Source: Candidatus Companilactobacillus pullicola
GTDB lineage: Bacteria; Bacillota; Bacilli; Lactobacillales; Lactobacillaceae
DNA length: 64,000 nucleotides
Reading direction: 5' to 3'
Assembly: GCA_019116025.1 (NCBI GenBank)
Contig: DXCM01000042.1
Span: 1-64,000 of the forward strand
The notes under the pieces are model-generated. The model saw only the letters and a list, made by a program, of their open reading frames with translations. It had not been told where the DNA came from and did no database searches. Position 1 is the stretch's first letter, and the number at the start of each line of letters is the position of its first letter. A program made the position numbers and the translations under genes. This document shows positions 1 to 64,000 of the stretch, in pieces.

Positions 1-294
1 CTTGAACTTGATTTTATTACGTTCGGCCATTTGACTGAAAGAAGGACTGCCTTTTTTTATCAAAGTATTCTCTAGACTAGCGTTATAAAGTACTATAACG
101 CCTTTTCCTCGAATGCTTTGCACATAACCGTCGGCACCCAGTTTTTTAATGGCACGACGTAAGGTGTTTCTTGAACAATCGTATTCCAAGATTAGATTGG
201 TTTCTGAAGGTATTTTATCTTGGTATTTATATTCTTCATTTTTAATTCGTTTCTTCAAATCCTCATAAATCACATCATATTTGTTATTTGCGAT
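1..294 (-). CDS. treR: GntR-family repressor, TreR-like (partial)
   Basis: N-terminal 98 codons of a GntR/HutC-family transcription regulator; the rest lies outside the window. The winged-helix part reads YDVIYEDLKKRIKN, then IPSETNLILEYDCSRNTLRR and a DGYVQSIRGKGVIV wing, which matches the DNA-binding domain of trehalose operon repressors. It follows a glycosidase gene on the same strand and faces a trehalose-type PTS gene, so control of this sugar locus is likely. No ATG, GTG or TTG is well placed. A strong GGAGG lies 10 nt before an ATC at 294-292 (protein MANNKYDV...), whereas the in-frame GTG at 303 is only 1 nt from that site. I chose 294 as a possible near-cognate start. The family call is solid; the TreR identity is inferred from context. 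Confidence 0.75.
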   Translation of the reverse strand, partial: MANNKYDVIYEDLKKRIKNEEYKYQDKIPSETNLILEYDCSRNTLRRAIKKLGADGYVQSIRGKGVIVLYNASLENTLIKKGSPSFSQMAERNKIKFK

Positions 295-351
295 AAAGAT
301 CACCCCTCCAGAAATCGTTATATTTATAATTATTACTGTTTTGATGCAATT

Positions 352-2058
352 TTACAAATGCAATTCGTTAGCAAAATAAAGGAAAGCACTGGCTGTCCAT
401 GAAAATGATTTATCACGTAATCCAACACCAGTTTTAGCATTGAAATTTTCAGCAAAACCGTATGCCTTCACAGTTTTACAGAAACTTTCGGCAATCTGGT
501 GAGCCAATTCTTTTTCACCAACGTCTTTTAAAGCCTCATACATGATAACTGAGGAAGGTCCCCAGATCGGTCCGCGCCAATAGGCGTCATCTTGATAAAG
601 AGGACTATCGATAGCTTCAGTTGCGATACCAAATTCAGTAACGAAATGCTCCTTAATAGTGGAGAGAATAGTTTTAATCTGTGATTGAGTTAAGGCGTTA
701 CCTGCAATCAGTGACACTAGTGGCAGAAGTCCCTGAGATTCAATTTTTTTACCAGTGAACATTTCCCTAGCAAAAGGAAGGTTATCTTCATCAAAGAAAT
801 ATTTCTCAAATTTGGAAGTCAGGTTCGTCTTTTTCTTTAACCATACTTTTGTGTCAGTGGGTTGATCAAGTTGTTTACTTAGTTTAATCAAGTAGTCCAT
901 GGCAAAAATCAAATAAGCGGAGAGATCAGGTGAATCAATCACAGTATTTTGAGCGAAGACGGTGCTGTTATCCTGTCCACTATCATTGCCATGGTCGTAT
1001 TCACAGATACCATCTTCGTTGGAGTCTTTATAGTTTAAATAGAATTCAACTTGTTTACTGATCCAATGGTAAATTTCTTTTAATTGTTCATCAGTAAAAG
1101 TCATTTTTTGAGCCATTTTGGCAAATGTATAAGCGTGAATTGGTGGTTTCGAGAAGTTCCAGCGAATAGTTGAATCGCTAACTGAACCAGGTAATTGTCC
1201 GAATTCGTCTTGATGCTGGAAAATAACTTTCATTTGATCCCAAGCTAATTCATTATCAACCCCAGCTAGAGCCAAGGCCATGAAACAGTGATCCCAGCTC
1301 CAAACTCCAGGGAATTTATTGTTAGAAGCATAAATAGCGGGAAGTTTTAAGTTACCATCAGGAAAGACTGTAGCCGACCAGAGGGTATAAATAGCATTCA
1401 ATTGAATATCTTTATAACTTGATTGAACAAGTTGAAATTGTTGAGCAAAATTAGAAAAATTCTGCTCGGCATTTTTTTTGATATCCGAAAAGTTTAATAC
1501 TTCTTGATTAGGCTTTTGCATATTAGTTGGTATATCTTGAATGACGGCAATAGTGGCTTTATCGCTCTTTGGCATTACATCGATAAAGGAACTATTATTG
1601 GCCGTTTTGTTGCTACCGGTACTATCGACAGAGAGTGACTGAACTAATTGGGAGGGATTAGTAGGACTGTAAACAAGATACTTAGTTAAGTTCTTATAAC
1701 TATTAATTACGTAGTAGGGAGCATCTTTTTTACCCAATTGAAAGTTATATTCAAAATTGAATTTTGGATGTGAGGCAAAGCGGATGCCCAAGTTGTCATC
1801 ACTATGAAAGACGATTTTTTGAGCAGTATCAAAGCATATTTCGACGGTTCCGAAATCGGAGATCAATTCCAATAATGTATGATTCTCCACCACTTTGAAA
1901 GGAACGGGATCACCATTGTGCGTAATTAAAATTTCGATACTGTCCATATTTGCTTTTGATTTTCCATGGAGCGATTGCAGCCATAACTTGTCATCATGCC
2001 TAAAAAGAGACATGTAGGAGCCATAATAGCTAAAAGGAACTAAATCAATATTCATCAT
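352..2058 (-). CDS. GH63/GH37-like (alpha/alpha)6-barrel glycosidase
   Basis: About 568 residues. The C-terminal two thirds carry the signature of GH63/GH37-type alpha-glucosidases: a WSWDHCF segment near residue 253, GQDNST near 362 (the Asp is the expected general acid), DDAYWRGPIWGPS near 490, and FAENFNAKTG near 534 (the Glu is the expected base). The first 200 residues are a beta-rich N-terminal domain. There is no signal peptide, so it acts in the cytoplasm, probably on the sugar phosphate delivered by the divergent PTS at 2212. A GGTGA site 5 nt before the ATG at 2058 favours this start over the upstream TTG at 2070. The treR-like gene follows 57 nt downstream. Trehalose PTS systems usually pair with GH13 trehalose-6-phosphate hydrolase or a GH65 phosphorylase, so the exact substrate is open. 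Confidence 0.75.
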   Translation of the reverse strand: MMNIDLVPFSYYGSYMSLFRHDDKLWLQSLHGKSKANMDSIEILITHNGDPVPFKVVENHTLLELISDFGTVEICFDTAQKIVFHSDDNLGIRFASHPKFNFEYNFQLGKKDAPYYVINSYKNLTKYLVYSPTNPSQLVQSLSVDSTGSNKTANNSSFIDVMPKSDKATIAVIQDIPTNMQKPNQEVLNFSDIKKNAEQNFSNFAQQFQLVQSSYKDIQLNAIYTLWSATVFPDGNLKLPAIYASNNKFPGVWSWDHCFMALALAGVDNELAWDQMKVIFQHQDEFGQLPGSVSDSTIRWNFSKPPIHAYTFAKMAQKMTFTDEQLKEIYHWISKQVEFYLNYKDSNEDGICEYDHGNDSGQDNSTVFAQNTVIDSPDLSAYLIFAMDYLIKLSKQLDQPTDTKVWLKKKTNLTSKFEKYFFDEDNLPFAREMFTGKKIESQGLLPLVSLIAGNALTQSQIKTILSTIKEHFVTEFGIATEAIDSPLYQDDAYWRGPIWGPSSVIMYEALKDVGEKELAHQIAESFCKTVKAYGFAENFNAKTGVGLRDKSFSWTASAFLYFANELHL

Positions 2059-2064
2059 ATTATT

Positions 2065-2157
2065 CACCAACTAATTTAAACATATTTTTATTATAATACT
2101 TATTTTACAAGGATTTAAAATGTAAATACATTATACCTTGCCAAACTAGTTTAAACA
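2065..2157. promoter_or_regulatory. Repeated operator-like motif in the divergent sugar promoter
   Basis: Two copies of a 16-17 nt motif lie here: CCAACTAATTTAAACA at 2067-2082 and CCAAACTAGTTTAAACA at 2141-2157. They differ by one indel and one substitution, and the second contains the perfect palindrome AAACTAGTTT. The first overlaps the expected start of minus-strand transcription. The second fills the -35/-10 spacer of the plus-strand promoter. One copy per promoter is what a shared repressor, probably the TreR-like protein, would need. Confidence 0.5.
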
Positions 2158-2166
2158 AGATATACT
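2138..2166 (+). promoter_or_regulatory. Promoter of the PTS gene
   Basis: TTGCCA (2138-2143) and TATACT (2161-2166) are separated by 17 bp, a near-consensus sigma-A promoter 45 nt before the PTS start codon. On the other strand a TATAAT at 2095-2090 is the probable -10 for the glycosidase, with a weak -35. Confidence 0.7.
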
Positions 2167-2211
2167 AATTTTGTTCTTTGAAAGTATACAAATAATAGGG
2201 GAGATGATCTT

Positions 2212-4137
2212 ATGGCTGATATCAAAAGTGATGTTACGAAAATCATCGAATTAATCGGTGGCAACGATAATGTCGAATCAGCAACTCACTGTATTACCAG
2301 ATTAAGACTCATTCTTAAAGATCAATCAAAAGTTAACGATAAAGAATTAGAAAAGCTTGATATTGTTCAAGGTACTTTTTTAGCAGGTGGACAATTTCAA
2401 ATCGTGATAGGACCAAGTGTGCCGAAAGTTTATGATGAATTCATCAAGCAAACGGGCGCAAAAGAAGCATCAGTAGAAGCAGTTAAAAAAGAGGGTCGTA
2501 ATAAACAAAACTCTTTGCAACGTCTAGTAAGATTACTGGGTGACATCTTTATTCCTATCATTCCGGCAATTGTAGCTGCTGGTTTATTGATGGGTATCAA
2601 CAATGTTTTAAGTAACAAGGGAATCTTTTACCCTAACGCATCATTCATTCAAATGCACACAGAATGGCAAGGGGTCAATGATATTATTCAATTGATCGCC
2701 CAGACGTCGTTTGCGTTTTTACCAGCATTGATCGGTTGGTCAGCTGTAAAAAAATTCGGTGGGAATCCTCTATTAGGTATTGTTTTAGGATTGATTTTGG
2801 TTAATCCAGCCTTAACTAGTGCTTACGATTTCGCTGCACATCCAGCGGCAACTCCAACATGGAATTTGTTTGGATGGCATGTATCGCAAGTTGGATATCA
2901 AGGTCAAGTTATACCTGTACTCGTGGCGGCTTGGCTGTTGGTTAAGCTACAGAAATATTTTGAAAAACATATTCCTGATACACTGCAATTGATTTTAGTA
3001 GCACCATTAACGCTTTTAATTACCGGATTCGCTTCTTTCTTAGTAATCGGACCAGTGACAATGGCTGGAGCAAATTTGATTACTGATGGAATTGTTTCAC
3101 TTTTCAATGCTGTACCAATTCTCGGTGGTGCATTGTATGGATTTATCTGTGCACCGTTGGTTATTACTGGTATGCATCATTTATTCTTAGGTGTTAACCT
3201 ACAAATGGCCGGAACTCTTGGTTATGTGACACTTTGGCCTGTTGGTGAACCAGTAACGATGGCGCAAGGTGCTGCGTGTCTAGCTATGGCTTATATTTTT
3301 AGAAAAGATGCAAAGAAGAAAAATGTTGCCTGGTCTAGTGGCTTGTCTTCTTTCTTAGGCATTACAGAACCAGCTATTTATGGTGTTAATTTGAAAAATA
3401 GATATCCTTTTATAGCCGTTATGTTGGCCGGTGCCTTTGGTGGTGCTTGGATGGGATTCTGGCAAGTACGTTCTTCAAGTGTCGGTGTTGGTGGAGCTTT
3501 AAGTTTTCTGAGTGTCTTCCCTAAACAATGGGGACTCTACTTGATTGGCGAGGTTATGACTTTCGTTCTAGCAATTGTTTTAACCTTTGCTCTTTCTCGA
3601 ACCAAATTGAATGCAGATAGAAGTATTGGCAACGATGAAATAGCTCGTGATTTATCAGCTTTTGCCTCTGGAAAAACTGTAGCAATCGAAGATGTTCCTG
3701 ATGAAATGTTCTCCAAGAAACAGTTAGGTGATGGGATTGCTATTATTCCTACAAGCGACAAATTAGTTGCGCCAGCCGATGGTCAAGTTACTGTCGTTAT
3801 GCAAGGCAGTAATCATGCAGTTGGTTTAACTTTAAATGATGGTACAGAAATATTACTTCATATCGGTGTTGATACCGTTGATATGAAAGGTGATGGTTTC
3901 AAACCATTAGTTGAGGTTAATGATCACGTTAAATCTGGACAGACTTTGATTAAGTTTGATAGTAAAAAAATTAAAGCTGCTGGACATAGTAATATTGTAA
4001 TCATGGCAATCACTAAGCAAGGTGACGATATTGATACGATTACTTATATGAAAGCAGATCAAGAAGTAGTAGCAGGTAAAAGTGTTGTCGGCGATATTGA
4101 TTATTTAGCTAATGATGCAAAAATTGTTACTCCATAA
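2212..4137 (+). CDS. treP: PTS trehalose-type transporter EIIBCA
   Basis: 641 residues in IIB-IIC-IIA order, taking up and phosphorylating a glucoside. The IIB domain has its phosphocysteine at C27 in VESATHCITRLRL. The IIC domain has about ten hydrophobic segments between residues 105 and 465, with LGIVLGLILVNPALTSAY and GITEPAIYGV-type motifs of the sucrose/trehalose subfamily. The IIA(Glc-type) domain from about 490 has its active histidine near 550 in ILLHIGVDTV. A GGGGAGATG site lies before the ATG. Pairing with a TreR-like repressor and a glucosidase supports trehalose, but another alpha-glucoside is possible. A bidirectional terminator follows. Confidence 0.85.
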   Translation: MADIKSDVTKIIELIGGNDNVESATHCITRLRLILKDQSKVNDKELEKLDIVQGTFLAGGQFQIVIGPSVPKVYDEFIKQTGAKEASVEAVKKEGRNKQNSLQRLVRLLGDIFIPIIPAIVAAGLLMGINNVLSNKGIFYPNASFIQMHTEWQGVNDIIQLIAQTSFAFLPALIGWSAVKKFGGNPLLGIVLGLILVNPALTSAYDFAAHPAATPTWNLFGWHVSQVGYQGQVIPVLVAAWLLVKLQKYFEKHIPDTLQLILVAPLTLLITGFASFLVIGPVTMAGANLITDGIVSLFNAVPILGGALYGFICAPLVITGMHHLFLGVNLQMAGTLGYVTLWPVGEPVTMAQGAACLAMAYIFRKDAKKKNVAWSSGLSSFLGITEPAIYGVNLKNRYPFIAVMLAGAFGGAWMGFWQVRSSSVGVGGALSFLSVFPKQWGLYLIGEVMTFVLAIVLTFALSRTKLNADRSIGNDEIARDLSAFASGKTVAIEDVPDEMFSKKQLGDGIAIIPTSDKLVAPADGQVTVVMQGSNHAVGLTLNDGTEILLHIGVDTVDMKGDGFKPLVEVNDHVKSGQTLIKFDSKKIKAAGHSNIVIMAITKQGDDIDTITYMKADQEVVAGKSVVGDIDYLANDAKIVTP

Positions 4138-4178
4138 AAATAAGGTCAAACTCACATTCGAGTTTGACCTTATTTTTT
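4136..4178. terminator. Bidirectional intrinsic terminator
   Basis: AAGGTCAAACTC pairs with GAGTTTGACCTT around a short CACATTC loop, flanked by A-rich and T-rich tracts. It serves both the PTS gene and the convergent M20 gene. Confidence 0.85.
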
Positions 4179-4181
4179 TGC

Positions 4182-5336
4182 TTATTTTGTACTATCAAGA
4201 AAGTCGATAAACAATTTTTCGTAGATATTGATGAAGTTGAAATACATTTGTTTATCAACGTGTTCGTTAACTTGATGGGGTGTGTCGTTACCGGGTCCAG
4301 TAATTAAGAATGGTAAATCCTTGGGCTTGTTTTTAACCAAGTTGGAGGCGTCAGTGACTGGTGAAATAGGACTTACGTGGACTTCCTCATCAGTATATTG
4401 TTCCATTAATTTTTTCATTGGTGCTACAAGAGCATTCTTAGGATCCATCAAGACAGGATACTCGTTCATGTATGGATCAAAACTAATTTGAGCACCGTGA
4501 CTGTTATATTTCTTGATTAAATCATTCAAAACATCAATAATTTTTTGATTGTCGTATTCAGGGATTGTTCGAGCATTGATTTCAGCTTCGGCGTGGTCTG
4601 GAATAGAATTGACCTGATCACCGCCACTGATCAAAGTTGTATTGAAAATCAATGGGCCAACAGAATCGTGCTTAATATTTTCATCACGGAAAATAGTATT
4701 AGCTTCAATTAAAAGATTCATCAATGGATCGATGGCGTTAAAACCTTTTTCAGGCATAGAACTGTGACTAGCTTTACCCTTAGAAATAAATTTGATATCC
4801 ATTGAACCCTTTTCAGCATAACCGATGTTGTAACCGGAAGGTTCGCCAATAACTAAACCATCAACATCATCCATTGAGCCATCTTCAAGAAAGTAACTAG
4901 AACCCTCTTCGCCGACTTCTTCACCCATAGTAGCCATCAGACGGATAGTACCTTGCTTGGGAAGGCCTTGATGATGCAACTCGATCATTGTAATCACTAG
5001 AGCGGCTAAACCGGATTTCATATCGGTAGCACCACGACCGTAGAGTTGACCATCTTTTTCGGTAAGCTGATAAGGATCACTGTCCCAGTCGTCAAGATTG
5101 CCAGCAGCGACTACGTCCATATGACCTGAAATACCAAGAACTGGTTTGCCATGACCAATTTCCGCAACCAAATTAGCACGGTTACCACGAATAATTTTAA
5201 TTTCCGATTCAATATCGTATTTAGCTAGTAAGTCCTTGAGATAAGAAGCAACTTTTAATTCATCGTCGTTATCTGATTTGATTGCGACTAAGTTCTTTAA
5301 AACGTCTAAACTTTGTTCCTCAGTAAAAAATTTCAT
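4182..5336 (-). CDS. M20-family ArgE/DapE-type deacylase or peptidase
   Basis: 384 residues, a full-length M20 metalloenzyme that hydrolyses an amide or peptide bond with two metal ions. Metal and catalytic motifs are visible: SGHMDVV near residue 80 (His ligand and Asp), YGRGATDMKSG near 100 (bridging Asp), ATMGEEVGEEGS near 135 (catalytic Glu pair) and a C-terminal HQVNEHV histidine. A dimerisation domain lies between about 185 and 290. The start has GGAGGG 11 nt upstream. It stands alone, so its substrate (N-succinyl-diaminopimelate, N-acyl amino acid or dipeptide) cannot be decided from context. Confidence 0.85.
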   Translation of the reverse strand: MKFFTEEQSLDVLKNLVAIKSDNDDELKVASYLKDLLAKYDIESEIKIIRGNRANLVAEIGHGKPVLGISGHMDVVAAGNLDDWDSDPYQLTEKDGQLYGRGATDMKSGLAALVITMIELHHQGLPKQGTIRLMATMGEEVGEEGSSYFLEDGSMDDVDGLVIGEPSGYNIGYAEKGSMDIKFISKGKASHSSMPEKGFNAIDPLMNLLIEANTIFRDENIKHDSVGPLIFNTTLISGGDQVNSIPDHAEAEINARTIPEYDNQKIIDVLNDLIKKYNSHGAQISFDPYMNEYPVLMDPKNALVAPMKKLMEQYTDEEVHVSPISPVTDASNLVKNKPKDLPFLITGPGNDTPHQVNEHVDKQMYFNFINIYEKLFIDFLDSTK

Positions 5337-5658
5337 GCCGATTTCCCTCCAAATTGTAATTTACTCAATAATATCGATATATTTTTCAATATCTTAATTA
5401 TTTCACGTTGCTATAATTTCATGGTAACAGAGTTCTGTGCCGAAAGTTTGAAGAAAGACTTTAACAGCGGGATTTTAAAAATAGATAATTAATTTTAAAT
5501 TAGATTATTTAATCTATAGTGTTGAGGAGACGGTTTTTAAGTTTAAATTACGAAAATTTAATGATATTGGGTTTGAAAGATTACTTGAGCAATACCTTTT
5601 TCTCTAATTTTTCAAATCCAGATATCTGGTAAGATGCTAAGTGAAAGAGGTGTAGTCG
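5337..5658. other. AT-rich intergenic region
   Basis: About 320 bp between divergent genes holding both promoters. I see no structured repeat and no convincing RNA. One 23-codon open frame (ATG near 5561) has no ribosome binding site and was not called. Confidence 0.5.
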
Positions 5659-6294
5659 ATGATTCAACCCAAAATTTCCGAAGATTATTTAGAAAAAGGT
5701 TCTTTTTTCGATATTTACGAGGAAGAGGACTTTTATTTAACAGGACTTTTGTTAAAAGGAGAGTTCTTAGAAGATCAAGAGATTCAACATCCGATGATTG
5801 AAAAAACAGTTTTTGATCATATGACTTTTAGCAACTGCCAATTTGAAAAAATTGAGTTAACCGATGTGATTTTCAAGGGATGCGACCTATCTAATTGTGT
5901 GTTGGATGAAGCCAGTTTATATCGAGTCGAATTTCGTAACTGTAAATTAGTAGGAACCAACTTCGATCAGTCGTATTTAAATAATGTAGAATTCAATAAT
6001 TGTTTGATGGATATGTCAGTGTTAAATCGAATGAACTTAAAAGATGTCAGTTTTATTAATGCCAGTTTAAAAGACGTTAGTTTCAATGAGAATAAACTGA
6101 AGAAGACGCTCTTTGATAACTGTGAGTTGAATAAGATGAATCTCTTAGGTACTGAGTTAAAAGGCGTGGACTTGAGCAGTTGTCGTTTTGAATCAATTGA
6201 TATTGATGAGTTTTCAGCTAAAGGTTTGAAAGTTAACAGTAACCAAGCCAGCTTCTTTGCTCGGTATTTTTTGGGACTAGTTATTAAGTACTAA
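5659..6294 (+). CDS. Pentapeptide-repeat protein
   Basis: 211 residues dominated by A(D/N)LXX-type repeats from about residue 48 to 190, for example FSNCQFEKIEL, FKGCDLSNCVLD and FNNCLMDMSVL, with Leu/Phe at every fifth position. This predicts a right-handed quadrilateral beta-helix, as in MfpA/Qnr proteins. A role in shielding DNA gyrase is known for some members but cannot be assumed here. There is no signal peptide or membrane segment. AGAGGTG precedes the ATG. The gene is followed directly by a pair of structured repeats, and its probable terminator is 750 bp downstream, after the repeats. Confidence 0.8.
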   Translation: MIQPKISEDYLEKGSFFDIYEEEDFYLTGLLLKGEFLEDQEIQHPMIEKTVFDHMTFSNCQFEKIELTDVIFKGCDLSNCVLDEASLYRVEFRNCKLVGTNFDQSYLNNVEFNNCLMDMSVLNRMNLKDVSFINASLKDVSFNENKLKKTLFDNCELNKMNLLGTELKGVDLSSCRFESIDIDEFSAKGLKVNSNQASFFARYFLGLVIKY

Positions 6295-6334
6295 AAAACG
6301 GGATTGATATCAACTGATGTAGTGGAGGTATACC

Positions 6335-6506
6335 GTCGGCAGTAGAAAATCTGTGGGCCACTGGAACGTGGTGGACACGGCTTGAAGCTAATAATTTTAC
6401 ACTTCGTGTAAAATCATGGATCTCCAAGTCCGGTCTTCTGGTAACCTTGCTTCGCAAGCTAACCAGAATTTCACCACTGAGGGCCCACAGATTTTCTACT
6501 GCCGAC
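6335..6506 (+). repeat. Family-1 structured repeat, copy 1a
   Basis: Closed by a perfect 25-bp inverted repeat (6335-6359 with 6482-6506). Inside are the family signature GGAACG, a GTGGTG/CACCAC helix, the strand TTGAAGCTAAT, a TTTTACAC-TTC-GTGTAAAA hairpin, TGGATCTCCA, and a TCTGGT/ACCAGA hairpin. Sequence similar to copies 3a and 4a also extends about 30 bp upstream (GATATCAACTGATGT). It begins 41 bp after the pentapeptide gene and is paired in inverted orientation with 6711-6870. Confidence 0.85.
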
Positions 6507-6710
6507 TGTATTTCAGTTTCTAATATTATTGGTTAAAATTACGATATTTGAATAGTTATTTATGCTATGTAATGAAATAAGGATAGTGAGTTTTGGTTTA
6601 ATAAAAAAGAACAGTGTTTTTTAGTGAGCGTAAAGTATGCGGAAATCTAGTAATAATGCTATTTTACGATCCGATATTTTAAGAGTATACAAATAATAGA
6701 ACAACAAACT

Positions 6711-6870
6711 AGTCCGGAACAACAAGCTCGATTGGTCTCAGCCGTGAGATTATACTTAGCGATTTATCGCTTAGTATAAGACCTGTATTTGAGACAATTG
6801 TGAACTTCAATTGGCTCAAATCAGTGTCCACAGCGTTCCAGACCAATCGAGCTTGTTGTGGAGGACGGCA
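6711..6870 (-). repeat. Family-1 structured repeat, copy 1b (inverted partner)
   Basis: The closing helix is an 18-bp perfect inverted repeat (6720-6737 with 6841-6858). Read on the minus strand it shows GGAACG, a GCTGTG/CACGGC helix, a GATTTGAG/CTCAAAT helix around a CAATTG/CAATTG hairpin, and a long TTATACTAAGCGA hairpin, in the same order as the other copies. It has the outer ends AGTCCGGA and GGAGGACGGCA. It is almost identical to copy 2b. Confidence 0.85.
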
Positions 6871-7050
6871 TACAGAACCCCAAAAAAATATTTTTCTCTC
6901 AAAAAGGCAGTAAATTTACCCACTACAACGCTATATATCTAATATAGGAATATTTTTTTGAGCAAACGTAATCGTCTGAACCGTCAATCATTGCCATTCA
7001 TGTAACGACGATTTGTGAACGTGCTCAAGTGATGATTTTACTGAATTTGA

Positions 7051-7123
7051 AATAAGACTACCAGATATGGTATTGATGTGTTATATATCACAACATCTAG
7101 TATTTGGTAGTCTTATTTTTTTT
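7051..7123 (+). terminator. Terminator-like hairpin upstream of nrdD
   Basis: AATAAGACTACCA (7051-7063) pairs with TGGTAGTCTTATT (7105-7117), followed by a T-rich run. It is probably the displaced terminator of the pentapeptide gene, or an attenuator for nrdD. Its loop contains the palindrome-like TGTGTTATATATCACA (7077-7092), which resembles a CRP/FNR-family site. Confidence 0.65.
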
Positions 7124-7174
7124 ATTATAATTTTGTAAAATGATACCAGTATTTAATTAATTAGGGGGAAGATT

Positions 7175-9385
7175 ATGACTACTGAATTGCAAAAATTAGT
7201 TTCGATTCCTGTAGAAAAAAGAAGTGGGGCAGTGACTAGTTTTTATCCCTATAAAATAGAATTTGTTTTGGACAAATTACAATTGAATGATCACCAAAAA
7301 GAATTAGTGACTTCAAAATTAGTTGCTGAAGTGGCTAGTTTAGAACGTCTGACAACTACTCAACTCCATGGTCTTATTTTTCGTGTCTTGAATGATAATG
7401 ATATGGAGGAACAGGCTGAAGCTTACGAACGTTACTTCCAAGAAGATCAAGATAAGTTTTCACGTGCAACCAATGTACAACTAAATATTGAACGTTTGTT
7501 TAATCGTAATGAGGATGTTGTGCACGAAAATGCTAATAAAGATAGTAATATTTTCAATACCCAACGTGATCTAGAAGCTGGAGTTGCCAGTCGTGCGATG
7601 GGTTTAAAAATGTTGCCTGAGTTAGTTGCTAAAGCTCATTTACGTGGTGATATTCATTGGCATGATTTAGATTATTCACCAGTCACACCAGAGACTAACT
7701 GCTGTTTAATCGATTTTGATGAAATGTTGAGTAACGGTTTTAAGATTGGAAACGCCTGGGTTTCTTCACCACGTTCTATCCAAACTGCTACAGCACAGAT
7801 GTCACAAATTATCGCTAACGTTGCTTCATTACAATATGGTGGTTGTTCCGCTAATCGTATCGACCAACTTTTGGCACCTTATGCGGAAATCAATTATCAA
7901 AAACATCTTAAAGATGCACGTAAATGGATTGCTGAAGATAAGCAAGTTGAGTTTGCTAAGGAAAAGACTCGCAAGGACATTTACGATGCCATGCAGGCCT
8001 TGGAATATGAAATCAATACACTTTACTCTTCTCAAGGACAAACGCCGTTTACGACGATTAATTTCGGTTTAGGAACAACTTGGATCGAGCGTGCTATTCA
8101 AAAATCAATTTTAGAAATTAGAATTAAAGGTTTAGGTAAGGAACACCGAACAGCTATTTTTCCTAAGTTAACTTTTACCATTAAACGTGGCTTGAATTTG
8201 AATCCTGGCGATCCTAATTACGATATCAAAATGTTGGCTTTGGAATGCTCTACAAAGCGGATGTATCCTGACTTATTAATGTACGACAAGATCAAAGAAC
8301 TTACAGGTAGTTTCAAAACTCCAATGGGTTGCCGTTCTTTCTTACAAGGTTGGAAAGATGAAAATGGTAAAGAAGTTAATTCTGGCAGAATGAACCTCGG
8401 CGTTGTAACGGTCAATTTACCAAGAATTGCCTTGGAATCTCAAGGAAATACTGACCTATTTTGGGAAATCTTTGAAGAAAAGATGCAAATTTGTCACACC
8501 GCTTTGGCTTATCGAATTGAACGTACTAAGCAAGCTAAACCAGAGAATGCACCATTGTTGTACATGTATGGAGCTTTCGGCAAACACTTGAAGAAGGATG
8601 ACAGCATTGATGAGTTGTTTAAGAACGAACGTGCAACGGTATCACTAGGTTATATCGGCTTGTACGAAGTCTGCACTGCCTTCTTTGGCGACAAGTGGGA
8701 AAACAACCAGACCGCTCATGACTTTGCAGAAAAAATTGTTAAAGCGTTACACGATAAATGTGCGCAATGGGCTAAAGAAAGTGGCTACCACTATAGTTTG
8801 TACTCCACACCAGCTGAATCGCTGACGGATACATTTTGTCGCGACGATTTGGAAAAATTTGGTTCCATTCCTAATATCACAGAAAAAGAATACTACACTA
8901 ATAGTTTCCATTACGATGTTCGTAAGCATCCTAATCCATTTGAGAAGTTAACTTTTGAAGAAGTCTTTCCTAAGTACGCTTCTGGTGGATTCATTCATTA
9001 CTGTGAATATCCTAATTTACGCCAAAACCCTAAAGCACTCGAAGCAGTGTGGGATTGGGCTTATGATCACGTTGGATATTTGGGAACGAATACTTCCATT
9101 GATCAATGTTTCAAGTGTGGGTTCAAAGGTGAATTCAATGCGACGGCACGTGGATTCGTATGTCCAGAATGTGGCAACCACGACCCTCAATTTTGTGATG
9201 TGGTTAAGAGAACTTGTGGTTACTTAGGTAATCCTCAACAACGCCCAATGATTCATGGACGTCACGTCGAAATAGCTTCACGTAGAAAAAATATGACTTC
9301 GGAGATGATAAAACATGCGGCAGAACATGAGAGAGCCAAACAATCCGACTCCCAAAGAATGGTTAAGCAAGGACCACAGTCTTAA
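7175..9385 (+). CDS. nrdD: Anaerobic ribonucleoside-triphosphate reductase
   Basis: 736 residues, class III reductase that makes dNTPs without oxygen using a glycyl radical. An N-terminal ATP-cone runs from about residue 15 to 110 (SGAVTSFYPYKIEFVLDKL). The catalytic barrel has NCCLIDF and NLGVVTVNLPRIAL. Four cysteines in CFKCG and CPECG near residues 650-668 form the zinc site. RTCGYLG near residue 685 carries the radical glycine. GGGGGAAG lies before the ATG. It overlaps nrdG by about 70 nt, so the two are co-translated. A TATAAT at 7126-7131 is a likely -10. No NrdR box pair was recognised. Confidence 0.95.
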   Translation: MTTELQKLVSIPVEKRSGAVTSFYPYKIEFVLDKLQLNDHQKELVTSKLVAEVASLERLTTTQLHGLIFRVLNDNDMEEQAEAYERYFQEDQDKFSRATNVQLNIERLFNRNEDVVHENANKDSNIFNTQRDLEAGVASRAMGLKMLPELVAKAHLRGDIHWHDLDYSPVTPETNCCLIDFDEMLSNGFKIGNAWVSSPRSIQTATAQMSQIIANVASLQYGGCSANRIDQLLAPYAEINYQKHLKDARKWIAEDKQVEFAKEKTRKDIYDAMQALEYEINTLYSSQGQTPFTTINFGLGTTWIERAIQKSILEIRIKGLGKEHRTAIFPKLTFTIKRGLNLNPGDPNYDIKMLALECSTKRMYPDLLMYDKIKELTGSFKTPMGCRSFLQGWKDENGKEVNSGRMNLGVVTVNLPRIALESQGNTDLFWEIFEEKMQICHTALAYRIERTKQAKPENAPLLYMYGAFGKHLKKDDSIDELFKNERATVSLGYIGLYEVCTAFFGDKWENNQTAHDFAEKIVKALHDKCAQWAKESGYHYSLYSTPAESLTDTFCRDDLEKFGSIPNITEKEYYTNSFHYDVRKHPNPFEKLTFEEVFPKYASGGFIHYCEYPNLRQNPKALEAVWDWAYDHVGYLGTNTSIDQCFKCGFKGEFNATARGFVCPECGNHDPQFCDVVKRTCGYLGNPQQRPMIHGRHVEIASRRKNMTSEMIKHAAEHERAKQSDSQRMVKQGPQS

Positions 9386-9896
9386 GAGAATCGCTGACTA
9401 TAAACCATTTAATTTTGTTGACGGTGAAGGAGTTAGGTGCAGTTTGTACGTCTCAGGCTGCTTGTTCAGATGTCCGGGCTGTTATAACGTAGCGGCTCAG
9501 GATTTTCGATATGGAAAACCCTACACGAAAGAATTAGAAGATAAGATCATCAAAGATTTGGGACAAAGTTATGTCCAAGGACTGACCTTATTAGGTGGGG
9601 AACCATTTTTAAATACGGAAGTCTGTATATCGTTGTGTAAAAGAATTCGAAAAGAATACGGTCATACGAAAGATATTTGGTCATGGACCGGCTATTCTTG
9701 GGATGAAATGATGAAAGAGTCAGACGACAAGTTAGAATTACTATCATTGATCGATATCTTAGTTGATGGAAGATTTCTATTAAGAAAGAAAGATCTAACC
9801 TTACAATTCCGAGGCTCTTCAAATCAAAGAATCATAGATGTACCTAAGTCACTAGATAGTGGTGAAGTTGTTATTTGGGATAAGTTAGTTAAATAA
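9315..9896 (+). CDS. nrdG: Anaerobic ribonucleotide reductase activating protein (radical SAM)
   Basis: 193 residues. It installs the glycyl radical on NrdD using S-adenosylmethionine and a 4Fe-4S cluster. The cluster motif CLFRCPGC (CX3CX2C) is near residue 47, preceded by NFVDGEGVRCSLYVSGC. The SAM-binding TLLGGEPF follows near 94. The start at 9315 has GGAG 10 nt upstream; ATG 9327 is an alternative. The gene begins inside the end of nrdD in another frame. Only 4 nt after its stop codon a family-1 structured repeat begins, and the nearest terminator is 630 bp away. Confidence 0.93.
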   Translation: MRQNMREPNNPTPKEWLSKDHSLKRIADYKPFNFVDGEGVRCSLYVSGCLFRCPGCYNVAAQDFRYGKPYTKELEDKIIKDLGQSYVQGLTLLGGEPFLNTEVCISLCKRIRKEYGHTKDIWSWTGYSWDEMMKESDDKLELLSLIDILVDGRFLLRKKDLTLQFRGSSNQRIIDVPKSLDSGEVVIWDKLVK

Positions 9897-9900
9897 ATTC

Positions 9901-10075
9901 CCGACCTCCACAAAAACGGGGAATGCATTGGAACGCTGTGGGCGCGATTTGAAGCTAATTATTTTACACTTCGTGCAAAATAATGGATCTCCAAAGTCGG
10001 CCTCATTGTAAATGGCAAAGCCATTAACAATGATTTCACGGCTGAATGCATTCCCCGTTTTTGCTCCGGTCTAAA
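9901..10075 (+). repeat. Family-1 structured repeat, copy 2a
   Basis: The closing helix is CGGGGAATGCATT with AATGCATTCCCCG. Internal elements are GGAACG, GCTGTG/CACGGC, CGATTTG/CAAAGTCG, the strand TTGAAGCTAAT, a TATTTTACAC-TTC hairpin, TGGATCTCCA and a TCATTGT/ACAATGA hairpin with ATGGC/GCCAT. The ends are CGACCTCCAC and GCTCCGGTCT. It starts immediately after the nrdG stop codon. Confidence 0.85.
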
Positions 10076-10310
10076 TAGTACTTTGGTTATTTGATGGAAG
10101 AAAACTTATTTAATCAGTTAATTTCTTTTCGAAAGATATTTTCAAGCTTGATATTATTAGTTAAATTTGCAGTGTTTTAAAGTTTTTTTGTTTTATATAA
10201 GTAGGGGATTTTTATTTAGATGAAGACGAATATAGTAATATCTGAATCTCTTAAATAAGTATTATTTACTATCCAATATTCTAAGAGAATAAAGAATAGA
10301 ACAAGGTATT

Positions 10311-10470
10311 AGTCCGGAGCAACAAGTCCGATTGGTCTCAGCCGTGAAATTGTACTTAGCGATTTATCGCTTAGTACAAGACCTGTATTTGAGACAATTG
10401 TGAACTTCAATTGGCTCAAATCAGTGTCCACAGCGTTCCAGACCAATCGGGCTTGTTGTGGAGGACGGCA
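10311..10470 (-). repeat. Family-1 structured repeat, copy 2b (inverted partner)
   Basis: Nearly identical to copy 1b over its full length. The closing stem differs by one compensated pair: TCCGATTGG with CCAATCGGG here, TCGATTGG with CCAATCGAG in 1b. The ends are AGTCCGGA and GGAGGACGGCA. The 235-bp spacer to copy 2a is AT-rich and shares short blocks, such as TTGCAGTGTTT, with the spacer after copy 5a. Confidence 0.85.
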
Positions 10471-10524
10471 GTTTACCACTATAAAATATAAAACTACGGT
10501 TGTTTAAAATAGAATACCAACCCA

Positions 10525-10565
10525 AGAATCGCGACAAAATCAAAACATTGTCGCGGTTCTTTTTA
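10525..10565 (+). terminator. Intrinsic terminator downstream of repeat pair 2
   Basis: AGAATCGCGACAA pairs with TTGTCGCGGTTCT and is followed by TTTTT. No gene lies between it and nrdG except the repeat pair, so it is probably the nrdDG terminator displaced by the insertion. Confidence 0.75.
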
Positions 10566-10574
10566 ATATTAAAG

Positions 10575-10626
10575 TTGACAAACGTAAACTCGGAGAATAA
10601 TATAATAAGTGAAGTTTACAAGTGTA
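10575..10626 (+). promoter_or_regulatory. Copper operon promoter with two cop boxes
   Basis: TTGACA (10575-10580) and TAATAT (10598-10603) are 17 bp apart. A cop box matching KACANNYGTA (GACAAACGTA, 10577-10586) overlaps the -35, and a perfect TACAAGTGTA (10617-10626) lies near the start of transcription. This is the operator of CopY/CopR repressors, which release DNA when copper is bound. No copY gene is present in this operon, so the repressor must be encoded elsewhere. Confidence 0.8.
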
Positions 10627-10659
10627 AACAAAAAGATGAGGGATTGAGGAGAGATAGTT

Positions 10660-11031
10660 ATGACAAAGGTGATCGTACTAATCGTTGGTTTAGCAATTAT
10701 AGGTTTTATTCTTTGGTGGTTCTTCGGCAATCATCAAGTAGCCCAAGAAACAGCTGATGTGAAAGATAACAGTCAAAGTATTGATGTTGAAGTTAACGGT
10801 GGATACTCACCTGAAGTCGTTACTTTGAAAAAAGGTGTTCCCGCCACAATCAATTTTACGAGAAAAGATGCTTCTAGCTGTTTAGACCGAGTGGTCTTCT
10901 CAGACTTTGGTATCAATCAAGAATTGCCACAAAATGAAAAACAAACAGTAGAAATCGATACTAGCAAGTCTGGCGAATTCAGTTGGGCTTGTGGTATGGA
11001 TATGTTCCATGGAAAAGTAATTATTAAATAA
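10660..11031 (+). CDS. Membrane-anchored cupredoxin-like protein
   Basis: 123 residues: one N-terminal membrane helix (about residues 3-24, VIVLIVGLAIIGFILWWFF), then an extracytosolic cupredoxin-like beta-sandwich with VEVNGGYSPEVVTLKKGVP. It lacks the classical His-Cys-His-Met type 1 copper set. Instead it has a cysteine in SSCLDRV and a C-terminal WACGMDMFHG motif, suitable for Cu(I) thiol/methionine binding. GAGGAGAG precedes the start. It is the first gene of the copper operon, 15 nt from a paralogue, and probably buffers or hands over copper outside the membrane. The fold is inferred from the family. Confidence 0.8.
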   Translation: MTKVIVLIVGLAIIGFILWWFFGNHQVAQETADVKDNSQSIDVEVNGGYSPEVVTLKKGVPATINFTRKDASSCLDRVVFSDFGINQELPQNEKQTVEIDTSKSGEFSWACGMDMFHGKVIIK

Positions 11032-11046
11032 AGAGGAGAAATTATT

Positions 11047-11319
11047 ATGGCTGAAAAAATTCAAAAGGTTAACGTTACAGTTGCAGGAGGATATGATCCA
11101 GCAGTTGTTACCTTGAAAAAAGATATTCCCGCAGAGATAACTTTTACTAGAACTAATGCTCAAGGATGTTTGGACGTGGTTCACTCTAAAACTATGAATT
11201 TTGAAAAAGAATTACCATTAAATACTGCTCAAACCGTTTCCGTTGCGACTGATAAAGCAGGTGAATTTGAATTCAGTTGCGGTATGGACATGTTTTCTGG
11301 GAAGGTAGTGATTCAATAA
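11047..11319 (+). CDS. Cytoplasmic cupredoxin-like copper-binding protein
   Basis: 90 residues, a paralogue of the preceding protein without membrane helix or signal peptide. Shared features are VTVAGGYDPAVVTLKKDIP, a cysteine in QGCLDVV and the terminal FSCGMDMFSG. Its position before an ATPase that lacks an N-terminal metal-binding domain suggests that it acts as a separate copper chaperone in the cytosol (inference). GAGGAG lies before the ATG, and its TAA overlaps the ATPase ATG by one base, so translation is coupled. Confidence 0.8.
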   Translation: MAEKIQKVNVTVAGGYDPAVVTLKKDIPAEITFTRTNAQGCLDVVHSKTMNFEKELPLNTAQTVSVATDKAGEFEFSCGMDMFSGKVVIQ

Positions 11320-13244
11320 TGACAATTACAAAACGTTTTTGGATTGCTTTGATCTTTTCGTTGCCAATGCTAGTCGGGATGATCTTGATGCCTTTTGGAA
11401 TCATGATTCCCGGTGGTGAATGGACACAATTTATTTTGACGACTATCGTTATGGCGGTAGCTGCACGTCCATTTATCCAAAGTGCTTGGGCTTCTTTTAA
11501 AAAACACCATTCTAACATGGATACTTTGGTAGCAATTGGTACTGCTACAGCCTATATCTACAGTATTTATGCAATGATCACTCATCAAGCCGTCTTCTTT
11601 GAAAGTGCAGCCTTCGTTGTAACGTTTGTTTTGTTGGGACAAGTTTTTGAAGAAAGAATGCGTAATAACGCTTCGAATGCAATTGAGAAATTGGTTGATT
11701 TGCAGGCCAAAGAAGCTGAAGTTGTGCGTAACGGTAAATTAGTTAAAATACCTTTGGCTGAAGTTGTTGCGGGTGATTTGATCAAAGTTAAACCAGGTCA
11801 AAAAATTGCCGTTGACGGTGTAATTACTGAAGGTAGTTCAACGGTTGATGAATCAATGGTTACCGGTGAAAGTATGCCTGTAACTAAAAAGATTGGCGAT
11901 AAGGTTATCGGATCGACTATCAACAGTAACGGAACATTCATGTTCAAAGCTGAAAAAGTCGGTAGCGATACTATGTTGTCACAAATTGTTGAATTAGTTA
12001 AAAAAGCTCAAAATAGTCATGCCCCAATTCAAAATTTAACTGATAAAGTTTCCGAAATTTTTGTACCAGTAGTTTTGATTCTTTCAATTTTAACGTTCTT
12101 AGTTTGGTACGTATTCTTAGGTGCCACAATTGCTCAAGCCTTGATCTTTGCAGTTTCCGTAGTTGTAATTGCTTGTCCATGTGCTTTGGGATTGGCCACA
12201 CCAACAGCTTTAATGGTTGGAACTGGCCGTGGAGCTAAAATGGGTATTTTGATCAAGAATGGTGAAGTTCTTGAAGAAGTTAACGATATTAAAACAGTCG
12301 TAATGGATAAGACAGGTACAATCACTAATGGTAAACCAGAAGTTACTGATGTTGTTGGTGATGCACAAAAGGTTTTGAAAATTGCCGCTGCTTTGGAAGA
12401 ATCTTCAGAACATCCTTTAGCCACAGCCATTTTGGATAAAGCTAAAGCAGATAGTATTCAAGCTGATAAGGCTGAATCCTTCCAAGCTATTGAGGGTAAA
12501 GGTGTTGAGGCCATCATTAATGGTCAAAAAGCTTTTGTTGGAAATGATAAATTACTGAATGATGTTAAAATTACTGCCGACTTAGAAAATAAGATGGTGG
12601 AATTACAAAACGAAGCTAAAACAGTTGTCTTCGTTGGTTTGAATCAAGAAGTTATCGGTATGATTGCCATTCAAGATGCTCCTAAAGCTACCTCTAAAGA
12701 AGCCATCGCAACATTGAAGGCACGAGGTTTGAGAACTGTTATGTTAACTGGTGACAATGAACGTGTTGCTCAAGCTATTGCTCAAGAGGTCGGCATTGAT
12801 GAAGTTATCGCTGATGTTTTACCAGGTGATAAGGCCGATCATGTTGAAGAATTACAAAAACAAGGCAAAGTCGCCTTTGTTGGTGATGGTATCAATGATG
12901 CCCCTGCTTTAACGATGGCTGATGTTGGGATTGCCATGGGTTCAGGAACTGATATTGCGATTGAATCTGGTGGAATCGTTCTAATGAAGAACGATTTACG
13001 AGATGTTGCTAAAGCTCTTGAATTGAGCAAGAAAACTTTCAACCGTATCAAACTCAATTTGTTCTGGGCTTTTATCTACAACGTTTTAGGAATACCAGTT
13101 GCGGCCGGTTTGTTCTTTGCCGTTGGTTTAACCCTAAGTCCTGAGTTAGCTGGATTGGCTATGGCTTTCAGTTCCTTGTCAGTTGTAACTAGTTCTGTCC
13201 TACTCAACAAAGCTAAAATCGATACTAAGGTTAAAATAGCTTAA
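11319..13244 (+). CDS. copB: Copper-translocating P1B-type ATPase
   Basis: 641 residues. It pumps copper out of the cell at the cost of ATP. Motifs in order: KKHHSNMDTLVAIGT near residue 65, VTGES actuator near 185, the CPC metal site in ACPCALGLATP near 286, DKTGT phosphorylation site near 329, SSEHPLA near 367, and GDGINDAP near 522. There is no N-terminal HMA domain; the protein starts directly with the first membrane helix. I chose 11319 because it overlaps the previous stop codon and has GGAAGG upstream; an in-frame ATG 42 nt earlier lies inside the preceding gene. The choice between CopA and CopB names is arbitrary. Confidence 0.88.
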   Translation: MTITKRFWIALIFSLPMLVGMILMPFGIMIPGGEWTQFILTTIVMAVAARPFIQSAWASFKKHHSNMDTLVAIGTATAYIYSIYAMITHQAVFFESAAFVVTFVLLGQVFEERMRNNASNAIEKLVDLQAKEAEVVRNGKLVKIPLAEVVAGDLIKVKPGQKIAVDGVITEGSSTVDESMVTGESMPVTKKIGDKVIGSTINSNGTFMFKAEKVGSDTMLSQIVELVKKAQNSHAPIQNLTDKVSEIFVPVVLILSILTFLVWYVFLGATIAQALIFAVSVVVIACPCALGLATPTALMVGTGRGAKMGILIKNGEVLEEVNDIKTVVMDKTGTITNGKPEVTDVVGDAQKVLKIAAALEESSEHPLATAILDKAKADSIQADKAESFQAIEGKGVEAIINGQKAFVGNDKLLNDVKITADLENKMVELQNEAKTVVFVGLNQEVIGMIAIQDAPKATSKEAIATLKARGLRTVMLTGDNERVAQAIAQEVGIDEVIADVLPGDKADHVEELQKQGKVAFVGDGINDAPALTMADVGIAMGSGTDIAIESGGIVLMKNDLRDVAKALELSKKTFNRIKLNLFWAFIYNVLGIPVAAGLFFAVGLTLSPELAGLAMAFSSLSVVTSSVLLNKAKIDTKVKIA

Positions 13245-13254
13245 TGTTTACAAC

Positions 13255-13293
13255 AAAAAGCGACGTCCTTAATTAAAAGGATGTCGCTTTTTT
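13255..13293. terminator. Intrinsic terminator
   Basis: AAAAAGCGACGTCCTT pairs with AAGGATGTCGCTTTTTT. It works in both directions, ending the copper operon and the convergent oxidoreductase gene. Confidence 0.85.
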
Positions 13294-13307
13294 GATTGAT
13301 CATTAAC

Positions 13308-14483
13308 TTAATTACCTTCGACTCCGCCAAGTTCTTTATCAAAATGATCTTTAGGTTGATCTTGATCGACCCAGTGCAAATCGGCATGTAGATCGTATAA
13401 GAAATCTAGAAAGGCAGAATTGATACCAAGTGAATCTAATTCTGTTTCGGATAAGGTGTAGTTGATAGAGTTTTCTTGACCCAATTCAACTTTTTGAACC
13501 CAATTAGGTTCTCTGATCGACTCACGACCGATGGCAGCAAAATCGATGCCTGCATCCATAATTTTTTCAGCATCAGCAGGCTTTTCAATTGAACCTACAG
13601 AGATTATTGGTAGACGATTGTTGACCACTTGCTTGATTTTTAGAATGATTGGTTCAGTGTCCGACTTATCATTCAATGAGGTTCTCCAAGCATAGCCCAT
13701 TGAGATGTGAAGATAGTTGATTGGTTGCTCAGCTAAGAGATCAATAAACTTCAAGGTGTCATCTAAACGAATACCGGGCTCTTCAATTTCCTCAGGGGAA
13801 ATTCGATAACCAACGATAAATTTCTCATCAGCATATTTTTCAACGGCTTGATGAACACTCTTGATAATTTCTAGGGCAAAACGAGTTCTGTTTTCAAAAC
13901 TACCACCCCATTTGTCAGTACGGCGATTTGAATGTGGAGAAAAGAATTGTTGCATCAAATAGGTATTGGCACCATGTAATTCGATTCCATCAAATCCGGC
14001 TTGAATGGCACGACGAGTTGCTTCGCCGAAGTCCTTAATGATCTGTTCAATTTCATCTTCAGTTAACTCACGAGGAGTTTCAGCATTAGGACGTAAGGCT
14101 GCTACGGCACTGGCGGAAACAGGTTGAGTTCCGCGCAAAATCTTAGAATTAGACATTCTACCAGCGTGAAAAATTTGAAGAATAGCTTTAGTACCATCTT
14201 GTTTCATGGTATGAGCTAATTTAGTTAGTCCAGGAATGAATTTATCGTCAGCAACAGAAGGTTCACCCTCAAAACCTTTGCCATCGGTTGATACATTCAT
14301 AGTTGGGGCAATAAACATACCGGCGCCACCAGTGTGAATATCAAAATAACGTAATTCATCACGAGAAATCGCACCGTTTTCTAGGGCTGCTGCCTCTGTC
14401 ATTGGTGGAATTACGATTCTATTTTTCACTGTAACGCCGTTTTTAAATGTATAAGGCTTTAAAAATTTATATTTTGTTGTCAT
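13308..14483 (-). CDS. OYE-family NADH:flavin oxidoreductase
   Basis: 391 residues, an FMN-dependent TIM-barrel ene-reductase of the old yellow enzyme type. Visible parts are KNRIVIPPMTEAAA at the N-terminus, QIFHAGRMSN near residue 105, ELHGANTYLMQQFFSPHSNRRTDKWGG near 180 with the His/Asn substrate pair, and the phosphate-binding ISVGSIEKP and AAIGRESI near the end. GAGG lies 9 nt before the ATG at 14483, favouring it over 14522. It is transcribed away from an HxlR regulator 111 bp upstream, which probably controls it in response to electrophiles. The substrate is unknown. Confidence 0.88.
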   Translation of the reverse strand: MTTKYKFLKPYTFKNGVTVKNRIVIPPMTEAAALENGAISRDELRYFDIHTGGAGMFIAPTMNVSTDGKGFEGEPSVADDKFIPGLTKLAHTMKQDGTKAILQIFHAGRMSNSKILRGTQPVSASAVAALRPNAETPRELTEDEIEQIIKDFGEATRRAIQAGFDGIELHGANTYLMQQFFSPHSNRRTDKWGGSFENRTRFALEIIKSVHQAVEKYADEKFIVGYRISPEEIEEPGIRLDDTLKFIDLLAEQPINYLHISMGYAWRTSLNDKSDTEPIILKIKQVVNNRLPIISVGSIEKPADAEKIMDAGIDFAAIGRESIREPNWVQKVELGQENSINYTLSETELDSLGINSAFLDFLYDLHADLHWVDQDQPKDHFDKELGGVEGN

Positions 14484-14594
14484 AAATAAGGACCTCACTC
14501 TTATAAGTTTTAACAAAATCATTTTAAAGTCTTATATGCTAGAATCATAGTACGCACTTTTTAGTAACTACAAATTTGAATGAGGAGTCTGGAA

Positions 14595-15008
14595 ATGGCA
14601 GAGAAAAATTATCATATGAGTCTTGATCTTACAATGTCGATTATTAATGGAAAGTGGAAATCCTTAATTCTCTGCAAATTAGGCATGAAGTCACGTCGTA
14701 ACGGAGAATTATTACGTAAGATCCCTGATATTAGTCAGAAGGTTTTGACACAACAGTTAAACGAATTGATAGATGATGGGGTAGTGAAACGTGTCAGATT
14801 TCCAGGACTGCCTTTGCACGTGGAATATTCTTTGACTGATGAGGGTAAGTCATTACGAAAAGTTCTGATCGATATGTCAATTTGGGGTGAAAAACATGCT
14901 GCCAAGTTACAAGAAAATGGTCAACAAGTTTCGTTTGTATCTGATAATTTTAATGGGTATATAAAGATGAATCAAAACGAAAAGGATGTTAGTCAGCAAT
15001 TTAGCTGA
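14595..15008 (+). CDS. HxlR-family transcription regulator
   Basis: 137 residues with the winged-helix core of HxlR/YodB regulators: IINGKWKSLILCKLG, RRNGELLRKIPDISQKVLTQQL and the wing VEYSLTDEG. It has only one cysteine, in LILCKLG, near the position where YodB-type sensors carry a redox Cys. GAGGAG lies before the ATG at 14595, so this start is preferred over 14580. Being divergent from the OYE-type reductase, it probably represses that gene and itself. The C-terminal 40 residues are unusually long and polar. Confidence 0.83.
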   Translation: MAEKNYHMSLDLTMSIINGKWKSLILCKLGMKSRRNGELLRKIPDISQKVLTQQLNELIDDGVVKRVRFPGLPLHVEYSLTDEGKSLRKVLIDMSIWGEKHAAKLQENGQQVSFVSDNFNGYIKMNQNEKDVSQQFS

Positions 15009-15090
15009 ATTGGTTTAGCTTTGATCATTAAACGTCATGAACGTGTAAAAAATGATGCTCCAGCTGTTAATTTAGAAAATTAATTTAAAC

Positions 15091-15146
15091 AAAAAAACTC
15101 TCAAACGATTAGATATTTTGAAATCTAACCATTTGAGAGTTTTTCT
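15091..15146. terminator. Bidirectional intrinsic terminator
   Basis: AAAAAACTCTCAAA pairs with TTTGAGAGTTTTT, with an inner TTAGAT/ATCTAA extension. It lies between the HxlR gene and the convergent gtrA-like gene. Confidence 0.8.
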
Positions 15147-15656
15147 TTAATCACGATTTTTGAAAATAAAGAACTTAGAAAGAATATAGTTACCAACAAT
15201 AGCTAATATTTGTCCGACAACTTTTGAGCCAGTACCATTAGCACTTAATAATGAAATACCAATCCAAAGCGTAGCACTTTCAATTAAGAAAGTTAGGATA
15301 CGAGTACCATAGAAAGCCAACATTTCTTTAAAAGCTGTGTTGGATTTATGACGGAAGACAATAATTCGATCAACCCAGAATCCAACTTGGACCCCTAAAA
15401 ACCAAGCGATAACATTGGCAATCTGGTAATTAGCCTTGAGTACACGATAAAGGATAAAGAATGTACCAAAGTTAACGACAACTGAGAGCAAGCCCCAAAG
15501 TAGATAACGAACAGCTTGTTTACCATCGCTTTCGGTATCAGAAGCATAGTCCTCAGTAGTGAATACAGGACCAGCATCATTAATACCCTCAGAAACGTCA
15601 TCGACAATTTTTGTTAGTGAACTTTCTTCTTCATTTAAATCAGTTTTTTTATTCAT
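15147..15656 (-). CDS. GtrA-family membrane protein
   Basis: 169 residues with a charged 45-residue cytoplasmic N-terminus and four predicted membrane helices (LLWGLLSVVVNFGTFFILY, IANVIAWFLGVQVGFWVDR, ILTFLIESATLWIGISLL, VVGQILAIVGNYILSKFFIF). The NYILSKFFIF ending is typical of GtrA-like proteins, which help move undecaprenyl-linked sugars for glycosylation of wall or surface polymers. AGGAGAAG precedes the ATG. No glycosyltransferase lies next to it, so its partner is elsewhere. Confidence 0.85.
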   Translation of the reverse strand: MNKKTDLNEEESSLTKIVDDVSEGINDAGPVFTTEDYASDTESDGKQAVRYLLWGLLSVVVNFGTFFILYRVLKANYQIANVIAWFLGVQVGFWVDRIIVFRHKSNTAFKEMLAFYGTRILTFLIESATLWIGISLLSANGTGSKVVGQILAIVGNYILSKFFIFKNRD

Positions 15657-15830
15657 AGCGTCAACTTCTCCTAGAAATTGTGAATATAATACTATCTTAA
15701 ACCTTTTTGGGTATGGAAAAGCAAATATTATTGTTTTAGGGATCCTAAATGTAGATTAAATATCTAAGATTCCTAATTTAATTACGTTCGATATCAACTA
15801 AGAGATGCGCTAAGTATGCCCGTCGTCGTC

Positions 15831-16000
15831 GTCCGTAGAAAATCTGTGGGCCACTGGAACGTTGCGGACACGGCTTGAAGCTAATAATTTTTCACTCTGT
15901 GAAAAATTATGGATCTCCAAGTCCGGTCTTCTACTAACCTTGCTTCGCAAGCTAAGTAGAATTTCGCGACTGAGGGCCCACAGATTTTCTACGGATGGAC
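15831..16000 (+). repeat. Family-1 structured repeat, copy 3a
   Basis: The closing helix is GTCCGTAGAAAATCTGTGGGCC paired with its complement at the end of the unit (two extra bases on one arm). Against copy 1a the inner helix changes from GTGGTG/CACCAC to GTTGCG/CGCGAC, and the distal hairpin from TCTGGT/ACCAGA to TCTACT/AGTAGA, while unpaired strands (GGAACG, TTGAAGCTAAT, TGGATCTCCA) stay the same. It lies upstream of both gtrA and the LLM gene. Confidence 0.85.
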
Positions 16001-16238
16001 TATATTTCTGTATCTAGTATTATTGGTCAACGTTGCTGTATTTAGATATTTATTTCTAAAAATAACAAAAGTGAAGATCATAAATTTCTTATAGAAAGAT
16101 TTTCCAAATGATATTCTGAGCTTTCGTATTCAATTAACTTGGATTTAAACTTTCTTTTTTGAAATGAACGTATTTTTTCAAAGCAGGAGATAGTGTCTTA
16201 AATAGTTTTATTCAGAACAAAAAATTGAAATACTATTT

Positions 16239-16411
16239 AGTCCGGAGTAAAACTTGGAAATACGTTCAGCCGTGAAATCATTGTTAATGGCTATGCCATT
16301 TACAATGAGGCCGACTTTGGAAATCCATTATTTTGCACGAAGTGTAAAATGATTAGTTCCAAATCGTGCCCACGGCGTTCCAACGTATTTCCAAGTTTTG
16401 CGGAGGACGGG
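16239..16411 (-). repeat. Family-1 structured repeat, copy 3b (inverted partner)
   Basis: Closing helix AAACTTGGAAATACGTT with AACGTATTTCCAAGTTT. On the minus strand it shows GGAACG, GCCGTG/CACGGC, TTGGAACTAAT, a TTTTACAC-TTC hairpin, TGGATTTCCA and the TCATTGT/ACAATGA hairpin. The ends are AGTCCGGA and GGAGGACGG. Its interior resembles copy 2a in opposite orientation, showing that the plus and minus copies belong to one family. Confidence 0.85.
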
Positions 16412-16472
16412 AATCAAATCATATCCCGGTCCTGAATAACGATGTTTTAGAATTAAAACAAAAGAAAACTGG

Positions 16473-16516
16473 AACACAATATATGGTATTAAGTGAGTAT
16501 CTGAGCACTATATGTT
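16473..16516. promoter_or_regulatory. Inverted repeat upstream of the LLM gene
   Basis: TGGAACA and TGTTCCA flank a 30-nt AT-rich stretch with ATATA blocks on both sides. There is no T-run, so it is not a terminator. It could be an operator or part of the promoter region of the gene at 16637. Confidence 0.3.
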
Positions 16517-16636
16517 CCACATGAAACAATTTGAATTTCCATAGAGTTATTTGAAGAAAACAGATAATCCTATAACTGGAAATGTTTAAACATCATGAAG
16601 TATAATTCGAATAAAGATGATTTTAGAGGTGACATG

Positions 16637-17701
16637 ATGAAAATTGACGTGGACAAATTAAGGTTCGGCCTGGATACTTTCGGTGATGTTGCGTATACGG
16701 ATACTTTCCATACAAAGATGTCGTATCGTGAATCTTTACAAAACCTGATTAAAGAAGGGCAATTGGCTGATCAACTAGGATTGGATGTAATAGCTTTAGG
16801 TGAACATCATCGAGAAGAGTTTTCGATTTCTAGTCCGGAAGTAGTTTTAGGTGCTTTAGCCAGTACAACAAAAAATATTCATTTAAGCACTGGAGTTACG
16901 GTTTTGAGTTCCGATGATCCAGTACGAGTTTATGAACGTTTTGCGACAATTGATGCTATATCAGATGGACGAGCTGAAATTATTTTAGGTCGTGGTTCTT
17001 TTACGGAGTCATTCCCACTATTTGGCTATGATTTGAAGGATTATGATGATCTGTTTGTTGAAAAAGTTGGTTTGTTCAATGCTTTGCTTACTCAAGATCA
17101 CGTCGATTGGGAATCAAAACACGTTCAAAAATTAGAGAATGTGCGCACATATCCACGTATTGAAGGACATCAATTACCGGTTGCCATTGGTGTCGGTGGT
17201 ACGCCAGAATCTGTTCTACGAACTGCTTATTATGGTTATTCTTTAGTTTTAGCAATTATTTCGGGTGATGCCGATCGTTTTGCTCCTTATATTAAACTTT
17301 ATAAAAAAGCTGCCGAAGAATATGGAACTAAGGTTGGTGAAATCGGTGTTCATTCTCACGGAATTATTACAGAGGATGACGACGATGAAGCTTACAATAT
17401 CGGTTGGAAATACATCAAGAGTAGTATGGATCGAGTGGGTAAGGATCGTGGCTGGCCGGAAATGACTCGAGAACGTTATAACTACGAAGTTATCAAAGGT
17501 GCTTTGTATGTTGGTTCTGTGGAGACGGTTGCTAAGAGAATTGCTACAACTATTTCGGATTTAGGCATTGATCGTTTTGATCTTGTTTACGGAACTGGCG
17601 GACAATTGGAAAGTGATCGGATGCGTACAATCGAGCTTTATGCTACGAAAGTAATCCCACGTGTGAAAGAAATTTTACAGGAAGCTAATGAAAATGAGTA
17701 A
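16637..17701 (+). CDS. LLM-class flavin-dependent oxidoreductase
   Basis: 354 residues of the bacterial luciferase-like monooxygenase superfamily, a TIM-barrel enzyme using reduced FMN or F420-like flavin. Typical segments are DVIALGEHHREEFSISSPEVVLGALAS near residue 40, STGVTVLSSDDPVRVYERFATIDAISDGRAEIILGRGS near 85, and LPVAIGVGGTPESV near 175. An AGAGGTG site favours ATG 16637 over 16595. The next gene, a Rossmann-fold protein, overlaps its end by 8 nt. The pair may form a small redox unit of unknown substrate. Confidence 0.87.
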   Translation: MKIDVDKLRFGLDTFGDVAYTDTFHTKMSYRESLQNLIKEGQLADQLGLDVIALGEHHREEFSISSPEVVLGALASTTKNIHLSTGVTVLSSDDPVRVYERFATIDAISDGRAEIILGRGSFTESFPLFGYDLKDYDDLFVEKVGLFNALLTQDHVDWESKHVQKLENVRTYPRIEGHQLPVAIGVGGTPESVLRTAYYGYSLVLAIISGDADRFAPYIKLYKKAAEEYGTKVGEIGVHSHGIITEDDDDEAYNIGWKYIKSSMDRVGKDRGWPEMTRERYNYEVIKGALYVGSVETVAKRIATTISDLGIDRFDLVYGTGGQLESDRMRTIELYATKVIPRVKEILQEANENE

Positions 17702-18314
17702 ATTAATCGTAGGAATCCTTGGAGCAGGAAAATTAGGTATGACTTTAGCCAAATTAGGACTCGATGCAGGTTATCAGGTCAATATCGCTGGTTCGAAGGA
17801 TCCCGCTAAAATAGTTTTGGCAACCAGTGTTTTAGCTCCTGGAGCACAACCGATGTACGTTCAAGATGTTATTGAAAAGTCCGATATTATTTTTCTGGCT
17901 TTACCACTCAGCAAGTATCAAAATAATGATGCTAAATGGTTCGCCGGTAAAACGGTAGTTGATTCGATGAATTACTGGTGGGAGATTGATGGCAAAACTA
18001 GCAGTTATTACTATGATGAACAACAGACTTCTTCTGAAAAAGTTCAGGCCTACTTATCTGACAGTATCGTGGTAAAAGCCTTTAATCACATGGGCTATCA
18101 TGATTTGGCTGACGGAGCTCATAAAGACCGTGTAATTGTTTATGCAGGAACTGATGAGACCGCCTTGGCAAAAATTAAACAGATAATTATTGATTTTGGT
18201 TTCGTACCTTACTATATAGGTGATTTACATGCTACATCACAACTACAACCAAGTGGTGTTTTGTTTGGCGCTGACGAAGATATGGCCGGTATAAAAAGAT
18301 TATTAAACAAATAA
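17694..18314 (+). CDS. Rossmann-fold NADP-binding protein (F420-dependent NADP reductase-like)
   Basis: 206 residues. The N-terminus KLIVGILGAGKLGMTLAKLGLDAGYQVNIAG is a GXGXXG dinucleotide-binding fold of the F420:NADP oxidoreductase/ketoacid reductase type, followed by DIIFLALPLSKY and VVDSMNYWWEIDG. Lactobacilli do not make F420, so NADPH with another partner is more likely. AGGAAG lies 9 nt before ATG 17694; ATG 17688 is an alternative. It overlaps the LLM gene by 8 nt, which implies coupled translation and a shared pathway. Confidence 0.75.
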   Translation: MSKLIVGILGAGKLGMTLAKLGLDAGYQVNIAGSKDPAKIVLATSVLAPGAQPMYVQDVIEKSDIIFLALPLSKYQNNDAKWFAGKTVVDSMNYWWEIDGKTSSYYYDEQQTSSEKVQAYLSDSIVVKAFNHMGYHDLADGAHKDRVIVYAGTDETALAKIKQIIIDFGFVPYYIGDLHATSQLQPSGVLFGADEDMAGIKRLLNK

Positions 18315-18346
18315 AATTCCACCTCTTAATTGAAGTGGAATTTTTA
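18313..18346. terminator. Intrinsic terminator
   Basis: AAATTCCACCTC and GAAGTGGAATTTTT form a hairpin between two convergent genes. Confidence 0.75.
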
Positions 18347-18358
18347 GATAGTGGTTAA

Positions 18359-18889
18359 TTATTTATCATAATAACCGGCTTTAATTGCCAATCTGACGTA
18401 ATTATTTTCGAGATAATCATAACTTTGGGTGCGATTTGATAAATCCATATGTTCGATATCAAAGGGATCTTCTAGTGGAAAACCGTGATCTCTTAGTAAA
18501 TGACTGTAGTCAAAGTAATGACGAATAGAGTTATCGATCATGCCAAACTTAAAAGAATTTTTCTCTTCAACGTAAACGAGTAAATAATACATATTAGTGG
18601 GTACGGAAACAAAGCTACCAAGTAAACGGACGATGCCAAATTGTACATATTCAATTTGATCGAAAGGAATGTCCATGATTGGCTTATGAACATCATTGAT
18701 ATGAATACTATCATTAATTTCAACGTTCAATTTGTAAGTCATCCCTAGAACCTCATTGGAGTACTTATAGACGGTATCACGGAAAGCATTACTGTTGTTG
18801 AGACGTGTCTTAAAAAGCTTGTTCTCAATGCGACCATCGTCAGTGTAAAAGTTGTCAAAGTTTAGAAGCTGTTTGTCGATTTTATGCAT
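18359..18889 (-). CDS. Uncharacterised protein
   Basis: 176 residues, not recognised. It is soluble, rich in Asp, Asn, Tyr and His, with a mixed alpha/beta pattern and no signal peptide. Central strands read VQFGIVRLLGSFVS and MYYLLVYVEEKNSFKFGMID. AGGTG lies 6 nt before the ATG at 18889, so this start is preferred to the longer frame from 18967. It stands alone, divergent from the antiporter gene. Confidence 0.65.
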   Translation of the reverse strand: MHKIDKQLLNFDNFYTDDGRIENKLFKTRLNNSNAFRDTVYKYSNEVLGMTYKLNVEINDSIHINDVHKPIMDIPFDQIEYVQFGIVRLLGSFVSVPTNMYYLLVYVEEKNSFKFGMIDNSIRHYFDYSHLLRDHGFPLEDPFDIEHMDLSNRTQSYDYLENNYVRLAIKAGYYDK

Positions 18890-19028
18890 AATTAACACCT
18901 GCCTCTTTGAAGTTAGGCTCATTATATAGCCGATTGAAATAAAAGCGTCTTTTGAGGATTGCGTCAAAAACCAACTTTGAGTAAGGATGTGATATATTTA
19001 ATTCGATTAACAGTAAGGGGAAATTCTT

Positions 19029-20621
19029 ATGGAACTAATGGTTTCGTCGTTCATTTTGATACTCGCATCAGTTGTCAGTATTTTTTTAGCACAAGTTTTT
19101 TCAAAAATATCGGTTAATTATATCAGTATGGTTATCGGTGCCATCATTTTTTTCATCCCTGTTATGGGAAAAAATATAATGACTTTTAATTCAGATATTT
19201 TCATCGGCCTGATTGTAGCGCCGTTGCTATTTTTTGAAGGTCAAGCCACACAGCTAAATGCCGTTGGTAAAGAATTCAAACATATCATTCAGATGACGGT
19301 ATTCTTAGTTATTATCTGTATGATTTTGGCCGGCTTCGGAGTTAGAGAAATTGCTGGAATCAGTTTGCCCCTGGCTTTCATTTTGGCTGCAATCAGTACA
19401 CCAACCGACGCCACAGCGATGGAATCAGTAACTAATGGCTTGAAGATGCCAAAAAAAGAAGGAACTCTCTTAAAAATGGAGTCGCTGTTTAACGATGCAT
19501 CCGGAATCATCCTTCTTAATATGGCAATACTTTGGTACATCAATGGCTATATCAATTATGGAGAAACGTTGGGGAATTTCCTTCTATCAGCCGTTGGTGG
19601 CGTATTGTTTGGTTTTGCATCGGCTTGGGTGATGGTGTTGTTCCGACAGATCCTTTTACGCTCATCTTATAATTCGTTGAATGCGCAGAGTCTAATTTAT
19701 ATTCTGACACCGTTTGTTTTGTACTATGCAGCTGAAGGATTGAATGTTTCAGGAATTATTGCAGTCGTCTGTGCTGGATTAGTTCACAACGCAGAATCGC
19801 AGCGAAGTCGTTTGATCAATGCACCACAGGTTCACTTAGGATTTGATTTGGTTTCAATGATCACAGAAATTTTTAATAGTACCGTTTTCGTGATTTTAGG
19901 GTATATGTTTACCAAAATTATTTCGGAAGAAAAATTTACAAATGCTTCGTTAACTTGGGTGATGATCGGGATAACGCTTTATCTAGTCAATGTCTTAGCC
20001 CGTTATGTTTATGGTCGATTACGTCTAGACTTCAATAATAAGTCAGCCTTGATTTTTTCACTAGGTGGTGTTCACGGTGCCGTAACCTTGGCATTAGCTT
20101 ATACGTTGGCTGAATTCCATGTCAAAAGTGGTGACTTCAACCTCGTTTTGATGTCAGAAAGTGTCCTCATCATTTTAAGTTTGATAGTTCCTACCATAGC
20201 ATTCCGTTTTCTGCTGGAAAAAGATGTTACGGATGAGGATGCTAAAAAAGAGGTCGACACAATTCGGGTAGCAATGGTACATCGTGCTATCGAATCTGTT
20301 AATAAGATGTATTTGCCGGATAATGTTAAGAAGTCCGTTATCTTTGACTTGATGGCACAGAAACAACGTACCAAAACTAGAGATTTCATCAAAGCTTGGG
20401 TCGATGTAGTTCGCCATCCTGAATTTACCGGAGCTGAGAAAGAATTGGAAATGCGGGCTTTTATGAACGCATTTGAACAAGAACGAGATTACTTAGATAT
20501 GATTTCTCAGAGTGAAGTTAAGTATCAAGATTATGTTTTTGAACTCTACAACGAAATTCTTTTGGCGGAAACTCTAGTTATAGGACCAACCGTTTCGGAA
20601 AGTGAAGAAGAAAAGAATTAA
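19029..20621 (+). CDS. CPA1-family Na+/H+ antiporter
   Basis: 530 residues: about twelve membrane helices in the first 400, then a cytoplasmic tail of about 130 residues rich in charged helices. The CPA1/NhaP hallmarks are FEGQATQLNAVGKEF, AISTPTDATAMESV (ion-binding TPTDA), ESLFNDASGIIL (the conserved Asn-Asp pair) and GGVHGAVTLALAYTL. It exchanges cations for protons across the membrane for pH or salt homeostasis. AAGGGGAAA precedes the ATG. Confidence 0.9.
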   Translation: MELMVSSFILILASVVSIFLAQVFSKISVNYISMVIGAIIFFIPVMGKNIMTFNSDIFIGLIVAPLLFFEGQATQLNAVGKEFKHIIQMTVFLVIICMILAGFGVREIAGISLPLAFILAAISTPTDATAMESVTNGLKMPKKEGTLLKMESLFNDASGIILLNMAILWYINGYINYGETLGNFLLSAVGGVLFGFASAWVMVLFRQILLRSSYNSLNAQSLIYILTPFVLYYAAEGLNVSGIIAVVCAGLVHNAESQRSRLINAPQVHLGFDLVSMITEIFNSTVFVILGYMFTKIISEEKFTNASLTWVMIGITLYLVNVLARYVYGRLRLDFNNKSALIFSLGGVHGAVTLALAYTLAEFHVKSGDFNLVLMSESVLIILSLIVPTIAFRFLLEKDVTDEDAKKEVDTIRVAMVHRAIESVNKMYLPDNVKKSVIFDLMAQKQRTKTRDFIKAWVDVVRHPEFTGAEKELEMRAFMNAFEQERDYLDMISQSEVKYQDYVFELYNEILLAETLVIGPTVSESEEEKN

Positions 20622-20691
20622 GTTATTTCCTTTTTGTCTACGATAAATGTAAAATTATAAAGCAATCATCGAAGACTGGGAGGGATTTATC

Positions 20692-21234
20692 ATAGATAAG
20701 AAAGCTTTGAGACAACAACAAATTCAAAAGTTAAAGGCCAATCAAGCAAAAACTAAAGTTGAGGGTGCCAAGTTATTAAAGAAGTTAATGGCAACAACTG
20801 AGTGGAAAAAAGCTAAAAGTATTGCGACAACTGTCAGCAGTCCGATTGAGGTACCAACACCAATTATTGTTGAAGCAGCACGAAAAGAAGGCAAGAAAGT
20901 TTATCTACCAAAGACAATGCCACATCGTCAGATGGCCTTTTTACCATTTGCTAGTCGTGAAGATTTAATTACCAGTAAGTTTGGAATTCCTGAACCAGTG
21001 TACGATGAAGACTTGGTCAATCAAGAACCAGATCTCGTTATTGTGCCAGGATTAGCCTTTGCGCAAGATTCAAATTATCGAGTTGGCTTTGGTGGTGGAT
21101 ATTACGATCGCTTTTTAGCGCAATATTCCGGTGCCACTGTAGCTTTAGTTCCCTCAGCAATGCATTTTGATACAGCTGATTGGGAGATTGAGGATCATGA
21201 TATTAAAATACAAAAATTGATTTTAGCTGATTAA
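20692..21234 (+). CDS. 5-formyltetrahydrofolate cyclo-ligase
   Basis: About 180 residues. It converts 5-formyl-THF to 5,10-methenyl-THF with ATP. The conserved C-terminal part VIVPGLAFAQDSNYRVGFGGGYYDRFLAQ contains the substrate loop and the GGGYYDR motif, and the N-terminus has the usual LRQQQIQKL helix. Strong GGGAGGG is exactly 8 nt before an in-frame ATA at 20692 (protein xDKKALRQQQ), while the first standard start, TTG 20707, has no good site. I therefore place the start at ATA as a possible near-cognate codon; 20707 is the conservative alternative. Confidence 0.85.
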   Translation: MDKKALRQQQIQKLKANQAKTKVEGAKLLKKLMATTEWKKAKSIATTVSSPIEVPTPIIVEAARKEGKKVYLPKTMPHRQMAFLPFASREDLITSKFGIPEPVYDEDLVNQEPDLVIVPGLAFAQDSNYRVGFGGGYYDRFLAQYSGATVALVPSAMHFDTADWEIEDHDIKIQKLILAD

Positions 21235-21237
21235 ATA

Positions 21238-21283
21238 AAAATAGTTCACCCTGGATAAAAATCTGAGGTGAACTATTTTTTTA
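21238..21283. terminator. Bidirectional intrinsic terminator
   Basis: AAATAGTTCACCCT and AGGTGAACTATTTTTTT form a strong hairpin between two convergent transcription units. Confidence 0.85.
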
Positions 21284-21872
21284 GGAATAAGTAGGATTAA
21301 ATTTTTGAAAGAGATTCTCTTTTTGGACCAAAGCAAGGAGGACTTTCTCTGGATCATAAACATCAATACCTTGGTAATTAAACTCGATAACTAAGTCTGG
21401 AAGATTTCTTTCCAAAGATGCATTGATATCGATTGATAATCTTTGATTATTTTTTAAAGTACAAACTAGTTGAAAAATATCGGGATTAATATCAAAAGGA
21501 CTATTACGAATCCTTTTTTGATAACTAATGTTGATGTGATCAATTTCTTGATAAGAAATCTCCTTTTGTGAGGTAGGTGTTAAATGGAGTAATTGTGCAA
21601 ACTTAGTAATACCGAAAGTACTAAATTCAATTATCTTGATACCATTTTTACCAATTAACCAATAATTATTAAAGCAACTAGGCAGTGTTATGAGTAGGCC
21701 TATTGATAAAACTAATAGAAACACCCAGAAAGGCTGATATCCAAAACCGGTGAATAGAAGACTGACAAAAATAATGAAGATAATGGAAATAATAACTCGA
21801 CTTAATTTGATTGGATAATTTCCGATCAGAAAGATTGGATGTTTTTAAGATCTCACTAAAATCTATCAACAT
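21281..21872 (-). pseudogene. Frameshifted two-helix membrane protein gene
   Basis: A strong GGAGG and ATG at 21872 start a frame reading MLIDFSEILK. Then the reading frame must move by one base in a run of five A residues (minus strand, 21846-21842) to continue as HPIFLIGNYPIKLSR, two membrane helices (VIISIIFIIFVSLLFTGFG and WVFLLVLSIGLLITL) and a soluble domain of about 130 residues ending NPTYS. With four A residues the frame would be continuous for about 197 codons. The downstream part alone lacks a start with a ribosome binding site. The architecture resembles small PH-like or EbsA-like membrane proteins, but I do not recognise it firmly. It is the last gene of the LytTR-ABC operon, 16 nt after the permease. 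Confidence 0.65.
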
Positions 21873-21888
21873 AATAAATTCCTCCAGA

Positions 21889-22611
21889 CTAATCGAAACG
21901 TTTATATCTGTAAGCATAAATTAGAACGACAGAAAAAATAATGAACCAAATAATCAACACACTGATGTCGGAAATGCTCCAGATAAAATTATGTTTGAGT
22001 AAACTTTGATTAATGAATTTTGTAATTATTCCCGAGTATAGAAAATCCGATATGGTAGAAATAGTCTTATTGAAGCCTTTAAACATTGGTATAAAAGTAA
22101 AGATGATAGTTGGTAATAGACTCAAAACACCGGCACTGGTCTGATTACGAGAGAAAATGCCGACTGTAAAACCAACTAGAATACTGATGATCGTACAAAT
22201 AGTAGTAATGATCAAATAGTTAACAATAGATATTTGCTGCCAAGAAGTACCACTTAACGGTACGAGAATAATACTAGTTAAGGTAAGAATTAAAAGTGCT
22301 GGTAACAGAGTACCAATGAAGTATTCAACTGCATTGACTGATGAGGTCATTAGGACTCTTAAAGTGTGATGTTCTTTTTCCTCAGCCAAAGGGTAAGAAC
22401 CAAACATAATTCCTCCCATGGTTATATTTAGAACGATACCCATATTTAAAGTTAGGGTTCTAATAGTTATTAAATTGGAAGGAAAGAAGTTCTTAAAAGC
22501 AATAACGTAGCCGATTGCCATCAGTGGCGCCATAAGTAAGGAAAAATTCTTTAAAGTTAGTTGTAATCTCAGAATGAAGATTGCATTTATTTTTCGCATT
22601 GATATGTTCAT
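21889..22611 (-). CDS. ABC-2 type transporter permease
   Basis: 240 residues with six predicted membrane helices, including MAPLMAIGYVIAFKNFF, LNITMGGIMFGSYPLAEEKEHHTLRVLMTS (the coupling-helix region typical of ABC-2 permeases), LLPALLILTLTSIILVPL and VLIIWFIIFSVVLIYAYRY. It overlaps the stop codon of the ATPase gene by 4 nt (ATGA), so the two make one exporter. The substrate is unknown; a LytTR regulator upstream suggests control by a peptide or envelope signal. Confidence 0.85.
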   Translation of the reverse strand: MNISMRKINAIFILRLQLTLKNFSLLMAPLMAIGYVIAFKNFFPSNLITIRTLTLNMGIVLNITMGGIMFGSYPLAEEKEHHTLRVLMTSSVNAVEYFIGTLLPALLILTLTSIILVPLSGTSWQQISIVNYLIITTICTIISILVGFTVGIFSRNQTSAGVLSLLPTIIFTFIPMFKGFNKTISTISDFLYSGIITKFINQSLLKHNFIWSISDISVLIIWFIIFSVVLIYAYRYKRFD

Positions 22612-23462
22612 TTTAAATTTCTCCCCGTTACTTCTAAAAAGACATCCTCTAAAGTGGGTTCACAGGAATGAATCGTTTGTAACTCCTCATTTTCCATCCA
22701 CCAGTTTATTTTGCCTCGTGTCTCTTCGGAATCAATTAATTTCATTGCGGTGTTGTTTTTTAAAAGAATCTTGTATTGAATTTTTTTGTTGTACTTCAAA
22801 CTTAAAGCTTGCGGTGAACCTATTTCAGCAATTTTCCCATCATTTAGTAGAGCCACTCGATCACAGAGCTTAGCTGCTTCATTCATGTTGTGGGTAGTTA
22901 GAAAAACGGTAGTACCAGAATCTCTCAATTCTAAAATCAGTTGATGAATCTCCTGAGTCGTTCCTGGATCAATACCGTTTGTCGGTTCATCGAGAAAAAG
23001 TATCTGGGGATGATTGAGAATAGCTCGTGCCAAGATGAGACGTTGTTTCATACCCTGTGAGAATTTTTTGACCAACTTTTTTTTATCGTTATGAAGATTG
23101 ACACGTCGTAATAGGGTATCAACCATTGATTTATTAACTTTAAAAATACGAGCGAAGGTAATAAGGTTGTCATAAGCAGAAAGATTCTCATATAGGCCAC
23201 TATCATGCGTTACGACACCGATATGCTCATAGATATTTTCCTTTAAGTGTTGACTATTGTTGCCAAGCACTGTGGCGGTTCCTGAGCTGGCAACAAGTTG
23301 TCCAGTAAGAATCTTGATGGTTGTAGTTTTACCAGCTCCAGAAGGACCTAGGAAACCAAATATTTCACCAGCTTGAATTGAGAAATCGAGATTCTTTAAG
23401 GCCGTTTGATTGTCGAAGCTTTTATAAAGATGCTTAACTTCTATTATTGGTACGGATACCAT
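22608..23462 (-). CDS. ABC transporter ATP-binding protein
   Basis: 284 residues. Complete ATPase: Walker A GPSGAGKTT near residue 40, signature FSQGMKQRL near 138, Walker B ILFLDEPTNGID near 158 and the TTHNMNEAAKL switch region. A C-terminal extension of about 70 residues ends LEDVFLEVTG, as in drug- and peptide-type exporters. AAGGAGGAG precedes the ATG. It energises the overlapping permease, and together they resemble small resistance or bacteriocin-immunity exporters. Confidence 0.9.
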   Translation of the reverse strand: MVSVPIIEVKHLYKSFDNQTALKNLDFSIQAGEIFGFLGPSGAGKTTTIKILTGQLVASSGTATVLGNNSQHLKENIYEHIGVVTHDSGLYENLSAYDNLITFARIFKVNKSMVDTLLRRVNLHNDKKKLVKKFSQGMKQRLILARAILNHPQILFLDEPTNGIDPGTTQEIHQLILELRDSGTTVFLTTHNMNEAAKLCDRVALLNDGKIAEIGSPQALSLKYNKKIQYKILLKNNTAMKLIDSEETRGKINWWMENEELQTIHSCEPTLEDVFLEVTGRNLK

Positions 23463-23565
23463 TTTGTTCTCCTCCTTGTTTTACAACTACAGAATACAAG
23501 GAAAGTTTAAAGAAGTTTTCAAAAATCAGTGAGTTGTGGATGTGAGGGGCTGAAATGTACCCACG

Positions 23566-24522
23566 TTATTGAAGCAAGTCCTTGAGTTGATCGAGTTTAG
23601 CACGAGATAAGGGGAGAGTCTCCTTACTATCTTTTAGAATTAATGTGTAACTGTTCTTAGAGTAACTGATCAGTTCAGAGATGCGTTGCAAGTTCACGAG
23701 ATAAGAGCGGTGGCATCTGAAAAATCCGAAGTGAATGAGCTTTTTTTCTAGTTCTTCCATTGTTAAAGAGGACGGGAAATATTCAGAATTGACAGAAAAA
23801 TTACTGACACCATTGATACTTTCGATAAAGTCGATCTCATTAGGACTGAAGAATATCGTTTTATCATCGAGATGACTAGAGAGACGGAAGATATTTTGTG
23901 GTTTGATTGAATCCTTACCCAGTTCCAAATCAACTTTTTCTAATTTTTGATCGACGCATTGATAGATAGTGGTGCTTAATTGTAAAAGTTCTTCCATGTA
24001 TGAAGAAATCACGACAACAGTCGACTTTTGACGAATAACTTCGAGAGCTTTGAGATAGAGTTTGCTACCTTCATTGGATAAATCACGGAGAGGACTTTCA
24101 ATAAAGACTAAATCAGGCTGAAAAAGGGCAATACGAAAGAGATGCAATCTTTCAATCTGATCAGTGGTCAAAGTATTAGTTTTCATATTAAGGTTGTCTC
24201 CCAAAGCAAATTGAGGAGCCATTTTCTCTATCTTAATGTGGTTATTAGCTAAGCAATTAAAGAAATTGAGATAACTTTTAACGGTCATTTTCTGATAGAC
24301 ATTATCGTTATGACGCTTGATAGCCATATTATGGGTGCTATATTTTATTGAACCACCACTGGGGAGTGTTCTTTGTTCTACTAAATCAAAGAAGGTATCT
24401 ATTTCAGTGTGGGTCATCTGCAAACCTATTTTTTCCTGTGAATCAATTTTTAACGAAAAATTACTGAGGATGCTTTGGTTCTCTATTTGTTTAGTCACAT
24501 TTTCAAATTCAATTAAGCTCAT
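23566..24522 (-). CDS. LytTR regulator fused to a degenerate ABC ATPase domain
   Basis: 318 residues. The N-terminal 200 follow an ABC ATPase layout (IEFENVTKQIENQSILSNFSLKI at the start, LVFIESPLRDLSNEGSKLYL where Walker B should be, VVVISSYMEELLQL at the switch), but the Walker A GXXGXGK loop and LSGGQ signature are absent, so ATP hydrolysis is unlikely. The C-terminal 95 residues are a LytTR DNA-binding domain (IIFFSPNEIDFIESINGV, then RCHRSYLVNLQRISELI). GGAG lies 6 nt before ATG 24522. It heads the exporter operon and probably senses the partner ATPase or permease and controls transcription (inference). Confidence 0.8.
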   Translation of the reverse strand: MSLIEFENVTKQIENQSILSNFSLKIDSQEKIGLQMTHTEIDTFFDLVEQRTLPSGGSIKYSTHNMAIKRHNDNVYQKMTVKSYLNFFNCLANNHIKIEKMAPQFALGDNLNMKTNTLTTDQIERLHLFRIALFQPDLVFIESPLRDLSNEGSKLYLKALEVIRQKSTVVVISSYMEELLQLSTTIYQCVDQKLEKVDLELGKDSIKPQNIFRLSSHLDDKTIFFSPNEIDFIESINGVSNFSVNSEYFPSSLTMEELEKKLIHFGFFRCHRSYLVNLQRISELISYSKNSYTLILKDSKETLPLSRAKLDQLKDLLQ

Positions 24523-24596
24523 TTGCCGCTCCATAAGTAAGATTTTGTTGTCAGTTCAATTTTAGCAAATACCGTCTTTTTAAAATTCCATTTCGA

Positions 24597-24641
24597 ATAA
24601 AAAATCCCACTTTTCAAAATTAATTGAAATAGTGGGATTAC
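24597..24641. terminator. Intrinsic terminator
   Basis: AAAAAATCCCACT and AGTGGGATT form a hairpin at the end of the small gene at 24646, reading on the minus strand into T-rich sequence. Confidence 0.75.
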
Positions 24642-24645
24642 AGTT

Positions 24646-24981
24646 TTAACTAGCTTTTTTAATTGAATCGTTAAATGGCCCTTTGATTTTCACCTTCGTG
24701 CCACTTGTAATAGATTTTGATCCGTCCTTAAATACCGAATCATTTTCGATAGTTAGATTGAGCAGATCATTCTCGTCGGGAATCTGGTTGACGGTAAAAC
24801 GGTGATATCCTCGAACACCGTGAAATGAAATCAAATAGAAGTCACCAATTTCAGGTACGGCCTTTAGGCTATCCAACTTAATATATAAGTTGTTTTGAGA
24901 AGCAGATACTGGTAAATTATCGATAACAAATCCTGTCTCAATTTGTTTGGAACCTTGCTTGCGAAACTTTGTTAATTTCAT
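24646..24981 (-). CDS. Uncharacterised small protein
   Basis: 111 residues, not recognised. It looks like a small beta-rich soluble domain: IETGFVIDNLPVSAS, NLYIKLDSLKAVPEIGDFYLISFHG, RFTVNQIP and a C-terminal GTKVKIKGPF strand. GGGGAGG lies before the ATG. It has its own terminator and is separated from both neighbours, so it is probably a single-gene unit. Confidence 0.7.
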   Translation of the reverse strand: MKLTKFRKQGSKQIETGFVIDNLPVSASQNNLYIKLDSLKAVPEIGDFYLISFHGVRGYHRFTVNQIPDENDLLNLTIENDSVFKDGSKSITSGTKVKIKGPFNDSIKKAS

Positions 24982-25269
24982 GAATTATCCTCCCCTCGAG
25001 TAATAATTAATATTATATTAATACCTAAAGTGGGGATTAAGTCAATATAAATTTAGAATTATTTTCATTTTATTAAAGGAAACATTACTTCTGGAAAATC
25101 GATAAATATTTGAAACGTCAAAGTCCGGCAAGTACCCATGATTATCTTTTCGAGAGGTACCCAATGACGACGAAAGATGTTGGCATAAATTTCAATTGAA
25201 AATGAATGCCTTGCTATGTAATTGAAATAAGTGTTAACATAAATAGCTGTGAAGAAAAAAAGACACTAA
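24982..25269. other. Intergenic region without recognised features
   Basis: About 290 bp between the small gene at 24646 and the tRNA terminator. AT-rich; I see no ORF with a ribosome binding site and no strong hairpin. Confidence 0.4.
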
Positions 25270-25303
25270 AAAGCCGATCATGATTTTCATCATAATCGGT
25301 TAA
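25270..25303 (-). terminator. tRNA-Lys terminator
   Basis: On the minus strand ACCGATTATGATG pairs with CATGATCGGC (with small mismatches) and is followed by TTTTT, 14 nt after the tRNA 3' end. Confidence 0.7.
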
Positions 25304-25316
25304 GCGATAATTGCTA

Positions 25317-25389
25317 TGGGTGGTTGGGGGATCGAACCCCAGACCCACGGATTAAGAGTCCGTTGCTCTGCCAGCTGAGCTAACCACCC
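25317..25389 (-). tRNA. tRNA-Lys (anticodon CTT)
   Basis: 73 nt. Acceptor arm GGGTGGT with ACCACCC, D arm GCTCAGCTGGCAGAGC, anticodon stem ACGGA/TCCGT with loop CTCTTAA (anticodon CTT), and T arm with GGTTCGATCC. The discriminator base is A and CCA is not encoded. A promoter TTGCCA-18 bp-TAAGAT is visible on the minus strand at 25470-25441. Confidence 0.97.
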
Positions 25390-25520
25390 ATTGGATTTGA
25401 ATTGATTGATAAGTTGTTTCCCTCTCAACCAACGAGATATATCTTACCATAAGCTCCAAATTTATGGCAAGTACTTTTTTCAAAAAAGTTTAAAAAATTT
25501 AAGGTGGATTTATGGGTATT

Positions 25521-25549
25521 TTGTTTTAATAGGGAATAACTAGTATAAT
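25521..25549 (+). promoter_or_regulatory. walR promoter
   Basis: TTGTTT (25521-25526) and TATAAT (25544-25549) are spaced by 17 bp, 22 nt before the start codon of walR. Confidence 0.6.
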
Positions 25550-25571
25550 AATTGTGTCAAGGAGATATAAA

Positions 25572-26273
25572 ATGGCTAAAAAAATTCTAGTAGTAGATGA
25601 TGAAAAACCAATTTCCGATATTGTTAAGTATAATTTGGAAAATGAAGGCTACGAAGTCATAACTGCTTTTGATGGACAAGAAGCTTTGGATAAAGTTGAT
25701 GAGGATAATCCAGATTTGATTTTGCTAGATTTAATGCTTCCAGTTATTGATGGTCTCGAAGTAGCTAGAACTATCAGAAAAACTAAAGATACTCCAATCA
25801 TTATGTTAACAGCTAAGGATACTGAGATTGATAAGGTCATCGGCCTAGAACTTGGGGCTGATGATTATGTTACAAAACCATTCTCAAATAGAGAATTAGT
25901 TGCTCGTGTTAAGGCACGTCTTAGATCGCAAAGCCATATGCAAAGTGATGATAAGAAGAGTAGTGAAATTAAGATCGGCGATTTAACCATCCTTCCCGAT
26001 GCATATACAGTAACTAAAAATGGAAAAGAAATTGAATTAACACACCGTGAGTTTGAATTATTACATTATTTAGCTCAACATATTGGACAAGTTATGAAGC
26101 GTGAACACTTACTTCAAACTGTCTGGGGTTATGATTACTTTGGTGACGTTAGAACAGTTGATGTGACTGTAAGACGTTTACGTGAAAAAATCGAAAATAA
26201 TCCAAGTCAACCAGAATGGTTAATGACCAGACGTGGAGTTGGATATTACTTGAGAGATCCTGATGGAGAATAG
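25572..26273 (+). CDS. walR: WalR (YycF/VicR) response regulator
   Basis: 233 residues, OmpR/PhoB family. Receiver domain with the acidic pair D9-D10, phosphorylation site D53 (LILLDLMLP), and K in [12 protein letters not shown]. The winged-helix effector domain ends with [15 protein letters not shown] and RRGVGYYLR. It is the essential regulator of cell-wall metabolism in low-GC Gram-positives. The start at 25572 has AAGGAGATAT upstream; the longer frame reads through that site. It is followed by a structured repeat, not directly by walK. Confidence 0.96.
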
Positions 26274-26404
26274 AGAGGGCGCAGTGAGGGTGGCCAGCCC
26301 ACGAGGATTTGCCTAAGTATCGAAATTGCACGCGCACTTGGCGTGCGATTCCGATACTGTAGCAAACCGTAATGGGTTACCCTCACGGAGCCCGTTTGTA
26401 CCAC
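26272..26404 (+). repeat. Family-2 structured repeat, walR-walK copy
   Basis: Begins AGAGAG over the walR stop codon and ends near CCCGTTTGTAC. The outer helix is CAGTGAGGGT with ACCCTCACGG-type pairing, then GGATTTGC with GCAAACCG, then AGTATCG/CGATACT around a GCACGC/GCGTGC hairpin. The same start (AGAGAG), an inner CGAGGAT and an end (CTCGTTT) occur in the two repeats upstream of greA, so these three form one family. It is clearly more GC-rich than its surroundings. Confidence 0.65.
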
Positions 26405-26503
26405 AACTTTCAAAAAAGTAAGTAAATCCTTCCAATCAAGGATTAAAAACATAAGTTTCAAGAGAAATTGAATAATTTCATCATTGAAAATCGAAATAAA
26501 ACT

Positions 26504-26543
26504 AAAAAAACTGATTGGCATGGGAAATGTCCGTCAGTTTTTT
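26504..26543. terminator. Terminator-like hairpin before walK
   Basis: AAAAAAACTGA pairs with TCAGTTTTTTT, with further GG/CC pairs inside. The A- and T-runs make it bidirectional. It lies between walR and walK and implies that walK is at least partly transcribed from its own promoter (TATAAT near 26559). Confidence 0.65.
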
Positions 26544-26600
26544 TGTTGTAAATATAGCTGTATAATAAAACTAAGTCTGTATTGTTTAGGTGGAAATATT

Positions 26601-28499
26601 TTGAAAAATAGATTTGCTTTTTTACATTCAATTAATTTCAAAATCGGATTATCCTTTATCCTGATTTTGATAGTCACAATTGAAATCATTGGGGCCTATT
26701 TTGTACGTCAGTTGGAAGATCAAAATGTTGCAAACTTTGAAACTTCCGTCTCAATTCCGGCGTATACATTAAACCAGATTTCAGAAAATTTGACTGATAA
26801 CGATGACCATACACGGGATAATATCAGCAATGCGATTCAGGATTATTCTCGAGTCAGCACGGATATTACTGATGTTCAGGTTATCGATCGTAGTGGAATC
26901 ATTGTTGGGGCCAAGGATTCCGAAAGTAATAGTATTATCGGTACACAAACTTTGAAAGATAATATCAAACAAAGTATTCGAACTGATAAACGAATTACAC
27001 AGATTTACTACGAAAGAGATAACGGTAGTTCTTATGAATCGATCGTGCCAGTGACATCTACAGATAATAGTACAGTTGTGGGAGCAATTTATGTTCGTGC
27101 CAGTATGGAATCAGTTTATACCGGCATTAATAACATTATCTTGATCTTCCTAACAGCTTCACTAGTAGCTGGGCTTTTGGGTGCGGTGATCGCAATTTTC
27201 ATCTCCCGAGCTATTACGAGACCGATTGATGAAATGAAGCAACAGGCTGTCCGTATGGCCGAAGGAGACTATTCTGGTCAGGTTCGTGTTTATTCACCGG
27301 ATGAGTTAGGTCAATTGGCTATGGCTGTTAATGATTTGTCAGTTAAAGTTGAAGAAGCGACCGAAAACTCGGAATCTGAGCGACGAAGGCTAGATAGTGT
27401 CCTGACGCAAATGTCTGATGGTGTTATTGCGACGAACCGTCTCGGTAACATAACGGTTATTAATGAAATGGCTCAGGAATTCTTGGATCGAGATGAAGAC
27501 GAAGCTATCGGTCAACCATTAGTTGATGTATTGGGGATTAAAGATCGGACGAGTTTTGACGATTTGTTGGAGAATCCTGATCCAATGGTAATTGAAACAA
27601 ATGATTCAAATGAGGATTACGATGACGCCAACGGTGATAATTCACTGATTTTAAACGCTGATTTCTCGTTAATTCAAAGAAACAGTGGGTTCATTAGTGG
27701 TATGGTTTGTGTTCTACACGATGTCACAGAACAACAAAAAATCGATAGTGAACGTCGCCAATTCGTTTCCAACGTTTCTCATGAGTTGAGAACACCATTA
27801 ACAAGTATCAGTAGTTATATCGATGCTTTAAATAATGGCGCTTGGAAGGATCAGAAGTTGGCACCCCAATTCTTGGGCGTTACAGCTGAAGAAACTGATC
27901 GTATGATTCGTATGATCAAAGATCTATTGAGCTTGTCACGTATGGATCAAGGTCGTTCGAAATTGGATAAGGAGCTAGTTAACTTTAACGAATTCTTCTC
28001 TTATATTCTGGATCGTTTTGATATGATGTTGAAAAAAGAGAAGGCCGATGCTAAAGAAAATGGTTCTAAGATTGCCAAAAATTATCGCATCAAACGTATT
28101 TTTACTAGCAAAGATCTATGGGTAGAAATCGATACTGATAAGATGACACAAGTGATCGATAACATTATGAATAATGCTATTAAATATTCACCTGATGGTG
28201 GAGTTATCACTTGTCGTTTGTTGGAAACTAATAAACACATTATTATTAGCATCTCTGATGAAGGATTGGGTATTCCTAGAAAGGATATCAAGAAGGTCTT
28301 CGAACGTTTCTATCGTGTTGATAAAGCACGTTCTAGAAAACAGGGTGGTACTGGACTTGGACTTTCTATCTCCAAAGAAATCGTTGAACAACACAAAGGT
28401 AGAATTTGGGTAAATAGTGCCGAAGGTAAGGGATCTACATTCTACATTTCCTTACCATTTGACCCTAACGAGACAGGAGGAGAATGGGATGAAGTTTAG
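26601..28499 (+). CDS. walK: WalK (YycG/VicK) sensor histidine kinase
   Basis: 632 residues. Order: membrane helix near residues 10-34, extracellular sensor of about 140 residues, second helix near 175-198, HAMP, PAS (TQMSDGVIATNRLGNITVINE), HisKA with H394 in SHELRTPLTS, and HATPase with NIMNNAIKYSP and GTGLGLSI. It phosphorylates WalR. The start is TTG 26601 (LKNRFAF) with AGGTGG 7 nt upstream. A longer frame from 26484 begins inside the terminator hairpin and is unlikely. It overlaps walH by 11 nt. Confidence 0.94.
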   Translation: MKNRFAFLHSINFKIGLSFILILIVTIEIIGAYFVRQLEDQNVANFETSVSIPAYTLNQISENLTDNDDHTRDNISNAIQDYSRVSTDITDVQVIDRSGIIVGAKDSESNSIIGTQTLKDNIKQSIRTDKRITQIYYERDNGSSYESIVPVTSTDNSTVVGAIYVRASMESVYTGINNIILIFLTASLVAGLLGAVIAIFISRAITRPIDEMKQQAVRMAEGDYSGQVRVYSPDELGQLAMAVNDLSVKVEEATENSESERRRLDSVLTQMSDGVIATNRLGNITVINEMAQEFLDRDEDEAIGQPLVDVLGIKDRTSFDDLLENPDPMVIETNDSNEDYDDANGDNSLILNADFSLIQRNSGFISGMVCVLHDVTEQQKIDSERRQFVSNVSHELRTPLTSISSYIDALNNGAWKDQKLAPQFLGVTAEETDRMIRMIKDLLSLSRMDQGRSKLDKELVNFNEFFSYILDRFDMMLKKEKADAKENGSKIAKNYRIKRIFTSKDLWVEIDTDKMTQVIDNIMNNAIKYSPDGGVITCRLLETNKHIIISISDEGLGIPRKDIKKVFERFYRVDKARSRKQGGTGLGLSISKEIVEQHKGRIWVNSAEGKGSTFYISLPFDPNETGGEWDEV

Positions 28500-29802
28500 T
28501 CGCTTGATCATTCAGATCTTATTAGTTATCGCCGTTATAACGAGTATCGTACTCTCCTTCTTTATATGGACGAATACAGCCCGTTATCAACGAGGACGCA
28601 ACATCGACGTTACATCGACACAATCGAACAAAAATGAAGTACCAATTAATCAGGTCATCAGTGCCACATCAGTAATTTGGCATGATGATGATAGTCAAAA
28701 GTTAATTTATAACAGTAATGATAGTATTGCTTTGAGCATTCAAAAAATTATGCAGGACTGGAAAATTGATAGTCCTAAATTAGTTTCTAAGAAAGATGGA
28801 GCTTACTATCAAAAAGTCATTCAATCAAAAGATGTTATTCAGCTGGTTTATCCAACTTCAGTTTCAAGCAGTATTTTGGGTTATTTATTGAACAATAACA
28901 GCTTGCGAAATGACAAATCGTATTCTTTCAATCGAATTTTAATTAATTTGAAAGATAAAAAGGATAGCAACATCTATCTAGCTAATGATAGTAATTATGC
29001 TGTCTACAAGGCATCGGTTAGAAACGCGACATCCGCACCAATTTCTAAGTTAGTTAAGAAAGCTAATATCAATTTGAAGATTCGCTTGAATATCATGAAG
29101 CATGGTGTTTTCACTTTCTATACTGAGCCTATCAAGCTCAAGTCGTACTCATACGTCATCAGCAGCAAGGAAGATGGCGAGTATACAACGGCGTTGTTCG
29201 ATTCAAATACCAATGGCTTGGTAACATCTGAAGACAATGGCGTCTATACCTATAATTATGGTGAGTCGAAGCGTCTGGTTTCTGATCATAATTCAGGAGA
29301 ATTGAGTTTTGAAGATTATACGGATACTTCGGTTCCAAAGACGCAGTTGGCTTTCCTACAACGTGGTTATCAAAAAGTAGTTAATCTGCAAAATTCAATT
29401 TCCAATTTACGCTTGTACAGCGCTGACTGGAGTAATAAGAATCTGATCTTCCGTGAGTATGTTGAAGGTTTCCCAATCTTTAAGAAGAGTGAATTTGGTT
29501 CAATCAGAATCAAATTTAGTCGTAAAGGTAGTACGGAACATTTCTTGAATAAAGTACTAGAAGTCCCAGTCCCATCAGATCAAGCTGCAACTAAGTTGAA
29601 GTCAACCAGCGATATTTTCAAAGGCTTGGAGAGAGCCGGATATTCACCTAATGATGTCCAAAATATTGAAGTCGGCTATCAATGGGAAAGTGAGGCTGAT
29701 AATGAAAAAGTTGTCGATTTGAAGCCAACCTATTACATTAAGATTCAAAATCACTGGAAACCATATAGCGACTGGGCAAATGATACGGCGGAGGATAAAT
29801 AG
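28489..29802 (+). CDS. walH: WalH (YycH), WalK-regulating membrane protein
   Basis: 437 residues. One N-terminal membrane helix (about 5-27, LIIQILLVIAVITSIVLSFF), then a large extracytosolic domain with the YycH-type repeats of mixed alpha/beta. In Bacillus, YycH and YycI bind WalK through their membrane helices and tune its activity. The start at 28489 has GGAGGAG upstream and overlaps the end of walK. walI follows with no gap, so the four proteins are co-expressed. Confidence 0.88.
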   Translation: MKFSRLIIQILLVIAVITSIVLSFFIWTNTARYQRGRNIDVTSTQSNKNEVPINQVISATSVIWHDDDSQKLIYNSNDSIALSIQKIMQDWKIDSPKLVSKKDGAYYQKVIQSKDVIQLVYPTSVSSSILGYLLNNNSLRNDKSYSFNRILINLKDKKDSNIYLANDSNYAVYKASVRNATSAPISKLVKKANINLKIRLNIMKHGVFTFYTEPIKLKSYSYVISSKEDGEYTTALFDSNTNGLVTSEDNGVYTYNYGESKRLVSDHNSGELSFEDYTDTSVPKTQLAFLQRGYQKVVNLQNSISNLRLYSADWSNKNLIFREYVEGFPIFKKSEFGSIRIKFSRKGSTEHFLNKVLEVPVPSDQAATKLKSTSDIFKGLERAGYSPNDVQNIEVGYQWESEADNEKVVDLKPTYYIKIQNHWKPYSDWANDTAEDK

Positions 29803-30618
29803 ATGGATTTTAGAAGAATTGAAGTAATTTTCTTAATCGTTTTTTTCTCATTAGATATCTTTTTATTCTTGTCTTTTCGAAACAGTCAACAATTGGTCAG
29901 CAGTTCTAGCACCAATACGTCGACCGTTGCAGAAATGCGAAAGCGTAATATCAGTTTTGGAACCTTGGATACTAAGAATGGGAGTGCCTATTATTTAGGT
30001 TCCCAACCTGATAATTCCTTGGCTCAAAATGTTAACAAATTGCGTAATCAAGAAGTCCAATATGATGAAAATGATCGTAAGATCACAAGTAGTTTGAACA
30101 GCACAATTGCTGTGACAACCGCTGACAGACAAAAGATCATGGATAAATTTATCAAAAAAGACTCGAATGTATTATTCGGCAGTGATTATAAGTATGCGCC
30201 ACAACTGTCGACCACGTCGCAAATGGTTTATGTCGGTACAGGTAGTTTAGGTGAAATTTATGATAAAACCTGTGAGCTGACCTTTACAATTGAAAGTGGT
30301 CGCGTTGTTAGTTATACTCAGACTCATGTTAAGTCAATGATCATTTTGCACGAAAGTCAGACGATTAAGAGTGAAAAAGAAGTCATTACTAACCTTTACG
30401 CTAACTCTGAAATACCGAATAATTCCAAAATTTCTTACGCTAATTTAGCCTATACGAAATTGTTGGTAGCAAAGAATAGTACGATCTATATTCCAGTCTG
30501 GTTTGTAACGATTAGAAATAAAGATAGTAAAGTTAGTTCCGTTAAGAAGGTTAACGCCTTTACGGGCAATATTATAAAGAATTCAGCAAATGGAGATAGC
30601 AGTTACAATGCCCAATGA
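29803..30618 (+). CDS. walI: WalI (YycI), WalK-regulating membrane protein
   Basis: 271 residues. N-terminal membrane helix (about 5-24, IEVIFLIVFFSLDIFLFLSF), then an extracytosolic domain ending in ANLAYTKLLVAKNSTIYIPVWFVTI and KVNAFTG, the usual YycI ending. GGAGG in the end of walH serves as ribosome binding site. It overlaps the next gene by 11 nt. Confidence 0.87.
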   Translation: MDFRRIEVIFLIVFFSLDIFLFLSFRNSQQLVSSSSTNTSTVAEMRKRNISFGTLDTKNGSAYYLGSQPDNSLAQNVNKLRNQEVQYDENDRKITSSLNSTIAVTTADRQKIMDKFIKKDSNVLFGSDYKYAPQLSTTSQMVYVGTGSLGEIYDKTCELTFTIESGRVVSYTQTHVKSMIILHESQTIKSEKEVITNLYANSEIPNNSKISYANLAYTKLLVAKNSTIYIPVWFVTIRNKDSKVSSVKKVNAFTGNIIKNSANGDSSYNAQ

Positions 30619-31420
30619 TGATGAAGATGATTTAAAAATTAGTGTGCTTGCTAGCAGCAGCTCAGGTAATGCTACATATATTGAGACCCCTAAACATCAT
30701 GTTTTAGTTGATGCCGGGTTATCAGGGAAAAAGATTAAAGAGGCAATGGAGAGTATCGGCAAAGATATCAATACAGTTGATTCTTTGTTTGTGACGCATG
30801 AACATACCGACCATATTAAAGGTGTCGGCGTGTTGGCGAGAAGATACAATCTAAATGTTTATGCCAATGAAAAAACGTGGCAAGCAATGTTGCCAAAAAT
30901 TGGCAAGGTACCTGAAGATGAAATCAATGTCTTTGAACATAATAAGATTATGTCCTTAGATGATTTAGATATTGAGAGTTTTGCGGTTTCTCATGATGCG
31001 GCAGACCCACAGTTTTATAAGTTTTATCATAATGGCAAAGAATTTGTTATTTTGACGGATACCGGTTATGTCTCTGAACGTGTCCAAAAGACGATTGAGA
31101 ACGCTGATGGTTATTTGTTGGAATGTAACCATGATGTAGAAATGTTGCGCGAGGGCTTTTATCCTTGGCCACTGAAGCAACGTATCTTGAGTGAAAAAGG
31201 CCATCTTTCTAACGAAGACGGTGCTCACACTTTAATGGATGTCATCGGTAATAATACTAAGCAAATTTATCTAGGTCACTTGAGTCATGAAAATAACACT
31301 AAACAAGTTGCCCGAACAGAGGTAACACAAGTGTTAGAGGACCACGATTTTGCAGTTGGCCATGATTTTCAGATCAACGATACTGACCCAGCGATTGCCG
31401 ATCCGTTGATTGCATTGTAG
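30608..31420 (+). CDS. walJ: WalJ (YycJ/VicX) MBL-fold hydrolase
   Basis: 270 residues of the metallo-beta-lactamase superfamily. The metal motif THEHTDH is near residue 63, with a Ser-rich LASSSSGNATYIET strand at the start, VILTDTGYVS near 148 and LGHLSHENN near 228. The family is a predicted phosphodiesterase or nuclease of the Wal operon. The start at 30608 has GGAG about 10 nt upstream, inside the end of walI. Confidence 0.9.
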   Translation: MPNDDEDDLKISVLASSSSGNATYIETPKHHVLVDAGLSGKKIKEAMESIGKDINTVDSLFVTHEHTDHIKGVGVLARRYNLNVYANEKTWQAMLPKIGKVPEDEINVFEHNKIMSLDDLDIESFAVSHDAADPQFYKFYHNGKEFVILTDTGYVSERVQKTIENADGYLLECNHDVEMLREGFYPWPLKQRILSEKGHLSNEDGAHTLMDVIGNNTKQIYLGHLSHENNTKQVARTEVTQVLEDHDFAVGHDFQINDTDPAIADPLIAL

Positions 31421-31508
31421 TTCTTTATAAATAAATCATATGTCGTTCATAATTTTTTCATAATTGAAAGTTATATTATAGATAAAAAATATGGGGAGTG
31501 AATATTAC

Positions 31509-32900
31509 ATGAATAACGATGAAAAAAAGGACAAGTCTGAATCAAGAGTAGAAGAAAAAAAGCGTAATTCCAATGGTAAGGAATCAGGCGGCAATTCTTT
31601 ACTTAAGACAGGTATTGTAGCTTTTATTTCAGCCGCTTTAGGTGTTGTTATTGCCTTCGCAGGTTTCACTTACTTTGGTGGTGGTAATAACTCCTCAAAC
31701 TCAGCTGCGGTTGGTAATACCGCCGGAACGACTCAAGTAAGCAATACTAAAGTAAATACTTCTAGTTCAATGTCAGGTGCTTACAAAAAAGTCAATGGAG
31801 CGGTTGTTTCTGTAATTAATCTTCAAAAACAAAAGGAACAACAATCTAGCGATGGCAGCTTGTCATCAATTTTTGGAGATTTGTTTGGTGATAGTGGAAG
31901 TAGCGACAGTAACTCTTCTGACAGTTCCCAATCTAGTGACAGCAATTCTTCAGATTCCAATTCATCTGATTCTAATTCAAGTAGTTCTTCTAGCAATAGT
32001 AACCTGCAAGAATACAGTGAAGGATCAGGTGTGATCTACGCTAAACAAAATGGTAAAGGTTATATCGTAACTAATAATCACGTTGTTTCTGGCTCAGATT
32101 CTTTGGAAATCATTCTTGAAGATGGTACAAAAGTTTCCGCTAAATTAGTTGGTACTGATTCCACAACCGACTTGGCTGTTTTGGAAATACCTGGAAGCAA
32201 AGTGCCAGCCACAGCTTCATTCGGTAACTCAGATAACGTAACACCAGGAGATCCAGTAATCGCTATTGGTTCACCATTAGGTAGCGAATATGCTACAACA
32301 GTTACACAAGGTATCATTTCTGCTACAAACAGAACTGTTACAACACAAGATCAAAATACCGGACAAGCAACCGGTGAAGCTACTGTTCTTCAAACCGATG
32401 CTGCAATTAATCCTGGTAACTCAGGTGGTCCTTTGGTTAACGCCGCTGGACAAATTATTGGTATCAACTCAATGAAACTAGCATCAAGTACGGATGGTTC
32501 ATCTGTTGAAGGTATGGGCTTTGCTATTCCAAGTAACGAAGTAGTTAAGATCATCAATCAATTAGTTGAAAATGGTAAAGTTGAAAGACCTTCATTGGGT
32601 ATCAAAGTACTCGACCTAGATCAGATTACTGATGATTCACAATCAAGTTTGAAGTTACCAAGCAATGTAACCAAAGGTGTAGTTGTTTATAGTACAACAA
32701 GTGGTTCTGTAGCTAAGGCCGCTGGTATGAAGAAATACGATGTTATCGTGAAGTTAGGCGATAAGACAGTAACATCCGTCGCTGACTTACATACAGCCTT
32801 ATACTCACATTCAATTGGTGATACCGTAAATGTTGAATACTACCGTAACGGTAAGTTGAATACAGCTAAGGTACACTTAACTAAGAAAACTTCAGAATAG
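31509..32900 (+). CDS. htrA: HtrA/DegP-type membrane-anchored serine protease
   Basis: 463 residues. A charged cytoplasmic N-terminus, one membrane helix (near residues 34-57), a linker, a trypsin-like domain with the catalytic His in TNNHVVSG, Asp in STTDLAVLE and Ser in NPGNSGGPL, and one PDZ domain (GVVVYSTTSGSVAKAAGMKKYDVI). It degrades misfolded exported proteins. An unusual low-complexity stretch of about 60 residues made of Ser, Asp and Asn lies before the protease domain. GGGGAGTGA supports start 31509. It follows walJ by about 90 bp. Confidence 0.93.
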   Translation: MNNDEKKDKSESRVEEKKRNSNGKESGGNSLLKTGIVAFISAALGVVIAFAGFTYFGGGNNSSNSAAVGNTAGTTQVSNTKVNTSSSMSGAYKKVNGAVVSVINLQKQKEQQSSDGSLSSIFGDLFGDSGSSDSNSSDSSQSSDSNSSDSNSSDSNSSSSSSNSNLQEYSEGSGVIYAKQNGKGYIVTNNHVVSGSDSLEIILEDGTKVSAKLVGTDSTTDLAVLEIPGSKVPATASFGNSDNVTPGDPVIAIGSPLGSEYATTVTQGIISATNRTVTTQDQNTGQATGEATVLQTDAAINPGNSGGPLVNAAGQIIGINSMKLASSTDGSSVEGMGFAIPSNEVVKIINQLVENGKVERPSLGIKVLDLDQITDDSQSSLKLPSNVTKGVVVYSTTSGSVAKAAGMKKYDVIVKLGDKTVTSVADLHTALYSHSIGDTVNVEYYRNGKLNTAKVHLTKKTSE

Positions 32901-32906
32901 AATGAA

Positions 32907-32948
32907 AAGACGTGAAAACAAGTGAATGCTAGTTTCACGTCTTTTTTT
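32907..32948 (+). terminator. htrA terminator
   Basis: AAGACGTGAAA and TTTCACGTCTTTTTTT form a strong hairpin with a T-run, 10 nt after the stop codon. Confidence 0.85.
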
Positions 32949-33008
32949 GAACATTTTTTTCAATATAATAGATTTTCTTCGGTAATAGAGATGACTAATG
33001 AACAAGAG

Positions 33009-33094
33009 TTATCCACAAGTGTTGATAACCTGTGAATAAGTCGATAAAAAATTGTTATATCGTTGTAGAAAAGTTTTCCACAATTTTACCCACA
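33009..33094. other. Cluster of DnaA boxes between htrA and rlmH
   Basis: Two perfect DnaA boxes (TTATNCACA): TTATCCACA at 33009-33017 (+) and TTATTCACA at 33039-33031 (-). Two one-mismatch boxes: TTTTCCACA at 33074-33082 and TTACCCACA at 33086-33094. All four fall within 86 bp of AT-rich DNA with no gene. It could be a DnaA-binding locus or part of an origin region. Confidence 0.55.
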
Positions 33095-33293
33095 GCTGTT
33101 AATAACTTTTAACTATACAAAATATCTATTGACTAAAAAAGCCTTACACCAGTAAGGAAGAGTGTTACACAAGTATGGACAAACTTTTATTTTTCGGTGC
33201 AAAAATAAATTGTCATGATAATTCGTAATTTAGAAAAATTTGGCAATTGGTCATTAGTTTCGTATGATATTTAATTGAGGAGATTTTTTGATT

Positions 33294-33773
33294 ATGAATA
33301 TAAAAATGGTTACTGTTGGTAAATTAAAAGAAAAGTATTTTAAAGCAGGAATTGCAGAATACGCAAAGCGTTTAGGCGCTTTCTGTAAGTTTCAAATAGT
33401 GGAGTGTCCGGATGAAAAAGCTCCTGAAAACCTTAGTGAAGCACAAGATGAAAAGGTGAAACAAATAGAGGGAGAACGAATATTAAGTAAAATCAAGGAT
33501 AAGGAATATGTAATTTTACTTGATTTACGTGGTAAAGAATTAACCTCAGAGGAAATGGCCAAAAAGATTGACGACTTATCCACATATGGAACAAGTGATA
33601 TCACTTTCGTAATCGGTGGATCACTAGGAGTTAGTCCAGAAGTAACGAAACGTGCTGATTATAGTGTTTGTTTCGGTAAGTTTACTTTGCCTCATCAGTT
33701 GATGCGTTTGGTTTTAACGGAACAGATTTATCGTTCATTTATGATTATCAATCATCGTACGTATCATAAATAA
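33294..33773 (+). CDS. rlmH: 23S rRNA pseudouridine-1915 N3-methyltransferase
   Basis: 159 residues, full length for RlmH (SPOUT fold), which methylates pseudouridine 1915 on assembled ribosomes using SAM. Conserved parts are [21 protein letters not shown] at the start, [10 protein letters not shown] (SAM knot) and the terminal [18 protein letters not shown]...HRTYHK. GAGGAG lies upstream; ATG 33294 matches the usual MNIK start, with TTG 33288 as an alternative. A truncated structured repeat follows. Confidence 0.94.
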
Positions 33774-33825
33774 AATTACGTAAATAGTTTGGATAAATAT
33801 CAACTGATGTGGTGGAAGTATGCTC

Positions 33826-33940
33826 GTCGGTAGTAGAAAATCTGTGGGCCACTGGAACGTGGTGGACACGGCTTGAAGCTAATAATTTTCCACTTCGTGA
33901 AAAATCATGGATCTCCAAGTCCGGTCTTCTACTAACCTTG
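33826..33940 (+). repeat. Family-1 structured repeat, copy 4a (truncated)
   Basis: Almost identical to copy 1a from its upstream flank (ATCAACTGATGT) through GGAACG, TTGAAGCTAAT and CCGGTCTTCTACTAACCTTG, then breaks off. The distal hairpin arm and the closing 3' arm are missing, and an intrinsic terminator begins within 10 bp. The closing helix therefore cannot form here. Confidence 0.85.
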
Positions 33941-33947
33941 TTTAAAG

Positions 33948-34024
33948 AAAAAACGGCATTTATTAAGAGTGAGAGATTCAGATATATTTTATATATCTGC
34001 TCGTTTAATAGATGCCGTTTTTTT
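33948..34024 (+). terminator. Intrinsic terminator replacing the end of repeat 4a
   Basis: AAAAAACGGCAT...TATTAA pairs with TTAATAGATGCCGTTTTTTT. An inner CAGATATA/TATATCTG hairpin sits at the top. It is the first terminator after rlmH. Confidence 0.8.
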
Positions 34025-34117
34025 GCTGTCTGAAATTCTAATTAAAGACAATATTCAAAATAGAAAGGATATCGAATTAAATAATTTATCTCAAATTAAA
34101 TAATAGAAGTGTTGTTT

Positions 34118-34291
34118 AGTCTGGAACAAAAATTGGGAATGCGTTCAGCTATGAAATTATTGTTATCGGCTTTGCCGATTACAATAAGGCCGACTTTTGA
34201 AATCCATTATTTTGCACGAAGTGAAAAATAATTAGTTCAAAATCGCACCCATAGCGTTCCAACAGCATTCCCAATTTTTGTGGAGGACGGG
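34118..34291 (-). repeat. Family-1 structured repeat, copy 4b (inverted partner)
   Basis: Closing helix AAAAATTGGGAATGC with GCATTCCCAATTTTT. On the minus strand: GGAACG, GCTATG/CATAGC, TTGAACTAAT, a hairpin around CACTTCGTG, TGGATTTCA and a hairpin with ATCGGC/GCCGAT. The ends are AGTCTGGA and GGAGGACGG. It is a close relative of copy 5a in reverse orientation and lies upstream of the SLAP-like gene. Confidence 0.85.
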
Positions 34292-34430
34292 AATCAAGCA
34301 CTATCCTTCCTCTCTTTATTAAGAATTTGTTTTATTTTTGAATAATATATTGTTAATAAAATATTTTCTCTTAGAATTAAAGTTGAATAAATAGAAACTT
34401 AGGTAATTTCCTTTGGGGATGTAAAAAACA

Positions 34431-36032
34431 ATGAAAAATAGTAAAAAGATTTTAGCAGCTTCTGCTGTAGCAATTATGTTGGCACCAGCCGCAATTTCTG
34501 CCATTCCACAACAAACAATTCAAGCTAGTGGTTTGGTTGGATTAGTAGGAACAATTAGACGTGATGGTGGACAAATTGTTGACGATAACGGAAATATCAC
34601 TAAATCAACTTTGCCTAACTTTAGTTCATGGAAACTAGGTCAAACAAAACAATTACGCGGTAAAACTTATTATCAAGTTGGTAATAACGAATGGGTCGCT
34701 TTTGACTCAATGGATATCGCTGTAAATGGTAATAAATTAAATAGTTACGCAACTAATTACAACGCTGACGTCCGTAATGTTGCCACAGTTGCCGGTAATA
34801 CAAAGATTGTTAATAGTAATGGTCAAAGCACTGGTCGAGTTTTGCCAAAGGGTAGTCAATGGCAACTAGGTGATATTGCTACTATCAATGGCACTGCCTA
34901 TTATGAAGTTGGCACTGATCAATGGATTGCTGCTAGTTCTGTAACTAATATGGTTTCTAGTGATACTAGTAATCAAGCCGCTGGTAAGCAAACTCAAACA
35001 AATACAACGACTACAACTACTAATACAGCAGCTAAGAAAATTGGAACTTTGAATTCAACGGCTTCAATTTATGGTTCTGATGGAAAACCAATGGGTATGA
35101 CTTTACCTCAAGGCAGTCAATGGCAATTAGGTGCTTTAATTACGGTTGGTAGTAAAAAGATGTATCAAGTTGCAACTAATGAATATATTGACGCTTCCTT
35201 AGTTAATGTTGCTGGACAAACACAAACGCCAACAACTTCTACTGACGATAATAGTTCGGCTGGAAAAGTTGGTACAACAACTTCTAGAGTTAATATTGTT
35301 ACTGCAGATGGAGTAGAAACAAGTATGACTTTAGGTCAAGGTACACAATGGAAGCTCGGCAAGACTATTAAGATCAACGGTGTTTCTTATTATGAAGTTG
35401 GAACAAATGAATATGTCGCCGCTACTAGCTTTACGTTTAACGGTGGCAATACTACAACTACAACTTCAAAGCCAAGTAATACTCAAGTCACAATAACAGC
35501 TAATCCCGATGCAGGTGAAGTTGGTACAGCAACAACTGATCTAGGTATCGTTAATGATGCTGGAACAAGTACTGGTTCTTCACTTCCAAAAGGTAGTCAA
35601 TGGAAATTGGGCCGTATTATGAATGCTAACGGTATGGTTTATTATGAAGTTGGTAATAATGTATGGATTCCTGCCAGTGATATAACAATCACTAGATCAA
35701 ACGGTTCAACAAGTACTTCAACGACAACAAACACAACTACGAATACAACAACAACTAATCCTGGAATCCCAACTCCAGGTAATGGTTTGATTGGTACTAC
35801 AACAGTCGCTCAAAAGACTTATGATCCATCAACTAATTCCTATGGACAAATCTTGCCAGTTAACTCATCATGGAAAATTTCTAAGTTAGTTGTAAATAAA
35901 TATGGCTCATACTGGGGTCAAATTTCATCCAACGAATGGGTTTGGATCAGTACAGTTAGATTGAACAGTGGTCTTAATTTGAAGACATATGCTGTCAGTG
36001 AACCTGAATTTGCTGTAAAAATTAATAAGTGA
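34431..36032 (+). CDS. Secreted cell-surface protein with six SLAP-like repeats
   Basis: 533 residues. A signal peptide (about 1-32, KKILAASAVAIMLAPAAISA, cleavage near QASG) is followed by six repeats of about 55-70 residues with a common core such as LPKGSQWQLGDIATINGTAY and YEVGTDQWIAASSV. Repeats are separated by Thr/Ser/Asn-rich linkers. This matches SLAP (SlpA C-terminal type) domains, which bind the cell wall non-covalently. No enzymatic domain is present, so the role is structural or adhesive. GGGG lies before the ATG. A terminator follows. Confidence 0.8.
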   Translation: MKNSKKILAASAVAIMLAPAAISAIPQQTIQASGLVGLVGTIRRDGGQIVDDNGNITKSTLPNFSSWKLGQTKQLRGKTYYQVGNNEWVAFDSMDIAVNGNKLNSYATNYNADVRNVATVAGNTKIVNSNGQSTGRVLPKGSQWQLGDIATINGTAYYEVGTDQWIAASSVTNMVSSDTSNQAAGKQTQTNTTTTTTNTAAKKIGTLNSTASIYGSDGKPMGMTLPQGSQWQLGALITVGSKKMYQVATNEYIDASLVNVAGQTQTPTTSTDDNSSAGKVGTTTSRVNIVTADGVETSMTLGQGTQWKLGKTIKINGVSYYEVGTNEYVAATSFTFNGGNTTTTTSKPSNTQVTITANPDAGEVGTATTDLGIVNDAGTSTGSSLPKGSQWKLGRIMNANGMVYYEVGNNVWIPASDITITRSNGSTSTSTTTNTTTNTTTTNPGIPTPGNGLIGTTTVAQKTYDPSTNSYGQILPVNSSWKISKLVVNKYGSYWGQISSNEWVWISTVRLNSGLNLKTYAVSEPEFAVKINK

Positions 36033-36035
36033 TTA

Positions 36036-36073
36036 TAAAAATACCCTCACGAAAAATCGCGAGGGTATTTTTG
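36036..36073. terminator. Bidirectional intrinsic terminator
   Basis: AAAAATACCCTCACG and CGCGAGGGTATTTTT form a hairpin between the SLAP-like gene and the convergent nucleoside hydrolase. Confidence 0.85.
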
Positions 36074-36080
36074 TGGAGAT

Positions 36081-37019
36081 TTACTTTTCATAACTTTGAA
36101 TTGAATTAAACAGGAACTTGACGAAGGCTTCACGATCGACGTCCTCGAGAACTTTAATACTGTTCTTTTGTGGAGCATCGGTTCTGCGGTCTGGATACGT
36201 CATTCCACGGTATTGATCGTTACTTAGAGAAACATCCATTGAATAGTTTGTACTCTTAGTGAACAATTCAGGAGCAATCAAACTCATGACAGCACAAGCA
36301 TCGTGAATAGGAATCTTAGTCATTCCTTTTTCTAACTCAGCCTTTGTATAGAAATTAAGTATCGAACTTGCCATAACGCCGACATGACCTAAATCTTTAA
36401 TCTTATTGATCTCATCCATAGTTAGATAGGCTTTATTTTCAGTCAGATTGAGTCCGGAAAGTGTGATTGGTAATCCGGAATTAAAGACAATATCCATTGC
36501 TTCGGGGTCAACATAGGCGTTAAATTCAGCAGCTAAAGTAATGTTACCTTGTAAAGTTGAACCACCCATAATATAGATATGCTCGATATTCTCTTTGACG
36601 TCAGGGAAAGTCTTCAATAGTAGGGCGACGTTAGTCAATGGGGCCGTAGCGACAATGTTGACTTTTTCATCACTTTTAGAGATACGGTCGTACATGTATG
36701 TAACGGCGTTATGACTAGTTAATGGATAATCTTGGCTGTTTTCGGGAAAATCATAACCGTCCATTCCTGTCTTACCGTGAATTTCACCCGCAGTTTCAAC
36801 TTCTTTAACTAAAGGTGTTGCTTGTCCGGAAGCCAATTCAGCGTGTGACCCTAAGAAAGTTAATAATTTCTTGGCGTTCTTAGTCACGTAGTCTAATTTT
36901 ACATTGCCACCAACAGTCGTTACTCCGATTAAATCGGCTTTCTCGGGATGGGCTAGTAGAACTGTCAATGCAATGGCATCATCAATTCCGGGGTCACAGT
37001 CCATAATTACTTTTGTCAT
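36081..37019 (-). CDS. Inosine-uridine-preferring nucleoside hydrolase
   Basis: 312 residues. It cleaves ribonucleosides to base and ribose. The calcium-binding fingerprint DCDPGIDDA is at the N-terminus; VATAPLTNVALLL and YIMGGSTLQGNITLAAEFNAYVDPEAM give the ligand Thr, Asn and Glu; and IHDACAVMSLIAPELF contains the C-terminal His-Asp pair. Start 37019 has GAGG 9 nt upstream. It follows a MarR regulator directly, so it is probably controlled by it. Confidence 0.92.
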   Translation of the reverse strand: MTKVIMDCDPGIDDAIALTVLLAHPEKADLIGVTTVGGNVKLDYVTKNAKKLLTFLGSHAELASGQATPLVKEVETAGEIHGKTGMDGYDFPENSQDYPLTSHNAVTYMYDRISKSDEKVNIVATAPLTNVALLLKTFPDVKENIEHIYIMGGSTLQGNITLAAEFNAYVDPEAMDIVFNSGLPITLSGLNLTENKAYLTMDEINKIKDLGHVGVMASSILNFYTKAELEKGMTKIPIHDACAVMSLIAPELFTKSTNYSMDVSLSNDQYRGMTYPDRRTDAPQKNSIKVLEDVDREAFVKFLFNSIQSYEK

Positions 37020-37023
37020 TGGT

Positions 37024-37449
37024 TTAAACCTCACTTTTTAGTTTTTGGGGAATCTTTTTCAGTGCATGAACGAAACTACGACGTTCTAAAGTTCCTAAGG
37101 TTGATAAAATTTTCTGATTATTATCTTCAATAAATTCATCAATCACTGGTAATAATTTTTTTGCTTTATCAGAAAGGACAATGGTTTTTAACCGTGAATC
37201 GTTTTTAACTGGTACACGAGAAATTAATTCGTCTTTTTCCATAGTTTTAAGAATATTAGTAGCCGTGGGACGACGGATATTGAAGTCTTCTTCAATATTT
37301 TTTTGGTAAGTGTCAGTCTTGCAGTGAGCTACAAAATGAATTATTTGAACTTGTGTACCGGTCAAATCATACTTATGCGCAAAAGTATTGATATCACGGG
37401 AGATTTCGTTGGATGCAACTTTGATTAAGTGAGCAACATCGTTCGTCAT
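37024..37449 (-). CDS. MarR-family transcription regulator
   Basis: 141 residues with a winged-helix core: LTGTQVQIIHFV, NIRRPTATNILKTMEKDELI (recognition helix) and the wing DSRLKTIVLSDKAK. AGGAGGGG lies before the ATG. It is the first gene of a two-gene operon with the nucleoside hydrolase, whose start codon lies 4 nt after its stop. Confidence 0.88.
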   Translation of the reverse strand: MTNDVAHLIKVASNEISRDINTFAHKYDLTGTQVQIIHFVAHCKTDTYQKNIEEDFNIRRPTATNILKTMEKDELISRVPVKNDSRLKTIVLSDKAKKLLPVIDEFIEDNNQKILSTLGTLERRSFVHALKKIPQKLKSEV

Positions 37450-37666
37450 AAAACCCCTCCTTTGAGATTTAGAATACGAAGCAATTATAACATTTCAGAG
37501 CACTTGAAATATTTGATTAAAAGTCATTTATAGCTGATATTATTTCAATAATATTTATATTTTTAAAAAATCATAATTATTCTGACTTAGCGAGAAACAT
37601 TTTTTGTAATAATTTCAAAAGAACTCTATATTGGATTATGGAAACTAAAAACAGGGGGAAAAATAA

Positions 37667-38314
37667 ATGGCTAAAGTTTTGATTTTAGGTGCTAACGGTA
37701 AAATTGCTCGCTTAGCAGAACATATTTTTGTTGATACGACGGATACAAGTTTGAAGCTCTATCTTAGAAATGCAGAGCGTTTGGATGATTTCGTCGATTT
37801 ACATGACAAGTTGACTGAAGCAATCGAGGGTGACTCAACTGACGTTCAAAATATGGTTGAATCAATGAAAGATGTCGATCTTGTTTATGCTAATTTAGCC
37901 GGTAATAATATTACAGAACAAGCTAAGGCTGTTGTTGAAGCAATGCACACTGCTAATAAGACACGTTTAGTTTGGATTTCAACACTAGGTATTTATGATG
38001 AAGTACCTGGCAAATTCGGTGACTGGAATAAGAAGATTTTAGGTGACTATATTACAAATTACGCAGCCGCCGCCAAAGTAATTGAAGATTCTGACTTGGA
38101 TTACACAATTATTCGTCCAGCTTGGTTGACTGATAAGCCGGAAGTTGATTATGAAGTTACCCAAAAAGGTGATGACTTTAAGGGTACTGAAGTTTCAAGA
38201 AGATCAATTGCTCAAATTGTCGTAGATATTTCTCAAGATCCTGACAAATTTAAGCGTGAATCAATTGGTGTTAATAAACCTAATACAGATGGTGACAAAC
38301 CAGCTTGGTATTAA
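37667..38314 (+). CDS. NAD(P)H-binding Rossmann-fold protein
   Basis: 215 residues, atypical short-chain dehydrogenase of the NAD(P)H-binding (NmrA-like) group. The nucleotide motif is VLILGANGKIARLAEH. Then VESMKDVDLVYANLAGNN, RLVWISTLGIYDEVPGKF and LDYTIIRPAWLTDKPE follow in the usual order. The TyrXXXLys pair of classical SDRs is not obvious. AGGGGGAAA lies before the ATG. It is a single-gene unit, and its substrate is unknown. Confidence 0.85.
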   Translation: MAKVLILGANGKIARLAEHIFVDTTDTSLKLYLRNAERLDDFVDLHDKLTEAIEGDSTDVQNMVESMKDVDLVYANLAGNNITEQAKAVVEAMHTANKTRLVWISTLGIYDEVPGKFGDWNKKILGDYITNYAAAAKVIEDSDLDYTIIRPAWLTDKPEVDYEVTQKGDDFKGTEVSRRSIAQIVVDISQDPDKFKRESIGVNKPNTDGDKPAWY

Positions 38315-38321
38315 TTTAAAG

Positions 38322-38362
38322 AAATAAGTCGAAATCAAGAGGTGATTTCGACTTATTTTTTT
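38322..38362 (+). terminator. Intrinsic terminator
   Basis: AAATAAGTCGAAATCA and TGATTTCGACTTATTTTTTT form a strong hairpin. Confidence 0.85.
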
Positions 38363-38587
38363 GCAATGTTACATACAAAAAAACAAATTCCTACCGTTAT
38401 GATAAATTTTTAACAACCTTTGAAATAGCCGTTGGAGTGCATGAAGTATTGGCGTTATGCGATACTTCTTTTTTTATGAGAAAAATTAATTCGTCAGTAC
38501 TAATATTTTTATAAAGTATAAAAAATATTTTTTCTAAAAAAACAAGATGCTATTGAATGGACTATACCACCATGTTATGGTTCTTCC
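38363..38587. other. Promoter region of the PTS IIC gene
   Basis: AT-rich DNA with a small GCCGTTGG...CATGAAG stretch and several -10-like TATAAA blocks (near 38513-38530). I see no ORF. The cre site follows directly. Confidence 0.35.
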
Positions 38588-38601
38588 TGTAACCGGTTGC
38601 A
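38588..38601 (+). promoter_or_regulatory. cre site (CcpA operator)
   Basis: TGTAACCGGTTGCA matches the catabolite-responsive element core with a central CG, 25 nt before the PTS IIC start codon. It predicts carbon catabolite repression of the IIC operon. Confidence 0.6.
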
Positions 38602-38626
38602 AAAAATTCTGAGGGAGCAAATTATT

Positions 38627-40030
38627 ATGGCTAACAGTAAACAAGGCGGAGGTTTTACAGCCTTTGTTGAGAAACATCTAATGCCAATCGCAGTTAAAAT
38701 GGGACAAATGAAACCATTGATTGCGATTCGTGATGGTATTGCGATTTCGATGCCACTTATCATTATTGGTTCTGTATTTATGATTGCTAACAGTTTTCCT
38801 ATCCCTGCTTGGACAACATGGCTAGCTAATACTGCTATCAAAGGGGTAACAATTTCCGCTATTTTTGCCAAGATCGTCAATGGTTCATTCGGTTTAATCG
38901 GACTTATCAGTGCTTTCGGTATAGCTGCAAGTTATGCTGAACAATATAAGACAGATGGTAAGTCAGCTGGTGTCATTGCCGTTGCTTCATTCTTCGTCGT
39001 AACACCAAGTATTATGAGTGGCGACAAAGTTCCTCTAGAAGGAATGCCTTATGGTTTCTTAGGAAGTCAAGGATTATTCGTTGCTATTCTATTAGGTCTA
39101 CTTACAGGTTGGATTTTCCAATGGTTTATTAATCATGATATCCAAATTAAGTTACCTGAATCAGTACCACCTGCAGTTGCAAAGAGTTTCAGTGCTTTGA
39201 TTCCAGGCGCTCTTATTATTACAATCTTCGGTGCTATCTATGCTTTCTTAACATGGACAGGACTAGGAAATATTCACGAAATTTTAATGCATGTCCTATC
39301 AAAACCATTAGGTCTATTAGGTGATACTTTAGGTGGTACACTTGTTGCCATCATGCTTAACAGTCTATTCTGGTTCGTTGGTATTCATGGTGGAAATGTT
39401 ATTAATCCTATTATTTCACCTATTTGGTTAATGAATACTGATGCTAACCGTGTACTTTTCCAAGCTGGTAACTTGGATTTAGCTCATCATGGTCACATTA
39501 TTGCTCAACCATTTATCGATAACTTTGTATATATGGGTGGTGGTGGTGCCACTATCGGGCTTGTATTCTGTATTGGTATTTTAATTATGATGCACAAGGC
39601 AAGTAAACAATCACAAATCATGGGTCCTTTGACAATCACACCTGGTATTTTTAACATCAATGAACCAACAATGTTTGGTTTGCCAGTTGTTTTGAATACT
39701 ACTTTGATTATTCCATTTATTATTGCACCAATGGTTAATGCCATTACGACATATATTGCTATGTCAACAGGTTTTGTTCCTCTATGTACCGGTGCCGTTG
39801 TTCCTTGGACAATGCCACCTATTATTTCAGGATTTTTGGCTACAAATAGTTGGACAGGTTCACTTATTCAAGCTATTAATATTGTGCTTGATGTCTTAAT
39901 TTATATGCCATTTATGATTACAATGAATAAGCAACAAAGAATTCAAGAAAGTGCAGATGAAGCTGCAGCAGCAGGTATTAAGGAAAACGATTCTGGTATA
40001 GATACTAGCGCTGCCAATGCAACAGTCTAG
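38627..40030 (+). CDS. PTS lactose/cellobiose-family EIIC
   Basis: 467 residues with about ten membrane helices. The N-terminus FVEKHLMPIAVKMGQMKPLIAIRDGIAISMPLIIIGSVF and the motifs LFWFVGIHGGNVINPI and FNINEPTMFGLPVVLN are typical of ChbC/CelB permeases. No IIA or IIB gene is nearby, so it must borrow them. GAGGGAGC supports start 38627. A gene for a TIM-barrel-like protein follows after 27 nt in the same operon. The sugar is probably a beta-glucoside or chitobiose-type disaccharide (family-based). Confidence 0.88.
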   Translation: MANSKQGGGFTAFVEKHLMPIAVKMGQMKPLIAIRDGIAISMPLIIIGSVFMIANSFPIPAWTTWLANTAIKGVTISAIFAKIVNGSFGLIGLISAFGIAASYAEQYKTDGKSAGVIAVASFFVVTPSIMSGDKVPLEGMPYGFLGSQGLFVAILLGLLTGWIFQWFINHDIQIKLPESVPPAVAKSFSALIPGALIITIFGAIYAFLTWTGLGNIHEILMHVLSKPLGLLGDTLGGTLVAIMLNSLFWFVGIHGGNVINPIISPIWLMNTDANRVLFQAGNLDLAHHGHIIAQPFIDNFVYMGGGGATIGLVFCIGILIMMHKASKQSQIMGPLTITPGIFNINEPTMFGLPVVLNTTLIIPFIIAPMVNAITTYIAMSTGFVPLCTGAVVPWTMPPIISGFLATNSWTGSLIQAINIVLDVLIYMPFMITMNKQQRIQESADEAAAAGIKENDSGIDTSAANATV

Positions 40031-40057
40031 CTTTTATTAAAAGGAGAAATTTTCAAT

Positions 40058-40987
40058 ATGGTGAAACGATTAATCAGTGCAGATACTAGCGACATGCTAG
40101 CAATGGACGGAGCTGAACTAAAGCAAAGTATCAAAGCTAGTGAAGGCCGAGTAGTTCTGAGCGAAAACGTTGTTGGACATGAACCAATGGACGGTATCAC
40201 AACTTCAGAAATTGCAGCTGCATTTGGAGCTGACTTGATTCTACTCAACGGTTTAGATGTTTTAAATCCTATTATTTTAGGACTTTATCCTGGTGAGGAA
40301 ACTTTGGCAACAGCTAAAGCTCATCATGATGGTGAAAGTATTCACCATCTTCAAAAATTAGTAGGACGCCCAATTGGTGTTAACTTGGAACCAGTTGATC
40401 CTAACGCTAAGATGGCCGAAGATCGTTTGATCATTCCTGAAGGCCGTATGGCAAGTGAAAAAACTTTGCAAGAAGTAGAAAAATTAGGTTTCAACTTTGT
40501 TGTCTTGACTGGTAATCCAGGAACTGGTGTTACTAACGCTCAAATTGCTGCCAACATCAAAGTTGCTAAGAAGAACTTCCACGGACTAGTTATTGCAGGT
40601 AAGATGCACGGTGCTGGTGTTGATGAACCAGTAGTCAGTGAAGAATCTGTAACAGCCTTTCTAGAAGCCGGAGCTGATGTGATTTTAGTTCCCGCAGTAG
40701 GAACTGTTCCAGGATTTGACGATGACGAACTCAAAGCCGTTGTTAAATTAGCTCATGACAAAGGTGCACTAGTTATGAGTACAATTGGAACAAGTCAAGA
40801 AGGTTCAGGTAGCAGCTACATCGAAAACGTAGCAATCAGAAATAAAGTCGATGGCGTTGATATCCAACACGTCGGAGATGCTGCTTGGGGAATTCAATCA
40901 CCATTTGAAAATATCTTTGCAATGAGCAGAGCTATTCGTGGTGAACGTCATGCAATCGTACGTATGGCTCGTTCAATCAATCGTTAG
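40058..40987 (+). CDS. TIM-barrel-like protein of unknown function, PTS-linked
   Basis: 309 residues. It has a beta/alpha pattern with barrel-like strands LILLNGLDVLN, GVNLEPVD, FNFVVLTGNPGTGVTN, GLVIAGKMHGAG, ADVILVPAVGTVPG and ALVMSTIGTSQEGSG. It has no HAD motif and no signal peptide. I know similar proteins next to PTS IIC genes in lactic acid bacteria but not a proven activity; a sugar-phosphate lyase or hydrolase role is only inference. GGAG lies before the ATG, and the gene is probably co-transcribed with the IIC gene. Confidence 0.65.
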   Translation: MVKRLISADTSDMLAMDGAELKQSIKASEGRVVLSENVVGHEPMDGITTSEIAAAFGADLILLNGLDVLNPIILGLYPGEETLATAKAHHDGESIHHLQKLVGRPIGVNLEPVDPNAKMAEDRLIIPEGRMASEKTLQEVEKLGFNFVVLTGNPGTGVTNAQIAANIKVAKKNFHGLVIAGKMHGAGVDEPVVSEESVTAFLEAGADVILVPAVGTVPGFDDDELKAVVKLAHDKGALVMSTIGTSQEGSGSSYIENVAIRNKVDGVDIQHVGDAAWGIQSPFENIFAMSRAIRGERHAIVRMARSINR

Positions 40988-40996
40988 AAACTAACT

Positions 40997-41044
40997 CAAA
41001 TAGGGATGTTATTAGGTTTTGATACCTAGTAACATCCCTATTTT
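40997..41044 (+). terminator. Intrinsic terminator
   Basis: AAATAGGGATGTTA with an inner TTAGGT/ACCTAG extension pairs with TAACATCCCTATTTT. Confidence 0.85.
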
Positions 41045-41125
41045 GATCAATATTATAATTGCCCATGAAAGGGATTATAATATTGATATGAATAAAAAAT
41101 ATTGGTTGGTCTGGAGATGGTAAGT

Positions 41126-41401
41126 ATGACAATAAAAGATTTCTCTTCAAAGATAAGTGTTAGTAAAAAGTTTGGATATGATTATTTAGTAGAGCTAAAA
41201 GATGTAAATAAGCTGAATGATTTGTATAACACATTAAAGAATATTGGAACTTATGTGATTCCTTATGGAACAAAAGGTTACAGACTTACATCAAAAAAAT
41301 CTAAGGACTTTATTACTCAATATATTTATGAAAATACCAATTTGGAAAAAAAGGATTATACAGTATTGTCGACACTTGAATTCAATTCACTTAGAATGTG
41401 A
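41126..41401 (+). CDS. Uncharacterised small protein
   Basis: 91 residues, not recognised. It is basic and soluble, with alternating helices and strands (YDYLVELKDVNKLNDLYNTLKN, TYVIPYGTKGYRLTSKKSK). GGAGATGG lies before ATG 41126. It stands between two terminators or promoters and appears to be transcribed alone. Confidence 0.6.
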   Translation: MTIKDFSSKISVSKKFGYDYLVELKDVNKLNDLYNTLKNIGTYVIPYGTKGYRLTSKKSKDFITQYIYENTNLEKKDYTVLSTLEFNSLRM

Positions 41402-41574
41402 ATTTAAACTTTATTAATCAGGGATGCAATTAGATTTTAACGTCTATTTGCATCTTATTTTTTCGCATTTTTACCTATTTTAAATGAAAAATATAAAAAA
41501 ATTTCAGAAAACACTTACGAAGAAAATTTTTTTCTGGTATATTAATCCACTGTTGCAACAATTTGGAGGTAATT

Positions 41575-43038
41575 ATGAGTCAGTCTCAAAAAATTAATAC
41601 AAGACCCGAACATCCAATCTTGTCACTATTGGGTGTCTTAATCGGTGGATTTGTAGGAATGTTTAGTGAAACTTCATTAAATATTGCCCTTCCATCAATC
41701 ATGAAAGCTTTTAATATCGAAACAGGAACTGCACAGTGGCTAGTTACAGGTTATATGCTTGTAATTGCGATTGTTTTACCACTTTCAAGTTTATTAACAA
41801 AACATTTTTCAACACGTGGATTAGTTAGATTTGGTTTGTTAGACTTTATCGTCGGTTCAGCAATCTCTGCATTAGCAATGAACTTCCCAATGCTTTTGGC
41901 AGGTAGAATGATTCAAGGTATCGCTACCGGAATTATTTTGCCACTTATGTTCTCAATTGCTATGAGAATTTTTCCACCTGATAAATTAGGTGCCGCTTTA
42001 GGTATGGCTGCCTTAGTTATCATGTTTGCCCCAGCTATTGGACCTACAATTTCAGGTATCATCTTGGGCGCATTGTCATGGAGATATATTTTCTGGTCAT
42101 TCATCATCTTCCTATTGATCGGTTTGTTCATTATGGAAAAGAATTTGACTAACGTTTTTGAAGTAACTAAGCCAAAAGTTGATTGGTTAGCTATTGCTTT
42201 ATCAACTATAAGTTTTGGTTTGATCGTCTTTGGTATCAGCTTCTTGAGCAAAAACATCGCCACAGCCTTGATTGCTTTAGTTGTAGGTATCATTTTCTTG
42301 ATTGTCTATATCAGACAACAGTTACATGCTAAAACTCCAACCTTGGATTTCTCAGTTTTGAAGACTCCAGAATTCTTAACAGGTTCCGTTCTAGTTATGT
42401 TGAACTTTGGTATTACATTGTCAGCTATGTATTTGTTGCCAATGTACTTACAAAATGGTTTAGGCGTTGCTGTAGCTTTAACTGGTGTCGTAATGTTGCC
42501 AGGTGGTGTTATCAATGCCGTTGTTTCATTTGGTGCAGGTCGTGCCTACGATAAAATTGGTGCTAAGATGATGTCTCGTTTAGGCTTCCTAATTTCTATC
42601 GTCGGTTCAGCGATGTTCCTATTCAGTAATTCAAATAGTTCCTTAGGTTATATTATCGTAGCCCATATCATTTTAATGATCGGTGTGCCATTAGCTATGT
42701 CACCATCACAAACATATGGACTTAATTCATTGGATGCATATCAATCCGCAGATGGTTCTGCCATCATCAATACTTTCCAACAAGTTATTGGTGCCGTAGC
42801 AACTGGTATTGCCACAATTCTGTTGAGTACAGGTCAAGCTAACTACTTCGCTAATGGCGGACATTCAGCTAAATTAGCTTTCACAAATGGTGCTCATTAT
42901 GGATTCATGTTTACATTGATTTTAGCTGTCTTCGGATTTATCTTGGCATTCCGTGTTCACAATAAGAGCAAAGAAACTGTCACAGTTGAAGAGACAGAAG
43001 AAGCAACTTCTAAAGACAAAGAAGCTGTCACTGAGTAA
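41575..43038 (+). CDS. DHA2-family MFS multidrug exporter
   Basis: 487 residues with about fourteen membrane helices, as in EmrB/QacA drug:H+ antiporters. Motif A-like RMIQGIATGIILPLMFSIAMRIFPPDKLGAALGMAA and motif C-like MFAPAIGPTISGIIL are present. TTGGAGG lies before the ATG at 41575. The C-terminal 25 residues are acidic and cytoplasmic. No regulator is adjacent. Confidence 0.9.
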   Translation: MSQSQKINTRPEHPILSLLGVLIGGFVGMFSETSLNIALPSIMKAFNIETGTAQWLVTGYMLVIAIVLPLSSLLTKHFSTRGLVRFGLLDFIVGSAISALAMNFPMLLAGRMIQGIATGIILPLMFSIAMRIFPPDKLGAALGMAALVIMFAPAIGPTISGIILGALSWRYIFWSFIIFLLIGLFIMEKNLTNVFEVTKPKVDWLAIALSTISFGLIVFGISFLSKNIATALIALVVGIIFLIVYIRQQLHAKTPTLDFSVLKTPEFLTGSVLVMLNFGITLSAMYLLPMYLQNGLGVAVALTGVVMLPGGVINAVVSFGAGRAYDKIGAKMMSRLGFLISIVGSAMFLFSNSNSSLGYIIVAHIILMIGVPLAMSPSQTYGLNSLDAYQSADGSAIINTFQQVIGAVATGIATILLSTGQANYFANGGHSAKLAFTNGAHYGFMFTLILAVFGFILAFRVHNKSKETVTVEETEEATSKDKEAVTE

Positions 43039-43067
43039 TTAATAAAATAGAAAACAATTGATACTTG

Positions 43068-43108
43068 TTTAATCTCGGCTATGCGCTTGCTTAGTCGAGA
43101 TTTTCTAT
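43068..43108 (+). terminator. Intrinsic terminator
   Basis: AATCTCGGCTA pairs with TAGTCGAGATT and is followed by a T-rich stretch, 35 nt after the MFS gene. Confidence 0.75.
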
Positions 43109-43169
43109 TTCAATCTAAATTTGTGAAATATTTCTGATGATTTTACTTGAAATTGAACGCAAAAAATGG

Positions 43170-43198
43170 TTGAAATATCTCAATAATTCCTTTACAAT
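43170..43198 (+). promoter_or_regulatory. Promoter of the 44-aa gene
   Basis: TTGAAA (43170-43175) and TACAAT (43193-43198) with a 17-bp spacer, 50 bp before the small ORF. Confidence 0.6.
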
Positions 43199-43247
43199 AA
43201 TAGGGTTAATAAATAAGTTAAATTGTAACGGGAAGGAGGGTTTTTAG

Positions 43248-43382
43248 ATGTCACAAAATACACATAAAGGTATGACTGGCCACCGCCGTCCTGTAAACCA
43301 AAAAAATGGTGCAGAAAAACGTGCCCATACACAAGCTGTTCTTGACTTCCTAAGAGGTCGCGACGCAAAAGAATCTAAATAA
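43248..43382 (+). CDS. Small basic protein (44 aa)
   Basis: 44 codons starting MSQNTHKGMTGHRRPVNQ and ending LDFLRGRDAKESK. It is preceded by GGGAAGGAGGG, a promoter, and followed 8 nt later by a strong terminator, so it is a complete single-gene unit. The N-terminal half is polar, basic and probably disordered, and the C-terminal half (AHTQAVLDFLRGR) is likely one helix. I do not recognise it. Nucleic-acid or ribosome binding would fit the charge, but this is inference. Confidence 0.75.
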   Translation: MSQNTHKGMTGHRRPVNQKNGAEKRAHTQAVLDFLRGRDAKESK

Positions 43383-43389
43383 TTAGATT

Positions 43390-43430
43390 AAAAAGAGCTA
43401 ACAGACAATCGTCTGTTAGCTCTTTTTTTA
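43390..43430. terminator. Bidirectional intrinsic terminator
   Basis: AAAAAGAGCTAACAGAC and GTCTGTTAGCTCTTTTTTT form a near-perfect hairpin ending the small gene and the convergent diguanylate cyclase gene. Confidence 0.9.
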
Positions 43431-44558
43431 TATAATAGTAATTTCTTTACGACCATTACGTTTGGAATGATATAAAGCTTTGTCGACTCTAGAATAAAAG
43501 TCATTAACGGAAACATCTTTTTTACTGATTTCAGAAACTCCAACTGAGATAGTAATGTGAATTCTTTCTTGGCCGACGTCGACTTCTGTGTGATTAACAG
43601 CTTCGAAAATTTTCTTAACGATAACCTGAGTATCTTGAACTTGATAGTGGGGGAAGATGATATTGAATTCTTCACCACCGGTACGATATAACTTAATGTT
43701 CTCATCATTATCAGCGAGGACATTTTGAACGACATCAACAATTGTTTGTAAAACTTTGTCGCCTGCTAAATGGCCATAGGTATCGTTGATATGTTTGAAA
43801 TGATCAATATCAAACATCATCATAGTAAATTTTCCATCCGAAAGAATATTATCTTTAAAGAGTGAACGAAAATCGACATCGAAGGCATCGTAGTTATAAG
43901 CGTGTGTCAGTTTATCGTGAGTGGCGTCCCGAAAGAGTGCAGCTCTGGATTCCACATCCGTATAAAGGATTGCGATATAGCCAAAAGTAAACAGTTCGAT
44001 GATACCGAGATAAATGACTTGTTGAAAGAATGTCGGAGTATTGATTGCATATTTAATTTTGATGAAGAACCAGTAAAGAAAGCCGGAAATAAAGCTGACG
44101 GTAAAATATAGGAAAAAGGGAAATTTGCTTTTGGTGTTATTTTTGATGTAATTCAGTGAATAGTAGAATATTAATAAAACAATTCCTGAACACCATGATT
44201 CCCAACTCGTGAAGGATGAATTGAAGAACATAAACGCGATGACGATTGGCGTAAAAAGATGATACTTAGATGGAACGCTCAAAATAATAGTGTAAAAAAT
44301 AATGGAAACTAATTGAAAATTGATATAGATCCAAGATTGACCTCTACCACGGATGGTAATTTGCATGATGAGTAACAGAACCAAGATATAAATGATTCCT
44401 AAAATTGAGCGTAATACGTATTTATCAATACTTTTTTTCAAAACTTTAAAGATTAACCTAACTCCAGCAAAAAGTATTTGGAATACAACGAAGGCTCTCA
44501 TAATGAAAAAGAGGCTAGTGGTTAATGGTGCACTATTTAGAAAAATATTAGTTAACAA
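43428..44558 (-). CDS. Membrane diguanylate cyclase (GGDEF domain)
   Basis: About 376 residues. Seven or eight membrane helices fill the first 200 residues, and a GGDEF domain follows: THDKLTHAYNYDAFDVDF, MMMFDIDHFKHINDTYGHLAGDKVL and the intact active site RTGGEEF. It should make cyclic di-GMP from GTP. AGGAGGAG lies about 10 nt before TTG 44558, which I prefer as start; an ATG at 44600 would place the ribosome binding site inside the coding frame. No EAL, PilZ or other c-di-GMP gene lies in the window. Confidence 0.82.
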   Translation of the reverse strand: MLTNIFLNSAPLTTSLFFIMRAFVVFQILFAGVRLIFKVLKKSIDKYVLRSILGIIYILVLLLIMQITIRGRGQSWIYINFQLVSIIFYTIILSVPSKYHLFTPIVIAFMFFNSSFTSWESWCSGIVLLIFYYSLNYIKNNTKSKFPFFLYFTVSFISGFLYWFFIKIKYAINTPTFFQQVIYLGIIELFTFGYIAILYTDVESRAALFRDATHDKLTHAYNYDAFDVDFRSLFKDNILSDGKFTMMMFDIDHFKHINDTYGHLAGDKVLQTIVDVVQNVLADNDENIKLYRTGGEEFNIIFPHYQVQDTQVIVKKIFEAVNHTEVDVGQERIHITISVGVSEISKKDVSVNDFYSRVDKALYHSKRNGRKEITII

Positions 44559-44670
44559 ATTTATGTCTCCTCCTGGAACCTTTCTATTAGTAGCTGTCAT
44601 AGAATAATTATAATCATTTATTATCAATAAATTAATAGACAGATTTAGTAAATTATTGGAAATTCTTACG

Positions 44671-44726
44671 AAAAATAATAGCACCTATTCAGAGTCCTAA
44701 GGGATTTTGGATAGGTGCCGTTTTAA
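44671..44726. terminator. Intrinsic terminator
   Basis: AATAGCACCTATTC pairs with GGATAGGTGCC and is followed by GTTTT. It ends the minus-strand MFS gene. Confidence 0.7.
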
Positions 44727-44741
44727 ATTGTATATCGGTAA

Positions 44742-46112
44742 TTAGTCGAAGTCAGGACGATGTAATTTGTGTGTCATGATCAAGGCGACGATTAAAAATC
44801 CTAAACAGGCTAGGAAACCAGCTTGAATACCAGTGGCTTGGTTAACAGTACTACCGTTCATGATCTTATCAGCCATAGTGATGACGGCAATGATGATTGC
44901 AGTTCCAAAGGATGCAGCTATTTGTCTTAAAGTATTAAAGGTTGCTACACCGTCAGAAATATATTTTTTAGGTAGCGAACTTAAAGCGTGAGTTTGAATT
45001 GGAATTAAAATCAGAACTAATCCTAATTGACGAATCGTTTGTCCGACCGTCAACATTAGAACAGAAGCATTAACGTCAATAACGGCTTGCATAAAGGTAC
45101 CAAAGCAGTCGATTAAAACCCCAGTGACGACGATTCGTTTAATAGGATATTTATCAAACAATTTTCCACTGACAGGTGACATAAAGCCGGTCAAAGTTGC
45201 TCCGGGTAGTAATGCTAAACCTGATATTAAGGGGCTTTTATGCAGGATAGTCTGAATCATAAGCGGTAAAAGAATAGTATTACCATACATAGTTAAGACG
45301 ATTAACATATTGATAACAGTCGCAAAGGTAAATTGTGAATGCTTAAAAATTTCGAAATTAATAATCGGCTTACTAGATTTATTTTCCATGACGGAAAAGA
45401 TAACAATCAAAATTAAACCAATAACGGTATATCCGAGGACGTTGAAGGTGAAGAGATTTGATTGGCCGATGTTGGAGAAACCTGTTAATAGGAAGAGAAG
45501 TCCAAAACTGATTGTGATTAGACTAACGGTGTCAAATTTTGGATTCTCGGTTGTCTCAATTTGTGGTAAGAGAAAAATTGATAGGAGCACAACGGCTATA
45601 ATGAATGGCAGGATCAAGATGAACAGGTATTGCCAAGCAAAGTACTCTAAAATGACTCCAGACAGGGTTGGTCCAATGATAGGGGAGAAATTAAAGGCTA
45701 AGCCAATAATCCCCATAACCGCCCCTTGTTTGCTTCTATCGGTATATTGCATGGCTAGTACGTTGACCAAAGGCATCATCATACCAGTACCGATAGCTTG
45801 AATCATTCGTCCAACGATAACGAGGATAAATGAGTTAGCCACGGCACCTAGTAGAGTTCCGACTAAAAAAATAGAAGAAAAGGCAATGAATAAATGTCTA
45901 AAAGAAAATTTCTTTATAAAATAGGCACTAGTTGGAATCATGATGGCATTGACTAAGGTATAGCCATTGGTCAACCATTGAACGGTGGAAGAGTTAACGT
46001 TGAAAACTCTCATAAAGGTTGGGAGAGCGGTATTCATCAAGGTTGAACACAAGACACCGAAGAAGGTTCCAAAGACCATGATGTAGAGAGATTTTTTGAT
46101 TTGTTTTGACAT
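44742..46112 (-). CDS. DHA2-family MFS multidrug exporter
   Basis: 456 residues, about fourteen membrane helices. Typical segments are MNTALPTFMRVFNVNSSTVQWLTNGYTLVNAIMIP at the N-terminus, GRMIQAIGTGMMMPLVNVLAMQY (motif A region) and NFSPIIGPTLSGVIL (motif C). It is a second drug:H+ antiporter-like pump, related to but distinct from the one at 41575. AGGGGC lies before the ATG. Its upstream region carries a solo family-1 repeat. Confidence 0.9.
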   Translation of the reverse strand: MSKQIKKSLYIMVFGTFFGVLCSTLMNTALPTFMRVFNVNSSTVQWLTNGYTLVNAIMIPTSAYFIKKFSFRHLFIAFSSIFLVGTLLGAVANSFILVIVGRMIQAIGTGMMMPLVNVLAMQYTDRSKQGAVMGIIGLAFNFSPIIGPTLSGVILEYFAWQYLFILILPFIIAVVLLSIFLLPQIETTENPKFDTVSLITISFGLLFLLTGFSNIGQSNLFTFNVLGYTVIGLILIVIFSVMENKSSKPIINFEIFKHSQFTFATVINMLIVLTMYGNTILLPLMIQTILHKSPLISGLALLPGATLTGFMSPVSGKLFDKYPIKRIVVTGVLIDCFGTFMQAVIDVNASVLMLTVGQTIRQLGLVLILIPIQTHALSSLPKKYISDGVATFNTLRQIAASFGTAIIIAVITMADKIMNGSTVNQATGIQAGFLACLGFLIVALIMTHKLHRPDFD

Positions 46113-46192
46113 AATTTGAGCCCCTAAAAGAAAAGTAGTAACTTATCCATTTTAGTTATCAAATTTGTTAAGGTCAAATTGAAGATGGATGT

Positions 46193-46365
46193 CGTCCTCC
46201 ACAAAAATTGGGAATGCTGTTGGAACGCTATGGGCACGATTTGAAACTAATTATTTTACACTTCGTGCAAAATAATTGATTTCCAAAGTCGGCCTCATTG
46301 TAACCGGCAAAGCCGGTAACAATGATTTCATAGCTGAACGCATTCCCAATTTTTGCTCCGGACTG
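46193..46365 (+). repeat. Family-1 structured repeat, copy 5a (solo)
   Basis: Closing helix AAAAATTGGGAATGC with GCATTCCCAATTTTT, then GGAACG, GCTATG/CATAGC, TTGAAACTAAT, a TTTTACAC-TTC hairpin, TGATTTCCA and a TCATTGT/ACAATGA hairpin extended by CCGGC/GCCGG. The ends are CGTCCTCCAC and GCTCCGGACT. It resembles the reverse complement of 4b. The AT-rich DNA after it resembles the spacer of pair 2 (TTGCAGTGTTT), but no intact inverted partner remains before 46540. Confidence 0.85.
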
Positions 46366-46538
46366 AAGAGTACTTCGATTATCTTGTTCAAAAAGGCTTC
46401 CAAATAGCGCAATATTTATTCAGTCTGGAGTGACTAGATTCCTGGCTCTAATATTATCGAGGGAAATTGCAGTGTTTAGAAAATTTTTAGCTCTATATAA
46501 TCAAAATAATCAAATGGAAATTCTAATTCTTAAATAAA

Positions 46539-46614
46539 AATAATAGCGCCTATCTAGTATTCTCTTGTACATCTGTTGTGTGTATCAATGGAATACTAGG
46601 TAGGCGCTATTTTG
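46539..46614. terminator. Strong hairpin terminator downstream of yxeA-like gene
   Basis: AATAGCGCCTATCTAGTATTC pairs with GAATACTAGGTAGGCGCTATT around a loop of about 30 nt, flanked by A- and T-runs. It ends the minus-strand YxeA-like gene. Confidence 0.8.
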
Positions 46615-46618
46615 ATTT

Positions 46619-47002
46619 TTATAAATTCAATTTAGTGTAGACATCGCTAGGCATGTCTTTTTTGAAGACTTCTTTATATGAATAGACGTAACTGCCTTTT
46701 GTATCAAGTTTTAGGTAGTGGCCTTGTTTTAATTTGCCCATACCCATGAATTCGATGGGATGTTCTTTGCCATCTTTGTCGTAACTCTTCAAGTTGTACG
46801 TGTAATTGCCGTAGCCATCTTTATCCTTGGCATCTTTGTTATCAATTTTGACATATCTAGGTTCACGTTTGACCAAGATGTTGTAGTTATTGAATGCCTG
46901 TGAAACTTGACTGGTGCTGTCTTTGGTGTAGAAACATGCACCTAAATATCCTAATCCTAAAATAACAATGCCTAAAAGAAAAACCCTTAGAAAACTTCTC
47001 AT
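46619..47002 (-). CDS. YxeA-family (DUF1093) secreted or membrane-anchored protein
   Basis: 127 residues. One N-terminal hydrophobic segment (FLRVFLLGIVILGLGYLGACF), then a small OB-like extracytosolic domain with YVKIDNKDAKDKDGYGNYTYNLKSYDKDGKEHPIEFMG, the hallmark of YxeA. The cysteine in LGACFYTK could be a lipobox variant. CAGGAGG lies before the ATG. A 22-codon peptide gene lies 91 nt upstream on the same strand, possibly in one transcript. In Bacillus yxeA is linked to peptide-sensing ABC systems; its function is not known. Confidence 0.82.
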   Translation of the reverse strand: MRSFLRVFLLGIVILGLGYLGACFYTKDSTSQVSQAFNNYNILVKREPRYVKIDNKDAKDKDGYGNYTYNLKSYDKDGKEHPIEFMGMGKLKQGHYLKLDTKGSYVYSYKEVFKKDMPSDVYTKLNL

Positions 47003-47093
47003 TTGCGTTACCTCCTGAGAAATATACTAAAGGCTTTAGTCATTTTTTTACATTTGATCTACTTACATTATTCTTACAGATTTGTAAGCCGGT

Positions 47094-47162
47094 TTACCAC
47101 CAATCAAAGTGAAGTGTGTAGTCTACAATCCTGTTGAATAAGTCTGCTAAAATTTTCATCAT
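47094..47162 (-). CDS. Small amphipathic peptide (22 aa)
   Basis: 22 codons: starts MMKILADLFNRI, ends YTLHFDWW. Excellent GGAGGTG 8 nt upstream and a near-perfect promoter (below) argue that it is expressed. Hydrophobic residues (I, L, L, F, I, V, L, F, W) fall on one side of a predicted helix and Lys, Asp, Asn, Arg, Asp on the other, as in leaderless toxins, PSM-like peptides or short type I toxins. I do not recognise the family. YxeA-like gene 46619 follows on the same strand. Confidence 0.65.
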   Translation of the reverse strand: MMKILADLFNRIVDYTLHFDWW

Positions 47163-47204
47163 AATCAGCACCTCCAACACAGATAAACTTTATTTCTTAC
47201 TTAT

Positions 47205-47233
47205 ATTATAGTTCTTGTTGAAAGCGCTATCAA
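47205..47233 (-). promoter_or_regulatory. Promoter with embedded cre site for the 22-aa peptide
   Basis: On the minus strand TTGATA (47233-47228) and TATAAT (47210-47205) are 17 bp apart. The -35 and spacer overlap TGATAGCGCTTTCA (47232-47219), one mismatch from the ideal cre TGAAAGCGCTTTCA. CcpA would block this promoter when a preferred sugar is present. Confidence 0.75.
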
Positions 47234-47239
47234 TAATTA

Positions 47240-48367
47240 TTAACCCCAAACTTCGTCTTGAATGGATTTAACCAATTTTAATTTGGCCCATTCTTGTTGT
47301 TCGGTTAAAACGTTGCCTTCTTCAGTTGAAGCAAAGCCACATTGAGTTGATAGCCAGAGTCGATCAAGTGGCAAATATTGGCTAGCTTCTCTGATACGAT
47401 TAATGACTTCTTGGCGGTCTTCGAGTTCACCAGATTTAGTAGTGATCAATCCTAAAACAACTTTTTTATCACCAGAAACTTTTGCTAGTGGTTCGAAATT
47501 ACCAGCGCGTTTAGAGTCATATTCCAAGAAGTAGGTATCAACGTTCTCTTTAGCAAATAAGGTATCGGCGACAGGAGCGTAACCACCAGAAAAGGCAAAG
47601 TCAGAATGATAATTGCCGCGGCAAACGTGGGTATTGATTGTTAAGTCCTCAGGAAGGTTCTCAATGGCTTTATTGTTCAAGTTAAGTAAAATATCTTGAA
47701 TACCAGAATTGGCGTAGGCTTTACCGTCAGGGGTATTTAAAAAACTTTCATCTAGGAATAATCCCCATGAACAGTCATCGAGTTGGATGACACGGGCACC
47801 TTTATCGTAAAAAGCTAAGATGGCGTCATGATAGGACTTTTCGATGTCTAAATATAAGTCGTTGATGTTGGGATAGAATTCTTTGATTTTTTCATCGTTA
47901 GTACCACGAATTAATTCGATATAGAGTTGTGAAGGGGCCGGAATAGTCTGTTTAGGCTCGATACTTAGATCGTCAGTTAATGATTTGAGAAATTCGAAAT
48001 CCTTAATGAATGGGTGAGTTTCAGGATTGAATTTGATATGACCGGATAGGATAGCTGTATCATCACGAGTTTCTTCATGTGCAAAATGATAGCCTTCTCC
48101 GTAATGAATATGACTGATACCTTCAAAGCCCCAGAAGAAGTCTAAATGCCAATAAGAGCGACGAAATTCACCGTCAGTAGCGTAATCTAGTCCGGCATTT
48201 ACTTCTTTGTTAACGAGATCTTTGATGGATTCATTTTCAACGGTTGTCAGTTCTTTTTGAGTGATTTGGTTATTGAAATAATCTTTACGAGCTTGTTTGA
48301 GTACGTCTGGTCTGAGAAAGCTTCCTACATGTTGGAATCCGATTTTACTTGCTGTTTTTACTGTCAT
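47240..48367 (-). CDS. MetE-like cobalamin-independent methionine synthase (C-terminal domain type)
   Basis: 375 residues of the YxjG/YxjH family, equivalent to the catalytic C-terminal half of MetE. The zinc/catalytic set is visible: NTHVCRGNY (His and Cys), FLEYDSKRAGNFEPL (Glu) and LSTQCGFASTEEG near the end (second Cys). LDYATDGEFRRSYWHLDFFWG and VIQLDDCSWGLF are typical of the barrel. It transfers a methyl group to homocysteine or a related thiol. CAGGAGG precedes the ATG. A Met-type T-box upstream links it to methionine supply. Confidence 0.9.
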   Translation of the reverse strand: MTVKTASKIGFQHVGSFLRPDVLKQARKDYFNNQITQKELTTVENESIKDLVNKEVNAGLDYATDGEFRRSYWHLDFFWGFEGISHIHYGEGYHFAHEETRDDTAILSGHIKFNPETHPFIKDFEFLKSLTDDLSIEPKQTIPAPSQLYIELIRGTNDEKIKEFYPNINDLYLDIEKSYHDAILAFYDKGARVIQLDDCSWGLFLDESFLNTPDGKAYANSGIQDILLNLNNKAIENLPEDLTINTHVCRGNYHSDFAFSGGYAPVADTLFAKENVDTYFLEYDSKRAGNFEPLAKVSGDKKVVLGLITTKSGELEDRQEVINRIREASQYLPLDRLWLSTQCGFASTEEGNVLTEQQEWAKLKLVKSIQDEVWG

Positions 48368-48429
48368 ATTAAATCCTCCTGAGTCTGTTTAATCTTTTTT
48401 GTGGTAGTTGGTTGATGAGATTGGGATTA

Positions 48430-48596
48430 GGGCATGGATGGTAAGTGTCCTTTGGACACTTGCCTAATGGAATCTAAGCGACAGAGTCACTAAGATTCCA
48501 TAAAGAACGACTACGTTGCGAAGAAATAAAGGAATGCGAACGTCTGGGACGTTCCCATAACTCTCTCTACAACGACGAAGTCGTTGAGAGAGAGTA
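48430..48596. other. Hairpin-rich segment between T-box terminator and metE-like gene
   Basis: Four consecutive hairpins: GGTAAGTGTCC/GGACACTTGCC (48440-48464), TGGAATCT/AGATTCCA (48468-48500), GAACGTC/GACGTTC (48538-48554) and ACTCTCTCT..AACGAC/GTCGTTGAGAGAGAGT (48560-48595). None belongs to repeat family 1 or 2. T-box terminators normally lie close to the start codon; here this insert separates them by about 230 nt. Confidence 0.55.
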
Positions 48597-48599
48597 AAA

Positions 48600-48860
48600 A
48601 AAATAATCGTCCCTACAATACAGAATTTACCTGCACTGTAGGGACGATTACTCGTGGTACCACCCTAATTTATATCTTGCTTACACAAAATACCTCAACG
48701 ACACTGTCATGTCCGGGATGATATCGCATCCTTGCGTATTCCTAGCTTGCACTGGGATATAGACTCCAAGCTCATCTTCAATTAATCTTTCGTTCCGTCT
48801 TTTCACTAGTTGGCGGTCACTGATAAACTACTAAATCAATCTACTCTTCTCTTCAACGTC
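48600..48860 (-). ncRNA. T-box leader, methionine-specific
   Basis: The antiterminator T-box AGGGTGGTACCACG is at 48668-48655, followed by a terminator with TAATCGTCCCTACA paired to TGTAGGGACGATTA and a T8 run at 48607-48600. Stem I is upstream (AGAGAAGAG near 48850), and the segment GAAGATGAGCTTGGAG contains a probable ATG specifier at 48775-48773, which reads tRNA-Met. It would let the MetE-like gene be expressed when charged tRNA-Met is scarce. The specifier is assigned by motif position, not by a fold. Confidence 0.88.
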
Positions 48861-48900
48861 TAATTAGATTAAATAGATTTTAATTATTTGATTGGTGAAT

Positions 48901-48929
48901 AAGTTACACCTAGGATTATTTTTTGTCAA
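48901..48929 (-). promoter_or_regulatory. Promoter of the T-box/metE-like unit
   Basis: TTGACA (48929-48924) and TAACTT (48906-48901), 17 bp apart on the minus strand, just after the stop codon of the surface protein gene. No terminator for that gene is visible, so read-through is possible. Confidence 0.55.
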
Positions 48930-48933
48930 ACAC

Positions 48934-51423
48934 TTATTTAATACTGTTAATGACGTCCCATTTAACAGTCCCATTATATTTACCAGCTTCACTTGGGCCG
49001 GTTTGTTTTAATAGGGGACCGGTATTGTTGGTCCAATCTTTTGAAATGGTTGTGGTAACTAATTGATTACTGACAACATTGTTTGTAGCAATAGGGACTT
49101 CGTCGGAAGTAAGGTCATAAGTGGTGCCATCTTTCCTTTTATAGATTAGGACGCCGTTAAAATCGACGTTACCTTTTTTTATTTTTGAAGTGGAGACGGA
49201 CAAGGTCCAAGCGTTACGTAAACTTGTAACGCTAATGGAATAATCACTTTTCCGTTTTAATATCTTATCGCTAGAGAAATAATTAACATCTTGAAAATTT
49301 AAATATTCTGATGCTTGCACATTTAAGTATCTGTCTTGGAGCACATTGATCGTGTACGTAACGGTGTTTGATTTTATGTCGTCTTTGTCCGTGGCAGTGA
49401 CGGTGACTTTTTGGGTGGTTTTTTCTTTAAAGATGTCCCAAAAATCATCACCAATAATACTTTTTAGAGGGATGGTCCCTGTTGCGGAAGTATCAGTCGA
49501 ATTGGCTTGAGTGCTTGCAGTATAAGTTTTACCACCAACACTGATGTCATAACGGATAGGGTCGTCTTCTTTAAAATGATGATTCTTGTCGTAACTTAAT
49601 TGTGTTGGCAAATTTAATTTCTCGTCGGCATCGTTATAAACAATGTCAATTGGATCAGGATCTTTGAAGGTCAGTAACCAATTTTTTTGATAAGTAACAG
49701 TGAATTTCGGTGTACTAGTTGTTGAAATTTGATTTTCACCTGAGAAATTAGCTGGTTCTTCAGGGACGTCAATGTCGTGGTCAGTCGTGTTATCGGCGAC
49801 ACCGTTAATTATGATATCGGCACTCGTATAAGCGGTATTACTAACTTTACCAAGATTCTCAGCTAGGGCAAATTTTAATTGTTGGGCGCTTAGATTAGAA
49901 CCGCTGACGTATTCAGTTTTAGTGTTGTCATTCAAACTATTCTTGTAATTGATCGTAGCGATATTTCCGTTCGTGTCAGACGTATAGTTGATATTTGTTG
50001 GTAGGTCAATCTTAGCTGCAATCTTATTCCAATCAGTACGACTATTTTCAGTATCATAATCAAGATTGTAATCAATGGTCAATTTATCGCCATGGGCAAC
50101 AGTTTTATCTGTTGAATCATCAGTAATGACTTTTCCCAAAGTGTTATCGGTGATAGAAGTTTTTGCCTCAGCGTGAACTAGGGCAGGGATTGATTCAAAC
50201 ACGACTAATTTACTGTAGACTTTGGAGGACTTTCCGTTTGCTCCAGTGAAGCCCCAATAAAGCTTATTATCTTTAATATTACCGAAAACACTTGGATCGA
50301 CATCGACGGTTTGATCAACTCGAGGATATCCCCCAAGGCTACTAGTGTCTTGGTTAGTTGTTCCGTCTAGATATTTGTCATTAAAGGCATATTGAATTTG
50401 TGCAGATTTACCGTCGCGAGCATGTTTCCAAGTGAAAGTAACGTGGTGCCAGTAAATAGGATTCTGATATGTTCCGGCATCAACAAGTTGTGCATCTTTG
50501 GCCCCCGAATGAATAATGGAAGCCGCTGTTTTGAATCCTTTCCAAGCAGAATCAGACTGGTTAGCACTTCCTAATGGCATTAAAGCGTAGCTGCTTGCTA
50601 AACCGGGATAAGTAACTGCAATGTGTCCATAACTACCACCAGCTCCAAATTTAGAGTCCGTTGGATAATTGGCAGGAATCTTATTTTCACTTCCAGTATA
50701 CTTAGTATCATAACCATTGAGTGTGTAGAAAATAGTTCCAGGTTTAGCTGGAACTATTTGTCCAGGGATGAAGTTGACCTGTATTGGAGGTTCATCTTTT
50801 TCTGATGTTACGTCATTTTTTTGACTATCAAATTCCAAGGCCATGCTATTTTTTACAGAGGTACTTGCAATATAGGCAGTATCGAATGTGGTAGCGGAAT
50901 CCTCAAATCCACCATAATAATGCGCGGTGGTAGCCTTGTCATAACCATAAACTCCGAGACCCTGATAACCAGCACCCATAGCTTTGGGTCCACGAGGATC
51001 GTTTTGAAGAACTAATGCCATACCTTCGCCGTTCAAAAGAGGATCATCAACGGCAGCCCCAAAATATAGCCAAGCGGAGACGGTTTGATCTTTGTTGATA
51101 TCAATAAAGTTTCCAGAATCTAAATTTGACCAAACAGCGCCATATTTTCCAGAACCATCGGCGAGATCTAGAACTTGATCTGTAACTTTCCGAGCATCGT
51201 TGGCTATAAACGGATCATCACTTACTGGTCTCTTATCGGGCGCATAAGTTGTGAAGAACTTATGGATATCTAGACCTGTGGGAGCAGTGTCAATAGCTTG
51301 CTGGACATCAGTTGAGTCAGCAGCTGAAGTAATAGTTGTCGTTGTAATCAAAGAAAAAATAATAAGGCTGAATAAAAAGGTAGACCAAATAAAAAAGTGT
51401 GATAGTACCTTGAGTACATGCAT
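48934..51423 (-). CDS. Large secreted surface protein with L-type lectin and WxL-like domains
   Basis: About 829 residues. A signal peptide (about 1-35, FFIWSTFLFSLIIFSLITTTTI, cleavage after TSA) leads into a region of about 370 residues resembling bacterial L-type lectins (GEGMALVLQND, MALEFDSQKND). Several beta-sandwich, Ig-like segments follow, with strings such as FSGENQISTTSTPKFTVTY. The last 150 residues resemble a WxL wall-binding domain (NAWTLSVST near the middle, KYNGTVKWDVINS at the end). No LPXTG. AAGGAG supports ATG 51423. WxL proteins usually occur in clusters with DUF916 partners; this one is alone. Confidence 0.78.
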   Translation of the reverse strand: MHVLKVLSHFFIWSTFLFSLIIFSLITTTTITSAADSTDVQQAIDTAPTGLDIHKFFTTYAPDKRPVSDDPFIANDARKVTDQVLDLADGSGKYGAVWSNLDSGNFIDINKDQTVSAWLYFGAAVDDPLLNGEGMALVLQNDPRGPKAMGAGYQGLGVYGYDKATTAHYYGGFEDSATTFDTAYIASTSVKNSMALEFDSQKNDVTSEKDEPPIQVNFIPGQIVPAKPGTIFYTLNGYDTKYTGSENKIPANYPTDSKFGAGGSYGHIAVTYPGLASSYALMPLGSANQSDSAWKGFKTAASIIHSGAKDAQLVDAGTYQNPIYWHHVTFTWKHARDGKSAQIQYAFNDKYLDGTTNQDTSSLGGYPRVDQTVDVDPSVFGNIKDNKLYWGFTGANGKSSKVYSKLVVFESIPALVHAEAKTSITDNTLGKVITDDSTDKTVAHGDKLTIDYNLDYDTENSRTDWNKIAAKIDLPTNINYTSDTNGNIATINYKNSLNDNTKTEYVSGSNLSAQQLKFALAENLGKVSNTAYTSADIIINGVADNTTDHDIDVPEEPANFSGENQISTTSTPKFTVTYQKNWLLTFKDPDPIDIVYNDADEKLNLPTQLSYDKNHHFKEDDPIRYDISVGGKTYTASTQANSTDTSATGTIPLKSIIGDDFWDIFKEKTTQKVTVTATDKDDIKSNTVTYTINVLQDRYLNVQASEYLNFQDVNYFSSDKILKRKSDYSISVTSLRNAWTLSVSTSKIKKGNVDFNGVLIYKRKDGTTYDLTSDEVPIATNNVVSNQLVTTTISKDWTNNTGPLLKQTGPSEAGKYNGTVKWDVINSIK

Positions 51424-51752
51424 ACAACTTACTCCTTCCCTCAAAGAATTAAATGCAAATGTAAAGGTTATCACACTGATTATAGCAATGTTATAAGCAA
51501 TTGATAGTTGTTCAAAATCATAACGACGTTATAAAAATAGCAAGAATTCTACAGATACACTAGGTAGAGAAAAAATAAGCAAGTATAAATTTATTTAATT
51601 CTATAAAACAAAAATATTATCTATAAATGTTGCTGTAATAGGTTATAAAACTAATATTAATATGCAAATTTAAATTATTAATGAATAGTATAATAACACT
51701 TGTGATCACCATCATAAATTTCATAACGCTACACAAAAATGCTTAGACGTTA
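51424..51752. other. AT-rich promoter region of the surface protein
   Basis: About 330 bp of very AT-rich DNA with no ORF carrying a ribosome binding site and no strong hairpin. It probably contains the promoter of the surface protein gene. Confidence 0.4.
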
Positions 51753-51795
51753 CAAAAAAGGGACACTATCTTGATTAAGATAGTGTCCCCTTTAA
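51753..51795 (-). terminator. Intrinsic terminator
   Basis: GGGACACTATCTTG pairs with TAAGATAGTGTCCC; on the minus strand it is followed by a T6 run. It ends the dehydrogenase gene. Confidence 0.85.
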
Positions 51796-51804
51796 ATTTC
51801 AATC

Positions 51805-52809
51805 TTATTTAGTTGTATCGACAATATTATTTGGTTTAAGACCCTCAATTAAGGCCTTGTTGGAATCAAATGAAGTCGTAATCATATTATGAATAGCAGT
51901 TTCTGTATAGAAAGCACTGTGTGGAGTAATGATAACGTTGATTCTCTTAGCAAGATTCTTGATCTTTTCGTCGGGAATATTTTCAGGACTACTCCAAACT
52001 TTACCAAAGACAGAATTTTCATTATCAAGAACATCAAGTCCAGCGCCGGCAATTTTACCACTGTCTAAGCCCTTAATTAAGGCATCAGTATCGATTAATT
52101 CTCCACGAGCACAGTTAATAATGTAAACACCATCTTTCATTTGTGAGATGGCTTTGTCATTGATCATATATTTATTGGAATCAAATAATGGTACATGCAA
52201 GGTAACGATATCTGATTGCTTGTATAATTCTTCCAAACTATCAACGTATAAACCTTGTTTTTCGATGTCGTCATTATGATAAACATCGTAGGCAACAACT
52301 TTAGCACCGAAGCCTTGCAAAATCTTGATCACTACGCGACCGATATGGCCAGTACCAACGACACCAACTGTTTGTTCACGGTATTCCTTACCAATGGTAG
52401 GAGCCCAAGTGAAGTCTCCGTTATCGAATTTTTCATCGAATTCGGGTACACGACGTAGTAAACGACCCATCAAAAGAACGGTATGTTCAGCGATGGCATT
52501 TGGTGAATAAACAGGTACATTTGTTAAAGTAAATCCAAGATCATTGAGATCCTTGAAGTTGAAGTTATCGAAACCGACGTTACGGATTGAAATATACTTA
52601 ATACCTAATTTATTAAGTACTTCCAAAGCCTCTCTAGTGTATGGCGAAGTTTGAAGTGTTACGACACCGTCAGATCCTTCAGCCAATCTAGCTGAGTCAG
52701 CTGTTAAAGTGTATTTTGTAAAGCCCACTTCAACGTTAGGGTTAGCTTCTTCCCATTTCTTTAAAGATGGTTCTTCGTCTTCACGAATACCATATGCAAA
52801 TATTTTCAT
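51805..52809 (-). CDS. D-2-hydroxyacid (D-lactate) dehydrogenase
   Basis: 334 residues, full length for the LdhD family. It reduces pyruvate or a related 2-oxoacid to the D-2-hydroxyacid with NADH. Visible parts are MKIFAYGIREDE at the start, ISIRNVGFDN, VGVVGTGHIGRV (nucleotide loop), the catalytic Arg in INCARGELIDT and the catalytic His in VIITPHSAFYTETA. AAGGAGG supports ATG 52809. LdhD and D-hydroxyisocaproate dehydrogenase cannot be separated by eye. Confidence 0.88.
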   Translation of the reverse strand: MKIFAYGIREDEEPSLKKWEEANPNVEVGFTKYTLTADSARLAEGSDGVVTLQTSPYTREALEVLNKLGIKYISIRNVGFDNFNFKDLNDLGFTLTNVPVYSPNAIAEHTVLLMGRLLRRVPEFDEKFDNGDFTWAPTIGKEYREQTVGVVGTGHIGRVVIKILQGFGAKVVAYDVYHNDDIEKQGLYVDSLEELYKQSDIVTLHVPLFDSNKYMINDKAISQMKDGVYIINCARGELIDTDALIKGLDSGKIAGAGLDVLDNENSVFGKVWSSPENIPDEKIKNLAKRINVIITPHSAFYTETAIHNMITTSFDSNKALIEGLKPNNIVDTTK

Positions 52810-52857
52810 CAGCAAATCCTCCTTTTAACTCACAACTCCATTAAAACAAAATTGTGA

Positions 52858-52896
52858 AAAAAAAAGAAGCCGAATCCATTATTCGACTCCAGAAAA
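52858..52896 (-). terminator. Intrinsic terminator
   Basis: On the minus strand GAGTCGAAT pairs with ATTCGGCTTC, followed by a T9 run, just after the EamA-type gene. Confidence 0.75.
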
Positions 52897-52899
52897 ATA

Positions 52900-53817
52900 T
52901 TATTCAGTATCGTAGCGATTAAGTACATAGATAGCTAGGACGACGATAATAGCACCGATAACTTCGGCAAAGTTAACTGCATAGTGTAGGAAAAGCACAC
53001 TAAGAACTAATGTTGTAAAAGGCTGTACTGCATCAGTAATACTTACAATAGCGGCGGTTGTGTATTTAGTACTGATAACCATTAGCAGGAAGGCTAGAAC
53101 AGTACCAAGCAAGATAACTGTTCCGATTCCCAAGATACTTCCAGTGGTCATCTTGGGTGCGTTAACCCAAATTGGATTGAAAATATTAGAAATCAATCCT
53201 GCAATCAACATACCCCAGCCGGTAATTAAAATCCCATGATATTTGGCAATTAGTTTTTGTGGAATTGTAATGTAAAGAGCAGCGGTGATACCACTACCAA
53301 TTCCCCAAACAAGGGAAATAAATGGAATTGAAAGGTGTCCTAAGTCCCCACGAGTAATCATAAGAACAACCCCGATTAAAGCGATAACGAAAGAAATAAC
53401 ATCCACACGAGAAGTTTTCTTTTTAGTAAAAATTATGGCACCAATCATGATGAACAATGGTGATAGATATTGCAAGATCGTTGCTGTTGATGAATTACCA
53501 GTTTTAACAGCGTGAAAAAAGGTAAACATATTAGCTAATAAACCAAAAACGGAAAAACTAAGTAGAGTTAGAAAATCTTTTTTATTTTTAAATACAGCAA
53601 AGAATTCCTTTTTAGGTAAAACGACTAAGCCAACTGCTAGTAAAAGGATACCAGCTATAAGAGTTCTGGTACCAATGAACCACATTGCGGGAATATTCAA
53701 GTTTTTAGCAACGAATTGCAAAACAGTACCTGAAACTCCCCAAAGAGCAGAAGCACAAAATGCCAACCAGAAACCACGGTCAAGAGTTTTCTTGGCTAAC
53801 TTTTTACTTTCATCCAT
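52900..53817 (-). CDS. EamA-family (DMT) membrane transporter
   Basis: 305 residues with ten membrane helices in two EamA repeats; the first contains WLAFCASALWGVSGTVLQFVAK, the second SLVWGIGSGITAALYITIPQKL. It is probably a metabolite or amino-acid-related carrier. AGGAGGAG precedes the ATG. The neighbours do not reveal the substrate. Confidence 0.87.
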   Translation of the reverse strand: MDESKKLAKKTLDRGFWLAFCASALWGVSGTVLQFVAKNLNIPAMWFIGTRTLIAGILLLAVGLVVLPKKEFFAVFKNKKDFLTLLSFSVFGLLANMFTFFHAVKTGNSSTATILQYLSPLFIMIGAIIFTKKKTSRVDVISFVIALIGVVLMITRGDLGHLSIPFISLVWGIGSGITAALYITIPQKLIAKYHGILITGWGMLIAGLISNIFNPIWVNAPKMTTGSILGIGTVILLGTVLAFLLMVISTKYTTAAIVSITDAVQPFTTLVLSVLFLHYAVNFAEVIGAIIVVLAIYVLNRYDTE

Positions 53818-53987
53818 TAAAAAATCTCCTCCTAAAAAATCAATACTTTATTATACCCGTGCTTACAAAGGTTTGACTATTCTTTTTTTTATACCATGAC
53901 GTTTATCAAGAATAGGTATGCAATCCATCTAGCGGAGAACAGGCATTTCTTCAAATTGGTATGTACCATATTTAAATTATTATAAAG

Positions 53988-54458
53988 TTACTTTATTTTG
54001 ATTTCGACAATTTTGACTTGATAAGAGCCAGCAGGTGCACTGACCGATACCACATCGCCGACCTTGTGATTTTCCAAAGCACTACCAATAGGAGAAGCAA
54101 AAGAAATCTTATTTTGATCCAAATTAGCTTCCTGTTTACCAACTAATTGATAAGTAACTTGATCGTGATCATCCAAGAATTCAATAGTAACGAATTTACC
54201 AATATCTAAGATGTCATTATCGGCAGGTACTACAACATCAGCGTATTGTAACTGTTTTTGAAGAAAACGCAGACGCCCCTCCAAATGACCAAGATCTCTT
54301 TTAGCAGTTGAGTATTCAGTGTTTTCCGAACGGTCACCCAAAGCAGCAGCCGCAGCCAGTATTTTGATTTTTTCAGGACGAATGTCCTTTAAATGACGAA
54401 TTTCCTGTTCAATAGCCTTGTATCCAGCAGGAGTCATCTTGTTAAAAGTTGGTTCCAT
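53988..54458 (-). CDS. greA: Transcription elongation factor GreA
   Basis: 156 residues. An N-terminal antiparallel coiled coil (about 8-75, KAIEQEIRHLKDIRPEKIKIL, then LGDRSENTEYSTAKRD with the acidic tip residues) and a C-terminal FKBP-like domain with ASPIGSALENHKVGDVVSV. It rescues backtracked RNA polymerase by stimulating transcript cleavage. GAGG precedes ATG 54458. Two tandem structured repeats lie directly upstream, so its leader would be highly structured. Possibly a second GreA paralogue, since it stands outside the usual context. Confidence 0.93.
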   Translation of the reverse strand: MEPTFNKMTPAGYKAIEQEIRHLKDIRPEKIKILAAAAALGDRSENTEYSTAKRDLGHLEGRLRFLQKQLQYADVVVPADNDILDIGKFVTIEFLDDHDQVTYQLVGKQEANLDQNKISFASPIGSALENHKVGDVVSVSAPAGSYQVKIVEIKIK

Positions 54459-54474
54459 TTTTATCAAACCTCAC

Positions 54475-54596
54475 AGAGAGCGAAGCAGGCCCGGGAATTT
54501 CCGAGGATCAAGACTACTATCTCAGTCGGCAACGAAGTGCCGGCAGAGATAGTTGACTTGACCGGAAGAAATTGGCCTGCGCAGCTCGTTTTTACT
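54475..54596 (+). repeat. Family-2 structured repeat, greA copy 1
   Basis: Starts AGAGAG and ends near CTCGTTTTTAC. The outer helix is GCAGGCC/GGCCTGC. Inside, TCAAG pairs with CTTGA, ACTATCTC with GAGATAGT, and a CGGCA/TGCCG hairpin caps it. It shares the CGAGGAT block with the walR-walK copy. It lies head to tail with the next copy. Confidence 0.65.
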
Positions 54597-54720
54597 AGAG
54601 AGTGGAACAAGCCGTTTAGATTCTGAGCATTTGCAGGACTTTGCAAATTGACTGCGTAGCAGGCAGTTTGTGAAGTCAGGCAAAGCACAGGAATCTGGCT
54701 TGTGGAACTCGTTTCCACTA
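54597..54720 (+). repeat. Family-2 structured repeat, greA copy 2
   Basis: Starts AGAGAG and ends CTCGTTTCCACT. The outer helix is AGTGGAAC with GTTTCCACT-type pairing, then AAGCC/GGCTT and AGATTC/GAATCT, plus two inner hairpins TTGCAGGACTTTGCAA and ACTGC/GCAGT. It is in tandem with copy 1, in the same orientation, upstream of greA. Confidence 0.65.
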
Positions 54721-54812
54721 TTCAGCAAAGAACAGTGGTTATTTTAAAAGAAAGTTTAGTTATCTTCATACGCAGACACTATAAAACATAGCATCCCAGT
54801 AATCAACAAAAC

Positions 54813-54846
54813 AAAAATCCCTCCAACAGTATGTCAGGGGGATTAA
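54813..54846 (-). terminator. Intrinsic terminator of the dipeptidase gene
   Basis: On the minus strand AATCCCCCTGAC pairs with GTTGGAGGGATT and is followed by TTTT. Confidence 0.7.
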
Positions 54847-54866
54847 AACTATTTAATTAGCAGTGA

Positions 54867-56303
54867 CTATAGATTAGCATCCATGTTAAATGTAAGTTTT
54901 GAAAGGTTGATACCCTTTGTATAAAGTTCGCCAAAGAATTCATGAGTCTTTTCTCTCATTTCCTTAACAACCTTTTGGTTTCTATCAGTTAAGAATTCAA
55001 CTAATTCATCACCAGAGTAGTTAGCTGCAAGCTTGTCAGTTTCAGCAACTGAGGCACGTAATTGTTGACGGATGTCTGTTAAGTAGTCGATATCGTCTTG
55101 GATGAATTCACTGTAATTTGATTCAACAAGTACTGATAGAGCGTTATACATCCAGTATGCATCTTTGAAGTTGAACTTGAGTGAAGCGTCGTTATATGAA
55201 TCATCTGTTTCATTCATGTTTGTATAGAATGGAATGTATGGAGTAAATGTTGGGAATCCGATACATAACCACATGATAGCGGCAAATTCTTCAGGAACGT
55301 CGTTTCTGATTTGAAGAACGTGTGAGTTTTGTGTTCTGTTCAAACCGATTGGACGGTAACGATGCTTGTCGTCTTCTGAGGCATATGGGCTATATGGATC
55401 GTAAGGTGTTTCGTTATAGTGTGAACCTAGAACGTATTCAATATCATCAACTGTGATCTTGTGATCTGTCTTCATGATGAATGGTAATTCACCATCTTCT
55501 GGATCTTGTTGGATCTCAGGGTTAAAGTATTTTTGACCATACCAAACACGTGGTGTGTTGTAGTGACGATCTTTAAGATTGTCTGTACCAAAGATATGTC
55601 TGAAGTTCCAGCCAGTCTTGTCTGTGTTCAAGTGGTTTGTTTCAACAAATTCTTGAATTCCTTCGGACCACATGAATTCATCAGGGTTGTTGAAATCAAC
55701 TTGTTGGATAGATACACGGTTAGCACAAACGGCGTAACTGTCATCAGGGATTCTTTGAGCTACCCAGTGATGACCTGTAACGATTTCCATGTACCAAACA
55801 TCGTTGTTATCACTGAATAAAACTGAGTTACCAGCAGGTGAACCAAACTTTTGAATAAGTTCACCAGTACGTTGAACAGCACCTTTAGCTGAATCAACAT
55901 AAGGAAGAACCATACGAACAATAACGTCTTCGTCCATACCATCTTTAACAAGTGGATCAAAAGCTAGGGCACGTTCGTTACCATAAGTACTTTCAGTAGC
56001 TGACATAGCAACGTTCTTACCATTGATACCACTTTCGTCGTAGTAACCGAACTTCTTGTAGTCAACGTTAGGAACTGCAGGCCATTTGTAGCCATTTTCG
56101 GGAACTTCAGATTCGAAGCCATTCAACCAAGATTTAACTTTACGACCCTTTTCGCCTTTAACAGCAGGGTTTAATACGAAACTGTGTGGGGCAACGGCAA
56201 AAAATGTATCGTCATTTCTGGCAATCATTGTGGAACCGTCGATACTGGCGTCTTTACCAACTAAGATAGTTGTACAAGCGTCATCTAAATGATTTTTATT
56301 CAT
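54867..56303 (-). CDS. pepD: C69-family dipeptidase
   Basis: 478 residues, full length for the PepD group of N-terminal nucleophile hydrolases. The expected nucleophile after removal of a short propeptide is the Cys at residue 10 in DDACTTILVGKDAS. Further family parts are DGSTMIARNDD, YGNERALAFDPL and WYMEIVTGHHWVAQRIPDDSYAVCANRVSI. It cleaves a broad range of dipeptides in the cytosol. AGGAGG lies before the ATG. It is divergent from the NCS2 permease gene. Confidence 0.92.
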   Translation of the reverse strand: MNKNHLDDACTTILVGKDASIDGSTMIARNDDTFFAVAPHSFVLNPAVKGEKGRKVKSWLNGFESEVPENGYKWPAVPNVDYKKFGYYDESGINGKNVAMSATESTYGNERALAFDPLVKDGMDEDVIVRMVLPYVDSAKGAVQRTGELIQKFGSPAGNSVLFSDNNDVWYMEIVTGHHWVAQRIPDDSYAVCANRVSIQQVDFNNPDEFMWSEGIQEFVETNHLNTDKTGWNFRHIFGTDNLKDRHYNTPRVWYGQKYFNPEIQQDPEDGELPFIMKTDHKITVDDIEYVLGSHYNETPYDPYSPYASEDDKHRYRPIGLNRTQNSHVLQIRNDVPEEFAAIMWLCIGFPTFTPYIPFYTNMNETDDSYNDASLKFNFKDAYWMYNALSVLVESNYSEFIQDDIDYLTDIRQQLRASVAETDKLAANYSGDELVEFLTDRNQKVVKEMREKTHEFFGELYTKGINLSKLTFNMDANL

Positions 56304-56432
56304 CTCTTAGAATTCCTCCTAATTTTATACTGCTTTTATTCTATCATAGTTAAAGTAGTAAATAATCTAAACTTCGCCTTTAATAACTTTCAGAAAAGAT
56401 GTTATAATTTTCTAAATATAGGAGGGGCAATA

Positions 56433-57725
56433 ATGGATCTTAATATGAATGATAAGAGCGATTCGTTTTTTAAGAATCTGCTATTAGGATTTCAACATTT
56501 ACTAGCCATGTACTCGGGAGATATTTTGATACCGATCTTGATCGGTGCATCTCTTGGCTTCAGTGGCAAGGAAATGACGTACTTAATCTCAGTAGATATT
56601 TTTATGTGTGGGGTAGCCACACTCTTACAGATTAAACGAACACCCTTGACTGGGATTGGATTACCGGTTGTTTTAGGATCAGCCGTTGAATACGTAACGC
56701 CGTTACAGAATATAGGACATCACTTCGGAATAGCTTATATGTACGGTGCAATCATTGCGGCTGGTATTTTTATCATGTTAATTTCGAAAGTATTTGCCAA
56801 ATTAAAGAGATTTTTCCCACCAGTCGTTACTGGTTCTTTAATAACTTTGATTGGGTTTACTTTGATACCTGTAGCTTTTCAAAATATTGGTGGCGGAGAT
56901 GTCGCTGCCAAAGGGTTCGGTAACCCAACTAATTTGATTTTAGGATTTTCAACAGCGTTGATTATCGTAATTGTAAGTATTTGGGGTCGTGGTTTCATTC
57001 AACAAATCGCAGTCCTAATTGGTATCGTAGCTGGATATTTGATGGGAATTGGAATGGGACAGATTGGCTTTGCAAGTGTTAGCTCAGCTCATTGGTTCCA
57101 AATTCCACGTCCATTTTACTTTGCAACGCCTAAGTTTGAATGGTCATCAATCATCGTTATGCTGTTAGCAGCGTTGACATGTATGATTGAATCAACTGGT
57201 GTTTACTATGCTTTAGCTGAATTGACAAAACGTGATTTGGATGAGAATGATTTGCAACGTGGTTACGCTTCAGAAGGATTGGCTGCCATTCTTGGTGGGA
57301 TTTTTAATACCTTCCCATACTCAACTTTCTCACAGAACGTTGCGGTTGTTCAATTGTCAGGAATTAAAAAGAATAAACCAGTTTATTTTTCAGCCTTTCT
57401 ATTGATCATCTTAGGGTTGATCCCTAAGGTTGGAGCCGTGGCTGAATTGATTCCTAACGCCGTTTTAGGTGGAGCCATGTTGATCATGTTCGGTACAGTT
57501 GGTATCGAGGGAATCAAGATGCTCTCTAAAGTTGAAATGAATAACAATAATATTATGATTATGGCTGTTTCAATCAGTTTGGGACTTGGAGTAACAGTTC
57601 AACCAACTTTGCTTCATTTCCTACCATCAACATTACAAACTATTTTAAATAATGGTTTAGTTGTCGGAAGTTTTTCTGCAATTATTTTGAATTTACTTTT
57701 GAATTCTAATAAAGAGAAAGCTTAA
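56433..57725 (+). CDS. NCS2-family nucleobase permease
   Basis: 430 residues with about twelve to fourteen membrane helices. Typical segments are LLGFQHLLAMYSGDILIPILIG at the start, TGIGLPVVLGSAVEYV, TCMIESTGVYYALAELTKR (signature region) and GIFNTFPYSTFSQNVAVVQLSG. It imports xanthine, uric acid or uracil with protons; the QNVAVVQLSG variant suggests a xanthine/urate-type carrier. GGAGGGG supports ATG 56433; the longer frame starts inside the pepD gene. A -10 TATAAT is at 56403-56408. Confidence 0.88.
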   Translation: MDLNMNDKSDSFFKNLLLGFQHLLAMYSGDILIPILIGASLGFSGKEMTYLISVDIFMCGVATLLQIKRTPLTGIGLPVVLGSAVEYVTPLQNIGHHFGIAYMYGAIIAAGIFIMLISKVFAKLKRFFPPVVTGSLITLIGFTLIPVAFQNIGGGDVAAKGFGNPTNLILGFSTALIIVIVSIWGRGFIQQIAVLIGIVAGYLMGIGMGQIGFASVSSAHWFQIPRPFYFATPKFEWSSIIVMLLAALTCMIESTGVYYALAELTKRDLDENDLQRGYASEGLAAILGGIFNTFPYSTFSQNVAVVQLSGIKKNKPVYFSAFLLIILGLIPKVGAVAELIPNAVLGGAMLIMFGTVGIEGIKMLSKVEMNNNNIMIMAVSISLGLGVTVQPTLLHFLPSTLQTILNNGLVVGSFSAIILNLLLNSNKEKA

Positions 57726-57740
57726 TTTTTTTCACAAACT

Positions 57741-57775
57741 TTGGTCATATTTTCATCACATTTAGTACGTATACT
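57741..57775 (+). promoter_or_regulatory. Shared TTGGTC promoter motif, copy 1
   Basis: TTGGTCATA at 57741-57749 lies 23 bp before a TATACT (57770-57775). The same two blocks at the same distance occur upstream of the FMN-binding protein gene (58662-58696). TTGGTC is too far from the -10 to be a normal -35, so it may be an activator site or an extended upstream element. It overlaps the NCS2 terminator. Confidence 0.5.
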
Positions 57776-57810
57776 TATCGATAATTAGATGAGCATACGT
57801 ATTTTTTTTA
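57765..57810 (+). terminator. Intrinsic terminator of the NCS2 gene
   Basis: TACGTATACTTATC pairs with GATGAGCATACGTA (one A-C mismatch), followed by a T8 run. Confidence 0.75.
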
Positions 57811-57829
57811 CACAAAGGAGTGAAGTTAT

Positions 57830-58606
57830 ATGACTGAACATAAATATATGAGTACCGTTTTAAATAAATTCGATTTACCGCTGGAAATCAAGCTGGCAGT
57901 GCCTAAAGAAGCAACTTTTGATAAAATTATTTTGGATCAAACAGTTCAACAGATTGATCTTAAGCTTAAGGAATACGATGAATTATTCTCTGTTGAAAAT
58001 AAAGATTCTCTTTTAAGTAGATTTCAAGATGGCGAAGAAACTGCCCTGATGATTTCACAGACTTTCAGAGATGTTTATGAACAAACAATCACCGCTGAAC
58101 AGATGACGCAACACTATTTTAGTTCTTACTACAATGGTAAATATGATCCTGTCGGCCTATTGAATGGATGGATCATTGATCAAATTTTTAATCAATATCT
58201 TGTTAAATTACTTAGTGTCGACGGTATCGATGGCGTATCTTTGAGATGTGGTGAAGACGTTCGTCTTGCAAGTCGTCCTGACATTGATTTTAATTGGCGA
58301 ATTGCTATCAAAGATCCTAACAATCTGGATATTCTTTTAGCAACATATTTTCTACAAAATGGAGCGGTTTCTACTTCTAATGAAATCCACAGTTTACGTA
58401 GAGAAAGTAGCAATATTGAACAAGTAACGGTAGTGACGAATAGTGCACTGGATGCGAAGATCTGGTCTTCGGCTGGAATCTCATCTGGTACGAGTAAGTT
58501 TCCTGAGTTTATTGAGAGATATCATTTAACAGGAATGATTGTTGATAAGAGCCTGGGAATAGAGAATTTTCGCGATGGGTTCATGGATAAAGTAGCTTTG
58601 AAGTGA
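57830..58606 (+). CDS. ApbE-like protein, diverged (FAD:protein FMN transferase family)
   Basis: 258 residues with an ApbE layout: YDPVGLLNGWIIDQIF, then FNWRIAIKDPNN. Key motifs are altered relative to the paralogue at 59221: GGGDI is CGEDV, ATSGNSKRG is STSNEIHSL, and DADIWATVG is DAKIWSSAG. These are the FAD- and Mg-binding regions, so it may be inactive, have another substrate or act as a partner. AAGGAGTGA precedes the ATG. It has its own terminator before the FMN-binding gene, and both genes share the TTGGTC promoter motif. Confidence 0.75.
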   Translation: MTEHKYMSTVLNKFDLPLEIKLAVPKEATFDKIILDQTVQQIDLKLKEYDELFSVENKDSLLSRFQDGEETALMISQTFRDVYEQTITAEQMTQHYFSSYYNGKYDPVGLLNGWIIDQIFNQYLVKLLSVDGIDGVSLRCGEDVRLASRPDIDFNWRIAIKDPNNLDILLATYFLQNGAVSTSNEIHSLRRESSNIEQVTVVTNSALDAKIWSSAGISSGTSKFPEFIERYHLTGMIVDKSLGIENFRDGFMDKVALK

Positions 58607-58648
58607 GACAAGATACATAACGACGTTATGTATCTTGTCTTTTTTTAT
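58606..58648 (+). terminator. Intrinsic terminator
   Basis: GACAAGATACATAACG and CGTTATGTATCTTGTC form a nearly perfect hairpin followed by T7, right at the end of the diverged ApbE gene. Confidence 0.9.
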
Positions 58649-58661
58649 TTTTAGTCTAATT

Positions 58662-58696
58662 TTGGTCATAAATAATTCAAATATAATCTTTATACT
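58662..58696 (+). promoter_or_regulatory. Shared TTGGTC promoter motif, copy 2
   Basis: TTGGTCATA (58662-58670) and TATACT (58691-58696), 23 bp between TTGGTC and TATACT as in copy 1. Start codon of the FMN-binding gene 32 nt downstream. Confidence 0.5.
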
Positions 58697-58727
58697 CAGC
58701 TTTAAAATAAAATTAAAGGTGATTTTA

Positions 58728-59216
58728 ATGATTAAAAAAATAGTCGGCGTAACATTATCATTTGGTGTGGCCGTGGCTATTGCCATTGATGGATATATCG
58801 TTTTTTTCAAAAATCAACAAACAACCAATGGAACAACTACAACCACTGCAAGTAAAACTACTACTAAAAATACGAATTCTGATAATAAAACTGAAACGAC
58901 ATCTACAAAAAGTACTTCAACTAGTAAATATAAAGACGGAACGTATACAGGAACTTCGACGAGTACTCGTTGGGGTGATGTTCAAGTTAAGGTGACCATT
59001 TCTGGTGGAAAATTGACACAGATCGATGTTTTAAGTTCACCGGATTCACAGCAGAAATCAATACAAATCAATGAACAAGCTCTTCCAACTTACAAGTCTG
59101 AAGCTATCAGTGCACAGAGTGCTGATATTCAACAAATTTCGGGAGCTACTGAAACGTACAAAGGTTTCACAGGCTCACTACAAGATGCTTTAAATCAAGC
59201 AAATAATGAGGTGTAA
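58728..59216 (+). CDS. Membrane-anchored FMN-binding domain protein
   Basis: 162 residues. An N-terminal membrane helix (about 4-27), a Thr/Ser/Lys-rich linker (about 30-67) and a C-terminal FMN-binding domain: DGTYTGTSTSTRWGDVQVKVTI and the flavinylation motif ISGATETYKGF with the predicted FMN-acceptor T141. ApbE would attach FMN covalently outside the membrane. AAAGGTGA supports ATG 58728. It starts a three-gene operon with ApbE and a membrane reductase and probably accepts electrons from the latter. Confidence 0.88.
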   Translation: MIKKIVGVTLSFGVAVAIAIDGYIVFFKNQQTTNGTTTTTASKTTTKNTNSDNKTETTSTKSTSTSKYKDGTYTGTSTSTRWGDVQVKVTISGGKLTQIDVLSSPDSQQKSIQINEQALPTYKSEAISAQSADIQQISGATETYKGFTGSLQDALNQANNEV

Positions 59217-59220
59217 TTGA

Positions 59221-60021
59221 ATGCAAGAAATTAAATATTTTTTCCCTAATAAAGTAATCAACCAAATGAATATTCCTTTTACAATTAAAATTGCCACCAA
59301 TAATCCTGATGAAGTGGTAATGCAGGAACTGGAAGAGGTAACAGAGAAAATCGATAAACGGTTGGCTCAAATTGATACGGATTTTTCTCCATTCCGATAT
59401 GATTCATTAGTTTCAAGATATCAACGGGGCGATAGGAGTCCTATCTTAGAATCAACTGACTTTCAAGCTATTTATGGCCAAACAATTTTGGCTGAACAAA
59501 TGACTGATGGAATCTTCACACCATTTTTCGCTGGTCGTTACGATCCAACCGGATTAGTCAAAGGCTGGGCTATTGAACAAGTTTTTGATGAATATTTAAA
59601 ACCATTGTTAGAGGACATCAATATTGACGGTGTATCACTCAATGGTGGTGGCGATATTAAATTTGCTACTAAAGATAAATCAAATTTCAATTGGGGAATT
59701 GGGATTGAAGATCCTGATAATCTCGAAAAAATTCTTGCTACTTACTATTTAAAAAATGGTGCTATTGCCACATCTGGTAACAGTAAGCGTGGAGAACATA
59801 TTATTCGGAAGTATCCTAACGATACGAAACAGGTCACAGTAGTTAGTGACAGTTTAGTTGATGCCGATATTTGGGCTACTGTTGGTGTATCCGCTGGATT
59901 GGAAAAGTTTGCCGAGTTTGTTGAAGAGCATGATCTTTCTGGAATATTAATTGATGATAATCATTTACCTATAAGTTTTAATAAGGGGGCGGTCTCTAAT
60001 GCTCAAGAGACACCGTTATAG
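59221..60021 (+). CDS. apbE: FAD:protein FMN transferase ApbE
   Basis: 266 residues. It transfers FMN from FAD to a Thr of target proteins. Motifs are complete: FSPFRYDSLVSRYQRG near the start, YDPTGLVKGWAIEQVF, NGGGDIKFAT, NWGIGIEDPDN, AIATSGNSKRG and VDADIWATVG. No lipobox or signal peptide is obvious, which is unusual since many ApbE proteins act outside the membrane; how it reaches the target is open. GAGGTG lies before the ATG. It overlaps the reductase gene by 23 nt. The likely target is the adjacent FMN-binding protein. Confidence 0.88.
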   Translation: MQEIKYFFPNKVINQMNIPFTIKIATNNPDEVVMQELEEVTEKIDKRLAQIDTDFSPFRYDSLVSRYQRGDRSPILESTDFQAIYGQTILAEQMTDGIFTPFFAGRYDPTGLVKGWAIEQVFDEYLKPLLEDINIDGVSLNGGGDIKFATKDKSNFNWGIGIEDPDNLEKILATYYLKNGAIATSGNSKRGEHIIRKYPNDTKQVTVVSDSLVDADIWATVGVSAGLEKFAEFVEEHDLSGILIDDNHLPISFNKGAVSNAQETPL

Positions 60022-61288
60022 TTATGGGATTTTTTGGCTAATTGCTATATTCTTAGTACCGTTGCCATTTCTGCAAACTTTATCAAATGGATTACCGATA
60101 ATTTATCAAAGCGAATTTAGAGCTATCTACTATGGAATAATTGCCTATACTTGGATGTTATTTGCCATTTATCTGAGTACAAAGCCTAAGTGGTTGGATC
60201 GATTAGTCGGTTTACCAGAAATGTATATGGTTCACGGAATGTTGAGTATCGCAGCCATTGTTTTAGCTTACTTGCATAAAAGCGGCACCGTATCAACAGG
60301 CTGGATCAAAACGACAGGTGATTGGGCTTTTGACCTGTTTTTAGGCTTGATGATCTATTCGCTGATCTTTATGGCAGGCTGGTTAACAAATCGAGTTCCC
60401 CTTCTAAAAAAGATAAAAAGAAGTTTGGAAAAATTTTTTAAACACGAATTGTCAATTTGGATTCATCGTCTAAATATTGTGGCTGTAGTATTGGTTTTTA
60501 TCCACGTACAATTGATTAGTTACGTGACTGCTATTAAGCCATTTATCTATCTATTCGATGCAGTCAGTGCGTTAGTTTTAGGACTTTACTTGTTCAGTAA
60601 ATTTGTTAAACCATTAACTTATGAGCAAGGGATGTTAATCTCCAATCGAACCGTAGCTGATAACGTACAAGAATTGACCATCAGATTGCCACGAAGTTCG
60701 CATATTAAACTTTTAGCCGGAGACTATGTATTTATGGCATTTCCAGATTCTTCTGGACTAAAAGAGATGCATCCATTTTCAATTGCTAATACGCCAGATG
60801 AAAATAGAGAAATCGTGCTATTGATCCGTGGCGATGGTGACTTTACTAGAAAGTTAGCCGATGTACCTCTAGAGTCACGAGTGAATATTGATGGAGGATA
60901 TGGCCGTTATCAAGCCTTTTTAAATGACCAACCTTCAGACGTAAACATTGTTATCCTAGCCGGAGGTATCGGTGTAACGCCGTTATTGTCGACAATAGCC
61001 GATAACTTGAATCGAAATATGACCATTTTCTATACAGCGCATCGTCAAGATGATTTGTTGTATTTGGATAAATTTGATCAATGGCAGCAACGAGATAATA
61101 TCAATGGAACCATTCAAGTTGGCAGATTTAATGATGATCAAGTCTTGAATAATTTGCCGAAAGATTGGACCAAAAATACAGTATTTTTGATAGGCGGGCC
61201 TAGTTCAATGATGCACCACTGGAATCGTTTCTTGAAAAAGCACGGTGCCGGTAACGGTCAAATCTATTTTGAAGAATTTAGTTGGTAA
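59999..61288 (+). CDS. Ferric-reductase-like membrane flavocytochrome
   Basis: 429 residues. Six membrane helices occupy the first 200. Two helices carry His pairs spaced 14 and 13 residues apart (VHGMLSIAAIVLAYLHK and IHRLNIVAVVLVFIHVQ), expected to bind two b hemes. The rest is a ferredoxin reductase-type module: FAD site HPFSIANTP and NAD(P) site LAGGIGVTPLLS, then LIGGPSSMMHHW. Electrons would go from NAD(P)H through FAD and hemes to an acceptor outside, probably the flavinylated protein encoded two genes upstream. It overlaps apbE; a strong terminator follows. Confidence 0.85.
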   Translation: MLKRHRYSYGIFWLIAIFLVPLPFLQTLSNGLPIIYQSEFRAIYYGIIAYTWMLFAIYLSTKPKWLDRLVGLPEMYMVHGMLSIAAIVLAYLHKSGTVSTGWIKTTGDWAFDLFLGLMIYSLIFMAGWLTNRVPLLKKIKRSLEKFFKHELSIWIHRLNIVAVVLVFIHVQLISYVTAIKPFIYLFDAVSALVLGLYLFSKFVKPLTYEQGMLISNRTVADNVQELTIRLPRSSHIKLLAGDYVFMAFPDSSGLKEMHPFSIANTPDENREIVLLIRGDGDFTRKLADVPLESRVNIDGGYGRYQAFLNDQPSDVNIVILAGGIGVTPLLSTIADNLNRNMTIFYTAHRQDDLLYLDKFDQWQQRDNINGTIQVGRFNDDQVLNNLPKDWTKNTVFLIGGPSSMMHHWNRFLKKHGAGNGQIYFEEFSW

Positions 61289-61300
61289 AAAATAAACGAA

Positions 61301-61347
61301 AAAAGAAGCCAGAGAATCCAAGCAAGATTCTCTGGCTTTTTCTTTGT
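61301..61347 (+). terminator. Intrinsic terminator
   Basis: AAAAGAAGCCAGAGAATC and GATTCTCTGGCTTTTTC form a strong hairpin ending the flavinylation operon. Confidence 0.9.
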
Positions 61348-61454
61348 TTAAGGCGATTTTTGACTCTCACTCGTTCTTGTTGTTTTGATTGGAAAAAATT
61401 ACAACAAGTTCAATTTTGTACACTGATTCCAAAATTGTAAGACAAAAGACGAAA

Positions 61455-61468
61455 TGAAAGCGCGTTCC
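61455..61468 (+). promoter_or_regulatory. cre site upstream of the PRD regulator
   Basis: TGAAAGCGCGTTCC matches the cre consensus in its TGAAAGCG half and keeps a weak second half, 50 bp before the regulator's start codon. Repression by CcpA is likely. Confidence 0.6.
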
Positions 61469-61518
61469 AATTTGCTATTTTCTGGTCTAATCTATAAGCG
61501 TGGAGCGGAGGTGAAACA

Positions 61519-63546
61519 TTGGATGACAGGGAAACAGTTGTTTTAAAGCAAATAATTCATTTTCAAGTCAATAAGAGTTTTGAATTGGAACGTAAATTAA
61601 ATTTAACACCTAGACAACTTTCTTATTCGTTGAAAAAAATAAATATTGAGTTAGACAGAAATAATTTGGCTTCGATTACCAGATCTAATGCAGGACAGTT
61701 TTTTATTCCTAATGAATCGAAAAGCTTTTTAGAAAAACAGATACAAAGTATTCCTGATACCAACAGATATTTTAATGAAAATCAACGAATGTATTTAACC
61801 ATCTTGTACCTTCTCACAAGTGGGGAAATCGTATCGCTTGTTCATATATATGAGTTCTTAAATGTAAGTAAGACCACAGCTACTTCAGATTTAAAGAACG
61901 TTAAAAAGTATCTAAAAAAATACAGTTTAAAATTAATTTACTCAAGAAAAGATGGTTATAGAATAACCGGATCAGAATTAAAAGTTAAGCAAATTATAAA
62001 TGAATTGGTTGCAACAATTTTACATTTTGAAGACGGAATGGAATTGATCGTAGAAATATCTAATATTTCGGTAGGCTCAATAATTCATTACACACATAAA
62101 ATTGAACAGTATTTAAATATTACTTATTCAGATCAATCGTTTAATCAATTAGTTTATTCTCTGATGATTTTAATAGCTAGAAATCGTTCATGTCAGGTGT
62201 CAAAGGAACCATATTTCAAAGCAGATATTCGTGATACCAGTGAGTATGACTTTATTTCTAATGTAATTCCGGAGAAGTGGATCGCTAATAAGGATGATTA
62301 TAAGTGGATTTTGTTGTTATTTATTTCAGCAAATACCGTTGAGGGACAGATTCAATATCAAAATTCTGATCTATTGGAAATAGTCCATGAAATGGTACAG
62401 CAGTTTGAGTCTTTGACATATGTGGAAATAAAAAATAAACCTGATTTTGAGAAAAGATTAGTGGCACATATTCAACCTATGATTTTGAGAATTAGGTATG
62501 GATTGCACCTAAAGGATTCTGGAATCAAATCAGCAGTAAAGAATGTTAAAAATCATCAAATGTTCGTTGATACAGTGAGTCAAATAGTAAAGCCTTTGGA
62601 AAAAGAATTAAAATCTAGCTTACCTAAAGATGAAATTGAGCTGATATCATTCTACTTTGGTTCTGAACTTGAGAATTGGAAACCAGAGGAGAAGAAAAGA
62701 GCAGCAGTTGTTTGTAGCAACGGGGTAATCGTATCTAGATTGATGTTTAAGAAGTTAAGAGAGATGTTTCCTGAAATCAGTTTTGTCTCAGCTTCCTCTG
62801 TTAGAGAATTTCAAAAGTTTAAGAATGATTTTGACATAGTTTTTACGACCGTACATTTAGAAACAGATTCTAGACAGTATATTATTCATCCAATTATGAC
62901 TACAGATGAGTCATTGAATTTAAGATATCGCGTACTTAGAGATATTGGCTTTGGAAATTCCGAAGAAATGTTAGATGGAATAATGAATATTATTAGTCGC
63001 CATGGACAAATAGATGATGAGATTCAATTACGGAAAGAGATACAGTTATTTCTTTTAAGAGGTCAGGATGATGGAGTTAAAGAAAAAGAATATTTACCTG
63101 ATTTATTAAGTTATATAAAGCCAGAATTTATTAGTTTCACTGATCAAACTCTTTCATGGACGGAAGCTCTGGAATTGGCAACGAGGCCACTTATGAAAAA
63201 GGGAATCGTAACTGATAAGTTTTTGAAACAAATCATCAAAGAGAGTTCATCAATGAGTAACTACAGTTATTTTGGAAAGAATATGGCCATTCCACATACC
63301 ACTCCGGACATGGGAGTTAGTGGAAATGGATTTGGTTTTTTGATTAGTAAAAAGTCAATAAAATTTCCAAACAATGATGATGTTCATATTATTGTTCCAC
63401 TGGCTGTAGGAGATACAACAAGTCATTTCAAAGCTGTAGAACAATTAGCCAATATTGCAGCTAATTCAAAGGCAATGAAGTCATTAATCAATGCAGATTC
63501 TAAAAATAAAGTAATTAATGAAATAAAAAGAAGAATTAAGGAGTGA
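61519..63546 (+). CDS. PRD-containing transcription activator with EIIA domain (MtlR/LicR-like)
   Basis: 675 residues. Order: N-terminal HTH domains (LNLTPRQLSYSLKKINIELDR and YEFLNVSKTTATSDLKNVKKYL), two PRDs with regulatory histidines, an EIIB-like domain (RAAVVCSNGVIVSRLMFKKL, with the Cys in VCSNG), and a C-terminal EIIA domain with the His in NMAIPHTTPD near residue 592. It reads PTS phosphorylation state and controls a sugar operon. TTG start with GGAGG 7 nt upstream. The aldolase gene follows after 7 nt, so the operon continues beyond the window. Confidence 0.87.
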   Translation: MDDRETVVLKQIIHFQVNKSFELERKLNLTPRQLSYSLKKINIELDRNNLASITRSNAGQFFIPNESKSFLEKQIQSIPDTNRYFNENQRMYLTILYLLTSGEIVSLVHIYEFLNVSKTTATSDLKNVKKYLKKYSLKLIYSRKDGYRITGSELKVKQIINELVATILHFEDGMELIVEISNISVGSIIHYTHKIEQYLNITYSDQSFNQLVYSLMILIARNRSCQVSKEPYFKADIRDTSEYDFISNVIPEKWIANKDDYKWILLLFISANTVEGQIQYQNSDLLEIVHEMVQQFESLTYVEIKNKPDFEKRLVAHIQPMILRIRYGLHLKDSGIKSAVKNVKNHQMFVDTVSQIVKPLEKELKSSLPKDEIELISFYFGSELENWKPEEKKRAAVVCSNGVIVSRLMFKKLREMFPEISFVSASSVREFQKFKNDFDIVFTTVHLETDSRQYIIHPIMTTDESLNLRYRVLRDIGFGNSEEMLDGIMNIISRHGQIDDEIQLRKEIQLFLLRGQDDGVKEKEYLPDLLSYIKPEFISFTDQTLSWTEALELATRPLMKKGIVTDKFLKQIIKESSSMSNYSYFGKNMAIPHTTPDMGVSGNGFGFLISKKSIKFPNNDDVHIIVPLAVGDTTSHFKAVEQLANIAANSKAMKSLINADSKNKVINEIKRRIKE

Positions 63547-63553
63547 TTTATTT

Positions 63554-64000
63554 ATGGATTTAAAGAATTATCCTAAATTTACAATCATTATGCGTGGTTA
63601 TACTCAAGATCAAGCCATGACAATCATGGAAGCGATGGATGGTTTTGAAAATGATTTTGGTATAGAAGTGACAATGAATACTGAACATTGTCTTGACATC
63701 ATTAGAGATGGATATCGTAAGTTTGGTAATAAATATCAGATTGGTGCCGGTACGGTTATGGACTTGGAAGATACCAAGAAAGCTATTGAAGCCGGTGCAA
63801 AATTTCTTTTAGGACCTCAAGCATTTACTAAAGAAATGATTGATTATGCACATGATCATGGAGTAGTGACAGTTCCTGCTGCAATGACTCCTACAGAAGT
63901 GACAGAGCTATTTGATAAGGGAGCAGATATTGTAAAGATTTTCCCTGCTTCGACAGTAAGACCAGATTATTTCAAGGCTATTCAAGCACCATTAGGTAAA
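63554..64000 (+). CDS. KDPG/KHG aldolase-like protein (partial)
   Basis: First 149 codons; the 3' end is outside the window. Class I aldolase barrel of the Eda type: GIEVTMNTEHCLDII, YQIGAGTVMDLEDTKKAIEAGA, FLLGPQAFTKEM, VPAAMTPTEVTELFDKGADIVKIFPAS with the Schiff-base lysine K128. It splits 2-keto-3-deoxy-6-phosphogluconate or a related keto acid. The ACAATC IMRG N-terminus differs a little from typical Eda (which has an arginine-glutamate region), so the exact substrate is uncertain. AAGGAGTGA lies before the ATG. Confidence 0.8.
   Translation, partial: MDLKNYPKFTIIMRGYTQDQAMTIMEAMDGFENDFGIEVTMNTEHCLDIIRDGYRKFGNKYQIGAGTVMDLEDTKKAIEAGAKFLLGPQAFTKEMIDYAHDHGVVTVPAAMTPTEVTELFDKGADIVKIFPASTVRPDYFKAIQAPLGK

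What the first reader, a model, noticed from the sequence alone, without database searches (positions are those of the whole stretch)
6335..46365. A dispersed family of covarying, multibranched structured repeats (nine copies)
Copies at 6335, 6711, 9901, 10311, 15831, 16239, 33826 (truncated), 34118 and 46193 share one layout: a long closing helix, GGAACG, a 6-bp helix, an inner helix leading into TTGAAGCTAAT, a hairpin, TGGATCTCCA, a second hairpin, then the return strands. Helix sequences change while pairing is kept: GTGGTG/CACCAC, GTTGCG/CGCGAC, GCTGTG/CACGGC, GCCGTG/CACGGC, GCTATG/CATAGC in one helix; TCTGGT/ACCAGA against TCTACT/AGTAGA, and ATGGC/GCCAT against CCGGC/GCCGG in another. Unpaired strands stay nearly constant. 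Compensatory change of this kind implies selection on an RNA (or folded single-stranded DNA) structure, not just sequence duplication. I know of no described RNA family with this consensus, but could not search.
Basis: partly seen in the sequence, partly recalled or inferred. Interest (0 to 1): 0.88.

Follow-up and report, generated by a model that had tools for sequence, protein, structure and literature searches.

The report
Folded-end mobile repeats in lactobacilli
The repeats are the two ends of small, gene-free jumping DNA elements spread through many lactobacilli; each end can fold into the same branched hairpin, whose arms stay matched in a way that looks like selection or copying at the DNA level rather than a functional RNA.

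Summary
Nine copies of a ~165-190 nt unit share one three-way-junction fold, with strong covariation: 36 of 48 pairs change on both sides. Units occur in 81 of 301 Lactobacillaceae genomes, 13 of 40 genera, and were found in none of 397 others drawn from class Bacilli. In two Lactiplantibacillus species the whole pair is a mobile element: TIR ACGCTTGGTGCTAGTTG, abutting 7-9 bp target duplications in 27 of 42 copies against 4 of 1722 mispaired controls, one site empty in the sister species, and a 99%-identical copy elsewhere. It is a MITE-type non-autonomous transposon with folded ends. The covariation is not RNA-like: mostly Watson-Crick, G.U not clearly commoner than A.C. That favours a DNA hairpin or template switching between arms. 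No Rfam family reaches its threshold. The mobilising transposase was not found. Two divergent ISLre2-family insertion sequences carry one unit at their right end; the other ISLre2 loci examined do not.

The parts
6330..6511 (+). unit, subfamily A, left end of composite 1
   Evidence: blast/CM hit
6709..6872 (-). unit, subfamily C, right end of composite 1
6330..6872 (.). composite 1 (convergent pair plus AT-rich spacer); outer TIR boundaries not fixed in this genome
9901..10074 (+). unit, subfamily B, left end of composite 2
10309..10472 (-). unit, subfamily C, right end of composite 2
15827..15992 (+). unit, subfamily A, left end of composite 3
16237..16411 (-). unit, subfamily B, right end of composite 3
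33826..33943 (+). truncated unit, subfamily A, left end of composite 4; 3' part replaced by another hairpin with a T-run (by eye)
34116..34294 (-). unit, subfamily B, right end of composite 4
46195..46366 (+). unit, subfamily B; left end of composite 5, right unit reduced to a remnant near 46419-46436 (by eye)

Best explanation
A family of non-autonomous DNA transposons (MITE type), found here only in Lactobacillaceae. One mobile element is mostly ~300-700 bp: terminal inverted repeat, an inward-facing folded unit (~165-190 nt here, three-way junction), a non-coding spacer, a second diverged inward-facing unit, terminal inverted repeat. SHOWN: the convergent-pair anatomy across genera; in two Lactiplantibacillus species, precise ends, 7-9 bp target duplications, one empty site and a near-identical whole-element copy; in the window's genome, units conserved while the spacer drifts. 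INFERRED: the units are cis-acting ends needed for mobilisation by a DDE-type transposase supplied in trans, and they act (or are kept matched) as folded DNA rather than RNA; strict Watson-Crick co-change is partly produced by template switching between hairpin arms, on top of selection that keeps the shared loops (GGAACG and others).
For: Pair anatomy: of adjacent units less than 700 nt apart in fetched relatives, 50 of 56 are convergent, 0 divergent, 6 tandem (one overlapping false call dropped, 150 of 165 matches used). Duplications: 27 of 42 vs 4 of 1722 control pairings. Mobility: a 396-bp element in G310 flanked by ATTCTAGT on both sides; syntenic G309 aligns on both sides without it, with a few small gaps at the junction; the whole element including spacer is 99% identical to a copy at G309:C27. 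TIR 79+81 matches in G309 and 75+85 in G310 against 0 and 1 for the reversed pattern. Units under constraint: in 21 A/B composites of this genome mean pairwise identity is 0.90 and 0.87 in the units, 0.60 in the spacer (gap fraction 0.57), 0.53 and 0.47 outside. DNA-like pairing; P6 arms fully Watson-Crick in 39 of 40 A copies and 60 of 60 B copies caught by my patterns.
Against: No autonomous partner found: no transposase among the 14 largest clusters of neighbouring ORFs printed (judged by eye), none between paired units 380-3000 nt apart (by eye). In the window's genome shared flank words are no more frequent than in mispaired controls (8 of 41, 19.5%, vs 18.2%), so target duplications are shown only in two Lactiplantibacillus species. 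15 of the 42 elements lack a recognisable duplication, and at least two pairs among the 42 look like the same insertion in both species. Outside the few dominating pairs G.U is slightly commoner than A.C in A2 and A3. The tRNA control for the G.U test was small and badly registered and is not relied on. GGAACG varies (109 of 130, 38 of 42, 132 of 150 units). That folding is needed for transposition is inference.
Confidence: 0.72

Rival explanations
1. A functional structured RNA (sRNA or cis-regulator) dispersed by a mobile element, with selection on the RNA.
For: Strong covariation, shared unpaired residues such as GGAACG, stable folding; in the convergent pairs read-through transcription from either side makes a sense unit first.
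Against: G.U not clearly favoured over A.C; few pairs with G.U at 5% or more; the five window composites lie in same-strand (four) and divergent (one) gene gaps, with no evident relation to one gene side; no Rfam family at threshold.
Confidence: 0.15
2. The arms stay matched only because of template switching between inverted arms during replication; the folded shape itself has no function.
For: Within subfamilies (109 of 131 distinct units) double Watson-Crick changes 171 versus one-sided 94; in P6, 90 versus 2. Template switching is reported to make multibase compensatory changes and to keep stems paired (PMC8794818, abstract and start of the introduction seen).
Against: Much the same non-complementary loop (GGAACG against TGA) is kept across genera (A3 and A4), which arm copying alone would tend to erase; units are far more conserved than the spacer of the same elements.
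Confidence: 0.3
3. Elements are derived from and mobilised by ISLre2-family (Mutator-related, UPF0236) insertion sequences.
For: A unit sits inside the right end of an ISLre2-like IS on a Levilactobacillus brevis plasmid and, inward-facing in the same place, in a second IS with no blastn match to it (L330, L331). Mutator-related prokaryotic elements make 8 or 9 bp repeats (PMC3942029, passages); an ISLre2 member of Geobacillus made 9 bp (PMC8024623, passages).
Against: Only L330 and L331 of 30 PF06782 loci have a unit at E<=1, and these two are 99.98% identical over 4.1 kb, i.e. one case; in at least eight of 15 other loci an end-like TTGACAC motif follows within ~110 nt of the gene, by eye; the window's genome has no PF06782 hit at E<=1e-5, and PF06782 is in 24 of 301 genomes against 81 of 301 for units, 9 shared where 6.5 are expected by chance (my count); TIRs differ by eye; no promoter-like bias at MITE flanks, unlike ISLre2 (PMC3942029).
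Confidence: 0.15
4. REP/BIME-like elements moved by a Y1 (RAYT-type) transposase acting on folded single strands.
For: Inverted pairs of hairpin units at >100 copies resemble BIMEs (PMC2817692, start of abstract seen in the listing).
Against: Target duplications of 7-9 bp; one Y1 hit, with an internal stop, in the whole genome.
Confidence: 0.05

Closest known systems
Prokaryotic MITEs (e.g. QMITE2 of Coxiella burnetii, in the review PMC10969869, passages seen)
   Same: Short, non-coding, TIRs, 7-9 bp direct repeats, intergenic; predicted transcripts fold
   Different: Here each end carries a three-way-junction unit whose fold is kept with covariation across genera; the review's main text has no word beginning 'Lacti'
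Pneumococcal BOX/RUP (listing of PMC3049150) and Bacillus cereus bcr repeats (recalled)
   Same: Interspersed structured repeats in Gram-positive bacteria
   Different: Not compared here; differences in sequence and architecture are recalled
ISLre2 / Mutator-related prokaryotic transposons (PMC3942029, passages)
   Same: 8 or 9 bp repeats; two ISLre2 elements contain one unit
   Different: No unit detected in 28 of 30 PF06782 loci; no transposase found in composites; different TIR
REP/BIME with RAYT
   Same: Inverted pairs of foldable repeats
   Different: Much larger branched units; target duplications; no intact Y1 transposase hit in the genome

Membership tests
MITE (non-autonomous DNA transposon) | Terminal inverted repeats with precise ends | tested here: met
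   ACGCTTGGTGCTAGTTG at both ends in G309/G310; ends not fixed in the window's genome
MITE (non-autonomous DNA transposon) | Target-site duplication | tested here: met
   27 of 42 vs 4 of 1722, two Lactiplantibacillus species; not demonstrable in the own genome
MITE (non-autonomous DNA transposon) | Moves as a unit: empty site and near-identical copy | tested here: met
   (one site)
MITE (non-autonomous DNA transposon) | No transposase of its own | tested here: met
   for 17 longer pairs, by eye; shorter spacers leave no room for one
MITE (non-autonomous DNA transposon) | Autonomous partner with matching TIR | tested here: inconclusive
   none found; no exhaustive search
ISLre2-derived element | Shared TIR and presence of the UPF0236 transposase | tested here: not met
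Structured RNA family (Rfam) | Match at gathering score | tested here: not met
   below threshold only, e.g. MIR5638 35.1 bits (gathering 500) over the L306 element
Structured RNA family (Rfam) | Covariation with G.U tolerance | tested here: inconclusive
   searches show no clear G.U preference, but the RNA control failed
Structured RNA family (Rfam) | Transcribed, processed RNA | not testable with these tools
   no RNA-seq
REP/BIME | RAYT (Y1) transposase and no target duplication | tested here: not met

The most novel reading that the evidence does not exclude
A transposition system whose DDE-type machinery recognises element ends as folded DNA: a branched, three-way-junction hairpin read by shape (with favoured loop bases) rather than by duplex sequence, and carried as a portable end module by MITEs and by some ISLre2 insertion sequences.
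Probability: 0.22. Interest if true: 0.87.

Novelty: new variant of a known kind. Interest (0 to 1): 0.64.

Why it matters
It is a case in which textbook covariation, normally taken as proof of a functional RNA, arises in mobile DNA with few G.U intermediates; discovery pipelines would call it an RNA. It offers more than a hundred natural replicates in one genome for measuring how hairpin arms are kept matched, and points to an unidentified transposase that may use folded DNA ends. The repeats flank moved genes (nrdDG here) and several contig ends lie in them.

Tried and rejected
Y1 transposase partner: one hit with a stop. Recurrent neighbour genes: no transposase in the 14 largest clusters printed. 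Genes between paired units: ordinary genes or no long ORF, judged by eye. Phages (one composite as blastn query) and viral contigs: nothing convincing; the exact pattern has 20 fixed bases and matches only 15 of 130 own-genome units and 13 of 42 of relatives, so absence there is weak evidence; the one TIR hit (L320) has no unit at E<=1. Plasmids: few hits with window or Levilactobacillus queries, none with Lactiplantibacillus elements. Own-genome target duplications: not above control as a group; a few loci look right (L012, L017, L042, L060, L105) but are not counted. ISLre2 as driver: not supported. tRNA control for G.U: 22 distinct tRNAs; of 180 cells 147 Watson-Crick, 6 G.U, 1 A.C, 26 other, so poorly registered; dropped. 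First P6 tally had too narrow a pattern and was replaced. Rfam at permissive thresholds: MEG8_3 14 bits in the window; MIR5638 35.1 bits, E 2.5e-6 but gathering 500, over the whole L306 element; mir-15, mir-559 and a PyrG leader outside units; taken as hairpin chance matches.

Limits: CM counts are bounded by the tools (150 scored in the own genome, 8-10 candidates per genome with stricter filters in the wide searches). R1 was built from this genome, so remote units may be missed; alignments A3, A4 and A6 are fitted to its structure. The end position used was set after looking; its control uses the same position. Literature: eight searches listed no paper that I recognised as describing this family; PMC2267715 was seen in passages only; subscription journals are mostly outside the library.
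Full report
WHAT IS THERE. The window lies in a 2.93 Mb, 99-contig genome. Its genus is Companilactobacillus by inference: two 'same genus' genomes (G213, G245) have contigs whose lengths equal those of named Companilactobacillus musae (707,204) and C. futsaii (91,821) contigs. They fall into subfamilies A, B and C; the eight that were folded (not truncated 33826) take the same layout: long closing helix P2 (with an outer GTCC/GGAC in B and C), asymmetric loop (left GGAAC, right TGA), P3 of 6 bp, a three-way junction, P4 with single-base bulges topped by hairpin P5, hairpin P6 with a TAA/TAA internal loop, and a short linker back to P3.

COVARIATION IS REAL. On 47 units of this genome (chosen from 102 full-length ones; 15 were passed over, nearly all for lacking GGAACG), 95.0% of 2172 pair cells are standard pairs and 36 of 48 pairs change on both sides; the covariation score is 0.509 against 0.155 in shuffles (0 of 500) and at most 0.085 in slid registers; the number of further pair types is not above shuffles (303 of 500). 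On 43 matches from 29 loci of relatives: 97.0%, 44 of 48, score 0.593, further types reached by 8 of 500. On 150 matches from named genomes: 94.3%, 46 of 48, score 0.524, 0 of 500 on all measures. The last two alignments were fitted to the structure, which leans towards it. The loop motif GGAACG is frequent but not constant: 109 of 130, 38 of 42 and 132 of 150 units.

UNITS COME IN CONVERGENT PAIRS. In the window the pairs are 6335/6711, 9901/10311, 15831/16239 and 33826/34118, with 46193 keeping only a remnant partner. Among adjacent units less than 700 nt apart in fetched relatives, 50 of 56 are convergent, 4 and 2 tandem on either strand, 0 divergent. No transposase is evident in the longer spacers (by eye).

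DISTRIBUTION. At least 150 units in this genome (all 150 that the tool scored matched, the weakest at E 1.2e-21). 81 of 301 Lactobacillaceae genomes including this one, 13 of 40 genera; 0 of 397 other genomes drawn evenly from class Bacilli, at least two of them Lactobacillaceae, with strict filters and 8 candidates scored per genome. Titles of records with an exact match to a 20-fixed-base pattern include Lapidilactobacillus, Lacticaseibacillus, Lactiplantibacillus, Levilactobacillus, Companilactobacillus, Schleiferilactobacillus, Limosilactobacillus, Pediococcus and Secundilactobacillus (the model was run on 80 of these 114 loci). No hit to one composite in phage records; few on plasmids; the viral-contig scan found none but its pattern catches only a minority of units.

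THE PAIR IS A MOBILE ELEMENT. In Lactiplantibacillus songbeiensis and L. dongliensis (G309, G310, reached through L153 and L155) the pair is bounded by TACGCTTGGTGCTAGTTG, with 160 matches (up to 2 mismatches) per genome against 0 and 1 for the reversed pattern. Taking the end at ACGC, 27 of 42 elements have 7-9 bp direct repeats abutting both ends (one mismatch allowed at 8-9 bp), against 4 of 1722 pairings of left and right flanks from different elements; at least two pairs of the 42 look like one insertion seen in both species. One 396-bp element in G310 lies between two copies of ATTCTAGT; the syntenic G309 contig aligns on both sides, with small gaps at the junction, and lacks it; and the whole element, spacer included, is 99% identical to a copy at G309:C27:17177-17575. 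So the mobile thing is the pair, and it moved recently. In the window's own genome target duplications cannot be shown as a group (8 of 41 against 18.2% in controls), which old insertions would explain.

WHAT THE UNITS DO. In 21 composites of this genome with A left and B right, mean pairwise identity is 0.90 and 0.87 in the two units, 0.60 in the spacer (gap fraction 0.57), 0.53 and 0.47 in the outer flanks. Spacers are still homologous: whole composites match others of the genome at 74-83%. Since spacer and units of one insertion share the same age, I infer that the units were constrained in the active lineages: they behave as transposon ends. In the pairs and in the two insertion sequences below they face inward. 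That they are bound by the transposase, and in folded form, is inference.

DNA RATHER THAN RNA. If an RNA fold were selected, G.U should be tolerated and A.C purged. Cells: 29 vs 45 (A2), 27 vs 16 (A3), 63 vs 148 (A4); without the few dominating pairs 14 vs 8, 18 vs 15, 45 vs 77. In A4, 29 of 40 pairs carry two or more Watson-Crick types at 5% or more, only 3 carry G.U and 6 A.C at that level, and transition-linked to transversion-linked combinations are 34:64; in A2 the figures are 32 of 48, 2, 3 and 24:32. Within subfamilies cut at 12% divergence (109 of 131 distinct units used) there are 171 double Watson-Crick changes and 94 one-sided ones (22 G.U, 53 A.C, 19 other; 27 of the A.C lie in P5); in P6 it is 90 against 2 in 1242 cells, while unpaired sites change at 7.7%. 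P6 lower arms are fully matched in 39 of 40 A and 60 of 60 B copies found by pattern, including single-copy variants that are matched. A mutational route exists: template switching between inverted arms can make multibase compensatory changes (PMC8794818, abstract and start of introduction). It does not easily explain why much the same unmatched loop persists, so I keep both: arm copying plus selection on the fold. The RNA control I tried was too poor to use, so this contrast rests on what is generally known of RNA helices.

THE ISLre2 LEAD. On a Levilactobacillus brevis plasmid a unit lies about 28 nt behind an ISLre2-like transposase gene (PF06782), facing inward, inside a segment shared with a L. 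plantarum plasmid. A second ISLre2-type element with no blastn match to it (L330; L331 is the same sequence) has a weaker unit (33 bits) in the same place. Against a general link: L330/L331 are the only ones of 30 PF06782 loci with a unit; of 15 other loci whose gene tail I read, 13 have neither GGAAC[GA] nor [CT]GTTCC within 330 nt (one of them cut off after 28 nt), and the motifs in the other two are not units by the model. The window's genome has no PF06782 hit, and the two features overlap in 9 genomes where 24 and 81 of 301 carry them, against 6.5 by chance (overlap counted by me). The TIRs differ by eye, and 110 MITE flanks show no excess of promoter-like sites (22 and 20 against 27 and 26 in shuffles), unlike ISLre2 (PMC3942029, passages).

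VERDICT. A new group of MITE-type elements with covarying, folded end modules, spread over many genera of one bacterial family: a new variant of a known kind. The mobiliser and the role of the fold are open.

Noticed in passing
window 6330-10472: Two composites flank nrdD/nrdG (7175-9896; Pfam NRDD and a 4Fe-4S/radical-SAM protein). In relative G302 the regions on either side are adjacent and nrdDG lies about 1.6 Mb away on the contig, so the block was moved or the repeats recombined.
   Followed up: partly
own genome, e.g. C28:1-144, C65:1-145, C56 and C4 ends: Several contigs end inside units, so the repeats seem to break the assembly.
   Followed up: no
window 33944-34030: The 3' part of unit 33826 is replaced by a long hairpin ending in a T-run, terminator-like by eye.
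   Followed up: no
L330 and L331: A 4,140-base stretch with an ISLre2 element is 99.98% identical in genomes placed in two genera (g20, g33): recent transfer or a contaminated assembly.
   Followed up: no
window 34431-36032: Predicted surface-layer (SlpA-domain) protein with internal repeated segments 230-490 bases apart.
   Followed up: no
L302-L305, L193: Shortened elements (159-271 bp) with the same TIR but apparently one recognisable unit; three of these five (L193, L304, and L305 counted as L276) have abutting duplications, suggesting internal deletion derivatives that still moved.
   Followed up: partly
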